Of a DNA stretch of 64,000 nt, positions 1-64,000 are shown piece by piece (the first letter of the stretch is position 1; the number at the start of each line of letters is the position of its first letter). The notes beneath the pieces were generated by a model that was not told where the DNA came from, searched no databases, and saw nothing but the letters and a program-made list of their open reading frames with translations. The position numbers were made by a program, and so were the translations under genes. This DNA comes from Mactromeris polynyma (lineage: Eukaryota > Mollusca > Bivalvia > Venerida > Mactridae), in the NCBI GenBank assembly GCA_032209605.1, contig JASFXZ010000014.1:8886912-8950911 (forward strand), written 5' to 3'.

Positions 1-206
1 GAGTTGATGTGCTAGGCGGTGGCAAGGAAGGATATAAATATCACTGTATGCTCTGTGTCAAGTGTTTTAGATCTCCCTCATTGCTCCAGAGACATATGCT
101 AGTGCATACGGGAGAAGTCCCATTTGAATGCGAAATCTGCAGAAAGAAATTCAACCAGAAGTCAAGCTTAAAAAGACATCAACTGACACACATGAGTTTT
201 ATGTGA
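1..206 (+). CDS. Alternative terminal exon E1, C2H2 zinc-finger pair (5' edge at window start)
   Basis: The frame is open from the window edge to the TGA at 204-206. It encodes two C2H2 fingers. Finger 1 is C-x2-C-x12-H-x3-H with helix residues S, S, L, R at -1, 2, 3, 6. Finger 2 has Q, S, S, R. They are joined by the near-canonical linker HTGEVPF, and only four residues follow the last His. The splice acceptor may be the 'ag' at 2-3, which would give the phase-1 entry of the other exons, but it could lie outside the window. It is the closest relative of E2: both have an RSP/PSP-LL-RH first finger and an NQKS-LKRH second finger. Sequence-specific DNA binding in the nucleus is the family role; the target is unknown. 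No canonical AATAAA was seen before E2. Confidence 0.9.
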   Translation, partial: VDVLGGGKEGYKYHCMLCVKCFRSPSLLQRHMLVHTGEVPFECEICRKKFNQKSSLKRHQLTHMSFM

Positions 207-859
207 TTTGGACATTGCTCTGTGTTCTCGATCTGTGGAATTCTTGAAATCTTGGAAATGAAACATGCATATCATTTTTTTGTTCATAACATGAATTCAC
301 ATTCGGAAAACCTCGGCCAACTACGTACAGTGCCTCGGATGTTCGTTAGGCACTACTTTTGGAAATACCATTCGATTATCATGTAAACAATATGGCGACG
401 TGAACGCTGGAGTGCTGATGAAACGGGATAACAATCACATATTTAAGATATATGAAGACTGAAATATGTTAGTATTTATCTAGAAATGACGACAATAATC
501 CATTTCTTATGTGAAGTTATTGAAGTTTAATCCGTTTTACGAGAACTATTTTTTGACCGTACAAAATGTTGAATGTTGCCACATAGTGCTCCACCTGACA
601 TACACTAGAGGATGTTCGTAGAGTAACGAAGTGGTATGGAAATATCCAAGGGCTGTTGAGAATGACAAATTCAGCGACTTTGCATTGTGCTAGTCAGTAA
701 CAATACATTCAGTGACTTGAATTTGATAACGTTGGGATGATAACTTTTGTTACTGTGTTCATGGTCAATGGTGAGTTGTGACTTTTGAAGAATTGAATAT
801 ACTCAATATAGTTATCTCATTTAATTCATCCAGCTCATCACTCCTATCAGTGACATTTG

Positions 860-1237
860 TAGAGCTTCAACAATTCGATGCGATGCATCGGAATTCGACT
901 ACGGAGCACTCGATTCACGATTCATACCCTCGTATATTCGATTCGCTTTTTTAGTTCCAGTTCGCCGAACTGTTATTTGGTACAGTTATCACGGGTTTTA
1001 GCCACGCTTAGTCATGTCGTAGTCGCTTCCCCTGTTGCTATGTTATTTACCGGAAGTAAAGTTTAGTTTTCTTTAGTCTATTAATTTTTACTTAATTTCA
1101 ATTGGCCTGAAATTAATGCAAAAGCCTTCAGATGAATGGGAATGCTGTTACATATACATATAAAAAATCAAATCGAAAAAATCGAAATCGGAGGGGAAAT
1201 AATCATATCGGTTGACAGTTGGATTGTTGAAGCTCTA
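860..1237. mobile_element. hAT-like MITE, 378 bp
   Basis: The ends are a 15-bp perfect inverted repeat: tagagcttcaacaat at 860-874 and its complement at 1223-1237. They are flanked by an 8-bp near-duplication, gacatttg (852-859) and gacatttc (1238-1245). No coding capacity. The 8-bp duplication suggests mobilisation by a hAT transposase; the assignment is an inference from duplication length. Confidence 0.7.
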
Positions 1238-2048
1238 GACATTTCTGACCTGGTTCTGTAAGTTCTAGCAAATATATGATTACTATCATGGGTTAATGAT
1301 TTTTTTTGAAAAGAAATTTACTGCCTGTGCCTTTTCAATTGTGAAAATAGGCGTGATATAAAGGCCCAAATTTGGGAAAATATTAGCATGGTTATTTTAT
1401 AAATGTTTTAATTTCCTGCTTTTGCTGAATGTGTTATTACGCTTCCCTCTCCATCTCAAAGTGCTATTTCAGGATGGTAAAAAAAGTCAGTAACTTTTAT
1501 TTTTGAGGGGGGGAAATGGAGGCTTTTTTGCCTGGGAAAACAGCCGGAATTCGGTAGGAAAATTTAACAAAAAACAATCACCGGGTTATGATACCTGAGT
1601 ATAACCTTTCTGATGCAGTACAACCTTGCCACAGTGTGAGGTTAATATCTGCTGTTGTTGAGAGGTGATTGCTTGGCGGAGGTTAAATTAGTCGTTACCT
1701 TTCACTACAGGAGAAGTGTTGACAAGAGGTGGTTGCTTAAGTGTGACCTTCTAAAGGTTTAGCTCTGTAATAGAAAAGACATTAAACTTTAAGTTAGATG
1801 TTAAGGCACTAATATACAATTTTTTTCTTTTCTTGTCTTAAACTGAGTACAAATGCTGGGTCTATTTTCTTATTTATTTAGTTGACGTCTATTCTGTTTT
1901 GGCAATGTTTGCATCCTTTTTTGTGGATAAAGACCGTAATTTCCAACAAAATTGTTTGGATTCGTTCTTTATAGCCATAAAAAAATTGGTAAGGGGTAAA
2001 AATAAGGGTTATAAAACCATGTTTTGAGGAAGACGAAAAATCAGTCAA

Positions 2049-2120
2049 TGGTGCTACTGGGAATCGAACCGGGTCTCCGGATTGCCGGTCCGTTTTGCTA
2101 ACCACTACACCACAGTGACC
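2049..2120 (-). repeat. tRNA-like SINE head
   Basis: Read on the minus strand this 72-bp segment has an A-box-like tggtgtagtggttagc and a B box ggttcgattccc, and it ends in CCA. The anticodon loop would read GGC. The acceptor stem does not pair (ggtcact against agtagca) and position 33 is C, so I read it as a tRNA-derived SINE or pseudogene, not a working tRNA. Confidence 0.6.
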
Positions 2121-2405
2121 TATAGTCATTTTCTTGTAAATTTAACTTATTAGATATTGATTAAGGTTAACTACACTTTCCCCATTGAATTTGAATGAAC
2201 AAGGTCTGACAGTATGTTATATTATTGTTGAAAGGTTTAAAACTCGACAGAAATAGGATAAAAAGTAATGCACTCTGGACGAAGTACGGGGCGAATTTTT
2301 ACATCCGCCACACGGTTAGTCAGGCAACCAGGAACAAACCTATCTTCTAGGCTGACGATAACTCTGACTTGTGTTCTTTACTTTTATTGCTTTGTTTTGT
2401 TTCAG

Positions 2406-2626
2406 TAACCGATGTGGCGCCATCGAGTGGGAGAAACAAGTGGTTCCGTATCTGTGACTTATGTAACAAGTGTTTTCCGTCTCCAGCGTTGCTACGGCGA
2501 CATATGGTCGTCCATACAGGGGAATCCCCATACCAGTGTCAATTATGTCACAAAAGATTTAATCAAAAATCTAACTTGAAAAGACATCAAATTTCTCACA
2601 TGGACAAAAGTTATTTTCAAGATTGA
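2406..2626 (+). CDS. Alternative terminal exon E2, C2H2 zinc-finger pair
   Basis: The acceptor is tttgttttgtttcag ending at 2405. The first two exon bases complete a codon begun upstream. The exon gives 73 residues: finger 1 at about 17-37 (helix -1, 2, 3, 6 = S, A, L, R), linker HTGESPY, finger 2 at 45-65 (Q, S, N, R), then MDKSYFQD and a TGA at 2624-2626. It is a clear paralogue of E1, and the first-finger motif PSP also appears in E16. AATAAA signals at 3102-3107 and 3171-3176 fit a terminal exon. The minus-strand ORF across it is a shadow. Confidence 0.95.
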
Positions 2627-3101
2627 AAGTCCTCCATTGGGGTATTCAGTTCCTGTTGGAGACTTGGATCGGTTACATAGTTGGTTCCTACGCCAATTGC
2701 AGAGCTAAATGACGCAAGTCTGTGTTGTGGTGTCCTAATAAACCTTGTTATACTGAACGGAAGAATTTGTGAACAGATGGAAACTGGAATATAGTTCAAA
2801 TTTCTCAACATTATTGTGAACATCTTCAGACCTTGCAATAAGTACACATTCAGGATCTTTTGTGTAGATATTTTTAGATACTCTTAGTGCTTAATTGTGT
2901 TCAAACTTGGATCTTCGCGATCTGACATACCGGTACACATTGTACTGTTCTCCTATCTTGACCTGTGTTCTACATGAAATCATCATTAACATGCCAATGT
3001 TTATTGAAAGTATTATGTGACATTTTTCTTGATTTCATTTGCTTCAGAAAATATTTCTCAAAGTTGATGTTGAAAATTGTTGAACAGCTTGAACTTTGTA
3101 A

Positions 3102-3107
3102 AATAAA
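3102..3107 (+). promoter_or_regulatory. Candidate poly(A) signal for E2
   Basis: AATAAA about 480 bp past the E2 stop, with a second at 3171-3176. Both lie before the MITE at 3256. Confidence 0.5.
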
Positions 3108-3255
3108 AATGGTGCGCAATGCACTTCTATACGTATAAATTTGATTGAAAATAATTCATGCAATTGAAAAAATAAAGATGTAAAATAATCAGGTATTGTT
3201 GCCACTCTTTATGATGACGACTATAGTGTTGATATATTTGATTATTACTTTATAC

Positions 3256-3711
3256 TAGGGTTGTCAATAAATGGCAATTTTGGTATTCGAAAATTCGGTC
3301 AACCTTCCAAACGAATATTCGAATATTCAACCTTCTTATTTAATAAAAATACATTTGACATTCGAAGTTTACTTTATGCTTTTCATTTTTGTGTTTTAAA
3401 CTGATCACTCGAGTTTGTAAAAATCCCCGCGATTACCAATAATTTCAGGGCCTAAGTGTCATCACCAGAGTGTTATATCTCTCTTGCCCCCAAATATACA
3501 ACATGACATGCCGATTAACACCTGTAGATATTATTGTCAGACGTAAAATGTCATTAAATGCGTTAATGCCTATCATTGAATTTTAATACACATGTATTCA
3601 GCTTTTATATTGAAAACATATATATTTTATCGAATATTCGAATGCCGAATCAGTATTCAAATATTCGGACGTTCGATCAATCGAATATCCGAATATTCGT
3701 TGTCATCCCTT
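3256..3711 (-). mobile_element. hAT-like MITE, 456 bp, family shared with 22977 and 25477
   Basis: The ends read tagggttgtcaa and ttgtcatccctt. The flanks are ctttatac (3248-3255) and ctgtatac (3712-3719), an 8-bp duplication with one mismatch. The inside carries many 'gaatattcg' motifs near the ends. The middle (around 3400-3600) is the reverse complement of the elements at 22977-23290 and 25477-25907. The ends resemble those of the hAT element at 54546 (taaggatgtcaacga), so it may be a non-autonomous relative. Confidence 0.75.
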
Positions 3712-3884
3712 CTGTATACTAATGCTCTGAACATCCATAGAAAGATATTTGTTCGTGGTACTCTCGCCGAACTACCGTACAAACTCCTCTCAGCGATTTA
3801 ACGGGGATTTTAATTTTTTTCTTTAACCAAAATTTGTTCAATTTTGATGTAATGGAATTGTAAACAAACACAGTTTTATAAGTT

Positions 3885-4200
3885 TCAATAGAGAAAAAAT
3901 AAATAACTAAATTTTGTTAAAAAAAAATTGTGATGGCCGTCGTTGGTGTAAAAGGGAAGTAACCTCTGTGGGAAGTTGGACCGAATCACTGAAATCGGTC
4001 TCGCATAAAATTTCTTCTGAATGTTGAATTTAAGCTTGTGTAAGAATTGGACTAAGGCCGTCCTTAAAAATTGTTTGTTTGCCATAACCTTACCGTGCAA
4101 AACTTTGGCAGGTAATTAAATAATTTTTATTCAAGTAATTTTTACTGTCATGAAAATTTCAACAATTCATATGCATCCGAAAAAAATTCTCTTCCCAGAC
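3885..4200. other. Spacer with a fragment of the 'ttgtttgtttggcat' repeat
   Basis: No exon was seen. The stretch around 4060-4095 (aaattgtttgtttgccataacc) matches the ends of the inverted-repeat elements at 48906-49066 and 60882-61083. Confidence 0.4.
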
Positions 4201-4376
4201 GCCTCAATTTTTTTTGTGTAGGGGCCATTTTCAAAAGTAGGTCAGGTTATGACAGTCGAACAATACTTAAAGGATTGCCTTACGTTGTGTTTGATAAACT
4301 GAAGGAGAAGCAGCCGTAAAATTGTACCAAGGTTCCATAGCTTTGACAATTTAAAAATATTTTTTCATAGTAAATC

Positions 4377-4450
4377 GAGGGTTCAGTGCAAGACTGTACT
4401 AACTTCTATATAAATATATAGGAGTTAGGATAGTATTGCGCTGAACCCTT
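4377..4450. repeat. Fold-back hairpin element HP1 (class I)
   Basis: Two arms of about 33 bp, gagggttcagtgcaagac... and ...gcgctgaaccctt, surround an 8-bp loop ataaatat. It lies about 55 bp upstream of the E3 acceptor. One of six related hairpins in the window. Confidence 0.85.
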
Positions 4451-4505
4451 GAAATGGTAGTATATAGATAGCAATAGTTGTATATTGAAAAGTTTTCTAT
4501 TTCAG

Positions 4506-4765
4506 ACGTTGGTCAAATACTCAGGCGTATTGGCGATGTGAAGAATTGTTCCGGCGATGATCTCCCCCTGACGATGCATAGTTGCAAGCTGTGCGGAAAA
4601 GTATTCGGGCACATATCCTGGCTGAAACGACACATGATGAGTCATTCTGGCGAACGACCATTCAAATGTAACTTATGTGGAAAGGGGTTTGGTCTAAAAG
4701 GGAACTATAAAACTCACATGGCGACACATTTGGATATGTTTGAGAGCAAACAGAATATGGGGTGA
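4506..4765 (+). CDS. Alternative terminal exon E3, C2H2 zinc-finger pair
   Basis: The acceptor is ttttctatttcag ending at 4505, entry phase 1. The exon gives 86 residues with a 26-residue acidic leader, finger 1 at about 27-47 (helix H, S, W, R), linker HSGERPF, finger 2 at 55-75 (L, G, N, T, with Tyr in place of the usual Leu at helix position 4), and an 11-residue tail to TGA at 4763-4765. Finger 2 is of the 'LKGN' type shared with E4-E7. AATAAA at 5064-5069 gives a plausible 3' end about 300 bp downstream; another AATAAA is near 6447. Confidence 0.95.
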
Positions 4766-5063
4766 TTAATATGTGATTATTTGAATTAAGATAAAACGCA
4801 AGTTATCGTAAGATTGGAACCATTATCACATGAAATGATGTTGAAAGTGAAAATGTAAATGTGAAATGTGACTGTACAGTCGGCGCCAATCGAACTTGTG
4901 AATGTGATTTATATGGGACTGAATCTTTGTATTGAGGAAAAGGTTACAGTGTTTTTGGATGCGGACTTGACAGTGTGATTTTGGGAGTCAATTTCTATAT
5001 AGCAGGAGGTGAGAATCATCCTCCTTGCAGACAATTTTCGCTTTTTTGGACAAACAAATTAGC

Positions 5064-5069
5064 AATAAA
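5064..5069 (+). promoter_or_regulatory. Candidate poly(A) signal for E3
   Basis: AATAAA about 300 bp after the E3 stop, ahead of the first interspersed repeat. Confidence 0.5.
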
Positions 5070-5237
5070 AGTTCTCATTCGGATATATACCCTTGGGTAA
5101 TTTTGTCTGTGAGTTGTTTCCACTGATTTCTGAAGACTTCCTCAATTTTTGCCTAAGAGCAATCTTCCCCCTGATAGAAACATGTTCACTGCACTGTTAC
5201 AGGTAGCTTGGAATATGTTCATTTCATTGGAATCTTT

Positions 5238-5460
5238 TTATGCCCCCCTTCGAAGAAGAGAGGGCATATTGGTTTGCACATGTCGGTCGGTCTGTCCGTC
5301 TTTAACCTTTTCGTTTCTGATCAATTACTCAAGAACCCCTTGACCTATCATCCTCAAACTTGGTCCACACATTTATCTTGGGTAGCAGAGGAACCCCATT
5401 GATTTTGGGGTCAAAGGTCAAGGTCACAGGGGGGCATAATGTTTTACAAACATCTCTTGT
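5238..5460 (+). mobile_element. Bivalve interspersed repeat 'tatgccccc...gggggcata'
   Basis: The start tatgccccccttcgaag and the end caggggggcataatg are roughly inverted. The interior holds gcacatgtcggtcggtctgtccgtc-like and caaaggtcaaggtcac segments. A second copy in the same orientation is at 17477-17712. Repeats of this kind are abundant in bivalve genomes. The two ORFs here are fortuitous. Confidence 0.75.
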
Positions 5461-5516
5461 TATGGTACACTTTACTTGATATTTTGGCAGGTCAGAAAGT
5501 TCACAACTGGTGAATT

Positions 5517-5585
5517 TACGTGTGGAGGCACTGTCTTGTGTATGTGGCGTTCCCTGTAGTTACGTATTCTCTCTCTTTTTTTAGA
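5517..5585 (+). repeat. Repeat shared with 34850-34915
   Basis: This segment (gaggcactgtcttgtgtatgtgg... to ...ctctctctttt) recurs downstream of E13 with a few substitutions. It is either an interspersed repeat or shared 3' sequence from an old exon duplication. Confidence 0.5.
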
Positions 5586-5814
5586 CATTTTACAAGCAGA
5601 CGTGTCGGGGAATTGCCACGATGAGTAGTATTAAAAGAATATAAGAAACATTCTTTTGTTGTCAAGGAAAATTTCACTGGTCAATAATTTCATGACTGCC
5701 GGAATTCATGATACAGTAGTATTCAACTTTATATAATTCATGTTGGAAATATTTCTTGTGTAGATAATCTTGTACTCAGGGACCATCCATTTTTATTATT
5801 ACTCTGAATATTAA

Positions 5815-5953
5815 CGGTCGGACCTCGTTCAAAGGGTCTGAAATTTTAGTTGGAATAATTCGAATAGCCATTTCAATGCGATGTTCCGATATTGATATTT
5901 ATTTAAATGAGTATGCAGGTAGAAGGTTGTCATATAAACGAGGTCTGTCTGTA
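5815..5953. mobile_element. MITE-like repeat 'cggacctcgttc...aggtctgtctgta'
   Basis: A short, internally diverged copy of a family also at 31441-31643 and 34262-34443. Its ends resemble inverted 'cagac(c)tcg' termini. No coding content. Confidence 0.5.
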
Positions 5954-6350
5954 ACCCTTAGCTGGTAAAGTAGTAGCAGGCCTTTTTCTGTCCATTTTGA
6001 TAAATTGGGGAAAATGTAAAATTTGCCCATTTGGTAAAACTTGAATGGCTTCAACTCCAATTTTAGGAATTTTCATTGTTAAAAGAACAGGCTTTTCATA
6101 TCTCAAATTCATATAAGCATTCTAATCTACACTTCTTACATCGACTGTCAAAAAGACACACAAAATTTCCACAAACATTTATGACACAAGGGACAATAAT
6201 GGCCACAGACATTCAAAGAGCTTCGAGGTATAAAAGGTTGCTCCAGTAGACGATTTTTCATAGGTGCTTCTGATTGGGAATTTTTTTCTGATTGGGAAAA
6301 AATCATATATTTGGCTTTGGGAATGGGTCAGAAAAAGGCCTGAGAATAGT
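5954..6350. repeat. 400-bp interspersed repeat, inverted relative to 10385-10790
   Basis: Segments such as 'aagcctgttctttt', 'cataaatgtttgtgga' and 'cgaaaaatcgtctactggagc' occur here as complements of those at 10385-10790. The two copies lie in opposite orientation about 4.4 kb apart. Confidence 0.7.
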
Positions 6351-6810
6351 CGTGTATTACAGTCATGACATGCTGTACCTTGTCAGTGATTTTCTGTAAA
6401 TATGTCATTGATTTGTTGTAAAATGTGTCGTGTTCAATTTCTTTAGAATAAAATGTGAAACAAATAACAATGTTAACCTGTCTTATTTTCTTGTTACCAC
6501 TTCATGCACATGTGTATATTTTATCAGCCTAAGAAGGGAAAGAAATTAAAACACACTGTTTGTATTAAATTTGCTGATCAAAAGTGCTAACTCTTTCGTG
6601 CAGTTATTAACAAGCTGCTGGATAGGTTTTTGGTTAATTTTGATTGTGCTGCGAGCTTTAACATGTACAATTCAAATAAACTGACCTTTCCGAATTTTTT
6701 TGATGTAAACACGTCAAAATCATGTGCATTGTGTCAGATCATGTTGTTATAATGAAGTGACAATGCTCAAAATACAATATGGGGAGTTAGCTCTATTGAC
6801 CAGAACATCA

Positions 6811-6997
6811 GCACCGCTGTACGATTTCCAACCTCTTCTTTTAGTGACGTCATTTCAAGAAAATGCAAAATAAGACGTCGCTATTTGCAAACATAGGAAA
6901 CAATATTTACTCCATATGGTCACTTCGTTTTCATATTGCCACGTTTTCTGGAAATGTCGTCATTTAAAGAAGAGCTAGGAAATCGTTCCACGGCGCT
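6811..6997. mobile_element. Palindromic MITE with an internal CRE-like tgacgtca
   Basis: The ends are inverted: gcaccgctgtacgatttcc and the complement of ggaaatcgttccacggcgc. A tgacgtca octamer lies at 6845-6852. Related copies are at 12171-12305 and 31151-31391. Confidence 0.7.
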
Positions 6998-7555
6998 CTA
7001 ATGGTAATTCATCTGCGGATCAACTGAATTTCAAGGGTCAATTTTTGACCCGATTTTACAGCCAAATTACCTATAATTTAGAGAAATATTGACCCCTAAG
7101 TCAGACTTCTTCTTGGGCTTTGGGGCAAAATATGGGTTTTGGGAAATTCCAGGGGGCATAGGGTCAACTCCAGAGTCAAATTGAACCCCTGATTAATTAG
7201 GCCTAAGAAATACTGGTATCTGACGGTGTCTGTCTTCTTATAACATGCCGAGAGAAAAGTTTGATCAGTAGATGGAGTTCTTTGTTCTTCCATTTCTGTG
7301 GTTGTTGGTACATTTGTATATGGACAGAGATGTTTGTATCTGACTTACACAATATTTCACCATGACACTTTGCAGGCTTGGATAAATATTGGGGACTGTT
7401 GAGTTACGAAAACAAGCATGTTTAGGCCATGAAAGTTTTAACTATAATAAATGATTGAAGTTTGTGTCAGGAAATGTTCAGTTATTCTAGTATTCCCAGG
7501 GACATAGTATGTTATCAAATGTATATTCTAAATATTTATTTTTTTACTATTTCAG

Positions 7556-7803
7556 ATTCTGACCTGTTTCAGTCTGTATACCTAGACGGCAGCTCTACAA
7601 GCGCCGAGGCTCATCATGTGTGTAAACTTTGTGGTAAAGGCTTCAAGCTCTCTGGCAATCTCAAACAACACATGGTCATTCACTCTGGAGAGAAGCCTTT
7701 TGATTGTAAACTGTGTGGGAAGAGTTTTAATTTGAAAGGAAATTTAAAGAAACATATGGCTGTCCATTATATAAAACATGACCAGTATCCTTCATTACAG
7801 TGA
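7556..7803 (+). CDS. Alternative terminal exon E4, C2H2 zinc-finger pair
   Basis: The acceptor is tttttttactatttcag ending at 7555, phase 1. The exon gives 82 residues: a 22-residue leader, finger 1 at about 23-43 (helix L, G, N, Q), linker HSGEKPF, finger 2 at 51-71 (L, G, N, K), an 11-residue tail and TGA at 7801-7803. Here both fingers are of the 'GNLK' type, so they probably read similar triplets; in its neighbours only finger 2 keeps this motif. A MITE starts 8 bp after the stop. The nearest AATAAA is at 9705-9710, beyond a large minisatellite. Confidence 0.95.
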
Positions 7804-7810
7804 TATGTGT

Positions 7811-7990
7811 ACAGTCAAACCTGTCTGTAAAGACCACCCATGGGAACAGCAAAATGTGGTCTTTGTTTACAGGTGGTCTCTATTCACAGATTAAATATCT
7901 TTGATGGGAGATAACATTGGTGGTCTTTGCAGACAGGTTTTGCAATAGTGGTCTTTGTTCGCAGGTGGTCTTTAACACAGGTTTGACTGT
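7811..7990. mobile_element. 'acagtcaaacctgt' MITE, copy 1
   Basis: Perfect 14-bp inverted ends (acagtcaaacctgt and acaggtttgactgt), flanked by T and A as for a TA target. The interior repeats 'gtggtctttg'. Tc1/mariner or pogo-type MITEs commonly carry such ends. Four more copies lie in the window. Confidence 0.85.
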
Positions 7991-8006
7991 AGTTGTAAAT
8001 TGTGTG

Positions 8007-8145
8007 GTGAAGTTATCAATTTCGTAGCAAGGTTTGTGACTTGAAAATGTCGTGAAGTTATCCATTTCGTAGCAAGGTTTGTGACTTGAAAATGTCGTGA
8101 AGTTATCCATTTCGTAGCAAGGTTTGTGACTTGAAAATGTCGCTG
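8007..8145 (+). repeat. 45-bp tandem repeat, about 3 copies
   Basis: The unit cgtgaagttatccatttcg... begins at 8051 and again at 8096, with a diverged first copy before it. Confidence 0.85.
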
Positions 8146-8739
8146 GTGAAATTACCTACTATAGCTAGCTGTCGTGCAACCTTACACCTTGTGGAAAGAA
8201 AGCAAGACATTTTTAGCTTGTGTGTTGTGAAAAAACATGCGTCCACAGAAATGGTGAATATTGCGTTTAACATACTGATAGTTTCTGAGAAAGTTTAAGA
8301 CTTTGATGATAATGTTATCCACAGGTAGTGTCTGCATTCACTTCGGGTGCTCTTGTTCACAGTTAATTTTGTAAAGTGGTGAATATCTTCATATCTTAGT
8401 CATGTTGGCACTTATGTGATTTCAAGACTTATTGACTTAGGGTCGCGAAGGGAAACTACATTTTTAATGTCGGCCTTATCCTGTCAATAGTTGCATGTAT
8501 AGTGAAACCTCAATGATACGACCACCATTGGGTTCTGAATACAGTCCGTCATAGTCGTGAGGTTGTCGATATCTGATTATTATTTTGAAATAGGAAGAAA
8601 ATGAAAAACTGGTCGAAAAACGTTTTGTGTCTTTATTTTTAGATGGCCTTTCAATGACGTGTTACTGTGTTAGAAATATGAAATTTAAACAAGGTATTCA
8701 ATTCAATCTCATTTGTCATTTTACTTGTTTTGGTATGTT

Positions 8740-9690
8740 TGAACTGTTCTTTGAGTATCATAATTATAGACAATGCGTATGTTTTGATATGTATGAACTG
8801 TTCTTTGAGTATTGTATAGACAATGCGTATGTTTTGATATGTCTGAACTGTTCTTTGAGTATCATATAGACAATGCGTATGTTTTGATATGTATGAACTG
8901 TTCTTTGAGTATTGTATAGACAATGCGTATGTTTTGATATGTCTGAACTGTTCTTTGAGTATCATATAGACAATGCGTATGTTTTGATATGTATGAACTG
9001 TTCTTTGGGTATTGTATAGACAATGCGTATGTTTTGATATGTATGAAATGTTCTTTGAGTATCATATAGACAATGTGTATGTTTTGATATGTATGAACTG
9101 TTCTTTGAGTATTGTATAGACAATGCGTATGTTTTGATATGTCTGAACTGTTCTTTGAGTATTGTATAGACAATGCGTATGTTTTGATATGTCTGAACTG
9201 TTCTTTGAGTATTGTATAGACAATGCGTATGTTTTGATATGTCTGAACTGTTCTTTGAGTATCATATAGACAATGCGTATGTTTTGATATGTATGAACTG
9301 TTCTTTGAGTATTGTATAGACAATGCGTATGTTTTGATATGTATGAACTGTTCTTTGAGTATCATATAGACAATGCGTATGTTTTGATATGTATGAACTG
9401 TTCTTTGAGTATCATATAGACAATGCGTATGTTTTGATATGTATGAACTGTTCTTTGAGTATTGTATAGACAATGCGTATGTTTTGGTATGTTTGAACTG
9501 TTCTTTGAGTATTGTATAGACAATGCGTATGTTTTGATATGTATGAACTGTTCTTTGAGTATCGTATAGACAATGCGTATGTTTTGATATGTATGAACTG
9601 TTCTTTGAGTTTCGTATAGACAATGTGTATGTTTTGGTATGTATGAACTGTTCTTTGAGTTTCGTTAAGACAATGTGTATGTTTTGGAAT
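8740..9690 (+). repeat. 50-bp minisatellite, about 19 copies
   Basis: The unit caatgcgtatgttttgatat... recurs every 50 bp. Two variants (gtatgaactg...attgtataga and gtctgaactg...atcatataga) partly alternate, suggesting a 100-bp higher-order repeat. The long minus-strand ORFs here are repeat artefacts. Confidence 0.95.
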
Positions 9691-9877
9691 GTGTTTGCAT
9701 TGAAAATAAATGTGATTTTTCACCATGAATATGTATCCATCCATCTTGTTATGACCTCGCCTCTAACAATAAGAAATCTGCCACAAAAACAAACATTTCA
9801 AATGTTGGAACTCTTGCGCTCTTGTAACACATGTACACACATGTACCTTTAAATCATATGATAGTTCCAATCTGTGT

Positions 9878-10068
9878 ACAGTCAAACCTGTCTGTAAAGA
9901 CCGCCCATGGGAACAGCAAAATGTGGTCTTTGTTTACAGATGGTCTCTATTAACAGATTAAATATCATTGAAAATGGTCTGATGGGAGATAAAATTGGTG
10001 GTCTTTGCAGACAGGTTTTGCAATAGTGGTCTTTGTTCGCAGGTGGTCTTTAACACAGGTTTGACTGT
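9878..10068. mobile_element. 'acagtcaaacctgt' MITE, copy 2
   Basis: Ends identical to copy 1 and flanked by T and A. Full length, about 190 bp. Confidence 0.85.
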
Positions 10069-10384
10069 ACTCCTATTCCTACAGCAGTTAACATATTATA
10101 GACTTCCTGTTTTCTTCCTATCACATACATTAGATCGTTAAAGCACGCTAAATTGTCATATAACACAATCAATTTATTTCTATGTTTTTCCATATTTTTA
10201 CAATTCTTCACTTATTGTGTTGGTGAATGTGTACATGAAAAAATATGCAAACTTTTATTTCTAAATAAATTGGTGAACCCGAGGTGGTTCAAACTCATAA
10301 CCGCTTATGACGGCAGCGCTTAGCTTTTTGGGAGATGATGTTAGCAGTATGAACTTCTGGAGATGCGTTTATCCACAGACCTTT

Positions 10385-10790
10385 TTCTATAGTTCCCACC
10401 GGTCAGACTATCTGACCCATTCCCAAAGCCAAATATATGTTTTTTCCCAATCAGGAAAAAAAAATTCCCAAGCAGAAGAACCTACGAAAAATCGTCTACT
10501 GGAGCGACCTGGTATTTCTTGAAGCTCTTAGAATAACTCAGGCCATTATTCTTTATTGTCCCTTGTGTCATAAATGTTTGTGGACATTTTGTGTGTCTTT
10601 CTTACAGTTGATATAAAAAATGTAGAATGCTTGTTTATATAAAATTTAGATATGAAAAGCCTGTTCTTTTGACTATGAAAATTCCCAAAATTAGGGGTGA
10701 AATGATTAAAGTTTTCCCAAATTGGCAAATTTTATGATGCAAATTTTCCAAATTTATCTAGGGTTTTCCCCCAAAATAGACAGAAAAATG
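10385..10790. repeat. 400-bp interspersed repeat, second copy
   Basis: The inverted counterpart of 5954-6350. It ends about 85 bp before the E5 acceptor, so it makes up most of the E5 upstream intron sequence. Confidence 0.7.
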
Positions 10791-10875
10791 CCTGATCTAT
10801 TATACTATAGTCGTCTGTTATCCAACTCACTTGCATATGAATTCATTGTATTCTCAACCATATTAATCATTTCAG

Positions 10876-11114
10876 ACTTGGATATTTTGGGAGAATTCTG
10901 CAGAAATGATGGTAGAAATCTGACTCCTGCTAGACGTCATGTTTGTCATATCTGCGGCAAGGAATTCAGACAATACAAGGGACTATGGCAACACAAGAAA
11001 AGTCACGGAGAAAAAACTTACGAATGCGCTGTTTGCGGCAAACGTTTCAACTTGAAAGGAAATCTAACGAAACATTTGGTGACACATTACAGTGATCCTT
11101 TGAAGCACTTATAA
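10876..11114 (+). CDS. Alternative terminal exon E5, C2H2 zinc-finger pair with short linker
   Basis: The acceptor is taatcatttcag ending at 10875, phase 1. The exon gives 79 residues: a 23-residue leader, finger 1 at about 24-44 (helix Q, K, G, Q), finger 2 at 51-71 (L, G, N, K), tail YSDPLKHL and TAA at 11112-11114. The linker is HGEKTY, one residue shorter than HTGEKPY and lacking the usual Pro, which should alter the spacing between fingers on DNA. Finger 1 shares 'GLWQH' with E6. AATAAA lies at 11444-11449. Confidence 0.94.
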
Positions 11115-11443
11115 TTGTCGTCAATCGAAGAGTGATTTTGGAATTTGACTCGAGTGTATTCTGTATATAAGTAAAACACATAGTGTGTCGAAGGGGTTTC
11201 ACTAGGGGCTGCATCTTAAGGGTCTTTTGACTGGATTTTACCATTTTATAGTCAAAATACCCATAATTTGAGAAAAATTGAACCTTAAGCCAGAATTGTG
11301 GCTTTTTTGAAATTCAAGGGGTCAAAGAGTCAACTCCAGGGTCAAATGGAACCCCTGTAATATATTGTCTTTCACGTACGATTCCATTTTGACATTACAC
11401 GAGTGAGTAATTTTTGATAAAGCAGTGTTGCTTATTTTTCTGT

Positions 11444-11449
11444 AATAAA
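11444..11449 (+). promoter_or_regulatory. Candidate poly(A) signal for E5
   Basis: AATAAA 330 bp past the E5 stop. More signals lie near 12043-12060. Confidence 0.5.
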
Positions 11450-11564
11450 TGTCGGGATGTAAAAAACCTTTGACATGTATTGACCTATTTTGTCATGAAA
11501 AATGTATGTAACTTGTTATAACATTGGAAGGGTCTTCAGTCTCACTGAAGAACTGATGATGAAC

Positions 11565-11950
11565 TAATGATGGTGTGATTATCAAAAAATCGTCACTAGA
11601 CATCCGACGTAGGCGACAATCGATTATAATTGGAACTTTTGACTTTGAAGTGCTATTTCAGTAAGATGATATTATAAATATTCAAATATTAATGTTATAA
11701 AACCGGATATTCTTAAATCTAGTCAATACAAATGTACAAAATAATTATTGAATGATAAAATGTTCTTATGATATAAAAGTGAGAAATGTAAAACCCCCCC
11801 ATTGATGTTAAATGTAGTAAAAAAATAAATTTGTATCAATGAATTAAACTGTCAGCATAATACTAAATATTTCGATTATTTCCGATTCGATTATCATTTT
11901 TGAGATTTCAAACTGATCCGATAATCTATTATGAAATGTGTCCATCACTA
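11565..11950. mobile_element. hAT-like MITE 'taatgatgg...ccatcacta'
   Basis: Inverted ends taatgatgg and ccatcacta, flanked by tgatgaac and atatgaac (6 of 8 match). 'cgattat' motifs lie near both ends. A second copy is at 28007-28471. Confidence 0.6.
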
Positions 11951-12170
11951 ATATGAACTGTTGAATATGAATTTCTGACATGAAAACATTGCATGATAAA
12001 GTTTGTGATGTTATATTACCTGCTTGTCATTCCTTGTTTGTAAATAAAATGATAAATAAAAGTCTTTCCTCTTTGTAAAAATCCTTACTTATGTTTTGAT
12101 ATCTAAAATTGGCTACTTTCTGTTTAAAGCCAATATCGAACTAACGGAAAGTTGTGCTGTAAAATGAAAT

Positions 12171-12305
12171 GAGGGCTGCTATGGGATTTACAACCTCTTC
12201 GGTAAGTGACGTCATTTTAAGAAACCGCAACATAGGATGTCACTATTTGCAACCAGGAAACAATATGTACGCCAAATGATCACTTTGTTTTCATATTGTC
12301 ATATG
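12171..12305. mobile_element. Partial copy of the tgacgtca MITE
   Basis: It matches the left half of 6811-6997 and the element at 31151-31391. tgacgtca is at 12207-12214. The right half is missing. Confidence 0.55.
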
Positions 12306-13059
12306 GGGCAAATATTTCTTACTGAAATGGCCATCGGTTGACATCCCTAAGTATGAAGTAATTATCTGGCTGTAACCAAACCTATTCTATATGCTCGGTC
12401 ACCTGTTTCTATGTACCTGTATGTATACTGTGTAATGTACAAATCAACTACAAGACATAGGACGGTATGTCTTCAGAGAAAGTATAGCGTATATCGGCAT
12501 TGGTATTATTGCCACATTACGTGTGACACCTCATGTTCATGTGTTTGAAGAAATATACATTAACCATTTTATATGCTAGACTCTAATGCACATACATGCA
12601 TGATTATTTTTTATGTTCACAAATAAAGAGTAAAAACTTCTTTCTGTTGCATATTCATAACTTTAACCCTTTGTCCTCGTACACAGTATATTAATGCCAT
12701 CCTATGACATCATTTTTAACCAGCACGCCTAAGCGCGGCTGGTATTAATACTCACGGTTTTCGAACATAGCTACCCATTTTGACAAGAAATAGTCCCAAC
12801 TATTTCCATGATGATAAACCCAATATAAGATAACACATCGGCATTTTGCTTTGTATTGTATAGAAAATATTCTTTACTTAGTATATTTTTATAAACAAAA
12901 ATTGTATTGGATTTCGAAAATGTTGATTTATGTGTACGTGCGTATGAATCTTGTGTCGGTCGTGACATGACAGCTTGGAAAGCCAATCGTTAATTAGGGA
13001 TTTCTATGGCAGTATGAAAAGTCTCCATAGTCTTCATGTTTTTATCTCTGTACATGATT
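12306..13059. other. Spacer with no recognised feature
   Basis: AT-rich sequence without a finger motif or a recognised repeat. The ORF at 12771-12986 (minus) shows no domain. Confidence 0.4.
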
Positions 13060-13250
13060 ACAGTCAAACCTGTGTTAAAGACCACCTGCGAACAAAGACC
13101 ACTATTGCAAAACCTGTCTGCAAAGACCACTAATTTTATCTCCCATCAGACCATTTTCAATAATATTTATTCTGTTAATTGAGACCACCTGTATACAAAG
13201 ACCACATTCTGCTGTTCCCATGGGTGGTCTTTACAGACAGGTTTGACTGT
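13060..13250. mobile_element. 'acagtcaaacctgt' MITE, copy 3
   Basis: Inverted in orientation relative to copies 1 and 2, with the same termini. It lies 181 bp upstream of the E6 exon start. Confidence 0.85.
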
Positions 13251-13431
13251 ATACCTCTTTGTTCCTTTGTACTTAGAACATAATGCACTGCATGTTAACA
13301 CATACCGTAGCTTTTTGGACTTGTGCCCTTTGATCATAATAATTGTCCATTGTTCGGGTTGGGATGCAGATGTAAGTATTATGTACTTTAGTTTTCTTCA
13401 AGCTTTACAAGTACCTTATTTTACTTTGCAG

Positions 13432-13673
13432 GTGATATTTATGGTGACTTTCCGATGCATTCCGTCTTGGACGCTCAGTCTTTCAAGGATACCAGCATGT
13501 TCGAAAATGATTGCAAAGTGTGCGGTAAAAGATTTCGCTCCAGGGCCGGTTTATGGCAGCATAAAATTATTCATACAGGAGAGAAACCGTATGAGTGCAA
13601 AACGTGCGGAAAATGCTTCAACCTAAGGGGAAACTGGAAAAGACATATGGTCACTCATTTTAACCCGTGTTAA
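13432..13673 (+). CDS. Alternative terminal exon E6, C2H2 zinc-finger pair
   Basis: The acceptor is ttattttactttgcag ending at 13431, phase 1. Starting at the ATG at 13455 would lose the splice-compatible leader, so I start at the acceptor. The exon gives 80 residues: a 27-residue leader, finger 1 at about 28-48 (helix S, A, G, Q), linker HTGEKPY, finger 2 at 56-76 (L, G, N, R, with Trp at helix position 4), tail FNPC and TAA at 13671-13673. The longer overlapping ORF from 13243 in another frame is a shadow. AATAAA lies at 15041-15046, just after the 34-bp minisatellite. Confidence 0.95.
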
Positions 13674-14127
13674 GGGTTACAGGCCTTCACAAAGGGTTCG
13701 TTTCTGGTTACCAGACTGACCCTTATTTTTTACCCTACCTCAATTCAAACATACATAAAAAAAAAAATCCGAAATCATGGTCATTATGTAAAGTGACTAA
13801 ACATGTATTTTTGATTTCAAGGATGAATAAACATGAACATTGTAATAGTAAATTAGCATATATTTAAAATACAATACTTGAAAGAAATATCAATGTCAGG
13901 ATCGAGTAGTTTTGCTTTGTCGGGCTCATCAACATTTGTAAACAAGACAACATTTATAAAAACTTTAGTGGTCTCTTCAAGGACCATATTGACATACTAG
14001 TGCATGAAGCTTACACAAGCAACTTTAGATGAAATCAAAATGGAAAATTTCATGCCCATATCCAGTCAGATAAAAAGAGGAATGTCGAAGTTTGGACCAC
14101 TATGTTGAACAATCATTGCCGAGTTCA

Positions 14128-14975
14128 TGCATTTGGTGCCCTTTTAACAGTGTTTAATGTATTTGTGACATGAGTATGTAACAGTGTTTAATGTATTTGT
14201 GACATGAGTATGTAACAGTTTTAAAAGTATTTGTGACATGAGTGTGTAACAGTGTTAAAAGTATTTGTGACATGAGTATGTAACAGTTTTAAAAGTATTT
14301 GTGACATGAGTATGTAATAGTTTTAAAAGTATTTGTGACATGAGTATGTAACAGTTTTAAAAGTATTTGTGACATGAGTATGTAATAGTTTTAAAAGTAT
14401 TTGTGACATGAGTATGTAACAGTTTTAAAAGTATTTGTGACATGAGTATGTAATAGTTTTAAAAGTATTTGTGACATGAGTATGTAATAGTTTTAAAAGT
14501 ATTTGTGACATGAGTATGTAACAGTTTTAAAAGTATTTGTGACATGAGTATGTAATAGTTTTAAAAGTATTTGTGACATGAGTATGTAACAGTTTTAAAA
14601 GTATTTGTGACATGAGTATGTAATAGTTTTAAAAGTATTTGTGACATGAGTATGTAATAGTTTTAAAAGTATTTGTGACATGAGTATGTAACAGTATAGT
14701 ATTGGTGACATGAGTATGTAACAGTTTTAAAAGTATTTGTGACATGAGTATGTAACAGTGTTAAAAGTATTTGTGACATGAGTATGTAACAGTGTTTAAA
14801 GTATTTGTGACATGAGTATGTAACAGTGTTTAATGTATTTGTGACATGAGTATGTAACAGTGTTAAAAGTATTTGTGACATGAGTATGTAACAGTGTTAA
14901 AAGTATTTGTGACATGAGTATGTAACAGTGTTAAAAGTATTTGTGACATGAGTATGTAACAGTGTTTTAACGTTT
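14128..14975 (+). repeat. 34-bp minisatellite, about 24 copies
   Basis: The unit gtgacatgagtatgtaacag... has period 34, with 'taatag/taacag' and 'gtttaatgt/ttttaaaagt' variants. It probably lies in the E6 3' untranslated region, because the next poly(A) signal follows it at 15041. Confidence 0.95.
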
Positions 14976-15040
14976 GTGCGTCTTTACTTTTGTATAATTG
15001 TGCAGTTTAAACTTTTTTTCTGTGTTATTTATTGTATGAA

Positions 15041-15046
15041 AATAAA
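15041..15046 (+). promoter_or_regulatory. Candidate poly(A) signal for E6
   Basis: AATAAA within 70 bp of the end of the 34-bp array. An earlier aataaa is near 13824. Confidence 0.4.
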
Positions 15047-15519
15047 AGAAACGTCAATGATACTCAGCAATTTTTTGCTTGACTGTTTTATCTATTTAAA
15101 TGAAATGTAGACAATACCAACCATGTGTGGATCTATGTACACCATGCAGGACAGCACACTTGATAACTTCAGCTATCCGAGGACAACCGAAACTGCGTTA
15201 AGAAATGATCCTCGTGAAAAGTTCTTAAAAGATAAAATTGGTTTGGTACATTGTATACGCTAAAGCTTTGTTCTATGCTGTGTCTATGCCGTATCTAGGA
15301 ATAATATAAGTAAAATGAAAGAACAAAAATTGAAGCCAGAACTTGGGTGGAAGAGAAACAGGTCTACTAGACTCTTTGATTTCATCCTTGGAAATATATT
15401 AATTACAGAATGACAAAATGTTGCAACATTTTTATTATGAAGGGATAATTATACATTCTGTTATTTTGTCTTATTATTGTCAGAAAGATTTATCTTAGTA
15501 TAGTTTTTTTCATGTTGTG

Positions 15520-15810
15520 TTTTTCGGCGCAGCCATACTTACATGGTTTTGCTATTTGCATATATCAGTGTTGTGTAAACCAATCAAATCTTACGTTAAC
15601 CACCAAGGCAATTTCTCTTCAACCGAACAATGTTTGTAACCTTGACGCGGATTGGTTAACCTTTCGATAAAGGGTACATTACCTTACCAAAATCCACTGA
15701 ATTTCGGTGAATTTACCGAAATTCATTTTGGATCTGGAGTGACCAGCAATCGTAACATCTCGGAATTTTTTATGTAGCACAACAAATCTTAACCTTCAAA
15801 TTGTTATTAC
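15520..15810 (+). repeat. Interspersed repeat 'tttgctatttgcatat...', copy 1
   Basis: About 290 bp containing 'gtgtaaaccaatcaaatct', 'cttgacgcggattggtt' and 'tccactgaatttcggtg'. Related copies are at 35285-35590 (+), 44395-44640 (+) and 29020-29395 (-), with fragments at 19586-19700, 20136-20290 and 47890-47976. It ends about 70 bp upstream of E7. Confidence 0.75.
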
Positions 15811-15877
15811 TTCTTTGAAATTGAATTTGACGTCCTGTATGAAATATCCTATAATAACGTGTAATTTCCTGTTGCAG

Positions 15878-16116
15878 GCATGAACGGAGCAGCCATGTTT
15901 TCCATTGGCCAATCAGAAGTGCTCTCGCATTTGGAGTCGAAGAACCTCCATATTTGTCATCACTGTGGGAGGAGCTTCAAACATGCGTGTCGTTTGAAAC
16001 AGCATAACTTGCGGGTACACGTGGGTCTCAAACCATGGACGTGTGAATTCTGTGGGAAAACATTCAGTTTGAAAGGAAATCTAAAGCAACACATGGTGTT
16101 ACATACCAACATGTAA
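15878..16116 (+). CDS. Alternative terminal exon E7, C2H2 zinc-finger pair
   Basis: The acceptor is aatttcctgttgcag ending at 15877, phase 1. The exon gives 79 residues: a 26-residue leader, finger 1 at about 27-48 with H-x4-H spacing (helix H, C, R, Q), a divergent linker HVGLKPW, finger 2 at 56-76 (L, G, N, Q), tail TNM and TAA at 16114-16116. AATAAA lies at 16350-16355, about 235 bp downstream. Confidence 0.95.
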
Positions 16117-16349
16117 AGTTTTTCATTTTAAATCACTGCCGATTGGAACGGTTGAGAAAAACAGTTCACTGTGAAATATATCATTCCAGTTTGATGCTAC
16201 TTACTATTAACATTATATTTTGCTGTCCCATTCATGGAGTATGATAGCTTTTCACTTCTTGATCACAGTAATTTTTTTTTTTTTGTACACTCATAACTGT
16301 TCTTGTATATTTTGTATGTGTTTTGCAATTGTGTAAATATGTTGGATAA

Positions 16350-16355
16350 AATAAA
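16350..16355 (+). promoter_or_regulatory. Candidate poly(A) signal for E7
   Basis: AATAAA about 235 bp after the E7 stop, before the palindromic MITE at 16417. Confidence 0.55.
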
Positions 16356-16416
16356 TTTCTTCTCAGGTTCAAGAATCTGTGTCTGAATTACCAACAACGT
16401 ATGATAATATAGTCTA

Positions 16417-16716
16417 TACATAGTTCCCACATCTACAATATTTATCTCCCTTGTTCTTAACTGTCGGCCATTTTGATAGGCAAAAACTGATCAAGCCCTT
16501 ATAGGAGTAATTTCTAAATATGTGAATATTGAGAAAATACCAAGAGAATTTGCATGTGACAACCACATTTCTTCAACTTATTTAGTCAAATGCCCACATG
16601 AGCATAATGAATAAATTATTTTTATCAGATTAGTTTATCATCGTTTACATTATATTCCCCATAAGCTGACAATTCAGAACAAGGGAGGTAACTATTGTAG
16701 ATGCGAGAACTATGTA
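16417..16716. mobile_element. Palindromic 'tacatagttccc' MITE, copy 1
   Basis: Inverted ends: tacatagttcccacatctac and the complement of gtagatgcgagaactatgta. The inner inverted segments are 'cctcccttgttct' and 'agaacaagggagg'. Copies are at 24985-25377, 36582-36913 and 63461-63764. Confidence 0.8.
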
Positions 16717-17037
16717 TTAATTGAGTGAAAATCTTCAATATACATGGAACATATGTGGAACAGAATTGGGGCTATTTATAATGGAAGCAAGAATTTACAT
16801 TTATAAATTTATGGTAAAGTTCGCAACATGGAAATGTTTGCGAATTCAAGAATGTTGTTAAAATATCAGCTGGTGTAATTTTCTTGAACATAGATGCTTG
16901 ATCTACTATGAAACAACAAAAATCTCATTTTGGTGATTTGTAAACATCCGTCGTGGATGATTTGTGTATTTTCCGACTTGTGAAACTATTCACTCATACA
17001 GTAGGCTCTCAAGTGATGTTACATCATCTTGTATATC

Positions 17038-17112
17038 GAGGGCTGAATGCAACACTGTTCTAAGTAAATATATATAAAAGAAGAAGATAGGACGGTTTCG
17101 CATTCAGCTCTC
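17038..17112. repeat. Fold-back hairpin element HP2 (degenerate)
   Basis: The arms gagggctgaatgcaacac... and ...cattcagctctc surround an AT-rich centre. The stem carries more mismatches than the other copies. Confidence 0.65.
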
Positions 17113-17476
17113 TATATATGATCTCACTTTTTGACAAGTTTAACCAATCCTACTGGAATCTTATAACAAACTTGTCTTTCTTACGAAACACCGCCAGTAT
17201 GGCCTCCCGACGTTTATGTTGAATTTTCGTTAACACAAACTTCTTTCTACAGACCCAAAAAATTCGACATAATGAGAGTGGACTGTATATTGAAACCTTA
17301 TTAATTGACTATTAACTAATTATTTACTAACCGAATGCGAGCATAAGATCTAATGTTGTTAGAATACTTGTACATTTGTAGTTGGAAATGTTTTATTTTA
17401 TGGAAAATCATTTGTTTCTGGTGCCTGAAGGCTGTCCATAAAAATGGTTTGTTTGCATGGCCCCTAGCTCAATTTT

Positions 17477-17712
17477 TATGCCCCCTTTCGAAGAAAAGAG
17501 GGCATATTGGTTTGCACATGTCGGTCCGTCCGTCTGTCTGTAACCTTTTCTTTTCCAATCAATAACTCAAGAACCCCTTGACCTATCATCTCAAACTTGG
17601 TCCACACTTTCATCTTGGGTAGCATAGGAACAGTATTGATTTTTGGGGTCACATGCTCAAAGGTCAAGGTCACAGGGGGTGGGCATAATGTTTTACAAAC
17701 ATCGCTTGTTTA
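17477..17712 (+). mobile_element. Bivalve interspersed repeat, second copy
   Basis: Same family and orientation as 5238-5460, including the tatgcccc start and the 'caaaggtcaaggtcacaggg' end. Confidence 0.75.
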
Positions 17713-18075
17713 ATTCTAGAGTGAGTTTTTTTGTATCTGAAATCTCTACAATAAAAAAATTGACATGACGTCCAGTCCAAATTATTTATCTTGTGTTGAA
17801 GTGCCACAAGTATACAACTTTTCTAAGGATGACTGGATGGTGTAACTATAGTAACTACAGAAAATCATGCAATAAACAGTTTCATAAATGATAAAAAGTG
17901 ACATACACAACCGCCATCGTATTGTATACTTGATGTTTAGTATCCTGCTGCTAGTTATGTGTGACTAACCTTACTAGGGCCTTGAAGGAGTAACTGTTGC
18001 CATTACTGGCATTAGCATGCATGAATAAACAAGCATGCAGTACTATTTGTTACTGAAGGTTGTATTATTTAAGCG

Positions 18076-18475
18076 GAATGCAGCTTGAAACAAGGGACTG
18101 GAAACAAGGTGCATGGGGCTGGAAACAAGGGGTATGGGCTGGAAACAAGGGGCAAGGGGCTGAGAACAAGGGGCAAGGGACTGGAAACAAGGTGCATGGG
18201 GCTGGAAACAAGGGGCAAGGGGCTAAGAACAAGGTGCATGGGACTGAGAACAAGTATCATGGGTATGGAAACAAAGGGCTGGAAACAAGGGGCAAGGGGC
18301 TGAGAACAAGAGTAAAGGGGCCGGGAACAAGGATCATGGGGCTGGGAACAAGGATCATGGGTATGGAAACAAAGGGCTGGAAACAAGGGGCAAGGGGCTG
18401 AGAACAAGAGTAAAGGGGCATGGGACTGGGAGCAAGGATTATGGGGCTGGAAACAAGGGGTAGGGTTCTTGGAGC
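18076..18475 (+). repeat. Purine-rich minisatellite 'ggaaacaaggggcaaggggctg'
   Basis: About 400 bp of irregular 20-24 bp units (ctggaaacaaggggcaaggg and variants), strongly G/A biased on the + strand. It lies 150 bp before the E8 acceptor. ORFs in both strands across it are artefacts. Confidence 0.9.
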
Positions 18476-18628
18476 AAGGTGCTCAGTGCAACTAAGCACT
18501 ATACAATGTCCACCAATGTGTTTAAGATATATAGCCATTAATGAGGTTGAGGACACGTCTCCTCTATGAATGTCCTAAGGGCCCTATACTTGAAGTTTTG
18601 ATAATTCATAATGTTTTTCAATTTACAG

Positions 18629-18888
18629 AAGTATGGGGGAACACTTGTACTGAAGGCATTTGGGGCTCACACAGACAAGCCAATGAAGAGACATATGAAT
18701 TCAGTTGTGATATTTGTGGGAAGAAGTTCAGACACAAGCAAGGCGTGAAGCAACATCGAATCATTCATACTGGTGAAAAACCATGGGAATGCGAATTTTG
18801 TGGTAAATCCTTCGCTCTGCGGAACAATTTTAGGAGGCATTTGGTGAGCATGCATTCAAATGTTGCCTATAAAACTGATGGATATTGA
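18629..18888 (+). CDS. Alternative terminal exon E8, C2H2 zinc-finger pair
   Basis: The acceptor is gtttttcaatttacag ending at 18628, phase 1. The exon gives 86 residues: a 26-residue leader, finger 1 at about 27-47 (helix H, Q, G, Q), linker HTGEKPW, finger 2 at 55-76 with H-x4-H spacing (L, N, N, R), a 10-residue tail and TGA at 18886-18888. The upstream part of the long ORF (from 18541) is intronic. No canonical AATAAA was seen nearby; the next is at 20273-20278 inside a repeat fragment. Confidence 0.95.
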
Positions 18889-19422
18889 ACAATTTTGGAA
18901 AGGGCATAGAATGACAAAGAGATGAATCGTTGAACAATCATTTGGTGATAGCAAAGTATATGTGGACTTATAGCATTTAAAAGGACAAACTTGGCCATTT
19001 TAATACGTAATCAGGTACTAGAATATTGGTTTCTATTATTTCCATATAGACTTTGTGTTACTCAATTTTGTACTTTGTGTAAATATGTTGATATTTATTG
19101 GTATTGTGAAGCGTTTATTTATGATAAATGTTGACCCTATTTAGTTGGGCTGCAACAGTTAACTGAAATTTGATTATTTTCTGTTTGTTTTTATCACGGT
19201 TCTGTTCGGTACTGTCTTTCGAAAATTAGGTTCTGTACTTCAGATGACATTTTCATTCCTGAAGCAATATTCCAGGGCAGAGAATTCATCGAGTTCATAC
19301 TCATTATCTTTTAGTTTGACAGCTTTTTGAAACTGTTAACTTTTTTTACGGGACATGAATTTCTATTCCTAGTCGTTGATCCTCATTGTTCTCTGTTATA
19401 ACACCTGGTTCTTATTCTTATT

Positions 19423-19496
19423 GAGGGTTCAGCGCAAGACTTTACTAACTCCTAAGTATTTATATAGGAGTTAGTATAGTCTTGCACTGAACCCTC
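19423..19496. repeat. Fold-back hairpin element HP3 (class I)
   Basis: Arms of 33 bp starting gagggttcagcgcaagac, loop gtatttat, three mismatches. Confidence 0.9.
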
Positions 19497-19965
19497 GGAT
19501 GTATCGTTGATATTATTATCAGGCCTTATTATCAGTGATTTTTTTACTTCTTTTATGCTTAGGCAATGTGTTTTGTATCTCTTTCCACGCAAATTGGTTA
19601 TCCTTTCAATAAGGTGTACGTTATACTACAGAAATCCACTGAATTTTGGTGCAAATACCGAAATCCATTTTCGATTACCTAAATTCAATTGTAATACAAC
19701 ATCTGCACTGTATATTACTAATTTCATGTTATGATATTAAATATAAGGTGGATTTAAATGTACATACAAAAAATTTAAGGAAAATATTGCATATTAAGAA
19801 AAATAGACGATTGCATTTGGAATTAAGAACTCTCTAGGTTTTATGTGCCAGTCATGTACATTTGTATTGTTTTAATCAGATAAATCAATATGTAACAAGT
19901 TTGTTAATGTGTGCTTTCACAACTGATGCAATAAGTACTGATGAACTAAATTAAAACCGAATATT

Positions 19966-20040
19966 GAGGGTTCAGTGCAAGACTATACTAACTCCTATAT
20001 AAATACATAGGAGTTAGTATGAGTCTTGCGCTGAACCCTC
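19966..20040. repeat. Fold-back hairpin element HP4 (class I, flipped loop)
   Basis: Arms of 33 bp with one substitution and one 1-bp bulge. The loop ataaatac is the reverse complement of the HP3 loop, so the copy is inserted in the opposite orientation. Confidence 0.9.
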
Positions 20041-20876
20041 GAAATACTCTCTATGACTAATCTCACTACCGAGTTATTTTTATCCAATCTCTTACGAAGT
20101 TATCTCCCCTTATAGTGGAGATACTATTGTGTAACATAATCAAGTGACCAGCACTTGTAACATCTCGGCAATTTTATTTATGTTGCGCAACAAATCTAAA
20201 CCTTCAGATTTCAGCTACTTTGCTTGCTTCATATTGTGCCGACCATCTTTTTTTAAGATATTTCTTGTTTTAAATAAAGACCGTGTACCATTATATTCAG
20301 ATGAAATTTTTCAGATACGTTTTTAGCCATAACAAATTAGGACCTGTCTGACAGTGAGGTAAAAATTTAGGGTCAGTTAGGTTAGCAGAAACACACCTTT
20401 TTTTAAGCCTTTATGCATTAAATTTTGCTGTGAAAACAATGTAACAATTGTTTTTTCCTATGAAAAGCATGGGGTTTTGCTATGAAAACCATGGGGTTGT
20501 TGTGAAAACAATGGGTTTTTTTGGTATGACAACAATGTTTGTTTTGTAATCTTAGGCAATTATGAAGTAATTGTTTGATTAACCCCCAGCACCATTTATA
20601 ATATGCGGCCCCAGAATTTAATTGTTTCTGTTATTCACTAAATGTTCAGTAGAAAAAATTGTATATTAATCTAGCAAAGATGTAAATTCTCAGTTGCCAA
20701 GTCTCGTATTCAATCAATCAAATCTTTGAATGATATTCTAACAGTTAATTCATCATGCCATCAATATCCAAAGTTTTGTTAGTATAGATATTACATGTCT
20801 TTGTGTTATGACAATCAGAAAATGTTTCGGTTCTTCAGGGGGGGGGGGGGAGAATCTTCCTCTGTTCAGCTGATGT
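20041..20876. other. Spacer between E8 and the E9/E10 duplication
   Basis: No exon seen. It holds a fragment of the 15520-type repeat (20136-20290) and degenerate 'aaaacaatggg' short repeats (20430-20540). A G-run at about 20840-20851 lies at the edge of the duplicated block. Confidence 0.4.
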
Positions 20877-21721
20877 CCTCCTTGTTAGATAACATTCAGA
20901 TGGTGACAAAAAAGTTGTCCGATGTAGTCCGATATGTGCATTATGTGCAAAAATGGAAATTTGTTAATGGATGAAATGGTTTCATCTGCTTTACAAGTTC
21001 TCGTGCCTGTTTCTGCCTTGAAACATATGACTAATTATTTGTCAATACTAACTTGTTTGTGCATTGTATTGTTTCTGTTCAAAAATAAAAAATATTGAAT
21101 TTGTTTTGCTGTTAGTTGTTGTTGATAGCTTCGTTTACTTTATATTTCTTGCAGTATAATTACATGTATAGTGTATTCACATTGGAACAGAATGTTTTTC
21201 TGAGTTTCAAACCAAAGAAAATATCATTTTCAAGACGGACATGTTGACTGGGTACAGTTAACATCTACGTGTAATTTTGCAGTTGACTGTTTCAATTCAC
21301 ACATGGAAGAAAACGATTTTTTCCGCTAAAATGTTGGAAACAAAATTTTACATAGAAAACATCAGGCTTCTAGTTGCAAGCTATTTCCTTATAGGGCCAT
21401 CCTCAATAAATTGTGAGTTACCTGGACTGTCTTGTCAAAATTGGTCAGAACTCGAACTTTGTTAGTCATTTTAGTTTAACAAAACATGTTGATTATTTTG
21501 GGCTTTACGAGTTTCTGAACAGTATTTCAGATATATATAGCGCTCAGTTGATCTTACCAGCGCTACTGGGTTAGCAACCGGTACCTAGCAACCGGTACCA
21601 ACCTGCTCCTCCACAAGTAACTGAAAACTTCTCCACATAAATCAGAGTTTAAAGGTTGAGGACGAATGACTTTGGATAAATTATCTTGAGTCATTTTGTC
21701 TTGAAAATACATATGCCTCGT

Positions 21722-21783
21722 CGGGATTTACAACCCACAACCTCGAGGTTAGCAGTCGAGCACTCTACTGACTCAGCTTAAAC
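21722..21783 (-). repeat. tRNA-like SINE head
   Basis: On the minus strand it reads gagtcagtagagtgctcgac... with a B-box-like ggttgtaaatccc. It lies in a segment present in unit A but absent from unit B, so it probably inserted after the duplication. Confidence 0.55.
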
Positions 21784-22360
21784 CAGACAGGCTTTTAAAA
21801 TATTGTTCTTATGACCGACCCTTGACCTTGTGGGTCAGGGGGCCACAAGCAAGCAATTAATATATGAAGGAACGCCAAATTTACATGTATGAAACCATTG
21901 CTTACCAAGGACAGAATATACTTCACTGTCAGAATGGTCAAATATTTAATATAATATTATCATGGCTATAATATGTTAGACCAAAGCATCAAACAAAATA
22001 TAATTATGGATTTCATAAAAAAGGGGCAATGCTTCTATAATATTAAAACAAATTACACATGCTGAAGAATCTTACACGGAAGTCGAATTCTAAAATTTAC
22101 TGACGGAGAACAACATTAGTAATTATTTTGTTGTGTTGCACATAAAAAATATGGGGAAAACTTTCTATTTTTATGAATGAATATGTTCAGGAAAGTGGGC
22201 TGTGGTATTGAACGTGACACTAATAGATTGATAGTTCTATTTCACTGCTACATAATGGTGTTACCTTGGTATTTCATTAGCTCTATTTTAATATGGATAC
22301 CCTTAACCTAACAGTATGAAGTTTTAAGGCGTTCTGTAAGGTTATATTTTTCTTTTTCAG

Positions 22361-22593
22361 TGCCTTTTGAAGATTGCACAATGTCAGGAACTGGTTCATC
22401 ACATTCATGTAGAATATGTGGAAGATCATTTAGAAGAAAGTTCAATCGCGACAGACACGAGAGAACCCATACCGGGGAAAAGCAGTACGAATGTCAAACG
22501 TGCTTCAAACGGTTTGCAACAAAGAGCAATTTAACAGCCCATATGATCATTCATTTAGACGTTCTTACAGCAGACATTGGAAATATTCAATGA
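22361..22593 (+). CDS. Alternative terminal exon E9, C2H2 zinc-finger pair
   Basis: The acceptor is atttttctttttcag ending at 22360, phase 1. The exon gives 77 residues: a 16-residue leader, finger 1 at about 17-37 (helix R, F, N, R; the usual Leu at helix position 4 is Arg), linker HTGEKQY, finger 2 at 45-65 (T, S, N, A), a 12-residue tail and TGA at 22591-22593. It differs from E10 at few residues, but helix position 6 of finger 1 (Arg here, Val in E10) is one of them. An AATAAA lies at 23588-23593, already in unit B. Confidence 0.95.
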
Positions 22594-22976
22594 TCCCTCT
22601 TGTTTGGATGACAATTGTTTGAGAGAATCATATAGATTGTATGTGTTCAATGTTGTAAAAGTGTTTTATGCTTATTGAATTATATTCCCCGCACTGGAAG
22701 TTTGTTGGGGGTAGACCAGCATGAGTCGTCTTACGTTTGTTGGTCTGTTTGCGGCAATGTAGTGTGGTGCAAGCTACCTCCAAACTTCCAAATGGATTCC
22801 AGTGTAACGCGCATTATGACAGTGAAGGGTTATTAAGTGTGATATTGTTTTTCAGGATGGGTCAAATCATTGCAGATTTAAGAGTCTTTGTATCCTCTTT
22901 CAAAATGGTATTGCTAGGGGTATTAATCACTCTCATTAGTAGCTGTAGTTTGTTTACGCTTTGTTACACATAATTG

Positions 22977-23290
22977 TAGGGATGTCAATAAATATTCGGA
23001 TATTCGAATATTCTATAAAATGTATATTTTCAATATAAAAGCTGAATGCATGTGTATTAAATTTCAATGATGGACATTAACGCATTTAATGACATTTTAC
23101 GTTTGACAATAATATGATATACAGGTGTTAATTGGCATGTCATGTTGTATATAAGGGGACAAGAGAGATATAACACTCTGGTGTTGATGAGACTTAGGCC
23201 CTGAAATTATTGGTAATCGCAGGGATTTTTTCAAACTTGAGTGATCAGTTTAAACACAAAAATGATAAGCATAAAGTAAGCTTCAAATTT
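22977..23290 (+). mobile_element. hAT-like MITE, truncated copy
   Basis: Left end tagggatgtcaata. Homologous to 25477-25907 up to about 23290, where the right part is missing. It is at the same place relative to the exon as in unit B, so it predates the duplication. Confidence 0.7.
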
Positions 23291-23376
23291 CTTTGGTTTC
23301 TTTAACATGATAATCACATAATTATGTAGTTAATTAAGTAGTTAACTGGTGGCAGAAATATGCCACCATAGATTTC
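23291..23376. repeat. Fragment of the 'ggtggcagaaatatgccacc' repeat
   Basis: The segment 'taagtagttaactggtggcag' onward matches the right part of 33500-33703. It sits between duplication units A and B. Confidence 0.55.
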
Positions 23377-24500
23377 CTCCTTGTTAGATAACATTCAGAT
23401 GGTGATCTGAAAGTTGTGCAATGTAGTTCGATATGTGCATTATGTGCAAAAATGGAAAATTTGTTAATGGGTGAAATGGTTTTATCTGCTTTACAAGTTC
23501 CTCCTCATTTCTGTTTCTTCTTTGAAATATATGACTAATTATATGTCAATTCTAACTTGAGTGTACATTGTATTGTTTCTGTTCAAAAATAAAAATATGG
23601 AATTTGTTTTACTGTTAGCTGTTGTTGATGGCTGCGTTTTAACTCTATATTTCTCACAGTATAATTATATGTATAGTGTATTCACATTGGAACAGAATGT
23701 TTTAAGAGTTTCAAACCAAAGAAAATATCATTTTACAATGCTCCAGACGGACATGTTATAATACTGGGTATAGTTAACATCTACATGTAATTTTACTGTT
23801 GACTGATGTAATTTTACAGTTGACTGATTCAAGTCACACATTGAAGAAAAAGATTGTTTTGCGCTAATATGTTTGAAACAAAATTTAACCTAGAAAACAG
23901 CAGGCTTCTACATGTAGTTGCAAGCTATTTTCTCAAAGGGCCATCCTCAATAAATTGTTTGAGTTACCTGGACTGTCTTGCGGGTCAAGGGGCCACATGT
24001 AATTAATTTATGAAGGAACGCCAAATTTACATGAATAAAACCATTGCTTACCAAGGACAGAATATACTTCACTGTCTGAATGGTCAAATATTTGATATAT
24101 CATGGATATAGTATGTTACACCAAAGCATCAAATGAAAAATAATGAAGGATTTTATAAAAAAATGGGCAATGCTTCTATAATATTAAAACAAAAGAACAC
24201 TTGTTAGAGAATCTTACTCGGAAGTTGAATTCTATGATTTACTGACAGAGATCGACATTTGTAATTATTTCATTGTGCTGCACATAAAAATCTAGGGAAA
24301 ACTTTCAATTTTATGAATGAATATGTTAAGGAAATTGTGCTGTGGTATTGAACGTGACACCAATGGATTGATAGTTCTATTTCACTGCTACATAATGGTG
24401 TTACCTTGGTATTTCATAAGCTCTATTTTAATATGGATACCCATAACCTAACATTTTGAAGTTTTAAGGCGTTCTGTAAGGTTATATTTTTCTTTTTCAG

Positions 24501-24733
24501 TGCCTTTTGAAGATTGCACAATGTCAGGAAATGGTTCATCACATTCATGTGCAATATGTGGAAGATCATTTAGAAGAAAGTTCAATCGAGACGTACACAT
24601 GAGAACGCATACTGGGGAAAAGCCGTACGAATGTCAAACGTGCTTCAAACGGTTTGCAACAAAGAGCAATTTAAAAGCCCATACAATCATACATTTAGAC
24701 GTTCTGACAGCAGACATTGGAAACATTCAATGA
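24501..24733 (+). CDS. Alternative terminal exon E10, C2H2 zinc-finger pair (duplicate of E9)
   Basis: The acceptor and at least 100 bp of upstream sequence match E9 almost base for base. The exon gives 77 residues: finger 1 at about 17-37 (helix R, F, N, V), canonical linker HTGEKPY, finger 2 at 45-65 (T, S, N, A), the same 12-residue tail and TGA at 24731-24733. Changes against E9 include Arg to Ala within the first C-x2-C, Arg to Val at helix 6, Glu to Met between the His, and Gln to Pro in the linker. No stop or frameshift, so both copies look functional. A candidate AATAAA is at 26781-26786. Confidence 0.95.
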
Positions 24734-24984
24734 TCCCTCTTGTTTGGATGACAAGTGTTTGAGAGAATCATATGGATTGTATGTGTTCAATGTTGTAAAA
24801 GTGTTTTATGCTTGTTGAATTATATTCCCCGCACTGGAAGTTTGATGGAGGTGGACCGGCACGAGACAATTTACGATTGTTGGTCTGTTTGCGTCAATGT
24901 AGTGTGATGCAAGCTACCTCCAAACTTCCAAATGGATTCCAGTTTAACGCACATTATGACAGTGAAGAGTTGTTAAGTGTGGTA

Positions 24985-25377
24985 TACATAGTTCCCACAT
25001 CTACAATATTTACCTCCCTTGTTCTTAATAGTCGGCCATTTTGATAGGCAAAACTGATAAGCCCTTATAGGTGTAATTTCAAAGTATGTGATAATTGAGA
25101 AAATACCAAGAGAATATGCATGTGACAACCACTATTCCTTCAACTTACTGAGCCAAATGCCCACTTGAGCATAATGATTAAGTTATTTTTCATATATCGG
25201 ATTAGTTTATCATCGTTTACATTATATTCCCCATAAACTTTAAGGAAATTTGCCTATCAAAATGGCCGACAATTCAGAACAAGGGAGGTAAATATTGTAG
25301 ATGTGAGAACTTTGCCTATCAAAATGGCCGACAATTCAGAACAAGGGAGGTTAATATTGTAGATGTGAGAACTATGT
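24985..25377. mobile_element. Palindromic 'tacatagttccc' MITE, copy 2 with internal duplication
   Basis: Same ends as 16417-16716. The right arm (gcctatcaaaatggccgac to gatgtgagaact) occurs twice in tandem, giving about 393 bp. Absent from unit A. Confidence 0.8.
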
Positions 25378-25476
25378 ATTTACGGGTCCTTGTATCCTCT
25401 TAAAGTGTTATTGTTAGGGGTAGTAATCACTCTCAGTAGTAGCTTTAGTTTGTATACACTTAGTTACACAAATTTG

Positions 25477-25907
25477 TATGGATGTCAACAAATATTCAAA
25501 TATTCGCTTGTACGTGAATATTCGAATACTGATAAAATACAAATTTTTAATATAAAAGCTGAATGCATGTGTATTAAATTTCAATGATGGGTATTGTCGC
25601 ATTGAACGACATTTTACGTTTGACAATAATATATACAGGTGTTAATTGGCATGTCATGTTGTATATTAGGGGACAAGAGAGATATAACACTCTGGTGTTG
25701 ATGATACTTAGGCCCTGAAATTATTAGAAATTTAGGGGATTTTTTCAAACTTGAGTGATCAGTTTAATACACAAAAATTGATAAGCATGAAGTAAACTTC
25801 GGATTTCAAATGTATTATTATTAATTAAGAAGGTTGAATGTTCGAATATTCGGTCAACCTTCTGATGAATATTCAAACACCAAAATTGCCATTCGTTGAC
25901 ATCCCTA
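25477..25907 (+). mobile_element. hAT-like MITE, full copy in unit B
   Basis: Ends tatggatgtcaac and gttgacatcccta. The right flank cataatat resembles the left flank preserved in unit A (cataattg). The interior is the reverse complement of 3256-3711. Confidence 0.7.
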
Positions 25908-26120
25908 CATAATATTTGTATATACAATACCGGGGTACTTACATGTACTGGTCAAAAGTGCTGACCTGACAGAACTATTTCATATAGTATATAAAACTAC
26001 TGCATACATCGGCTTTACATCAAGCACGTAAAAGAACCAGGGGTGCTTCTGGAACTGGGGCATCTCCTGTATCATGCACTATCCTCCAAAAATCTAAAAT
26101 GACTAACATTCTTCCGGAGG

Positions 26121-26457
26121 CGTCCCCCATATGGGAAACCGGAGTGTAGGACAAAATCCCCTCCGGAAAAAATCCCCTTCGCTCATTTTGTACAAGGGGG
26201 ACAAAATCCCCTTCGTGAATTTTACAAGTAAGACAAAATCCCCTTCATGAATTTGACTAGTGATACAATATTAAATATAATAATGACATGCATCAAACTG
26301 TAAATCCAATTAAGTGTTTTGATATTTTTTGGTTTTACTGCCAATGTTAAAGGGGATTTTGTTCTCCTTGTAAAATTCATGAAGGGGATTTTGTCCACCT
26401 TGTAAAATTCAAAATGAGCAACGGGAATTTGGCCCGGTGGGGATTTTTTTCCGTTGG
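26121..26457. repeat. Fold-back repeat of 'ggacaaaatccccttc' units
   Basis: Several copies of 'acaaaatccccttc...gaattt' at 26150-26260 face their complements 'gaaggggattttgt' at 26345-26400, with further inverted sequence to 26457. Confidence 0.75.
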
Positions 26458-26780
26458 TGACGACGATAAATAAACGCAAATACAAAAACTGCATTGATGA
26501 TTTAAGTGAATACCGTTAACCTGTCAAAATGGTGTTCATCATTTCAAAATCACTTTTGTCAGATGATAATGTTGCGAAGAACCACCAATACAGTACAGCG
26601 GGCTAAATCTCTTGACCAGTATACGTCTAACGTTGAATTCAGAGACTTACAAATGCTAAGAAGACAAAAGTATCAATGTAACTGTACTGTATACATGAAA
26701 AATTACATTTTAAACTGTTGATAACTAGTGAACCAAAGACATACGTGGCGTCCATTATGTTTACATAATTTTTGAAACCA

Positions 26781-26786
26781 AATAAA
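26781..26786 (+). promoter_or_regulatory. Candidate poly(A) signal for E10
   Basis: AATAAA, followed by a second 'aataaa' about 10 bp later. It is 2 kb beyond the E10 stop, so the assignment is weak. Confidence 0.3.
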
Positions 26787-26819
26787 TTTAATAAAAATCT
26801 TGGTGTATTCTGTTCTGTA

Positions 26820-27690
26820 CTGATTACAGCTATGTCATTAAATTAAATGTGTGGGGTTATGTCTGGGAGTGCAACCCAGCAGTTGGTCAATTTCAGGACT
26901 AAGCTCTTGACCAACCAACTAGGAGCTGATGTTTCCAGCAAATTACGTTGGGGGGATCCAGATCCTGGTGGGGCAGGGGATCTTGGGCCGTCTTTGAAGT
27001 CAAAACTACTTTGCCTAAAATCTCATGTGTCCACCCTCTCCCCCGTCGCCCCTAATAATTTGTTTAATGAGTATTTCATTCTGTATTTTATATCACATGT
27101 GTTTGCATTTTCATTTTGTATCGATAAAAACATTGATGTCTACACTTTGTTTGTCATAATGTTCTGTTTGTAAGCTATTGCAAAAGTGTAAGTACTTCTG
27201 GGACACTCCTACTACACAGATCTATGTGAACGAACGAGTTATAACAAGGAATACAGGGGGGGGGGGGGGGGGGTTACAGAGGCATTCTTGCTAGAGAAAA
27301 AATATCGAAGCTATGAAGTGCTTCAGTTTGCCCCACAGTTAACATGTATGGGTCTGGTGTATGTGTTTTATCTTTATGTATATATTTATTTGGACATATC
27401 AAGGGGCGTGGCCAGGCAAACACCCATGTGTGCGGCAGAAATATATACTCCACGCCATTAATAACGCAACTAAAAATTGCCCGTGTCAGCACGGCGACAT
27501 TATAAAGAAATAATTATATTTTAATTCTCGAAACAAAATTTCATAAATTATTAAATATAAATACTATAATGGCCATAGTTTAATTTCTTTTTGAGGAATA
27601 ATTTACTAATTTGTAACAATAAAATGCTTTTTACACTTGAAGGCTAAAGTGTTATAGTTGCATTTTTAATGGCGTTAAGTATAAAATAAT
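26820..27690. other. Spacer with no recognised gene
   Basis: It contains an 18-base G run near 27257-27274. The ORFs at 26847-27173 (+) and 27274-27492 (-) show no recognisable domain. Confidence 0.4.
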
Positions 27691-27692
27691 CT

Positions 27693-27835
27693 TTTAAAGT
27701 GAAAAACGCATTGAAAAAGAAAAATGCATTGAAAAAGAAAAATGCATTGAAAAAGAAAAATGCATTGAAAAATGCATTGAAAAAGAAAAATGAATTGAAA
27801 AATGCGTTGAAAAAGAAAAATGCATTGAACAGTGC
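27693..27835 (+). repeat. 18-bp A-rich tandem repeat
   Basis: The unit gcattgaaaaagaaaaat, with some shortened units, about 8 copies. Confidence 0.9.
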
Positions 27836-28006
27836 AGGTTACAGGGAGATTAAGGGGTGAAGTCAGGAGACTAAAGTGAGGTTCAGTGTTCACTAAGTTG
27901 TAATGTGCTACCCTGACCTATGTAACAAAATTGGCCCCAATTCTTCCGTACAACATTTTTTTTCGTGTTCAAATGTCTGCAAATTCTAGTAAAATAATCT
28001 ACCAAC

Positions 28007-28471
28007 TAGTGATGGCGTGATTATTGAAAGTAAACGAAAAATCGTCGCTAGACATCCGACATCGGCGACAATCGATTATGAGCTACAATAATCGATCATA
28101 ATCGGAAAGTTTGACTTTTTTTGCTATCTATATATCTATTTCTTCAAGCTATAGATCAAATCTTTATTAACATCCACACTTCAGAACTAATATGTACCTT
28201 AGAAATAAAATATAATTGTTTTCAATATCTTCAGTCAAATACAAAAACAAAATAAATTTATTGGATGATAAAATGTTATGTTATAAAAGTAATATAAAAA
28301 CCCATAGATGTTGAAAGATAAATAAACTTGTATTAATGAACTTTAAACTGACAACATAACACTTTACTAAAAAAACTAAACATTTCGATTATTTTTGATT
28401 CGATTATCGATTATGAGTTTTCAAACCGGTCAGATAATCGATTATGAAATTCGTCCGATTATCCATCACTA
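28007..28471. mobile_element. hAT-like MITE 'tagtgatgg...ccatcacta'
   Basis: Perfect inverted ends tagtgatgg and ccatcacta. Shares 'gacatccgac...ggcgacaatcgattat' with 11565-11950. The flanks do not give a convincing target duplication. Confidence 0.65.
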
Positions 28472-28582
28472 CGGCAACTGACCCTCCACAAACAGTGTGA
28501 AAAAATGGGAACCGCCCTCAGACAATTTCTTGAACAATGTCCTTTTGTTATGTTTCTCGGTAATATATTTGTAAAATTAAAT

Positions 28583-28772
28583 ACAGTCAAACCTGTCTGT
28601 AAAGACCACCCATGGGAACAGCAAAATGTGGTCTTTGTTTACAGGTGGTCTCTATTAACAGATTAAATATCATTGAAATGGTCTGATGGGAGATAAAATT
28701 GGTGGTCTTTGCAGACAGGTTTTTCAATAGTGGTCTTTGTTCGCAGGTGGTCTTTAACACAGGTTTGACTGT
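28583..28772. mobile_element. 'acagtcaaacctgt' MITE, copy 4, abutting the E11 acceptor
   Basis: Full-length copy with perfect inverted ends. Its right end is 17 bp from the E11 exon start, so the MITE supplies the sequence where the branch point would normally lie. Confidence 0.88.
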
Positions 28773-28789
28773 ATATCTTATTATTTCAG

Positions 28790-29016
28790 GTGGCTGTGAT
28801 GCATTCTACAATGAAGTGGACAGTACTGCCAATAAGTCGGGGTTTCCGTGTGAAGTGTGTGGCAAGATATTTGGCAAGAAATATAACTTGACTGTTCATA
28901 TGCGTATACATCAGGAGGATAGACCGTTTCAATGTGATGTTTGTAAGAAAGCTTTTCATACGAAGAGCAATATGAGAACTCATATGTTTACTCATATTAA
29001 CCAGAAATATCTTTGA
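28790..29016 (+). CDS. Alternative terminal exon E11, C2H2 zinc-finger pair
   Basis: The acceptor is atcttattatttcag ending at 28789, phase 1. The ORF continues upstream through the MITE, but that part is intronic. The exon gives 75 residues: a 20-residue leader, finger 1 at about 21-41 (helix K, Y, N, V), a divergent linker HQEDRPF, finger 2 at 49-69 (T, S, N, T), tail INQKYL and TGA at 29014-29016. Finger 2 groups with E9 and E10. AATAAA signals lie at 29957-29962 and 30532-30537. Confidence 0.95.
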
Positions 29017-29019
29017 AAA

Positions 29020-29395
29020 AGATGGTCGGCGCAACTTGAAGTTTGCAAAATTGTTGCAATCTGAAGGTTAAAATTTGTTGTACAACATGAAAAAATGCCT
29101 AAATGTTACGACTGCCGGTCATTCATATTACGCTATACTACAGAAACACCGAGACCTGTAAGGGGAGATCACTGCGTAGGAGACTGGATCAATCGTAACT
29201 ACTCGGCGGTATCCGACAGAGCTCGGAATATAAACCTAGGTTTACAAAAGTTACCAAGGTTACAAATATTTTCCAGTTGAAGAGAAATTGTGCGAAATTG
29301 CCTTGGTGGTTATCGTAAGATTTGATTGCTTTACAAAATACTGATATGCAAATAGCAAAAACATGTTAATACGGCTGTGCCGAAAAAGTTTTTTA
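29020..29395 (-). repeat. Interspersed repeat 'tttgctatttgcatat...', inverted diverged copy
   Basis: It contains complements of 'ggttatcgtaagatttgattg' and 'atgcaaatagcaaaaacatg' segments seen in 15520-15810. It begins directly after the E11 stop, so it would form the start of the 3' untranslated region. Confidence 0.6.
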
Positions 29396-29439
29396 GATTC
29401 CGGAGATGGAATTTGTGCTGTTCATTGTAGTGATGTCTA

Positions 29440-29670
29440 AGTGTAATCTTGAAGTTGGCAAATTCACTAAAACCTCTATAATAAGACCACCCTTGTGACC
29501 ATAGAAAACTGGTCTTCTTATTGAGGTGGTCAAAATAATGAGGTTGAATACACAATTGAGTGCTTATTTTTGAGGTGGTCTTATTGTTGAGGTGGTCTAA
29601 TTGTTGAGTTGGTCTTATTGTTGAGGTGGTCTTATTTTTGAGGTGATATTTTAGTGAGGTATTACTGTAT
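29440..29670 (+). repeat. 'gaggtggtcttattgtt' tandem-rich MITE-like element
   Basis: It starts 'aaaacctctataataagaccac' and ends 'gtgaggtattactgtat', with at least four 'ttgttgaggtggtctta' units inside. It resembles the 'acagtgaaacctc' class of MITE ends. Confidence 0.6.
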
Positions 29671-29956
29671 ACATGTACATATTGATGTCTGTACTGGGCA
29701 AAATGTATTTGGAATCTAATGATCGGTGCACATGTACATGACATGTTGTGTTGTCATAGAAACCATTTTGAATTCGCTGAAATAATTGTGTGCATATATA
29801 TTGTAAAAGTGGATGTTTTTATGCAAGTCAATTAAAAATGTTTGTGAATTCAGATGTTTCACAAGCAGAAATGTCTGTGAATTGCCAGAATGATTGTTGT
29901 TAAATTTAATAGTATATTATGTATATAGAACTGTTCAAATTTCTGTGAACAAGAAC

Positions 29957-29962
29957 AATAAA
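29957..29962 (+). promoter_or_regulatory. Candidate poly(A) signal for E11
   Basis: AATAAA 940 bp past the E11 stop; a second is at 30532-30537. Confidence 0.4.
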
Positions 29963-30539
29963 TGCTGGATAATATTTTTGTAATTTTCTTGAATTGACAA
30001 CATTTGCCAATATTTCCATGTCATGAAAGGCCATGCCAAATCGGAATTTTGTTAGCGTCAACCTAAGTTCGCGAAACCTAGATACCTATTCCACAAAACA
30101 AACAAACTCATAACGAAAAAAAATATCCTCAGATAATAAGTGATGCATAATTTTAGATATTTGAATGAAAGAAACATCATAAAAACAAAATGGTTTGTTC
30201 CAAAACTAGATCTATACATGAATAAATCTAATTTAAAACTGACTCGTTTTCACACAAATTGACTAGTTTTCACACAATAATCACATCGTTGTCGGATCTC
30301 AACTAAAATTGCCGTTGCCGAATCATGGACATCGAAAAAGATGAGAGAATTTTTAGCATAGAAATTAATTTTTTTTTGGCTCAAGGAGTGCAAAACCTAG
30401 GCGCAAGTGGATGCTTAACTAAAGTCCAATTTGGCATGGCCTTATTGCTGTTCTGGGTAATCTGATTTGCGTTCTGTTTAAATGTTTTTGTATGTTAGAA
30501 GAATTTGATGTAAATATGTTTCTTTATTCTAAATAAACT

Positions 30540-31150
30540 TTGTATTGAAGAACTGTGTTTGTTTCAATGAGAAGTTGTTATAGGGACTTCATCATCTAAC
30601 TAGGCAGACTAATAGCTTTGCTGTAGATGTAATTCCCCTCCAAATACACTGCCCTCCGAAAGTTCCTTCACTCTTTGACCATTTCCCATGGCAATTAATG
30701 TATTTTCATATTTGTTTCACATGCAATAAATCGAAAATGCTTTTTAACACAGCAATACTTTTCTGTAGAAATATTTGAAATTTGTACTGAAACAAATTAT
30801 CTTATTTTCTGTGTCAGATCAATCAGTTACACACATACATTGGTTTCGGATTCAGGCCGATTGATGCTGCTACCGAGATGTGCAAATTGATTCTTAACTA
30901 TCCATCACAGAAGTGGGATTCATAGTCATACATGTTGTTTTTTTAAATTCTTTAAAAAAAAATAACAAAATTCAAAATATTCAAGTGTGAAGAAACTTTT
31001 GGATGGCAGTGTATATTTGGTAACCAAGAAATTCAAAATATTTAAAGAACCTATGTCCGTCTGTAAATATTACAGACTTGTATAAATATGTCGTAGTTAG
31101 TTCTACAATATGATAGAAGGTTTTAAGGGGCATTCTGAGACTAAGTAAAT
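30540..31150. other. Spacer with no recognised feature
   Basis: AT-rich, no finger motif, no repeat recognised within the window. Confidence 0.4.
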
Positions 31151-31391
31151 GAGAGTCACTGTACGATTTCAAACCTCTTCTTTACGTGACGTCATTACCA
31201 GAAAAAGTCACATGTGACGTCACCATGTGCTGACAGTAAGCAATATTTGCCCCATATAGCAATTGGAGAACGAAGTGACCATATGGTGTAAATATTGTTT
31301 CCTGCTTGCAAATAGAGACATCACTTGTTGCGTTTTCTTGAAATGACATCACTTACAGAAAAGGTTGTAAATCCCCATAGCAGCGCTCAAA
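31151..31391. mobile_element. tgacgtca MITE, copy 3
   Basis: Longest of the three. The arms 'gtacgatttcaaacctcttc' and the complement of 'ggttgtaaatccccatagc' face each other. tgacgtca octamers lie at 31187-31194 and 31215-31222. Confidence 0.65.
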
Positions 31392-31440
31392 TGATGCTGC
31401 AGTTATTTTGCCATTTGCCTCATTATAGCTTTGAGCCTGA

Positions 31441-31643
31441 TTACATCATGTGACAATTATCATACACTCGGACCCCGTCCATTCCAATTCATTGAGTCCA
31501 AAATTTTATTTTGAATAATACATGGTTTCGAATAGCTCATTTTAATTTGATGTGCCTAAGACGATACATCGGAACCTGATATTTATTTCAGATGATGCCA
31601 AGTATTCGGATAGAAGGTTGTCGAATCAACTAGATCCGACTGT
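31441..31643. mobile_element. MITE-like repeat 'actcggaccccgtccattc...'
   Basis: About 200 bp, closely similar to 34262-34443 ('aatacatggtttcgaatagc', 'gatatttatttc', 'agaaggttgtcgaat'). It ends in 'gactgta'. Confidence 0.65.
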
Positions 31644-31763
31644 ATTTATATTGCATAAAACTGTTTTTTAAAATATATCACTTAGCTCTTAGAAAATTGA
31701 TGAACATTATAACCAGTCTTCTTTTCAGTCATTAATGGCAATCATGAAATATCAATTCATACT

Positions 31764-31953
31764 ACATTCAAACCTGTGTTAAAGACCACCTGCGAACAAA
31801 GACCACTATTGCAACACCTGTCTGCTAAGACCACTAATTTATCTCCCATCAGACCATTTTCAATGATATTTAATCTGTTAATAGAGACCACCTGTAAACA
31901 AAGAACAAATTTTGCTGTTCCCATGGGTGGTCTTTACAGACAGGTTTGACTGT
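31764..31953. mobile_element. 'acagtcaaacctgt' MITE, copy 5
   Basis: Opposite orientation to copies 1, 2 and 4. The left end is mutated (acattcaaacctgt) and the right end is intact. Confidence 0.85.
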
Positions 31954-32372
31954 ATATTGACATATTTAACCCCTTCCCAAGAGGAGAAATCACTTCTAAG
32001 ACATGTTCCCATGTTGACAGCAATATCTCATTTTTCACTAGGGGATCCAAGGGGGTATGTCCGAGTATAAATACGGAAATATACAGAGATCTTTAATTAT
32101 AAGATTTTTTCAAATAAGCGATTCTGATTTATTGTTGCATTATATTCTATCATGATGATGTTTGTACACAGTCATTGCCGTTTGATAAGGCTTGACCAAA
32201 ACCAAAAAATTACCAAAAAAGTTATCCCCCCCCCCCCCCCCCAAGACCAAATTCTGGATCCACCCCTGTATTTTATGTTGACTTGTCCTACTGCTAAGAC
32301 GGTCTATGCTGTTTTATGTAAACAATACTGCTCTTGTTATAGAGGTTAATTATATTCTGTTCTGTATTTCAG

Positions 32373-32563
32373 ATTGTCTTCGAGGTAGTCAGCAACGAGT
32401 TCCATGCATTGTTTGCGGCAAGGATTTTGCGAACAAGTTCAACCTTAAAGTACATATGCAGTCGCATACCGGAGACAAGCCGTTTGAATGTCGTATTTGT
32501 TTTAAAAGATTTAATCAAAAAAGTCATCTGAAATCGCACATGATGGTGCATTTGAAAATGTGA
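32373..32563 (+). CDS. Alternative terminal exon E12, C2H2 zinc-finger pair
   Basis: The acceptor is ctgttctgtatttcag ending at 32372, phase 1. This is the shortest exon of the set: 63 residues with an 11-residue leader, finger 1 at about 12-32 (helix N, F, N, V), linker HTGDKPF, finger 2 at 40-60 (Q, S, H, S), tail LKM and TGA at 32561-32563. The first finger begins [10 protein letters not shown], identical to E13, so these neighbours are paralogues. The minus-strand ORF over it is a shadow. AATAAA at 34043-34048 lies between E12 and E13. Confidence 0.95.
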
Positions 32564-33499
32564 AAATATGTCAATAACCATCATACAGCCATTCATAATA
32601 ATTATTTTTGACCCACTCTATTTTTAAGCTCTGGTGCGCAATTTTGTGTGTGTTTTAAATGTGAAAAATCTACAAGAAAAATGTGACCAAAATCATGGAC
32701 AGATGTACTATTGTTGTAGTACAGGGTTTCCAGTGTTCCTAGTTTTTCCTAGTAGAAATTGCTCCCATTTTTTCCTTGTTTTCCAAAGTATTCCTACTTT
32801 TTCATAAGCAGAGTAGTATGTCAGATAAGGTCTAGACGTTTTTAAACGTGGTTTTTTGAAGATTTTCTTGCTGAAAAAAAGACAAGATGATGTTTAGTTG
32901 ACAGACTCCTTTGCTGAAAATGTAATCTGGTGGTCTGGTATCACTGGTGCACAGTCCAACCTTCTCAAATGACGACTGAAAAGGTTGGCCAACGCTTCAG
33001 TGACACCCTGCAAGTGGCTGCGGAAACGAATAACCTTTCAACTTAATGATCTAATTGCCTTGGTGTATGGTAACAAAGACCTAAATGTTCTTCGATGGTA
33101 ATCAAATAAAAAAACTGCAAAGGTTACATATTTCCTTTCTTTTTTCCTAGTTTTCTGTGACATTCATTCCTATTATTCCTCCTAGTTTTTTTGGTATATA
33201 CTACTGGAAAGCCTGGTTATACTAAGGGAGATAATCAAGACAAATGTCGAGTGAATTCCACTTATATCACTTATATATGTTTCTTTGGAAATGACCATCA
33301 TGTATATACTATATGTTCAAAATCTGTCTATATTCAACTTTCCTACCATATTGCCATATTGCCAATAATAAACGATTGTTATTAATTAATATAAGTACAC
33401 TGTCGGCCAAATAATTCAGCTTGAGACATGAAAATTGGATGTACATGTACTAGATATTTATCGCATTAACTATTTATCACTTATTTAAAATAGATTGGT

Positions 33500-33703
33500 G
33501 GGTAAGTGGTGGCAGTCGTGGGCACTATCAGAATTTTTTTGTGTTACAATATTTATCTGGTATGAAAATTTATCACGATACTTATCTAGTTAACCACATA
33601 ATGATCTAGTTAAATAAGTAGTTACCTAGTTTCTTTAGTGTAATAATCACAAAATTTTCTTATTAATTAAGTAGATAACTGGTGGCAGAAATATGCCACC
33701 ATA
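33500..33703. repeat. Repeat ending 'ggtggcagaaatatgccaccatag'
   Basis: The left part has 'taagtggtggcag', and the right part 'actggtggcagaaatatgcc' is shared with 23291-23376. 'agttaaataagtagttacctag'-like sequence lies between; related sequence is at 40405-40960. Confidence 0.45.
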
Positions 33704-34042
33704 GTACTGGAAATCATTGGAAGATTCTATCAGTAATAGATGAACATGTTTCTCTTTAATTCCTCATAATTCTGCTGATGTGATTTTGTGATCCTTTCAA
33801 CCCGGTTTCAATGTTGCAAATTGAAAGTAGGAGGCCATTAATTACTGTGTACATGTTATTAGTTTTATTTTTGTACTTAATTGCGTAATTTTGATGCCAT
33901 GCTTTTTTTTCATATTTTCATACTCTGTACATAGCATTTTTCATTGCTCCAGTTTCTGTTTCTGAAGCTTCAGTTCAAAATACTGTTCAATATAAATTGT
34001 TAGCATCTGTGTTCAATTACCCATTGTTGTTCTAGTGTATTA

Positions 34043-34048
34043 AATAAA
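34043..34048 (+). promoter_or_regulatory. Candidate poly(A) signal for E12
   Basis: AATAAA 1.5 kb past the E12 stop, followed by T/G-rich sequence. Alternatives lie near 33104 and 33365. Confidence 0.35.
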
Positions 34049-34261
34049 GGATAATGCAAGCACTTACAATGTATCTTTGTTTTTAGCTCCTCTGTTCTGA
34101 AAAAAAACCTGGACATCTTTTATTGTAGCTTGATCATCTATCTCGGCGTCAGACGTGCGTCGACATCAACGTCTTGGAGCTGTTGTTATAAATACCGTAC
34201 TGTCAGTATTAACGTTACGATCAAAATGTCATAACACGACTAATATCTAACTGATCCTGTA

Positions 34262-34443
34262 CATACATTCGGATCTCGTTCATTCGAATTCATTGGGTCC
34301 GAAATTTTATAGAATAATACATGGTTTCGAATAGCCCATTTCACTTCAACATGCATAAGAAGATACATCGGGACCTGATATTTATTTCGGATGATACCAA
34401 GTATTCGCATAGAAGGTTGTCGAATAAGCGAGGTCTGACTGTA
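34262..34443. mobile_element. MITE-like repeat 'cattcggatctcgttc...gaggtctgactgta'
   Basis: The best-preserved copy of the family at 5815 and 31441. It lies about 115 bp upstream of the E13 acceptor. The 154-residue ORF at 34321-34785 spans this repeat and E13 in the wrong frame. Confidence 0.65.
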
Positions 34444-34559
34444 TATTGTGCAGATGTATTGGGTTCACTATTGTTCAGCCTTGTCTCCGTTTACCAACAG
34501 ACTTTTGTTTATGTCAATCTGGTTTTAAATACAATAAATTATTATTCTTCCTGTTTCAG

Positions 34560-34753
34560 GATCTGGGACACGATACCCCTGTATTGTCTGTGGCAAGGAT
34601 TTTGCTTCAAAACAGATTCTCACACGACATGGACGGTTACATACAGGGGAACGGCCCTACAGCTGTCAGTATTGTCCAAAGACCTTTACACAGCAGGGAC
34701 ATCTTCGAAGCCATCTGGTAATGCATGCAAACAAAGATTTACTCAATCTCTAG
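34560..34753 (+). CDS. Alternative terminal exon E13, C2H2 zinc-finger pair (hidden frame)
   Basis: I found this exon by reading from the acceptor attcttcctgtttcag (ends 34559) in phase 1. Its frame has no ORF of 60 codons with a start codon. The exon gives 64 residues: a 7-residue leader, finger 1 at about 8-28 (helix S, Q, I, R), canonical linker HTGERPY, finger 2 at 36-56 (Q, G, H, S), tail ANKDLLNL and TAG at 34751-34753. All eight zinc ligands are present. It pairs with E12 by the shared [10 protein letters not shown] start. The longer ORFs over this region (34321-34785, 34446-34721) are shadows in other frames. A gtaatg inside the second finger (34726) resembles a donor, but using it would remove the last His. 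Confidence 0.93.
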
Positions 34754-34795
34754 TGGAAAACGTGCAACATGGCCAATCACCTTAGAATGTGTTCA

Positions 34796-34801
34796 GGTAT
34801 A
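34796..34801 (+). other. Possible 5' splice site after the E13 stop
   Basis: ttcag|gtatag lies 43 bp past the E13 stop. It could pair with the acceptor at 37121-37122 to remove a 3' untranslated intron. This is inference only. Confidence 0.2.
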
Positions 34802-34849
34802 GTGACCTTAACTATTTATGTTTTATGGATTGTTGTTTTCCCGGAGGTC

Positions 34850-34915
34850 TGTGTGGGGAAGCACTGTCTTATGTATGTGGTGTTGCCTGTAGCAACTTAT
34901 TCTCTCTCTTTTACG
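34850..34915 (+). repeat. Repeat shared with 5517-5585
   Basis: 'gcactgtcttatgtatgtgg...' to 'ttattctctctctttt' matches the segment downstream of E3. Confidence 0.5.
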
Positions 34916-35284
34916 TCAATTAATGCCTGTAAATTTTGCATCCTATATTCGCATAGATTCAGCTATCAAAGACATACACAGCATTAAATACTGTAACGAT
35001 ATATCTCAAATGATCTCCAGGTGTCACAAGGCTACAACAAAGTACAGCTATTTCAATGACAGTTTTCAATTAGTGCCGTCGTTGATGATGATACGTCTAA
35101 ATTCAGTCCTTCCGCTACAATTCATTTCGGGAATGTGTCCGTTGTGTTCGGTAGAATTGGGTCTGAGATGATAAAATTTTTGATCAGACGGATTTCTCAA
35201 ACTACTCATCATTTTCAAGTTATTGTGGTAAAGTTCAGAACCTGGAAACGTTTGCGAATGTCGCCATTTTAAGAAAGTCGCACC

Positions 35285-35590
35285 AATGTGTCGCAGCCGT
35301 ACTAGCATGTTTTTGCTATTTGCATATCAGTGTTATGTAAACCAATAAAATCTTACATTAACCACCAAGGCAATTTACTTCAACCGAATAATGTTTGTAA
35401 CCTTGACGCGGATTGGTTAACTTTCGAAAAAGGTTACGTTACCTTACCGAAATCCACTGAATTTCGGTGAATTTACTGAAATCCATTTTGGGATGGAGTA
35501 CATGTACTACCAATAGTAACATCTCGCCATTTTGTTATGTTGCACAACAAATCTTAACCTTCAAATTGCGCTGACTATCTTTTTTCAAGA
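35285..35590 (+). repeat. Interspersed repeat 'tttgctatttgcatat...', copy 2
   Basis: Close match to 15520-15810 over its whole length, including the tail 'ttgcacaacaaatcttaacc'. Confidence 0.75.
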
Positions 35591-36581
35591 TTTTTCTTGT
35601 TTTATTTTTATTTTTACCGAATTTTTGAAAATTGAAGGGTAGATAGAAGGAGGGAAAAAATATAAAAAAGTTAAGTTTAATTTTGAATGACAATATAAAA
35701 GTGTGTCAATGGATAATTCTGCTTATTCTTCCATTACAATCCCACTCATGAGACATCCCCAATCATCAGCTCAGACTCTTTTTTGAACTGATCTACCCTC
35801 TTGTGGGTTGCTTGCTCTTTTTCCATGATAATTATCAAACCAATCCACCGAATCGGCATTATGCCATTTCAGCTAAGCGCAAATCCTCTGACTCAACAAG
35901 AGCTACATGGCAGTATAAAAGTTTCCTGATCAATAACGCTAGAAGAATTTGTCCAATCATCACCACATTTTGTCAGAATGTGTATGGGCATTATATATAA
36001 TATCATGGACAAGTGCAATAACAAGCCATATTGCTCTAGTCATTCGGGAGTTATCTCCCTTTAATTATAGAAATTACCTTAAATTTGTCTTAATAAATAT
36101 ATAATCCTTTTTACACCAATTTGTTTTCACACTCCAGTGACATAATAGTTGATCGAGCGTATTTTGCGATAGTCAGCGCTCTTATTGATTTTTCTTTTTA
36201 ATTATATATGGCTAATATTAGGGTAGGCTCGTCAGTAAAACGATAAATAAAAAACTGGCCTAATTATACGTTAACATTTGTTACATGACTTAAGTTAATG
36301 TTCAGGACATATAATATTGCATACAGAATACTTCATAATCACTATTAAAATCTTATCATTATATACTTACAGCAGATCATAGTGCTAAAACTCATATATG
36401 CTAACAGAAGACGCCATCCTCGATGCTCACTAAATGACTGTAGCTGTTAATGCACAATCAATAACACAATATTATAAACACATTAATTGTTGACAATTTT
36501 AATCCTATGATGAGATCTCAGTATTGAGACTAATCTCAAGATCATCCTCTCAGACCCTGGTTTAAGTACTGGTTATCAATA
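35591..36581. other. Spacer with no recognised feature
   Basis: No finger motif on either strand. The ORF at 35803-36000 shows no domain. Confidence 0.4.
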
Positions 36582-36913
36582 AACAGTTCCCACATCTACA
36601 ATATTTACCTCCCTTGTTCTGAATTGTCGGCCATTTTGGTAGGCAAATTTCCTTAGAGTTTATGGGATATATAAAGTAAACGATGATAATTGCTAATCCG
36701 ATGTATAGAAAATAACTTATTCATTATGCTCATGTGGGCATTTGACTCAGTAAGTTAAAGAAAAAATGGTTGTCACATGCAAATTCTCTTGGTATTTTCT
36801 CAATTATCACATATTTGGAAATTACTCCTATAAGGGCTTATCAGTTTTGCCTATCAAAATGGCCGAGTGTTAAGAACAAGGGAGGTAAATATTGTAGTTG
36901 TAGGAACTATGTA
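36582..36913. mobile_element. Palindromic 'tacatagttccc' MITE, copy 3
   Basis: About 332 bp, inner arms in the opposite order to copy 1 ('aatttccttagagtttatggg' on the left). Ends acagttcccac and ggaactatgta. Confidence 0.8.
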
Positions 36914-37122
36914 TAAAGGAATAAACCAGTATTATGTATCAGTTTACCAGTATATGGTTGAGGTTTTTAAGAACCCTAATTGTTGTATGACTCTTTAAAT
37001 ATCACTCTGCTTACATTTTACGACAGCGTGTGAATAGAACGGTAGTGGAATCAAAGCGCTGTGTGGAGCGTAATTTTAGCAGTGAGGGTAGAACTTAAAT
37101 AAAAATATATTTTTTATTTCAG

Positions 37123-37164
37123 AAAGATGAGAATGACACCAGTTTGACAAGTGTGGAAGAATAA
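37123..37164 (+). other. Possible short exon after a strong acceptor
   Basis: ttttttatttcag ends at 37122, as good as the ZF acceptors. In phase 0 the next bases encode 13 mostly acidic residues (KDENDTSLTSVEE) before a TAA. In the phase 1 used by the ZF exons it stops at the second codon. It could be a 3' untranslated exon or chance. Confidence 0.2.
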
Positions 37165-37477
37165 TGTGTAGATAATGTTTAGAGGAATAGATAATTGTTG
37201 AAACTGACTTATTTTGCACGAGTTGTGAAACGTGTTCAAACAACTAAAATTACTTGCTTTCATTGGTTGCCTCCTGATTGGGTATCCAGATTGTATTGGT
37301 ATTCAAGTGGCAAAAAGTATTACCCCTGTTTGTGTGTCTGTTTGTGCAAAAAATGTGTTTATGATCAATAACTTATGGAAAGGTGGATGGTTTTAATATT
37401 GGACACATAAGCATATGATAATAAAATACAGGCCAGGTTCAATTTCGGTTACTATCCACCTTATTTTGGAGGAGTTA

Positions 37478-37717
37478 TTGCCCTTTTTCAACTTAAAAAT
37501 TGGTTTCTGACCAATAACCCGAGTTGTGGCCCTTTTTCAACTTAAAAATTGGTTTCTGACCAATAACCCGAGTTTTGTTCCTTTTTCAACTTAAAGATTG
37601 GTTTCTGACCAATAACCCGAGTTGTGGCCCTTTTTCAACTTAAAGATTGGTTTCTGACCAATAACCCGAGTTGTGGCCCTTTTTCAACTTAAAAATTGGT
37701 TTCTGACCAATAACCCT
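37478..37717 (+). repeat. 49-bp tandem repeat, about 5 copies
   Basis: The unit ccctttttcaacttaaaa...ccaataacccgag recurs with period 49 and few substitutions. Confidence 0.92.
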
Positions 37718-37889
37718 TGAAAAGCCCATAGCAGGGGCTTCTATGTCATATAGACACAACTTGTTTTAAAAGGTTCTGAATTGTAATGTATATTATAACT
37801 TAAAATGTGTGTGATGTTTATAATATTGATCTTGTATTGTGTTATGATTATTTTACTTGTGAAGTGCTTTTTGTATATTCTGTATAATC

Positions 37890-37963
37890 GAGGGCTCAAC
37901 GCAACAATGTCGTAACTCCTATTAATTTATATAGCAGTTACGACATTATTGCATTGAGCCCTC
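37890..37963. repeat. Fold-back hairpin element HP5 (class II)
   Basis: Arms gagggctcaacgcaacaatg... and complement, loop taatttat, three mismatches in 33 bp. Confidence 0.9.
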
Positions 37964-38815
37964 AATATCATTTTGAAAAACTGTATTCTTATATTTTGTC
38001 TCTATCAATTAACTTTTTAATAAAACCAATTCAATGTGTTTTGAAGATGTGTTCCTTTATTCTTTAGTCTTGTTTGCTGACTTCCTAAGAATCTAACCTA
38101 TTTATACAGCAGTGGTCTCCCTTTATGGTGTAGACCATTACATTGTCTGTTACATTGGCCATCCCAAACATTTGAACAGTGTACTGTGTTACCATTTTTT
38201 ATGTCAATGGTATTTCAACACATGACTGGAATGTAGCTGGGGCCTGTATGATGTGTTTGCTCGGGGTTTGGGGGGTGGGGGGGGCAATGCTTCCGGGGGA
38301 AAGATACTCTTTGCAAAAGCATTTGTGGTGCAATCTGATGGCATTTTCACAAGCAATTAGTGTCAAATTTGAAGTGTTATATATTAAGAAAATGTGTATA
38401 AGCTACTATGTTTTGCATACAGGTAGTTATGTACGTGGCTTATGAAAAATGAATCAACTTGTATGGAAAAATTATGAAAGGGATTGTTATTCAGGTGTAG
38501 CCACCATTTCATTGATACTACGGTCATCACATGATGTTCGTGTAGGCAGTGGTTAATATACTGCTATGGGAGGTAATGGCTAGTTTGAGTTTGCTTAACT
38601 ACATGTACCACAGGAGATTGTCACGAGTTCTCTCCCTTTTTATATTCTATGGAAGGGAAGAAAATTCGTGACAATCTACTCTGTAACATTGGACATAGGC
38701 ATTTGGTTCAAAATGTTGCGTTATTTGCCTGTCTTTATTAAGACAGTTCTTATGTAATGTATCTTCACTGGTTATGCATTTCAAATTTCTGAAATCCGTG
38801 TAATAATAAAAATTC

Positions 38816-38889
38816 GAGGGCTCAATGCAACACTGTCGTAACTCCTATGTATTTATATAGGAGTTACGACAGTGTTGCGTTGAGCCCTC
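38816..38889. repeat. Fold-back hairpin element HP6 (class II, near perfect)
   Basis: 33-bp arms around the loop gtatttat. The only mismatch is T opposite G, which would be a G-U pair in RNA. Confidence 0.93.
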
Positions 38890-38979
38890 AGTATACAGTC
38901 TTTGGAGGACTGGAGACAAGGTCAGGTACACAAGCAACGTGATTACTACTAAACATAGAACAACATGGCTTCTACTTAA

Positions 38980-39365
38980 CCGGTGTGAAGTTAGCAGTAA
39001 TACTGCTGGAAGAGGTAGCTGTATTACTGCTGTAAATCAATGATAATAGCAGTAATAAGCATCAATGCAGATAATATTGCTAGCAGTAAGAGAATGGTCA
39101 GATTGAGATTCATCATTGATACTACAAGCAATAAGAGGGATATGAGTGAGAGGGGTGTACTGCTGCTAGCAATAACACTGAAGGGTAATACTGCCTTTTA
39201 CTACTAGTAATAACATTACAGAATAGGCCTCTAACTGCACATTAGCAATAACCAATATCATTGATTTACAGCAGTAATAGCAGTAAATACTGCTATCTCT
39301 TCCAACAGTACCAGCAGTATTACTGCTTCTGTTGTTACTGCTATTACTGCTAACTTCACATGGGT
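38980..39365. mobile_element. Palindromic 'gcagtaat' element, 386 bp, with 10-bp target duplication
   Basis: The left end tgtgaagttagcagtaat and the right end attactgctaacttcaca are perfect complements. The interior is rich in 'gcagtaata' and its complement. ttctacttaa occurs directly outside both ends (38970-38979 and 39366-39375). Confidence 0.85.
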
Positions 39366-39522
39366 TTCTACTTAATTACTATAGAGGCACATAGACCAAG
39401 GCTTTTAGGGTTGCTTTCATCAAGTTCAATATGGTGGTTTCAGTTTCTATGAATATGCAATAACAAACCACTATATATAACCGCTAACCTATGCCTCAAT
39501 CCAAATGGTTAAATCATAGTGA

Positions 39523-39786
39523 TGTTTCATCGGGTTTAACGCCGTTTCTCAACGAAATTTCAGTTATATACGGCAGCCGGTTCACCTAACCAGTTTTTCC
39601 TGGACTGAATTCTTACCAGTACTAACTTACCCTTCCACAAGGAGCTGGCAACTTCTCCACATGTGGAGGAAAATTGACATTTTTGCCAAATTTTCATGGA
39701 AGGGTATGACCTGCCGCGACCAGGAATCGAACCCAGATCGCCGGGTTACAAGTCCAGTGCACTAACCACTGGACCAGGGCCGCGGC
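39523..39786 (-). mobile_element. tRNA-derived SINE, full length
   Basis: On the minus strand it starts with a tRNA-like head (A-box-like 'ggtccagtggttagtgcac', B box 'gggttcgattcc', anticodon loop reading TGT). It runs through 'aagggtaagttagtactgg' and ends in 'cggcgttaaacccgatgaaac'. It is flanked by the 13-bp duplication taaatcatagtga (39510-39522, 39787-39799). Confidence 0.88.
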
Positions 39787-39799
39787 TAAATCATAGTGA

Positions 39800-41143
39800 G
39801 AAAGAAATGCCAGGGAGCTAGGGAAGTTTGTAACCGTGTTTACGAGTAGACTTTAGTCTCAACAGATTTCTTACAATTTTGTTTATGCGATGCAACTGTT
39901 TTGCTGTAAAGTGAAAACTAAATAATAAGAAAGTTGGTCAAATAATTGTGAGGTGGTTTTATTATCGAATTGAACTATGAAGAACATTGTTAATGAGATG
40001 GTCTTACTTTCGAGATCATGTCTTCATGTGAGGTTTTACTGTATATGAAAGAGGACAAATAAATTTCAATATTGTCCACTTGCTGATAATATTCACAACT
40101 TATTCAGACACCTAGTTGCAAGGTGGTAGAATTTTAGATTGGTCTCCTAGTTCAAGATTCATTTCTGCGTTTAAATATTCTCTACTTAATCATGATAAGA
40201 ATATTAATACATTATTCGTACAGTAGGTTTAGTGTATGTGACATAATTTGTTTGAATAGTATGGCCAAAACATTACCTTAATAAAAATACAGTTAAGAAA
40301 GAAAACGAGATTTGAGCAGGAAGTGTTTTCAGGAAGGTTTATTACCTAGCTACGGGGCACATGAGCTTTCACGAGTTATCTCCCTTCCATCCCGTGTATA
40401 TTATGCATACAAGTTTCTACCACCTATTCACTACATAACTAACTAAAACATTATGTGATTATCATATTAGGGAGACTAGTCAACTACATAATTAACAAGA
40501 AAATTATACGTTTAACTAGTTAAGTATCATGATAAATTATTATCCCAGATAAATATCTGAACAAAACATTGTCTCATAGTTCCCACAGTAACCACAAGTT
40601 ACCCACGTAATCCCCTAGATATTCCTGTTTTCTGTTAAGTGGTTAACACGATCAATGTTAATAACGTAATATTCTTGTTAATTATGTTGGATAACTAGTT
40701 ATGTAAAGTGACAACCACATTATATTCTAGTTATTCTATCGTGTTACTCTCCTTTAGCATCGGGCGCTTATTCTGATACCTTCATATTCACCAGTGAATG
40801 TAACAGTAGTGGAATCAAAGCGCTGTGTGGAGCGTACTATCATGTTTGCTAGATAACCATTAACTACATAATTGTTCTTGTTGAACTTATCTTGTTAACT
40901 AGATCCACTAAATAGTTATCTGAAAATTATGTTTGTTAACCAGATATTTGTTGCGTTGTCTTGGAAAAAAGTAATCAATGTTATTTGTTGTGGCTCAGAC
41001 AATATCATTCAATCATACATTATCATATTCTGAAGATAATTATCATGTACCCCTAAACATTTGTATAAGGAAATAGAACATAACTATTCTAAACAATGTC
41101 AGGTTAATAAACGTTGTATATGAACATTGTAGATATCTAAATA
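39800..41143. other. Spacer with 'actagttaac' ladder sequence
   Basis: No exon seen. From 40405 to 40960 it is crowded with short motifs such as 'taactagtta' and 'ttaactagat' related to 33500-33703. The 31-bp segment at about 40806-40836 (agtggaatcaaagcgctgtg...) also occurs at about 37043-37073. Confidence 0.45.
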
Positions 41144-41355
41144 GTATCATGAATTTTTTTCTGAAAAATAGTGTCATGAATTTTTTTCTGAAAAATAGTG
41201 TCATGAATTTTTTTCTGAAAAATAGTGTCATGAATTTTTTTCTGAAAAATAGTGTCATGAATTTTTTTCTGAAAAATAGTGTCATGAATTTTTTTCTGAA
41301 AAATAGTATCATGAATTTTTGAAAAATAGTATCATGAATTTTTTTCTGTTTTCAG
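41144..41355 (+). repeat. 27-bp tandem repeat running into the E14 acceptor
   Basis: About eight units of gtgtcatgaatttttttctg plus aaaaata. The last unit reads gtatcatgaattttttt then ctgttttcag, so the polypyrimidine tract of E14 is itself a copy of the repeat. The minus-strand ORF (FFRKKFMTL repeats) is an artefact. Confidence 0.92.
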
Positions 41356-41567
41356 ATCTACTGACAAGCACAGATGGCAGGAAAGTGTTGGAGTGCCAGT
41401 ATTGCAGTAAACTCTTTGCGACCAAACAGAAAATGCAGAGACATGTATACATTCACACAGGAGAAAAACCATTTGAGTGCAGCTACTGTGACAAAAGTTT
41501 TAACCAGAAAGAGTCCCTAAAGTCGCATATTGTGCGTTTGCATCTGAACACTGACATGAATATGTGA
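41356..41567 (+). CDS. Alternative terminal exon E14, C2H2 zinc-finger pair
   Basis: The acceptor is tttttttctgttttcag ending at 41355, phase 1. The exon gives 70 residues: leader DLLTSTDGRKVLE, finger 1 at about 14-34 (helix T, Q, K, R; Met at helix 4), linker HTGEKPF, finger 2 at 42-63 with H-x4-H spacing (Q, E, S, S), tail LNTDMNM and TGA at 41565-41567. The leader and the TKQ of finger 1 are shared with E15, so the two are paralogues. The tail and stop sequence (ctgaacactgacatgaatatg) is repeated about 40 bp downstream. AATAAA at 42347-42352. Confidence 0.95.
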
Positions 41568-42346
41568 CATCTGAGCACTGACATCTGAACACTGACATGA
41601 ATATGTGACATTTGTTGACCTAATTACTTCAATTCGAGGAGAACGGCAAAGGAGCTGACATGTTATGCTTTCACCCTTTGAGTTAACTATTGTAATATTT
41701 GGATTGTTATAGTTTTTGGTGAAACTTTAATTTGAGTGTGGTAAATTCTTTACTTGTAGTATGAGTTACATTGTAGTTGTTTTTATGTTTAATTTTAATG
41801 ATTTACAAATCCATGTGTCTTTTTTTCTGTCTCCAAAGATATTGCATTCCTTTTACAATGTTTCCTCAGACTGTGCAGTAGGCGCTGCAACACAAAGGAT
41901 CGAAATATTGGGGAGTTTAGCCTGAGAGACGGCGCGATTGATCTGATCGGATATTCATTTGGATTTAGATACATTCACACATTCAAATGTCACTATATCT
42001 GTGCCCTCGCTTGTTTGTGCAGTCTGAAACATTCCTCCTGTGATTTATTTGAGAACGATATTGCCATTTGTGCTTGAAACATGAATAAAAAGATACGACA
42101 GCTAAAACTAACATGTACGTACAGCTGCAAATGGGCCTCGTTCCCACCAAAACAGTAGCCCTCGCGCCGGACATTTCTATCCGTACCAGAAGCCAGTGAG
42201 AGCTTCTTACATTCTAGAAATTAGTTTTTTCAAGAATTTTTTTGTTTTATTTTCTATCAAAATTGTGTTGATTGTATAATATGTTGTTGCTATTGACGTT
42301 GTAATGTCTGTAATATCATGTACATGACTTGTAATATACTCTTAGG

Positions 42347-42352
42347 AATAAA
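42347..42352 (+). promoter_or_regulatory. Candidate poly(A) signal for E14
   Basis: AATAAA 780 bp past the E14 stop. Another is near 42081. Confidence 0.45.
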
Positions 42353-42504
42353 GAATGGCAGTAATTATATCTTTATGTTTGTACGAGTTCTTACCTTACG
42401 CTTACACAGTCGCAACACATCCTTCATTGCATTTTCCAATACGGGGTCAGTCCGTTTTAATGTTTAAACAAAACAGCAGTTGGCTATATCTTTCGAAGAC
42501 ACAA

Positions 42505-42622
42505 ATACATTGTGGTTCTCTTGCAAACAGTAGCACAGGTCTATATATAGGTAACTTAGCTCTCCAACGATATTGTGGTTCTCTTGCAAACTGTAGCACG
42601 GGTCTATATAAAGGTAACTAAC
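42505..42622 (+). repeat. 61-bp direct duplication
   Basis: 'attgtggttctcttgcaaac' to 'ggtctatata...ggtaact' occurs twice in tandem. Confidence 0.85.
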
Positions 42623-42907
42623 ATAAGAGAACATTAATTAACATGATTATTGTGCAAATAGTTAGCACCCTTAGCGATTTAGCTCAGCATTGCAATATAC
42701 CGGTAACTACTGAAACGGAAACTGCAGGTTATATTGATAAATTACATTGCACTGGTATTGTAGTTTTTATGAAAAGATCAACGGAGTAGCAGGAAATGCC
42801 ACATACAAAGTGCACAGTCACATTTACCACGAGGGACGGCCCTTTCTATTATTGTATACATTTTGTAATTATTTTAAGTACTTCATTTTTCAGCTTTATC
42901 TTAACTT

Positions 42908-43049
42908 GTGTGATAGTCTAGTTGTTCGCTGTCATTAGAAAGGGTGTGAGAGTCTAGTTGTTCGCCGTCATTAGAAAGGATGTGATAGTCTAGTTATTCG
43001 CTGTCATTAGAAAGGGTGTGATAGTCTAGTTGTTCGCTGTCATTAGAAA
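42908..43049 (+). repeat. 36-bp tandem repeat, 4 copies
   Basis: The unit gatagtctagttgttcgctg plus tcattagaaagggtgt, period 36, about 240 bp upstream of the E15 acceptor. Confidence 0.93.
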
Positions 43050-43288
43050 GTTTTGGTATTAGGCAAATATGTTTCTTGTGTTGCTAAAACCATGTAAATG
43101 CGCTTAGACCACTAACTTCCCTTCGGCAAACAGAGGAAACATCGCCAACAATATATTGTCTTTATTCTCCAATAGTTACAAATCGCAGCATTCTTTTTCT
43201 GGCGATCCTCCTTTGCTTTCATTATATCGTAACAGGTCTAGTATGTTGGTAAGCCCTTGTTCTAACCCTTTTGTTGTCCTACTTTCAG

Positions 43289-43512
43289 TGAGGCTACTGA
43301 CAGGCGATGGTAAAAAAATGTGGGAATGTGGAATATGCCAGAGACAGTTTAGTACGAAACAACGAGTGCAGCGTCACTACTTGTGCCACACAGGAGAGAA
43401 ACCTTTCGTCTGTTCAGTGTGTAGTCAGAGATTTACCCAGAAACATCATATGAAAATACACGTGTTAAATATACACGGAATTAGCTTGACCCATACTGAC
43501 TTCAGTGTTTAG
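43289..43512 (+). CDS. Alternative terminal exon E15, C2H2 zinc-finger pair
   Basis: The acceptor is gttgtcctactttcag ending at 43288, phase 1. The exon gives 74 residues: leader VRLLTGDGKKMWE, finger 1 at about 14-34 (helix T, Q, R, R), linker HTGEKPF, finger 2 at 42-63 with H-x4-H spacing (Q, H, H, I), an 11-residue tail and TAG at 43510-43512. It is the sister of E14. The upstream part of the ORF from 43156 is intronic. AATAAA lies at 43679-43684, about 170 bp downstream. Confidence 0.95.
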
Positions 43513-43678
43513 GACTGTATGCGCTCGGTTGTGTGACTCTTTGTTGTGATTCAAATGTATTATTAATATGGGTAGACTGTGGTCCCGGACTGTTTTTTTA
43601 CACTCGCACGGGTACTAGTACGGGTACTAATCTAAAACAGAGACACGTTTATTGATTTGATTTTATTCAATATAACCA

Positions 43679-43684
43679 AATAAA
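43679..43684 (+). promoter_or_regulatory. Candidate poly(A) signal for E15
   Basis: AATAAA about 170 bp past the E15 stop. Confidence 0.55.
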
Positions 43685-43743
43685 TAGTGTGTAATTTGAA
43701 TTAGTTCATTTCATACAAATTTTATTATCAAAGTTGTGAAGGT

Positions 43744-43868
43744 TGTGACTATAATGAGTATAGATCTATATTGTTTAGGGTATCTGTATGGGGGAATATT
43801 TTGTAGGTTATGACTATAATGGGTATAGATCTATATTGTTTAGGGTATCTGTGTGGGGGAATATTTTG
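43744..43868 (+). repeat. 63-bp direct duplication
   Basis: 'gactataatgagtatagatc' onward to 'gggggaatatttt' occurs twice in tandem. Confidence 0.85.
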
Positions 43869-44394
43869 AAGATCTACTACAAATATGATTAATAATATTA
43901 AAGTTATACTATTGCTCATTTTTTGCTCATTTGTTTAATTAACCAAACATGAAAAATATATTTCCTATGGTTAAAACATCAATGAACATGCATTAACAAA
44001 GATTGAACTCATGATGTATTAATCCGTATTTGTTGAAGAAAGATGTTTGTATATCATAAAATCCAGGTTTTTTTTTAACAATCGGGCTATTTTACAGGTT
44101 TTGACTGTTAGTAATACGATAAAAATCGGTTTTACATTGCAATGGTTCTTAATAGAGATGTTTTAGCCAATGTAACAACAATACTGTATATAGCCAATTC
44201 AAATATTTTATGTTCAGATGAGCCAAATACATCTTGCCTTAGAATTTAGAAAAGTGTTCAGAACCTACGAAATGTTCCGCCTGCTAGTTGTTTTACGAAA
44301 TTGTAACATCTTTTCTAAAATAGATTGTGTCACGGAAATAGCATAGGTGATCCGATTGTTACCGTAGATTATTTCGGTAAATTTAATGTATCAC

Positions 44395-44640
44395 GTATTT
44401 TCGGCGCACTGCAACCGTACATGTACTAACATGGCTTTGCTATTTGCATATCCGTGTTGTGTGAACCAATCAAATCTTACGTTTACCACTAAGCCAACTT
44501 CTCTTCTACCGAACAGCATTTGTTACCTTGATGTGGATTGGTTAATCTTTCGATAAGGGGTACGTTCAACATAATCCACTGAATTACAGTAAAATTACCG
44601 AAATCAATTTCTGAAAGTAGATCTATAGTATATTTCAAGA
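44395..44640 (+). repeat. Interspersed repeat 'tttgctatttgcatat...', copy 3
   Basis: Diverged copy with 'gtgtgaaccaatcaaatct' and 'cttgatgtggattggttaat'. Confidence 0.65.
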
Positions 44641-45837
44641 TTTATCTAGTGAGTAGTGTTGTTAGTCAACCCTTTAGGTAATTTCCCGGCATTGGAATTA
44701 AGAGGATTCTTGGGTGTATACACCAGTCACGAAAGGTTGCATTGTTTTAATCAGATAAATCGGCATGTAACAAATTTATTGCCATGAATTTAAAAAAAGG
44801 CAAAATATTTTGTGATTTATTTCGAATACTGAATAAGTTTTATATCTTGTGACATGTATTATATATGCGCTACATAAAAATGTTGCAATCATGTATATAC
44901 AGAAACTGTGTTGGCAAAAATTTGATAATGCTAAAAAAAAACTAAAAAAAAACATGATTTACATAACATGTCTATCACCCCCATTGTCATGTTAATTTGT
45001 ATATATATGTATGTTATGTAATTTGTGTATTGGCCAGGGCCCGTATTCAATATACATCTTAAGATATTTCTTAAGTTTTTCCTTAAGACATATTTTTTTC
45101 CTTACGCAAGGATAACAAATATTTTATCTTAAAGTTATATTCAGTATATTACTTAAGATATTTCTTTCCTAAGATATTTTTAAGTAATAAAATCTTAGTC
45201 GTGTTCTAAATTTCTACTGCTGCCTGGACCAATGATTTCTGTAGGCTACTGTTGTTTCAACACATCTATATTCTACTCCAAACAATCATGTCCTATTATT
45301 ACTGGTGAACAGTGTGCCTGTGACACGCATATCAACATTCAATTTTGGTATTGAGCTGGGCCCGTTTTATATATATTCGTACGAAACTTCTCACAGGAAG
45401 ACGAGCAAACTTCGGTGGACAGCTGCTTAAAAGTACTGGTACAACGTAACAGAACACTGAACAGTATTCAGTTAGATATGTCGGCAGATATGCATACCCA
45501 CTAAAAGCCTATTTCTTAAAGAGGAGGTTTGCTATTTCATGTCTGATGACTAAGATGCCAATACACAGGGGCTGGTCATAAGAGGTTCGAACTTAATTAT
45601 GAAAGTACTGCAGTGGTAAGGCGCTTGATGGGGTGTTCGAACTCACGCCTTCCCCTCTACCCCTGCATGGAGCTCAACAAAACTAACGAATTCGTAGCGT
45701 CTGTATGCGTACGGAAATATTGATAAAACGCTCCTGCGATCGTAAGAACGTCGTAAGAAAATCTTACGCAAATTGTATGCGTAAGAACGTTGATAAAACG
45801 GTAGACGGACATTAGCCCCTAGGACATTTGCCCCAAT

Positions 45838-46350
45838 GCTAAAATTTGCACATGCGGACATTTGCCCCATTCGATTATTGCACATGTGGACATTTGCCCC
45901 ATTCTGATATTGCACAGGTGGACATTTGCCCCATTCTGATATTGCACATACGGACATTTGCCCCATTCTGATATTGCACAGGCGGACATTTGCCCCATTC
46001 TGATATTGCACAGGTGGACATTTGCCCCATTCTGATATTGCACATACGGACATTTGCCCCATTCTGATATTGCACAGGCGGACATTTGTCCCATTCTGAT
46101 ATTGCACAGGTGGACATTTGCCCCATTCTGATATTGCACAGGCGGACATTTGCCCCATTCTGATATTGCACATGTGGACATTTGCCCCATTCTGATATTG
46201 CACAGGTGGACATTTGCCCCATTCTGATATTGCACAGGTGGACATTTGCCCCATTCTGATATTGCACAGGTGGACATTTGCCCCATTCTGATATTGCACA
46301 TGTGGACATTTGCCCCATTCTGATATTGCACAGGCGGACATTTGCCCCTA
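45838..46350 (+). repeat. 32-bp minisatellite, left arm, about 16 copies
   Basis: The unit catttgccccattctgatat... has period 32, with variable 'gcacaggtgg', 'gcacataccg' and 'gcacatgtgg'-like ends. It is open in all three minus-strand frames, an artefact of a stop-free unit. Confidence 0.95.
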
Positions 46351-46566
46351 TATTAGACCCTTCAACATAGGAAAAAGGGAATAGGAAATATATTGAATAG
46401 ATATTTATTCCTTTATATTAATTCTATTATCTATCAAATTTTATTAAAAGTGTTCATCATTTCATCTTTTTATTTATTCTTATTTTAATAGGAATTTGTT
46501 AAAAATATTAGTTGAGCAAAACAAATTAAATATTGTTAAGGGTATAATGTCCTATGATATATGTTG

Positions 46567-47095
46567 AAAGGGGCAAATGTCCGCCTGGGCAATATCAGAA
46601 TGGGGCAAATGTCCGCATGTGCAATATCAGACTGGGGCAAATGTCCGCCTATGTAATATCAGAAAGGGGCAAATGTCCGCCTATGTAATATCAGAAAGGG
46701 GCAAATGTCCGCCTATGTAATATCAGAAAGGGGCAAATGTCCGCCTATGTAATATCAGAAAGGGGCAAATGTCCGCCTATGTAATATCAGACTGGGGCAA
46801 ATGTCCGCCTATGTAATATCAGAAAGGGGCAAATGTCCGCCTATGTAATATCAGAAAGGGGCAAATGTCCGCCTATGTAATATCAGAAAGGGGCAAATGT
46901 CCGCCTATGTAATATCAGAAAGGGGCAAATGTCCGCCTATGTAATATCAGACTGGGGCAAATGTCCGCCTATGTAATATCAGAAAGGGGCAAATGTCCGC
47001 CTATGTAATATCAGAAAGGGGCAAATGTCCGCATGTGCAATATCAGAATGGGGCAAATGTCCGCATGTGCAAATTTTTGCACTGGGGCAAATGGC
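46567..47095 (-). repeat. 32-bp minisatellite, right arm, about 16 copies, inverted
   Basis: The unit ggggcaaatgtccgcctatg... is the reverse complement type of the left arm. It is more uniform within itself, mostly 'tatgtaatatcagaaa'. The spacer between arms is about 215 bp of AT-rich sequence. Confidence 0.95.
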
Positions 47096-47989
47096 TAATG
47101 TCCTACATTCGATAAAACGGGCCCATAAATAATGATCGTGTTTTGGTGGAAATATGATATCCATTGGTTGTTGCTGAATGATCGTCTCCAAACAGTGAAA
47201 GTCTATTCCGATCAAAACTTGTATGTCATACCATTTCAATCACATTCATTGAGAAACATTTCATTAATTACAATGAAATAAGCATTTTAGTCACAAAATC
47301 AATCTCCAAACCCGCTTCGTAAATACTGACAAGCGTTTGTCAGGTAGATCGAGCAAGAATAGTCGCCCCTGACAAATGTTATACTAGGTCATCAATGGAA
47401 ATATACGTAGAACGATAAAATAACAGTCATTGTATATGCTGGAACTTCTTTTAAACAAAATACAAGCAGCAAATTGTAGATTTCGAAGATACTACAATTT
47501 TCCTTATATTTAAGATAAAAGTTAAGACTGCTAAGAGGTACCTTACAGTTAAGGAGAAAAATAAACAATATCTTAAGAAAAAAAGCTTTGTGAATACCAC
47601 TTAAGATTTTTCTTCAAATCTAAGGAAGAAATGCAGGAAAAATCTTAAATTTAATGGAAATCTTAGCATTTAAGATAAATTTTCAACTTAAGATGTATAT
47701 TGAATACGGGCCCAGAGGCCTTTTGTACAATAAACTTTGAATTGAATTGTGATTTCATGACTGATGCAATAAGTACTGATGAACTTTATTGAAACAGACT
47801 ATACTTTCTATGACTACTCTCACTACGGAGTAATTTTTATCATTTCTCCTCCGAAGTTATCTCCCCTTACAGATAGCTGAGTTACTGTAGTGTAGCATAA
47901 TCGAGTGACCAGCAATTGTAACATATATCGGCAGTTCTTTTATATTGCACAACAAATTGCAACTAATTTGCTTGCTTCAGATTGCGCCG

Positions 47990-48194
47990 TCGTAACCCGG
48001 CGATCAGGGTTCGATCCCTGGTCGCGGCAGGTCATACCCTTCCATGAAAATGTGGAGAAGTTGAAGGCTCCTTGTGGAAGGGTAAGTTAGTACTGGTTAG
48101 ATTTTAGTCCAGGAAAAACTGGTTAGATGAACCGGCCGCCGTATATAACTGAAATATCGTTGAGAAACGGCGTTAAACCCGATGAAACAAACAA
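47990..48194 (+). mobile_element. tRNA-derived SINE, 5'-truncated
   Basis: Same family as 39523-39786. It begins in the anticodon region of the head, keeps the B box gggttcgatccc and ends 'cggcgttaaacccgatgaaac'. The 13-bp flanks tcagattgcgccg (47977-47989, 48195-48207) are a perfect target duplication. Confidence 0.88.
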
Positions 48195-48671
48195 TCAGAT
48201 TGCGCCGACTCTCTTTTTTCATTTATGTATATATCACGGAATTATACCGTCATGGAATTATAGACTGACACGGGTTTTAGGCGATACCATTATTCGCACA
48301 ATATATATCAGGGTAATAATCATTTTTTCCTTCAATGCCATTTGGACCTAATTACAATCCATAGCAGTATCTTTTCACCATTGTCACGTATTAACATAAT
48401 ATAATCACAATGCTATCATCATCAGAAATCTATTAAACTTTATTTTTTATCGCGCGGTAATCTCTTCCTGTTTGTCTAAGGTTTGTCTAAGGTGAAGCGA
48501 GCTGCTGGGGGTGTGTCGAAATCGCGTTATCTGATTGGCCAATCGGTATGTCAATCAAATATCTGAGAAAGGGTCAATTTAAATATGAAGCCATCGAAAT
48601 ACCGGGAGCTATGCTCCGTTTGACAAAAACAGTATTGGTGTCATAAGAGAAACTGCTGTTGTTTATTTCAG

Positions 48672-48904
48672 GTATGGTTTCAGACTCGTCCACCTCATCG
48701 TCCTCTACAAGGTTGAAGACCCTTATCAAAGACAAGATGTGTCCAATATGCAGCAAAGTATGTCCATCGCCATCTCATTTAAAGCTACACTTGAGGACTC
48801 ACACGGGTGAAAAACCGTTCGTATGTAACATCTGTCAAGCCGCGTTCAGTAGAAAATACAGTTTAAAACAACATTCCATCACACACTATAGTCCATTTGA
48901 GTAG
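48672..48904 (+). CDS. Alternative terminal exon E16, C2H2 zinc-finger pair (last seen)
   Basis: The acceptor is ctgttgtttatttcag ending at 48671, phase 1. The exon gives 77 residues: a Ser/Thr-rich then Lys-rich leader, finger 1 at about 24-44 (helix S, S, H, L), linker HTGEKPF, finger 2 at 52-72 (R, Y, S, Q), tail YSPFE and TAG at 48902-48904. In finger 1 the usual core Phe is Cys (SKVCPSPSH), and the PSPS motif recalls E1/E2. AATAAA at 48970-48975 lies inside an inverted-repeat element; another is at 49317-49322. Confidence 0.95.
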
Positions 48905-48905
48905 G

Positions 48906-49066
48906 CTATCCTTAAAATTGTTTGTTGACATAAACCTACATACTCCTCAAAATGGCGGCTCTTCCTATAAATAAAACTTTAATAACCTACATACCTACCC
49001 ACCAACATTTTCCTAGGTAGGCTTATGCCAAACAAACAAACGATTGTCTTAAACCAAAAAATCTAA
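48906..49066. mobile_element. Inverted-repeat element forming the E16 3' UTR
   Basis: The ends 'ccttaaaattgtttgttgac' and 'gccaaacaaacaaacgattg' are inverted and resemble those of 60882-61083. It starts within a few bases of the E16 stop and contains the AATAAA at 48970. Confidence 0.6.
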
Positions 49067-49620
49067 CAAGATATTTGTGTTACAAACTATTCCTGAATGA
49101 TTCAACAGAAAATTGACTCACAAAATTGAATATACTCTTGGACAGTCAGACTCAGAAACTTGGTAATGATGATTTTGAACCAAACGTATATGGAGATTTC
49201 CATGACAAAATCTGTACTAGGTTATGATGTCGAGTATTGCTCAATGAAAATTTACATCAAAAACTTACATTTTGAAAAACAAGATTTTATAAAAGTTAAA
49301 TGTATCGATACATTTCAATAAAGTGTGACTGGCACGACGTTATTTTGTAGATTACTTTTCCATTTATCCCCGATATTTATTGATTAAAATATATAAAACA
49401 TTTGTGCTATTGTTGTGTAACAGCTAATATTTCATGATTTATACAAGCAAATATAAATTCTTGAATCTTAAACAATCGCCAACTGTTGAATACTGAAGAT
49501 CCCATATTTTAATATGCAGAAAACATATTGGTTTCTATAGTTGTATTTGTTTGTGATTTATTAGACTTAATGCACCTATCAATAGTTTGCCACATTGGGA
49601 GGGGAGCGCTGACCCATGGG

Positions 49621-52600
49621 AATTAGACCATTTGACCTTTTTGTCTAAGTACCCATACTAGAGCCAAGCCTTGAGTCTAATTACCCATCCTAGAGCCAAG
49701 CATTTTGTCCAATTACCCACCCTAGAGCCAAGCATTTTGTCTAATTACCCATCCTAGAGCCAAGCATTTTGTCTAATTACCCATCCTAGAGCCAAGCATT
49801 TTGTCTAATTACCCATCCTAGAGCCAAGCATTTTGTCTAATTACCCATCCTAGAGCCAAGCATTTTGTCTAATTACCCATCCTAGAGCCAAGCATTTTGT
49901 CTAATTACCCATCCTAGAGCCAAGCATTTTGTCTAATTACCCATCCTAGAGCCAAGCATTTTGTCTAATTACCCATCCTAGAGCCAAGCATTTTGTCTAA
50001 TTACCCACCCTAGAGCCAAGCATTTTGTCTAATTACCCATCCTAGAGCCAAGCATTTTGTCTCATTACCCACCCTAGAGCCAAGCATTTTGTCTAATTAC
50101 CCATCCTAGAGCCAAGCATTTTGTCTCATTACCCACCCTAGAGCCAAGCATTTTGTCTAATTACCCATCCTAGAGCCAAGCATTTTGTCTCATTACCCAC
50201 CCTAGAGCCAAGCATTTTGTCTAATTACCCACCCTAGAGCCAAGCATTTTGTCTAATTACCCATCCTAGAGCCAAGCATTTTGTCTAATTACCCATTCTA
50301 GAGCCAAGCATTTTGTCTAATTACCCATCCTAGAGCCAAGCATTTTGTCTAATTACCCATCCTAGAGCCAAGCATTTTGTCTAATTACCCACCCTAGAGC
50401 CAAGCATTTTGTCTAATTACCCACCCTAGAGCCAAGCATTTTGTCTAATTACCCACCCTAGAGCCAAGCATTTTGTCTAATTACCCATCCTAGAGCCAAG
50501 CATTTTGTCTAATTACCCACCCTAGAGCCAAGCATTTTGTCTAATTACCCATCCTAGAGCCAAGCATTTTGTCTCATTACCCATACTAGAGCCAAGCATT
50601 TTGTCTAATTACCCACCCTAGAGCCAAGCATTTTGTCCAATTACCCACCCTAGAGCCAAGCATTTTGTCTAATTACCCATCCTAGAGCCAAGCATTTTGT
50701 CTAATTACCCACCCTAGAGCCAAGCATTTTGTCTAATTACCCACCCTAGAGCCAAGCATTTTGTCTAATTACCCATCCTAGAGCCAAGCATTTTGTCTAA
50801 TTACCCATCCTAGAGCCAAGCATTTTGTCTAATTACCCACCCTAGAGCCAAGCATTTTGTCTAATTACCCACCCTAGAGCCAAGCATTTTGTCTAATTAC
50901 CCATCCTAGAGCCAAGCATTTTGTCTCATTACCCATCCTAGAGCCAAGCATTTTGTCTAATTACCCATCCTAGAGCCAAGCATTTTGTCTCATTACCCAT
51001 ACTAGAGCCAAGCATTTTGTCTAATTACCCATCCTAGAGCCAAGCATTTTGTCTCATTACCCATCCTAGAGCCAATCCTTTGTCTAATTACCCATCCTAG
51101 AGCCAAGCATTTTGTCTAATTACCCATCCTAGAGCCAAGCATTTTGTCTAATTACCCATCCTAGAGCCAAGCATTTTGTCTAATTACCCATCCTAGAGCC
51201 AAGCATTTTGTCTAATTACCCATCCTAGAGCCAAGCATTTTGTCTAATTACCCATCCTAGAGCCAAGCATTTTGTCTAATTACCCATCCTAGAGCCAAGC
51301 ATTTTGTCTAATTACCCATCCTAGAGCCAAGCATTTTGTCTAATTACCCATCCTAGAGCCAAGCATTTTGTCTCATTACCCATCCTAGAGCCAAGCATTT
51401 TGTCTAATTACCCATCCTAGAGCCAAGCATTTTGTCTCATTACCCATACTAGAGCCAAGCATTTTGTCTAATTACCCATCCTAGAGCCAAGCATTTTGTC
51501 TAATTACCCATCCTAGAGCCAAGCATTTTGTCTAATTACCCATCCTAGAGCCAAGCATTTTGTCTAATTACCCATCCTAGAGCCAAGCATTTTGTCTTAT
51601 TACCCATCCTAGAGCCAAGCATTTTGTCTAATTACCCATCCTAGAGCCAAGCATTTTGTCTAATTACCCATCCTAGAGCCAAGCATTTTGTCTAATTACC
51701 CATCCTAGAGCCAAGCATTTTGTCTAATTACCCATCCTAGAGCCAATCCTTTGTCTAATTACCCATCCTAGAGCCAAGCATTTTGTCTAATTACCCATCC
51801 TAGAGCCAAGCATTTTGTCTAATTACCCATCCTAGAGCCAAGCATTTTGTCTCATTACCCATCCTAGAGCCAAGCATTTTGTCTAATTACCCATCCTAGA
51901 GCCAAGCATTTTGTCTAATTACCCATCCTAGAGCCAAGCATTTTGTCTAATTACCCATCCTAGAGCCAAGCATTTTGTCTAATTACCCATCCTAGAGCCA
52001 ATCCTTTGTCTAATTACCCATCCTAGAGCCAAGCATTTTGTCTAATTACCCATCCTAGAGCCAAGCATTTTGTATAATTACCCATCCTAGAGCCAAGCAT
52101 TTTGTCTAATTACCCATCCTAGAGCCAAGCATTTTGTCTCATTACCCATCCTAGAGCCAAGCATTTTGTCTAATTACCCATCCTAGAGCCAAGCATTTTG
52201 TCTAATTACCCATCCTAGAGCCAAGCATTTTGTCTAATTACCCATCCTAGAGCCAAGCATTTTGTCTCATTACCCATCCTAGAGCCAAGCATTTTGTCTA
52301 ATTACCCACCCTAGAGCCAAGCATTTTGTATAATTACCCATCCTAGAGCCAAGCATTTTGTCTAATTACCCATCCTAGAGCCAAGCATTTTGTCTAATTA
52401 CCCATCCTAGAGCCAAGCATTTTGTCTCATTACCCACCCTAGAGCCAAGCATTTTGTCTAATTACCCATCCTAGAGCCAAGCATTTTGTCTCATTACCCA
52501 TCCTAGAGCCAAGCATTTTGTCTAATTACCCATCCTAGAGCCAAGCATTTTGTCTAATTACCCATCCTAGAGCCAAGCATTTTGTCTAATTACCCACCCT

Positions 52601-54545
52601 AGAGCCAAGCATTATGTCCAATTACCCACCCTAGAGCCAAGCATGTTGTCTTATTACCCACTCTAGAGCCAAGCATTTTGTCTCATTACCCATCCTAGAG
52701 CCAAGCATTTTGTCTAATTACCCATCCTAGAGCCAAGCATTTTGTCTAATTACCCATACTAGAGCCAAGCATTTTGTATAATTACCCATCCTAGAGCCAA
52801 GCATTTTGTCTAATTACCCATCCTAGAGCCAAGCATTTTGTCTAATTACCCATCCTAGAGCCAAGCATTTTGTCTCATTACCCACCCTAGAGCCAAGCAT
52901 TTTGTCTAATTACCCATCCTAGAGCCAAGCATTTTGTCTAATTACCCATCCTAGAGCCAAGCATTTTGTCTAATTACCCATCCTAGAGCCAAGCATTTTG
53001 TCTAATTACCCATCCTAGAGCCAAGCATTTTGTCTAATTACCCATCCTAGAGCCAAGCATTTTGTCTCATTACCCACCCTAGAGCCAAGCATTTTGTCTA
53101 ATTACCCATACTAGAGCCAAGCATTTTGTCTAATTACCCACCCTAGAGCCAAGCATTTTGTCTAATTACCCACCCTAGAGCCAAGCATTTTGTCTAATTA
53201 CCCATCCTAGAGCCAAGCATTTTGTCTAATTACCCATCCTAGAGCCAAGCATTTTGTCTCATTACCCATCCTAGAGCCAAGCATTTTGTCTAATTACCCA
53301 TCCTAGAGCCAAGCATTTTGTCTAATTACCCACCCTAGAGCCAAGCATTTTGTCTAATTACCCATTCTAGAGCCAAGCATTTTGTCTAATTACCCATCCT
53401 AGAGCCAAGCATTTTGTCTAATTACCCACTCTAGAGCCAAGCATTTTGTCTAATTACCCATCCTAGAGCCAAGCATTTTGTCTAATTACCCATCCTAGAG
53501 CCAAGCATTTTGTCTAATTACCCATCCTAGAGCCAAGCATTTTGTCTAATTACCCACTCTAGAGCCAAGCATTATGTCTAATTACCCATTCTTGAGCCAA
53601 GCATTATGTCTAATTACCCATTCTAGAGCCAAGCATTATGTCTAATTACCCATCCTAGAGCCAAGCATTTTGTCTAATTACCCACCCTAGAGCCAAGCAT
53701 TTTGTCTCATTACCCATCCTAGAGCCAAGCATTTTGTCTCATTACCCATCCTAGAGCCAAGCATTTTGTCTAATTACCCATCCTAGAGCCAAGCATTTTG
53801 TCTAATTACCCATCCTAGAGCCAAGCATTTTGTCTAATTACCCATCCTAGAGCCAAGCATTTTGTCTCATTACCCACCCTAGAGCCAAGCATTTTGTCTA
53901 ATTACCCATCCTAGAGCCAAGCATTTTGTCTCATTACCCATCCTAGAGCCAAGCATTTTGTCTAATTACCCATCCTAGAGCCAAGCATTTTGTCTAATTA
54001 CCCACCCTAGAGCCAAGCATTTTGTCTAATTACCCATTCTAGAGCCAAGCATTTTGTCTAATTACCCATCCTAGAGCCAAGCATTTTGTCTAATTACCCA
54101 CTCTAGAGCCAAGCATTTTGTCTAATTACCCATCCTAGAGCCAAGCATTTTGTCTAATTACCCATCCTAGAGCCAAGCATTATGTCTAATTACCCATTCT
54201 TGAGCCAAGCATTATGTCTAATTACCCATTCTAGAGCCAAGCATTATGTCTAATTACCCACCATAGAGCCAAGCATTTTGTCTAATTACCCATCCTAGAG
54301 CCAAGCATTTTGTCTAATTACCCATCCTAGAGCCAAGCATTTTGTCTAATTACCCATCCTAGAGCCAAGCATTTTGTCTAATTACCCATCCTAGAGCCAA
54401 GCATTTTGTCTCATTACCCATCCTAGAGCCAAGCATTTTGTCTAATTACCCACCCTAGAGCCAAGCATTTTGTCTCATTACCCATCCTAGAGCCAAGCGT
54501 TTTGTCTCATTACCCATCCTAGAGCCAAGCATTTTGTCTCATTAC
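49621..54545 (+). repeat. 32-bp satellite array, left block (about 154 units)
   Basis: The unit acccatcctagagccaagca plus ttttgtctaatt has period 32 and little divergence. Common variants are cacc/catc, ctcatt/ctaatt and a 30-bp form with 'ccaatcctttg'. The first units (around 49640-49700) are the most diverged. Confidence 0.98.
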
Positions 54546-54899
54546 TAAGGATGTCAACGAGTATCCGGATATCCGGATATCCGCATTCCGTTCCGAGTAT
54601 CCGAATCACAATTTGGCATTCGGATACTCGTTTAAAATTACGAAATATTTGACTCTCAGTATCTTTAACGACCAACAATTTATTTTAACACCTATAACAA
54701 TAGAATCAATTCGATACCGTGTGTCATATTGTTTATGGTCTTCTTTGCACATCGGTGTCTTTGTGAGATACCCTAAAGCGTGATAATCACTGCGGCGTAT
54801 ATTAAAGTATGTTTTTCACGGGACTAAAACCAATTAAAGATACGAGTAAATAAAATTGTATAAAAAAGTTCTCTGGTTGGTGTTGTTGTTTTTACAAAC

Positions 54900-55268
54900 A
54901 TGTTTAATTATACCTCATTAAGGGTGACACTATTGGAATTAATTACATCGATTTTCGTGTTAATTGTAGTAGGTGGGGAAGGGACAGCAGAACAAGATAA
55001 TTGTGACGAGGTCATGAGTTACATTTCGGAAAAGGTTTCGCATGATATTGATGCGTTAGTGTGGTGGAAAAACAATGAACACAGGTTTCCGAAAATTGCT
55101 GTTATCGCAAAAAGAGTCCTTTCAGTCCCTGCTACCTCTGTGCCATCAGAACGGATTTTTTCTGCTACTGGACTCTTAATTAACAAACTGCGAAACCGAC
55201 TTTCCAGTGATTTAGTTGACAATATCATTTTCTTGAACAAGAACAAAGTGTCAGTAACAGAGGTTTAA
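54900..55268 (+). pseudogene. hAT transposase, C-terminal dimerisation domain only
   Basis: The reading frame ends with a typical hATC region: ALVWWKNNEHRFPKIA, then VPATSVPSERIFSATG, then NKLRNRLSSDLVDNIIFL, and TAA at 55266-55268. In hAT elements this domain mediates dimerisation and completes the catalytic core. The BED finger and the catalytic DDE region are absent, so the element cannot move by itself. The residues before about 54970 look non-coding; a 'ttaattgtag' at 54960-54969 may be an old splice acceptor. It may represent the last exon of an internally deleted copy. Confidence 0.9.
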
Positions 55269-55365
55269 ATGTGGATTTAATGAACATTGAAATGGTCAGA
55301 TACAGTGTTGAGGAGTGATTTCGTGTTGTACATATTTTCATTTATTTTGTGATGTGTCCGTACCA

Positions 55366-55472
55366 TGTAAATATTGTTTTGTGATTTGTCCGTACCATGT
55401 AAATATTGTTTTGTGATTTGTCCGTACCATGTAAATATTGTTTTGTGATTTGTCCGTACCATGTAAATATTT
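55366..55472 (+). repeat. 32-bp tandem repeat inside the hAT element
   Basis: The unit gtgatttgtccgtaccatgt plus aaatattgtttt occurs about 3.5 times, downstream of the transposase fragment. The period equals that of the host satellite, but the sequence is unrelated. Confidence 0.9.
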
Positions 55473-56384
55473 AATGTTTCATGTTCTGTCTATCTGTTGT
55501 ATGTTTTATATGTTGTTGTTTTTCGTTATTTAATTAGTATGCATGCAATTAAAAGATAAAGCTGCAGTTTAAGAGTTTCTTCATTGTCTTTAGTTGAGTA
55601 ATACATAATCTGTTTGTTTGTAAGTTTGCGGTACTTACAAATTTATACCGTATGGTACACAATTAGATCTACCGCAAAAATACAAGCAAACAGTATGTAC
55701 CAGTTGTTCTACAGAACAGGCTTGATACGTAAAAGCAAACTCCATCTCAAGTGGATACATCATATCATTAATCATGCTTTGAACACGACACAAGGAATCA
55801 TCATCAGTTAGTACTACGTACCTGGAGATTTAACATCACATGAGTTCGCAAATATCTCTCAAAATTACAAATTTCATCAATCTACAAGTTTCGTCTGTTC
55901 ACTACATAATGATGTCTTTAGTGAATAAGCTAAACTTGTTAGAGTGAGCAAATCTGTATTTTATTGATAACATTTGGAATTCTTGTGTAAACATTAATCA
56001 AGGCTCACACCAAAACAAAGGGAGATCACTGCGCAAGAGTTTGTCAAAACGAAAGTACACAATCACACGGAGTTACCTACCTTTATGAACACATGCTCTC
56101 AAAATCAGATAAAACTGTTATAAGAAATCAAATATTAACGATTTTAAACTCAGAGTACACATTAAATATTTCGATAACTTCGGAAATTCAATGAACTGGA
56201 ACCTAGCTGACTGCATGCACAGTAAGTTTGTTTGGTGCAAATAGATGATTTAAGTCGCGAAATTATGTGACATTACAAGCAAATCGTTAACATTTCGATA
56301 ATTTTTGTTCCGAGTATCCGGATATTCGTTCGGATGGCGTTCCGAGTATCCGGATACCAATTTTGGTATTCGTTGACATCCTTA

Positions 56385-58853
56385 CTCATTACCCATCCTA
56401 GAGCCAAGCATTTTGTCTAATTACCCATCCTAGAGCCAAGCATTTTGTCTAATTACCCATCCTAGAGCCAAGCATTTTGTCTAATTACCCATCCTAGAGC
56501 CAATCCTTTGTCTAATTACCCATCCTAGAGCCAAGCATTTTGTCTAATTACCCATCCTAGAGCCAAGCATTTTGTCTAATTACCCATCCTAGAGCCAAGC
56601 ATTTTGTCTCATTACCCATCCTAGAGCCAAGCATTTTGTCTAATTACCCATCCTAGAGCCAAGCATTTTGTCTAATTACCCATCCTAGAGCCAAGCATTT
56701 TGTCTAATTTCCCATCCTAGAGCCAAGCATTTTGTCTCATTACCCATCCTAGAGCCAAGCATTTTGTCTCATTACCCATCCTAGAGCCAAGCATTTTGTC
56801 TAATTACCCACCCTAGAGCCAAGCATTTTGTCTAATTACCCACCCTAGAGCCAAGCATTTTGTCTAATTACCCATCCTAGAGCCAAGCATTTTGTCTCAT
56901 TACCCATCCTAGAGCCAAGCATTTTGTCCAATTACCCACCCTAGAGCCAAGCATTTTGTATAATTACCCACCCTAGAGCCAAGCATTTTGTCTAATTACC
57001 CACCTTAGAGCCAAGCATTTTGTCTAATTACCCATCCTAGAGCCAAGCATTTTGTCTCATTACCCACCCTAGAGCCAAGCATTTTGTCCAATTACCCACC
57101 CTAGAGCCAAGCATTTTGTCTAATTACCCATCCTAGAGCCAAGCATTTTGTCTAATTACCCATCCTAGAGCCAATCCTTTGTCTAATTACCCATCCTAGA
57201 GCCAAGCATTTTGTCTAATTACCCATCCTAGAGCCAATCCTTTGTCTAATTACCCACCCTAGAGCCAAGCATTTTGTCCAATTACCCACCCTAGAGCCAA
57301 GCATTTTGTCTAATTACCCATCCTAGAGCCAAGCATTTTGTCTAATTACCCATCCTAGAGCCAAGCATTTTGTCTAATTACCCATCCTAGAGCCAAGCAT
57401 TTTGTCTTATTACCCATCCTAGAGCCAAGCATTTTGTCTAATTACCCATCCTAGAGCCAAGCATTTTGTCTAATTACCCATCCTAGAGCCAAGCATTTTG
57501 TCTAATTACCCATCCTAGAGCCAAGCATTTTGTCTAATTACCCATCCTAGAGCCAATCCTTTGTCTAATTACCCATCCTAGAGCCAAGCATTTTGTCTAA
57601 TTACCCATCCTAGAGCCAAGCATTTTGTCTAATTACCCATCCTAGAGCCAAGCATTTTGTCTCATTACCCATCCTAGAGCCAAGCATTTTGTCTAATTAC
57701 CCATCCTAGAGCCAAGCATTTTGTCTAATTACCCATCCTAGAGCCAAGCATTTTGTCTAATTACCCATCCTAGAGCCAAGCATTTTGTCTAATTACCCAT
57801 CCTAGAGCCAATCCTTTGTCTAATTACCCATCCTAGAGCCAAGCATTTTGTCTAATTACCCATCCTAGAGCCAAGCATTTTGTATAATTACCCATCCTAG
57901 AGCCAAGCATTTTGTCTAATTACCCATCCTAGAGCCAAGCATTTTGTCTCATTACCCATCCTAGAGCCAAGCATTTTGTCTAATTACCCATCCTAGAGCC
58001 AAGCATTTTGTCTAATTACCCATCCTAGAGCCAAGCATTTTGTCTAATTACCCATCCTAGAGCCAAGCATTTTGTCTCATTACCCATCCTAGAGCCAAGC
58101 ATTTTGTCTAATTACCCACCCTAGAGCCAAGCATTTTGTATAATTACCCATCCTAGAGCCAAGCATTTTGTCTAATTACCCATCCTAGAGCCAAGCATTT
58201 TGTCTAATTACCCATCCTAGAGCCAAGCATTTTGTCTCATTACCCACCCTAGAGCCAAGCATTTTGTCTAATTACCCATCCTAGAGCCAAGCATTTTGTC
58301 TCATTACCCATCCTAGAGCCAAGCATTTTGTCTAATTACCCATCCTAGAGCCAAGCATTTTGTCTAATTACCCATCCTAGAGCCAAGCATTTTGTCTAAT
58401 TACCCATCCTAGAGCCAAGCATGTTGTCTAATTACCCATCCTAGAGCCAAGCATGTTGTCTAATTACCATCCTAGAGCCAAGCATTTTGTCTAATTACCC
58501 ATCCTAGAGCCAAGCATTTTGTATAATTACCCATCCTAGAGCCAAGCATTTTGTCTAATTACCCATCCTAGAGCCAAGCATTTTGTCTAATTACCCATCC
58601 TAGAGCCAAGCATTTTGTCTAATTACCCATCCTAGAGCCAAGCATTTTGTCTAATTACCCATCCTAGAGCCAAGCATTTTGTCTAATTACCCATCCTAGA
58701 GCCAAGCATTTTGTCTAATTACCCATCCTAGAGCCAAGCATTTTGTCTAATTACCCATCCTAGAGCCAAGCATGTTGTCTCATTACCCATCCTAGAGCCA
58801 AGCATTTTGTCTAATTACCCATCCTAGAGCCAAGCATTTTGTCTCATTACCCA
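56385..58853 (+). repeat. 32-bp satellite array, right block (about 77 units)
   Basis: Continues the array after the hAT insertion. The order of unit variants at 57400-58300 matches that at 51590-52490 (see findings). Confidence 0.98.
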
Positions 58854-59053
58854 GCGATTTGAAAAGATTTTGACAAGTTTACATAGACTTTTTGTTATAG
58901 TTTGAATCATAATGCAACTCATAGATTCATTAGTGAAACATTTATGTATAATTTTGTAAAAACAATAAATGATGGAATATGCTACATTTTGTTGTGTGTC
59001 AATTTATCAAGTTCTGCGTGTTTTGTGAGTTTTGCACACATTCATCTTGTTCA

Positions 59054-59690
59054 ACGGACAGATCTATGTAGGTATATGTGACAGTGAACAACAGACAGAG
59101 CAATGTAGGTATATGTGACAGTTGACAACAGACACAGCAATGTAGGTATCTGTGACAGTTGACAACAGACAGAGCAATGTAGGTATATGTGACAGTTGAC
59201 AACATACACAGCAATGTAGGTATCTGTGACAGTTGACAACAGACACAGCAATGTAGGTATATGTGACAGTTGACAACAGACACAGCAATGTAGGTATCTG
59301 TGACAGTTGACAACAGACACAGCAATGTAGGTATATGTGACAGTTGACAACAGACAGAGTAATGTAGGTATATGTGACAGTTGACAACAGACAGAGTAAT
59401 GTAGGTATATGTGACAGTTGACAACATACACAGCAATGTAGGTATCTGTGACAGTTGACAACATACACAGCAATGTAGGTATGTGTGACAGTTGACAACA
59501 GACACAGCAATGTAGGTATCTGTGACAGTTGACAACATACACAGCAATGTAGGTATGTGTGACAGTTGACAACAGACACAGCAATGTAGGTATCTGTGAC
59601 AGTTGACAACAGACACAGCAATGTAGGTATCTGTGACAGTTGACAACATACACAGCAATGTAGGTATCTATGACAGTGAACAATACATGG
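59054..59690 (+). repeat. 37-bp minisatellite, about 17 copies
   Basis: The unit gtaggtatctgtgacagttg plus acaacagacacagcaat, period 37, with c/a and g/t variants. Three overlapping minus-strand ORFs of over 200 codons arise because the unit has no minus-strand stop. Confidence 0.95.
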
Positions 59691-59699
59691 AACCACTGC

Positions 59700-62600
59700 C
59701 ATGTTGTTTTATTCCAAACAATGTTACAAGTTTATCCAACTCAGGGCTAGTGCTGGCTTTTTTTTTCTTGAGCCAATTTTGGAACCCGGTCAGTTTCAGT
59801 CATTGGCGGGCTATATTACAGCGCGCAATCGACAAATATTTAGAGTGAGTGAACTCTTTAAATATTGTTCTTAATGCTTGGCTGGATAATCCTATAGTTT
59901 AGCCAAGAAACAATTTGCAAACCAAGCCTTCAATTGACAATTAACATCATCATTCTCATACATACAGTTTATTTCAACTGAACATAACCATCCACATACT
60001 ACATGTAATGCATAAACTACTTCACCATACCAGATAATGTCATGAAGATGATATATAGGTAATGTACATACATATAGATACATTTGTTTCAATCATACAC
60101 ATTCAAAAGCTGACAATAAAATGAGCTACAGGTGAAGTGATGTATACAAGGGAGACCTTCCACTAATCTATCAAAGTCTTGACAGCTAAGGTCATGTGTA
60201 AAAATTGTTTGTTTGCCACACCTCAACCAATACACCAAGACAGACACAGATTCGATTTTTCTGGACTCTTGTTCAATACCGTATTGTGTCATTTTCCCTA
60301 TTCCTAGTACATGTATATAGACTAAGTTTTTTTAAGAATCAGCCTATAACTACCTGCCCCGGAATTTTAATGCAGGGGCACCGCAAACCAACAATTTTTT
60401 TAACAGGATAACCTAAGTAATGGCTCATTTAGTTATACAAAATGTATGCGACTTCAATAAATGAAACATTCGTGTACACAGTTCATTGCAATCAAATGAG
60501 TTTGCAGGCTTCAGGTGAAGATTTTGCTTTACAAATTTATGAATTATCAAATTGAAATAATTGCACAAGTTAAACTGACCAAACAAACAAAACTAACCTT
60601 CGATATTCAAGAAGGCAATCAAATTTCTGGTTAACACAAATACAGCTCGAAGGCATAAAGATTTTAGACATTTATAATCAACACAAGTTGTGTGAGTATT
60701 TGTATGTGGTGTCGAATAAAATACAGTGCAACCTCGCCAAAGCAACTCCCTTTTTGTGACACAGTTTGCTGTTGTCGCGAGGTTGTTGCCCTAGAGAGGT
60801 TGAATTGGTAGCACATTCTTACCACAGGAAAAACCCAATTTTAGAATGATTATAGGATACATACATGGCTAACACATCGTTCAGGCCATCCTTAAAAAAA
60901 GTATGTTTGGCATAACCCTACCTATTGTAGGTGGGTAGGTAGGTAGGAAAATTACTTTGTATAGTTCTGCTAGATTGAAATATTCAAACGCTGCTAAAGA
61001 AATCCATTCAGGACCCCCAAAAAAAGGGTTTTTAGGGGGTTGAATTACATGATTAGGTAGGGTTACGCTAAACAAACAATTTTTAATCATGACCTCATGT
61101 ACAATATGTTAGAATGGTTTTATACATTTACATTTTGAGGGGTGAAAACAAATTCATCTTTTTTGTTATAACATACAGATTTTTGTTCCTATGTTCATCA
61201 GTAATTTGATCAATACAGTCAACTATGGAATACTGTTGTCGCTGTTGACTTGCCAACATAACAGAAACGCTTCAATTAGAAATTTAAATTTGTCGCAGAC
61301 TAAATTTCCCGCCAAAAGTTTTAACGTCAAAGTTTTTGACTCTATAATTATCATATAAATGTCAACTTGTTAACCTTGCACGACGAGTTGAAATCAACGG
61401 CTTAATTTCAAGTTGTCGCGTTTCCATAAAGTCAACTGTGTAGACAAGAAATTTCAGCTTTTACCAAGTCGATGAGGTTATTAAGATAATCATATCTGTC
61501 ACTTAAGGCTATGTTATGTCACAGGAAAGGATTTTAAATTCCTTCAGAAATGAGGGCTACAAGTGATTCACATAATTTCAAACAAGGACAATATATATAA
61601 TACAGTCGTACATCACAAATACATGAACTACGGTATTCTACAAACAAAATGGGAATGCAGAAGTTCATAAAGCTGTCAGAAATGTTTCGATGTTGTTTAA
61701 GAAATGAATACACCATTATTCAAAAATACCGTAAACTCCCAAATAACCGAACCCTTTCCCGACAGGATCAAAAGACTGGTTTTCCAGGAGTCTGATTTTC
61801 TGGGAGTTCACTGTATTTACACGATAAGCGATAGATACTTAACCAAGCTGCTATTACAGGTTAAATGTGTAGCAGTGCATTATGTTTTTATTTTGAGAAC
61901 TATTTTGCATACAGTGTATTCAAACTCAACAACCACTACAAATCCTTCAAATATAGATTAATCGGTCATCTACATAAATAGGTCCTTGAACGTCTTTCAT
62001 ACACAAATCTATCTGTGACCAAGGGCAACGCAATATTTAAATAGCATAGGAGCTTTTTGTGTACGCAAACTACAAGTTACATGTACAATTGTTGTTAAAT
62101 GATCATTTTCTGAACATCAACAGTCACTTTTTTAGAGATTAAATGCTTAGAATATATTCATTTTAACGACTGAAAACATTTCCATGGTAACCAAATGGAA
62201 GTAAATTTACTGAAATGCATAATAATTTGCTAAAAGAAAAATAGGAAATGTTTCAATCAAATACCTTTGATGATAGAGTGCTTTTAATCAAATTCATAAA
62301 TTTTCAAGTTATCGAAAACATTCAACATCTTCACTTACACAGAGTGCAGAGTTAGCTAAAAAGCGTCATAAAAATATTTCTTGGACCACTGTATACTCGT
62401 ATTTCTGTCAAAGAACAGATTTTTTGGTCCAAATGACATATCTGAGCGAAATTGAGTTATTAACATTTCTGAATGCACGGATATATGTAGGTCACTACAA
62501 AACAAAAACTTTAGTAACACGACATTTCTTTAGGGAATTACAGCACTTTTAATATGGTCATCAAGAGTTTCACAAAAAGAGAAGGGGCCATCTCAATGTT

Positions 62601-63460
62601 TACTGATAATTGTTTTGCTTTTGCTCACTGCCTATTCATAAATCTTTTACTGAAATGTTTCAACTAGCTGCTGCAATTAATGTGAAAGCATGACGTAATA
62701 ATGTGAAAACATGATGTCATCTTTAAACTGCGTTTTTCTCAAAAACGAGGCTCAGTGCATTTGGGCCAATAATCTCAGAGACTGCCACATGTATCAAGCC
62801 ATTACTAAAGTAGTTCAATGCATACTACATGTATCATACTCGTGGAATGACCAACCTTTGACAGGCAACTGTGACCTGGGGAGTTTCTGACATTAACAGC
62901 ATCTCTTCAAATCCAGTCTATGTGCAGACCATCAGACTCCTACCAGACTGGTAAAAATTCGAATATGTCAAACAAAATTTACATATGAATGTTCGTGATG
63001 AATTTCTTTATCCAGTTATCTTTACAAATATTGTTCTTAACTGCTGGTTCAGCAACTGATTGCAAGAAATCAACAATAAGTAAAGTACCACCACAAAGGT
63101 GTACAAACACATTTGCTCTCTCACTTAACAATTCATTCGTTATTTTTGTTTATAGGGTCATCAGTCACCATGTACACGCAGGTACTTATAGGCATTTTTG
63201 TTGACCCCGACATGTACCCCGCTTGTCGTTAAATTGGTTTTAGAATCTTAAAGGGTAAATTTGTCTTGTTGATAATTTATCTACAAGCTAATACCAAATA
63301 TATGTCAATTTTGAATCCAAAGATAGCTACACACCGAGATCAATTCGATCAAAAATGGTTGTAGTTTCTATTAATTTTGTGATTTAGCCAATCTATAGAG
63401 ATGTTGTCCTGAAAAGGACAATTCACTTCACCAAAGACTGTTTAGTTGCTTAAATACATA
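59700..63460. other. 3.8 kb without a recognised gene
   Basis: No ZF exon on either strand and no long ORF. It holds an inverted-repeat element at 60882-61083 and short MITE-end-like segments near 60720-60800 and 61725-61815. From about 61,100 to 63,460 I recognised almost no repeat, unlike the rest of the window. Confidence 0.45.
60882..61083. mobile_element. Inverted-repeat element 'gtatgtttggcataaccctacct'
   Basis: The left segment tatgtttggcataaccctac faces gtagggttacgctaaacaaaca on the right, about 200 bp overall. Related to 48906-49066. Confidence 0.6.
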
Positions 63461-63764
63461 TACATAGTTCCCACATCTACAATATTTACCTCCCTTTTTC
63501 TTAACTGTCGGCCATTTTGATAGGCAAAATTGATAAGCCCTTATAGGAGTAATTTCCAAATATATGATACTTAAGAAAATACCAAGAGTATTTGCATGTG
63601 ACAATCACTTTTTCTTCAACTTACTATAAGTTATTTTTTATATATCGGATGAGTTTATCATTGTTTACATTATATTCCCTATAAACTTTAAGGAAATTTG
63701 CCAATCAAAATGGCCGACAATTCAGAACAAGGGAGGTAACTATGGTAGTTGTGAGAACTATGTA
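63461..63764. mobile_element. Palindromic 'tacatagttccc' MITE, copy 4
   Basis: About 304 bp with both ends preserved, lacking part of the central segment seen in the other copies. Confidence 0.8.
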
Positions 63765-64000
63765 TTGGTTAGATGTATGACCATAATTCAATACTTAATT
63801 ACAAAGACGGTCGCATTTCCACATGTTTTATTTTGATGACTGACTCAATGTACAAAGATAAAAGAACATATTAATTTAAGAGGTGAGAACAAGATTTGAT
63901 GAAATCTGTTGTTGCTTCTCCGTTGTGACAGATGAAAGATCATGGTTCCCATAGATGCAATATTTCACAAAAACCAAACTGAAAACAGAAAAGATTGTAC
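63765..64000. other. Window end, nothing recognised
   Basis: An acceptor-like 'ctccgttgtgacag' near 63931 is followed in phase 1 by a stop after seven codons, so I do not call an exon. Confidence 0.4.

What the first reader, a model, noticed from the sequence alone, without database searches (positions are those of the whole stretch)
1..48904. Sixteen alternative 3'-terminal zinc-finger-pair exons in one molluscan locus
Sixteen same-strand exons each encode exactly two C2H2 fingers and then stop. Because each stops before any donor, they cannot be joined in series. The simplest reading is one gene whose shared 5' part (outside the window) is spliced to one of at least 16 DNA-binding tails. 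Established parallel: insect lola and broad, where a BTB domain is joined to alternative C2H2 exons. I know of no described molluscan locus of this size, but I could not search.
Basis: partly seen in the sequence, partly recalled or inferred. Interest (0 to 1): 0.93.

Follow-up and report, generated by a model that had tools for sequence, protein, structure and literature searches.

The report
Bivalve gene with 17 alternative tails
In what is very likely a bivalve genome, three front exons of one gene are followed by 17 separate end exons, each encoding its own pair of DNA-binding zinc fingers, and the gene is predicted to splice its front to one of them at a time, so that a single gene would make many different transcription factors.

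Summary
Sixteen same-strand exons in the window each encode two intact C2H2 fingers and a stop. A 17th lies 1.8 kb upstream; no other finger pair was found in 200 kb upstream or 30 kb downstream. They encode an unnamed N-terminal domain; no BTB was matched. Database proteins of Mercenaria, Ruditapes, Mya and Dreissena carry identical prefixes joined to up to 12 different tails; in 117 of 117 finger-bearing ones the junction residue is one whose codon can begin with A. The domain matches 28 places in this genome; 137 of 151 short-frame finger pairs from two capped searches lie downstream, same strand, of 13 of them. It works like Drosophila lola but without BTB: a new variant of a known kind, by inference independently evolved. 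RNA of this species was not available.

The parts
1..206 (+). Tail E1 (exon begins 6 bases before the window), finger pair + stop. Parts of the same gene that lie upstream, outside the window: shared exon 1 coding part at -12217 to -12128 (contig C46 8874694-8874783, donor phase 0), shared exon 2 at -10877 to -10721 (C46 8876034-8876190, donor phase 1), shared exon 3 at -9936 to -9295 (C46 8876975-8877616, donor TACA|GTAAGTG, phase 1), tail E0 at -2107 to -1788 (position 0 = C46 8886911)
   Evidence: E1; upstream parts:
2406..2626 (+). Tail E2, finger pair + stop
4506..4765 (+). Tail E3, finger pair + stop
7556..7803 (+). Tail E4, finger pair + stop
10876..11114 (+). Tail E5, finger pair + stop
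13432..13673 (+). Tail E6, finger pair + stop
15878..16116 (+). Tail E7, finger pair + stop
18629..18888 (+). Tail E8, finger pair + stop; ortholog-like tails in Ruditapes and Mercenaria
22361..22593 (+). Tail E9, finger pair + stop; tandem duplicate of E10
24501..24733 (+). Tail E10, finger pair + stop; tandem duplicate of E9
28790..29016 (+). Tail E11, finger pair + stop
32373..32563 (+). Tail E12, finger pair + stop
34560..34753 (+). Tail E13, finger pair + stop
41356..41567 (+). Tail E14, finger pair + stop
43289..43512 (+). Tail E15, finger pair + stop
48672..48904 (+). Tail E16, finger pair + stop; last one found

Best explanation
This locus is very likely one bivalve gene whose three shared upstream exons, ending in a phase-1 donor, are predicted to be spliced to one of 17 alternative 3'-terminal exons, each encoding one C2H2 finger pair and a stop. 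Shown by sequence: the exons, their phases, the intact fingers and the genome-wide pairing of the N-domain with finger-pair arrays. Supported by relatives' database proteins: one shared prefix carrying many tails. Inferred: that each mRNA uses one tail, with cleavage and polyadenylation after it; that the N-domain (about 100 residues, helical in a weak model) mediates protein-protein contact, possibly dimerisation; and that each tail, with its own set of base-contacting residues, sends the shared N-domain and linker to a different DNA site. The gene would thus be a one-of-17 switch of DNA-binding specificity.
For: 17 tails, 34 of 34 fingers intact, and no clear degenerate copy in 294 kb. All 17 YAG acceptors are in one phase, matching the donor TACA|GTAAGTG of shared exon 3. 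Relatives: in 117 of 117 held proteins with a recognisable junction and at least one finger in the tail, the junction residue is K, S, R, N, T, I or M, all of which have codons starting with A (136 of 152 held proteins have the linker motif LEITGVE; 5 without a recognisable junction and 14 without a finger in the tail were left out). Identical prefixes carry 12, 11, 10, 10, 9 and 9 different representative tails. Names in one Ruditapes prefix group run to isoform X43. Seven sequences on contigs of 1,211-2,102 bases span N-domain and tail (two with the tail cut short), though exons 1-3 alone cover 2.9 kb in this genome and the nearest tail lies 7 kb further; one of them shares a 298-residue prefix exactly with nine Ruditapes models. 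137 of 151 short-frame finger pairs lie within 130 kb downstream on the same strand of an N-domain exon; none of the other 14 lies within 130 kb of one in another orientation. E9/E10: dN 0.060, dS 0.152. 17 of 17 tails differ in the residues at helix positions -1, 2, 3, 6 of the pair (that these contact bases is recalled).
Against: No RNA of this species was available. Database isoform models are predictions whose read support I did not see. GTRAG-like sites inside E8 and E11, tails with 3-4 fingers in 10 of 128 relatives and with one or none in 22, and two models that seem to chain two tails (P0026, P0120) leave room for serial joining or other ends. 14 of 151 short-frame pairs are not near an N-domain exon; 15 of 28 N-domain places drew no tail hit and 3 of the other 13 drew only one, in two searches that scored only 150 of about 1,300 candidates each. 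With my acceptor score E15's best AG is out of phase. The N-domain's role rests on a low-confidence model (mean pLDDT 50.7).
Confidence: 0.9

Rival explanations
1. The tails are transcribed separately from internal promoters and joined to the shared exons in trans, as reported for part of lola.
For: Trans-splicing is reported for lola and mod(mdg4) (PMC1947980 and PMC11426971, passages seen); the rule that found tails here reaches up to 130 kb from the N-domain exon.
Against: Nothing here requires it; 137 of 151 short-frame pairs lie downstream on the same strand as an N-domain exon, which suits ordinary cis-splicing. Not testable with DNA alone.
Confidence: 0.12
2. A tandem array of 17 small independent zinc-finger genes, each with its own promoter and first exons.
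For: The exons start 1.9-6.8 kb apart, room enough for promoters.
Against: One N-domain gene only in 294 kb; one acceptor phase in all 17; relatives' models share one identical prefix.
Confidence: 0.04
3. Tails are cassette exons joined in series into longer finger arrays.
For: 10 of 128 relatives have 3-4 fingers; P0026 and P0120 look like chained tails; GTRAG sites inside E8 and E11.
Against: Every tail has an in-frame stop; 96 of 128 relatives have exactly two fingers.
Confidence: 0.04
4. A decaying duplicate cluster without function.
For: The region holds many repeats.
Against: 34 of 34 fingers intact, no clear broken tail; E9/E10 dN/dS about 0.4; exon 2 copies look constrained, median dN/dS 0.096 in the 12 of 66 pairs with usable dS.
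Confidence: 0.01

Closest known systems
Drosophila lola (longitudinals lacking)
   Same: A common N-terminal region joined to one of about 20 alternative C-terminal exons, most with zinc fingers (PMC1947980, passages seen; PMC11426971 gives 17 of 20 isoforms with C2H2 fingers, passages seen).
   Different: lola has a BTB domain of the TTK type, reported as not found outside Arthropoda, Mollusca included in the search (PMC11426971, passages seen). Here no BTB was matched, and finger pairs follow the N-domain at 13 places in one genome, at 10 of them with four or more pairs found.
Drosophila mod(mdg4)
   Same: At least 30 isoforms from one locus with variable C-terminal ends (PMC11426971, passages seen).
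   Different: BTB N-terminus and mostly FLYWCH ends; trans-splicing (same passages). Here finger pairs and no BTB. In relatives a few ends differ: P0139 has precomputed Pfam matches PF03221 and PF04218 (recalled as Tc5-type and CENP-B HTH domains), P0143 and P0147 have DUF3504.
broad (Br-C) of insects
   Same: Alternative C2H2 pair ends on a shared N-terminus (recalled).
   Different: BTB N-terminus, few ends (recalled).
KRAB-ZNF, ZAD-ZNF and similar expanded finger families
   Same: Lineage-specific expansion of C2H2 genes (PMC10547256, passages seen); a shared N-domain in each family (recalled).
   Different: There diversity comes from separate genes with long finger arrays (recalled); here largely from alternative end exons of one gene.

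Membership tests
lola-type alternative-tail transcription factor gene | Shared N-terminal exons upstream of the alternative ends | tested here: met
   Exons 1-3 found 9.3-12.2 kb upstream
lola-type alternative-tail transcription factor gene | Many alternative C-terminal exons, mostly with C2H2 fingers | tested here: met
   17 finger-pair exons ending in stops; that they are alternatives is inferred from phase and stops
lola-type alternative-tail transcription factor gene | BTB domain in the shared part | tested here: not met
   PF00651 has one listed match on contig C46, 8 Mb away (150 of 211 candidates scored genome-wide); no BTB match at E<=1 in the three + frames of the 10 kb holding exon 3 or in five full-length relatives. 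Exons 1 and 2 of this species were not themselves scanned by Pfam.
lola-type alternative-tail transcription factor gene | Transcripts joining the shared exons to different tails | tested here: inconclusive
   Supported in relatives by database proteins; no RNA of this species
lola-type alternative-tail transcription factor gene | Trans-splicing | not testable with these tools
   Needs allele-resolved RNA
BTB-ZF family | BTB domain plus C2H2 fingers | tested here: not met
KRAB-ZNF / ZAD-ZNF / SCAN-ZNF families | KRAB, ZAD or SCAN domain at the N-terminus (recalled) | tested here: not met
   No such Pfam match in five relatives at E<=1
Spalt (sal) family, the name given to several relatives | Several spaced finger pairs in one protein (recalled) | tested here: not met
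   One finger pair per tail here; 96 of 128 relatives have exactly two fingers

The most novel reading that the evidence does not exclude
Clam-type bivalves independently built a genome-wide lola-like system on a domain of their own: some ten to thirteen loci and about 140 or more interchangeable finger-pair tails in one genome, with the N-domain multimerising so that isoforms pair up combinatorially and read many composite DNA sites, perhaps to keep up with mobile DNA or to diversify cell identities.
Probability: 0.3. Interest if true: 0.95.

Novelty: new variant of a known kind. Interest (0 to 1): 0.83.

Why it matters
Swapping the DNA-binding end of a transcription factor by choice of last exon is best known to me from fly loci (lola, mod(mdg4), broad). 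Here the same architecture appears in another phylum, on an unrelated N-domain, and finger-pair arrays follow that domain at ten or more places in one genome. That makes it a second, apparently independent test case for how one donor chooses among many competing terminal exons, and it suggests that counting genes underestimates the transcription factors of these animals. It also explains a practical nuisance: isoforms that share one prefix are named sal-like, myoneurin-like, MECOM-like and so on in public records, which may mislead expression studies.

Tried and rejected
BTB as the shared domain: rejected. Known domain for the shared part: no convincing match in Pfam (five relatives), NCBIfam (three relatives) or, by sequence, PDB (best PDB E-value 0.18, unrelated molecules). 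Fold of the N-domain: AlphaFold2 on a 32-row alignment gave mean pLDDT 50.7, with helices at 10-13, 17-39 and 67-104; I ran no fold search on so weak a model. More tails: no finger pair in 30 kb downstream, 200 kb upstream (beyond E0) or the large gaps of the array; besides the pairs, the loose finger pattern gave a few isolated chance-like matches, and tblastn one marginal hit with two stops. Polyadenylation-like hexamers occur within 1.5 kb of 15 of the 16 window tails (E1 none, E0 not examined), but in AT-rich DNA I count that as no evidence. Shared upstream elements that could choose tails: in 400 bases before each acceptor only the E9/E10 duplicate and an E6/E11 inverted repeat turned up. 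Literature: searches (and 45, 75, aimed at lola-type genes) listed no bivalve or other molluscan gene of this kind, judged by titles and beginnings of abstracts; the library holds open-licence papers only. One search's first row was a wrong piece of DNA (bad coordinates) and is disregarded.
Full report
Observation. The window contains 16 + strand exons, each with two C2H2 fingers and an in-frame stop. Fetching 200 kb upstream from the window's own genome (G000 contig C46, window = 8886912-8950911) showed one further finger pair, E0, at window position -1949, and 30 kb downstream showed none. A tblastn of the 17 tails over the joined 294 kb (E <= 0.01) found the 17 tails and one marginal match (E 0.005) at -56296 with two stops. 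All 34 fingers keep their ligands. All 17 exons have a YAG acceptor that leaves two bases of a codon. With a crude acceptor score of my own the best AG had that phase in 16 of 17; E15 fails narrowly.

The shared part. An open frame of 224 codons on the + strand at -9937 ends, as an exon, in TACA|GTAAGTG, a donor that leaves one base. Two further exons lie upstream: exon 1 with the start codon and MATPDMDVIRDIPGYKVILKAIIKSQIQQL, and exon 2 with VEQLATHTDEESVILTASVSDGTLSHLGSDSGKGFLEEQEDVKSQFLGFCLK. In window numbering (position 0 = C46 8886911) they lie at -12217 to -12128, -10877 to -10721 and -9936 to -9295, and tail E0 at -2107 to -1788. Phases agree throughout: 0 between exons 1 and 2, 1 between exons 2 and 3, 1 between exon 3 and each of the 17 tails. 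The shared protein part is 296 residues by this model. Minus-strand open frames that look transporter-like (label recalled) lie upstream, and an open frame with a SERF-like Pfam match lies about 2 kb beyond the window, so the array appears complete.

Relatives. A search with exon 3 plus tail E3 found 58 proteins; one with the N-domain of a Mercenaria relative found 210, of which 120 were listed; a third, with a hand-blended N-domain and candidates limited to longer proteins, found 13. Every listed hit that carries an organism name comes from Mercenaria, Ruditapes, Mactra, Mya or Dreissena; one search also listed generic finger proteins of insects, fish and a turtle. Mya and Mactra are Imparidentia (the others recalled as such). 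From this I infer that the window comes from a bivalve of that group. Of 128 held proteins with an assigned junction, in 41 prefix groups, identical prefixes carry up to 12 different tails; 96 tails have exactly two fingers, 13 none, 9 one, 9 three, 1 four. The residue at the junction is A-codable in 117 of 117 finger-bearing proteins with a junction: the splice phase, and the A before the donor, appear conserved across these bivalves. The 14 fingerless ones were kept out of that count; at least 10 of them run straight on through the donor (SK...), one has a cut finger (P0039), two have other domains (P0139, P0143). Seven sequences on contigs of 1.2-2.1 kb, source label 'lgn', hold N-domain, linker and tail in one frame, P0037 and P0039 with the tail cut short. 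I take these as assembled transcripts because exons 1-3 alone span 2.9 kb in this genome; the label itself is not explained by the tool, and introns of those species were not seen. Another, P0006, has exons 1-3 joined but appears to run on into the intron. Tail by tail, E0-P0004 (Mercenaria), E8-P0002 (Ruditapes; P0003 of Mercenaria scores nearly the same) and E3-P0024 (unnamed source) are reciprocal best matches at 63-66% identity; seven other reciprocal pairs are at 46-58%, too low to claim orthology, and 7 of 17 tails had none.

Genome-wide. The exon-2 domain has 28 matches in this genome at E <= 0.01, the weakest at 38% identity. Two tail queries returned 149 and 150 matches, each scoring 150 of about 1,300 candidates. 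Merged (starts within 250 bases counted once) they give 206 places: 151 in short frames (200 codons or fewer) and 55 in long frames. Of the 151, 137 lie within 130 kb downstream on the same strand of one of 13 N-domain places; 10 of these 13 have four or more pairs (27, 24, 19, 14, 14, 12, 11, 5, 4, 4), three have one. None of the remaining 14 lies within 130 kb of an N-domain place in any other orientation. Of the 55 long-frame places 2 meet the rule. The same two searches recovered 14 of the 17 tails of this locus, so about 140 is a lower bound for the tails in the genome, if each such pair is a tail. Among the 12 N-domain loci held (of 28), exon 2 is open in all; exon 1 was found within 1.5 kb in 7, and the exon-3 linker in 3, of which 2 (one of them the window's own) show the A|GTAAGT donor and the third runs off the locus. 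Pairwise dN/dS of exon 2 had a median of 0.096 in the 12 of 66 pairs whose dS could be used; most pairs are saturated.

How it likely works. The sequence shows one donor facing 17 equivalent acceptors, each exon closed by a stop. The simplest reading is a choice of one terminal exon per mRNA, with cleavage and polyadenylation behind it (inferred). Each tail presents a different set of residues at helix positions -1, 2, 3, 6: 17 of 17 combinations differ (the role of these positions is recalled). E9 and E10 are a tandem duplicate, about 90% identical over 1 kb of DNA, with dN 0.060 and dS 0.152; one of their seven amino-acid differences is at helix position 6 of finger 1. So tails would multiply by local duplication and then diverge (inferred). 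The N-domain has no convincing match in Pfam, NCBIfam or, by sequence, PDB; the model is weak but helical. A dimerisation role is a guess by analogy with BTB.

Comparison. lola has a common BTB region joined to about 20 alternative ends by cis- and trans-splicing (PMC1947980, passages seen). Its TTK-type BTB was reported as not found outside Arthropoda, Mollusca included (PMC11426971, passages seen). With no BTB matched here, this is not filed as a member of that family but works like it; an independent origin follows (inference). PMC10547256 (three passages seen) mentions large numbers of finger genes in some molluscs; its text holds no 'bivalv', 'alternative splic' or 'isoform'.

Limits. No RNA of this species. 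Species unknown; its nearest hit to the shared part is Mactra antiquata at 52% over 94% of the query.

Noticed in passing
49639-58853: A 9.2 kb array of a 32-bp unit (about 286 copies, 82% matches), within which an open frame at 54864-55265 matches the hAT transposase dimerisation domain.
   Followed up: partly
P0139, P0143, P0146, P0147 (relatives): The same N-domain is joined in other bivalve records to non-finger ends: P0139 has precomputed Pfam matches PF03221 and PF04218 (recalled as Tc5-type and CENP-B HTH), P0143 and P0147 have DUF3504 above cut-off and P0146 below it, as if domains of mobile elements had also been recruited as tails.
   Followed up: partly
window upstream of E6 (13432) and E11 (28790): About 198 bases shared at 95% identity in opposite orientation just upstream of two tails, possibly a mobile element.
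   Followed up: no
18629-18888 and 28790-29016: GTRAG-like donor sites inside the coding parts of E8 and E11.
   Followed up: no
P0150 and P0142 (relatives): N-domain proteins that seem to have long finger arrays instead of one pair: P0150 has seven fingers by pattern, P0142 is an 892-residue Ruditapes 'zinc finger protein 84-like' with many finger families listed; possibly the older form of the family.
   Followed up: no
about -169000 to -144000 relative to the window: Repeated blocks about 13-14 kb apart holding similar open frames that look B-box- and C-type-lectin-like (labels recalled).
   Followed up: no
8726-9686, 14145-14963, 45822-47064: Several minisatellites between the tails, periods 50, 34 and 32.
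   Followed up: no
public records of Mercenaria, Ruditapes, Mya, Dreissena: Proteins with one identical prefix carry unrelated names (for example sal-like, myoneurin-like, MECOM-like in one Mercenaria group), apparently chosen by the tail.
   Followed up: yes
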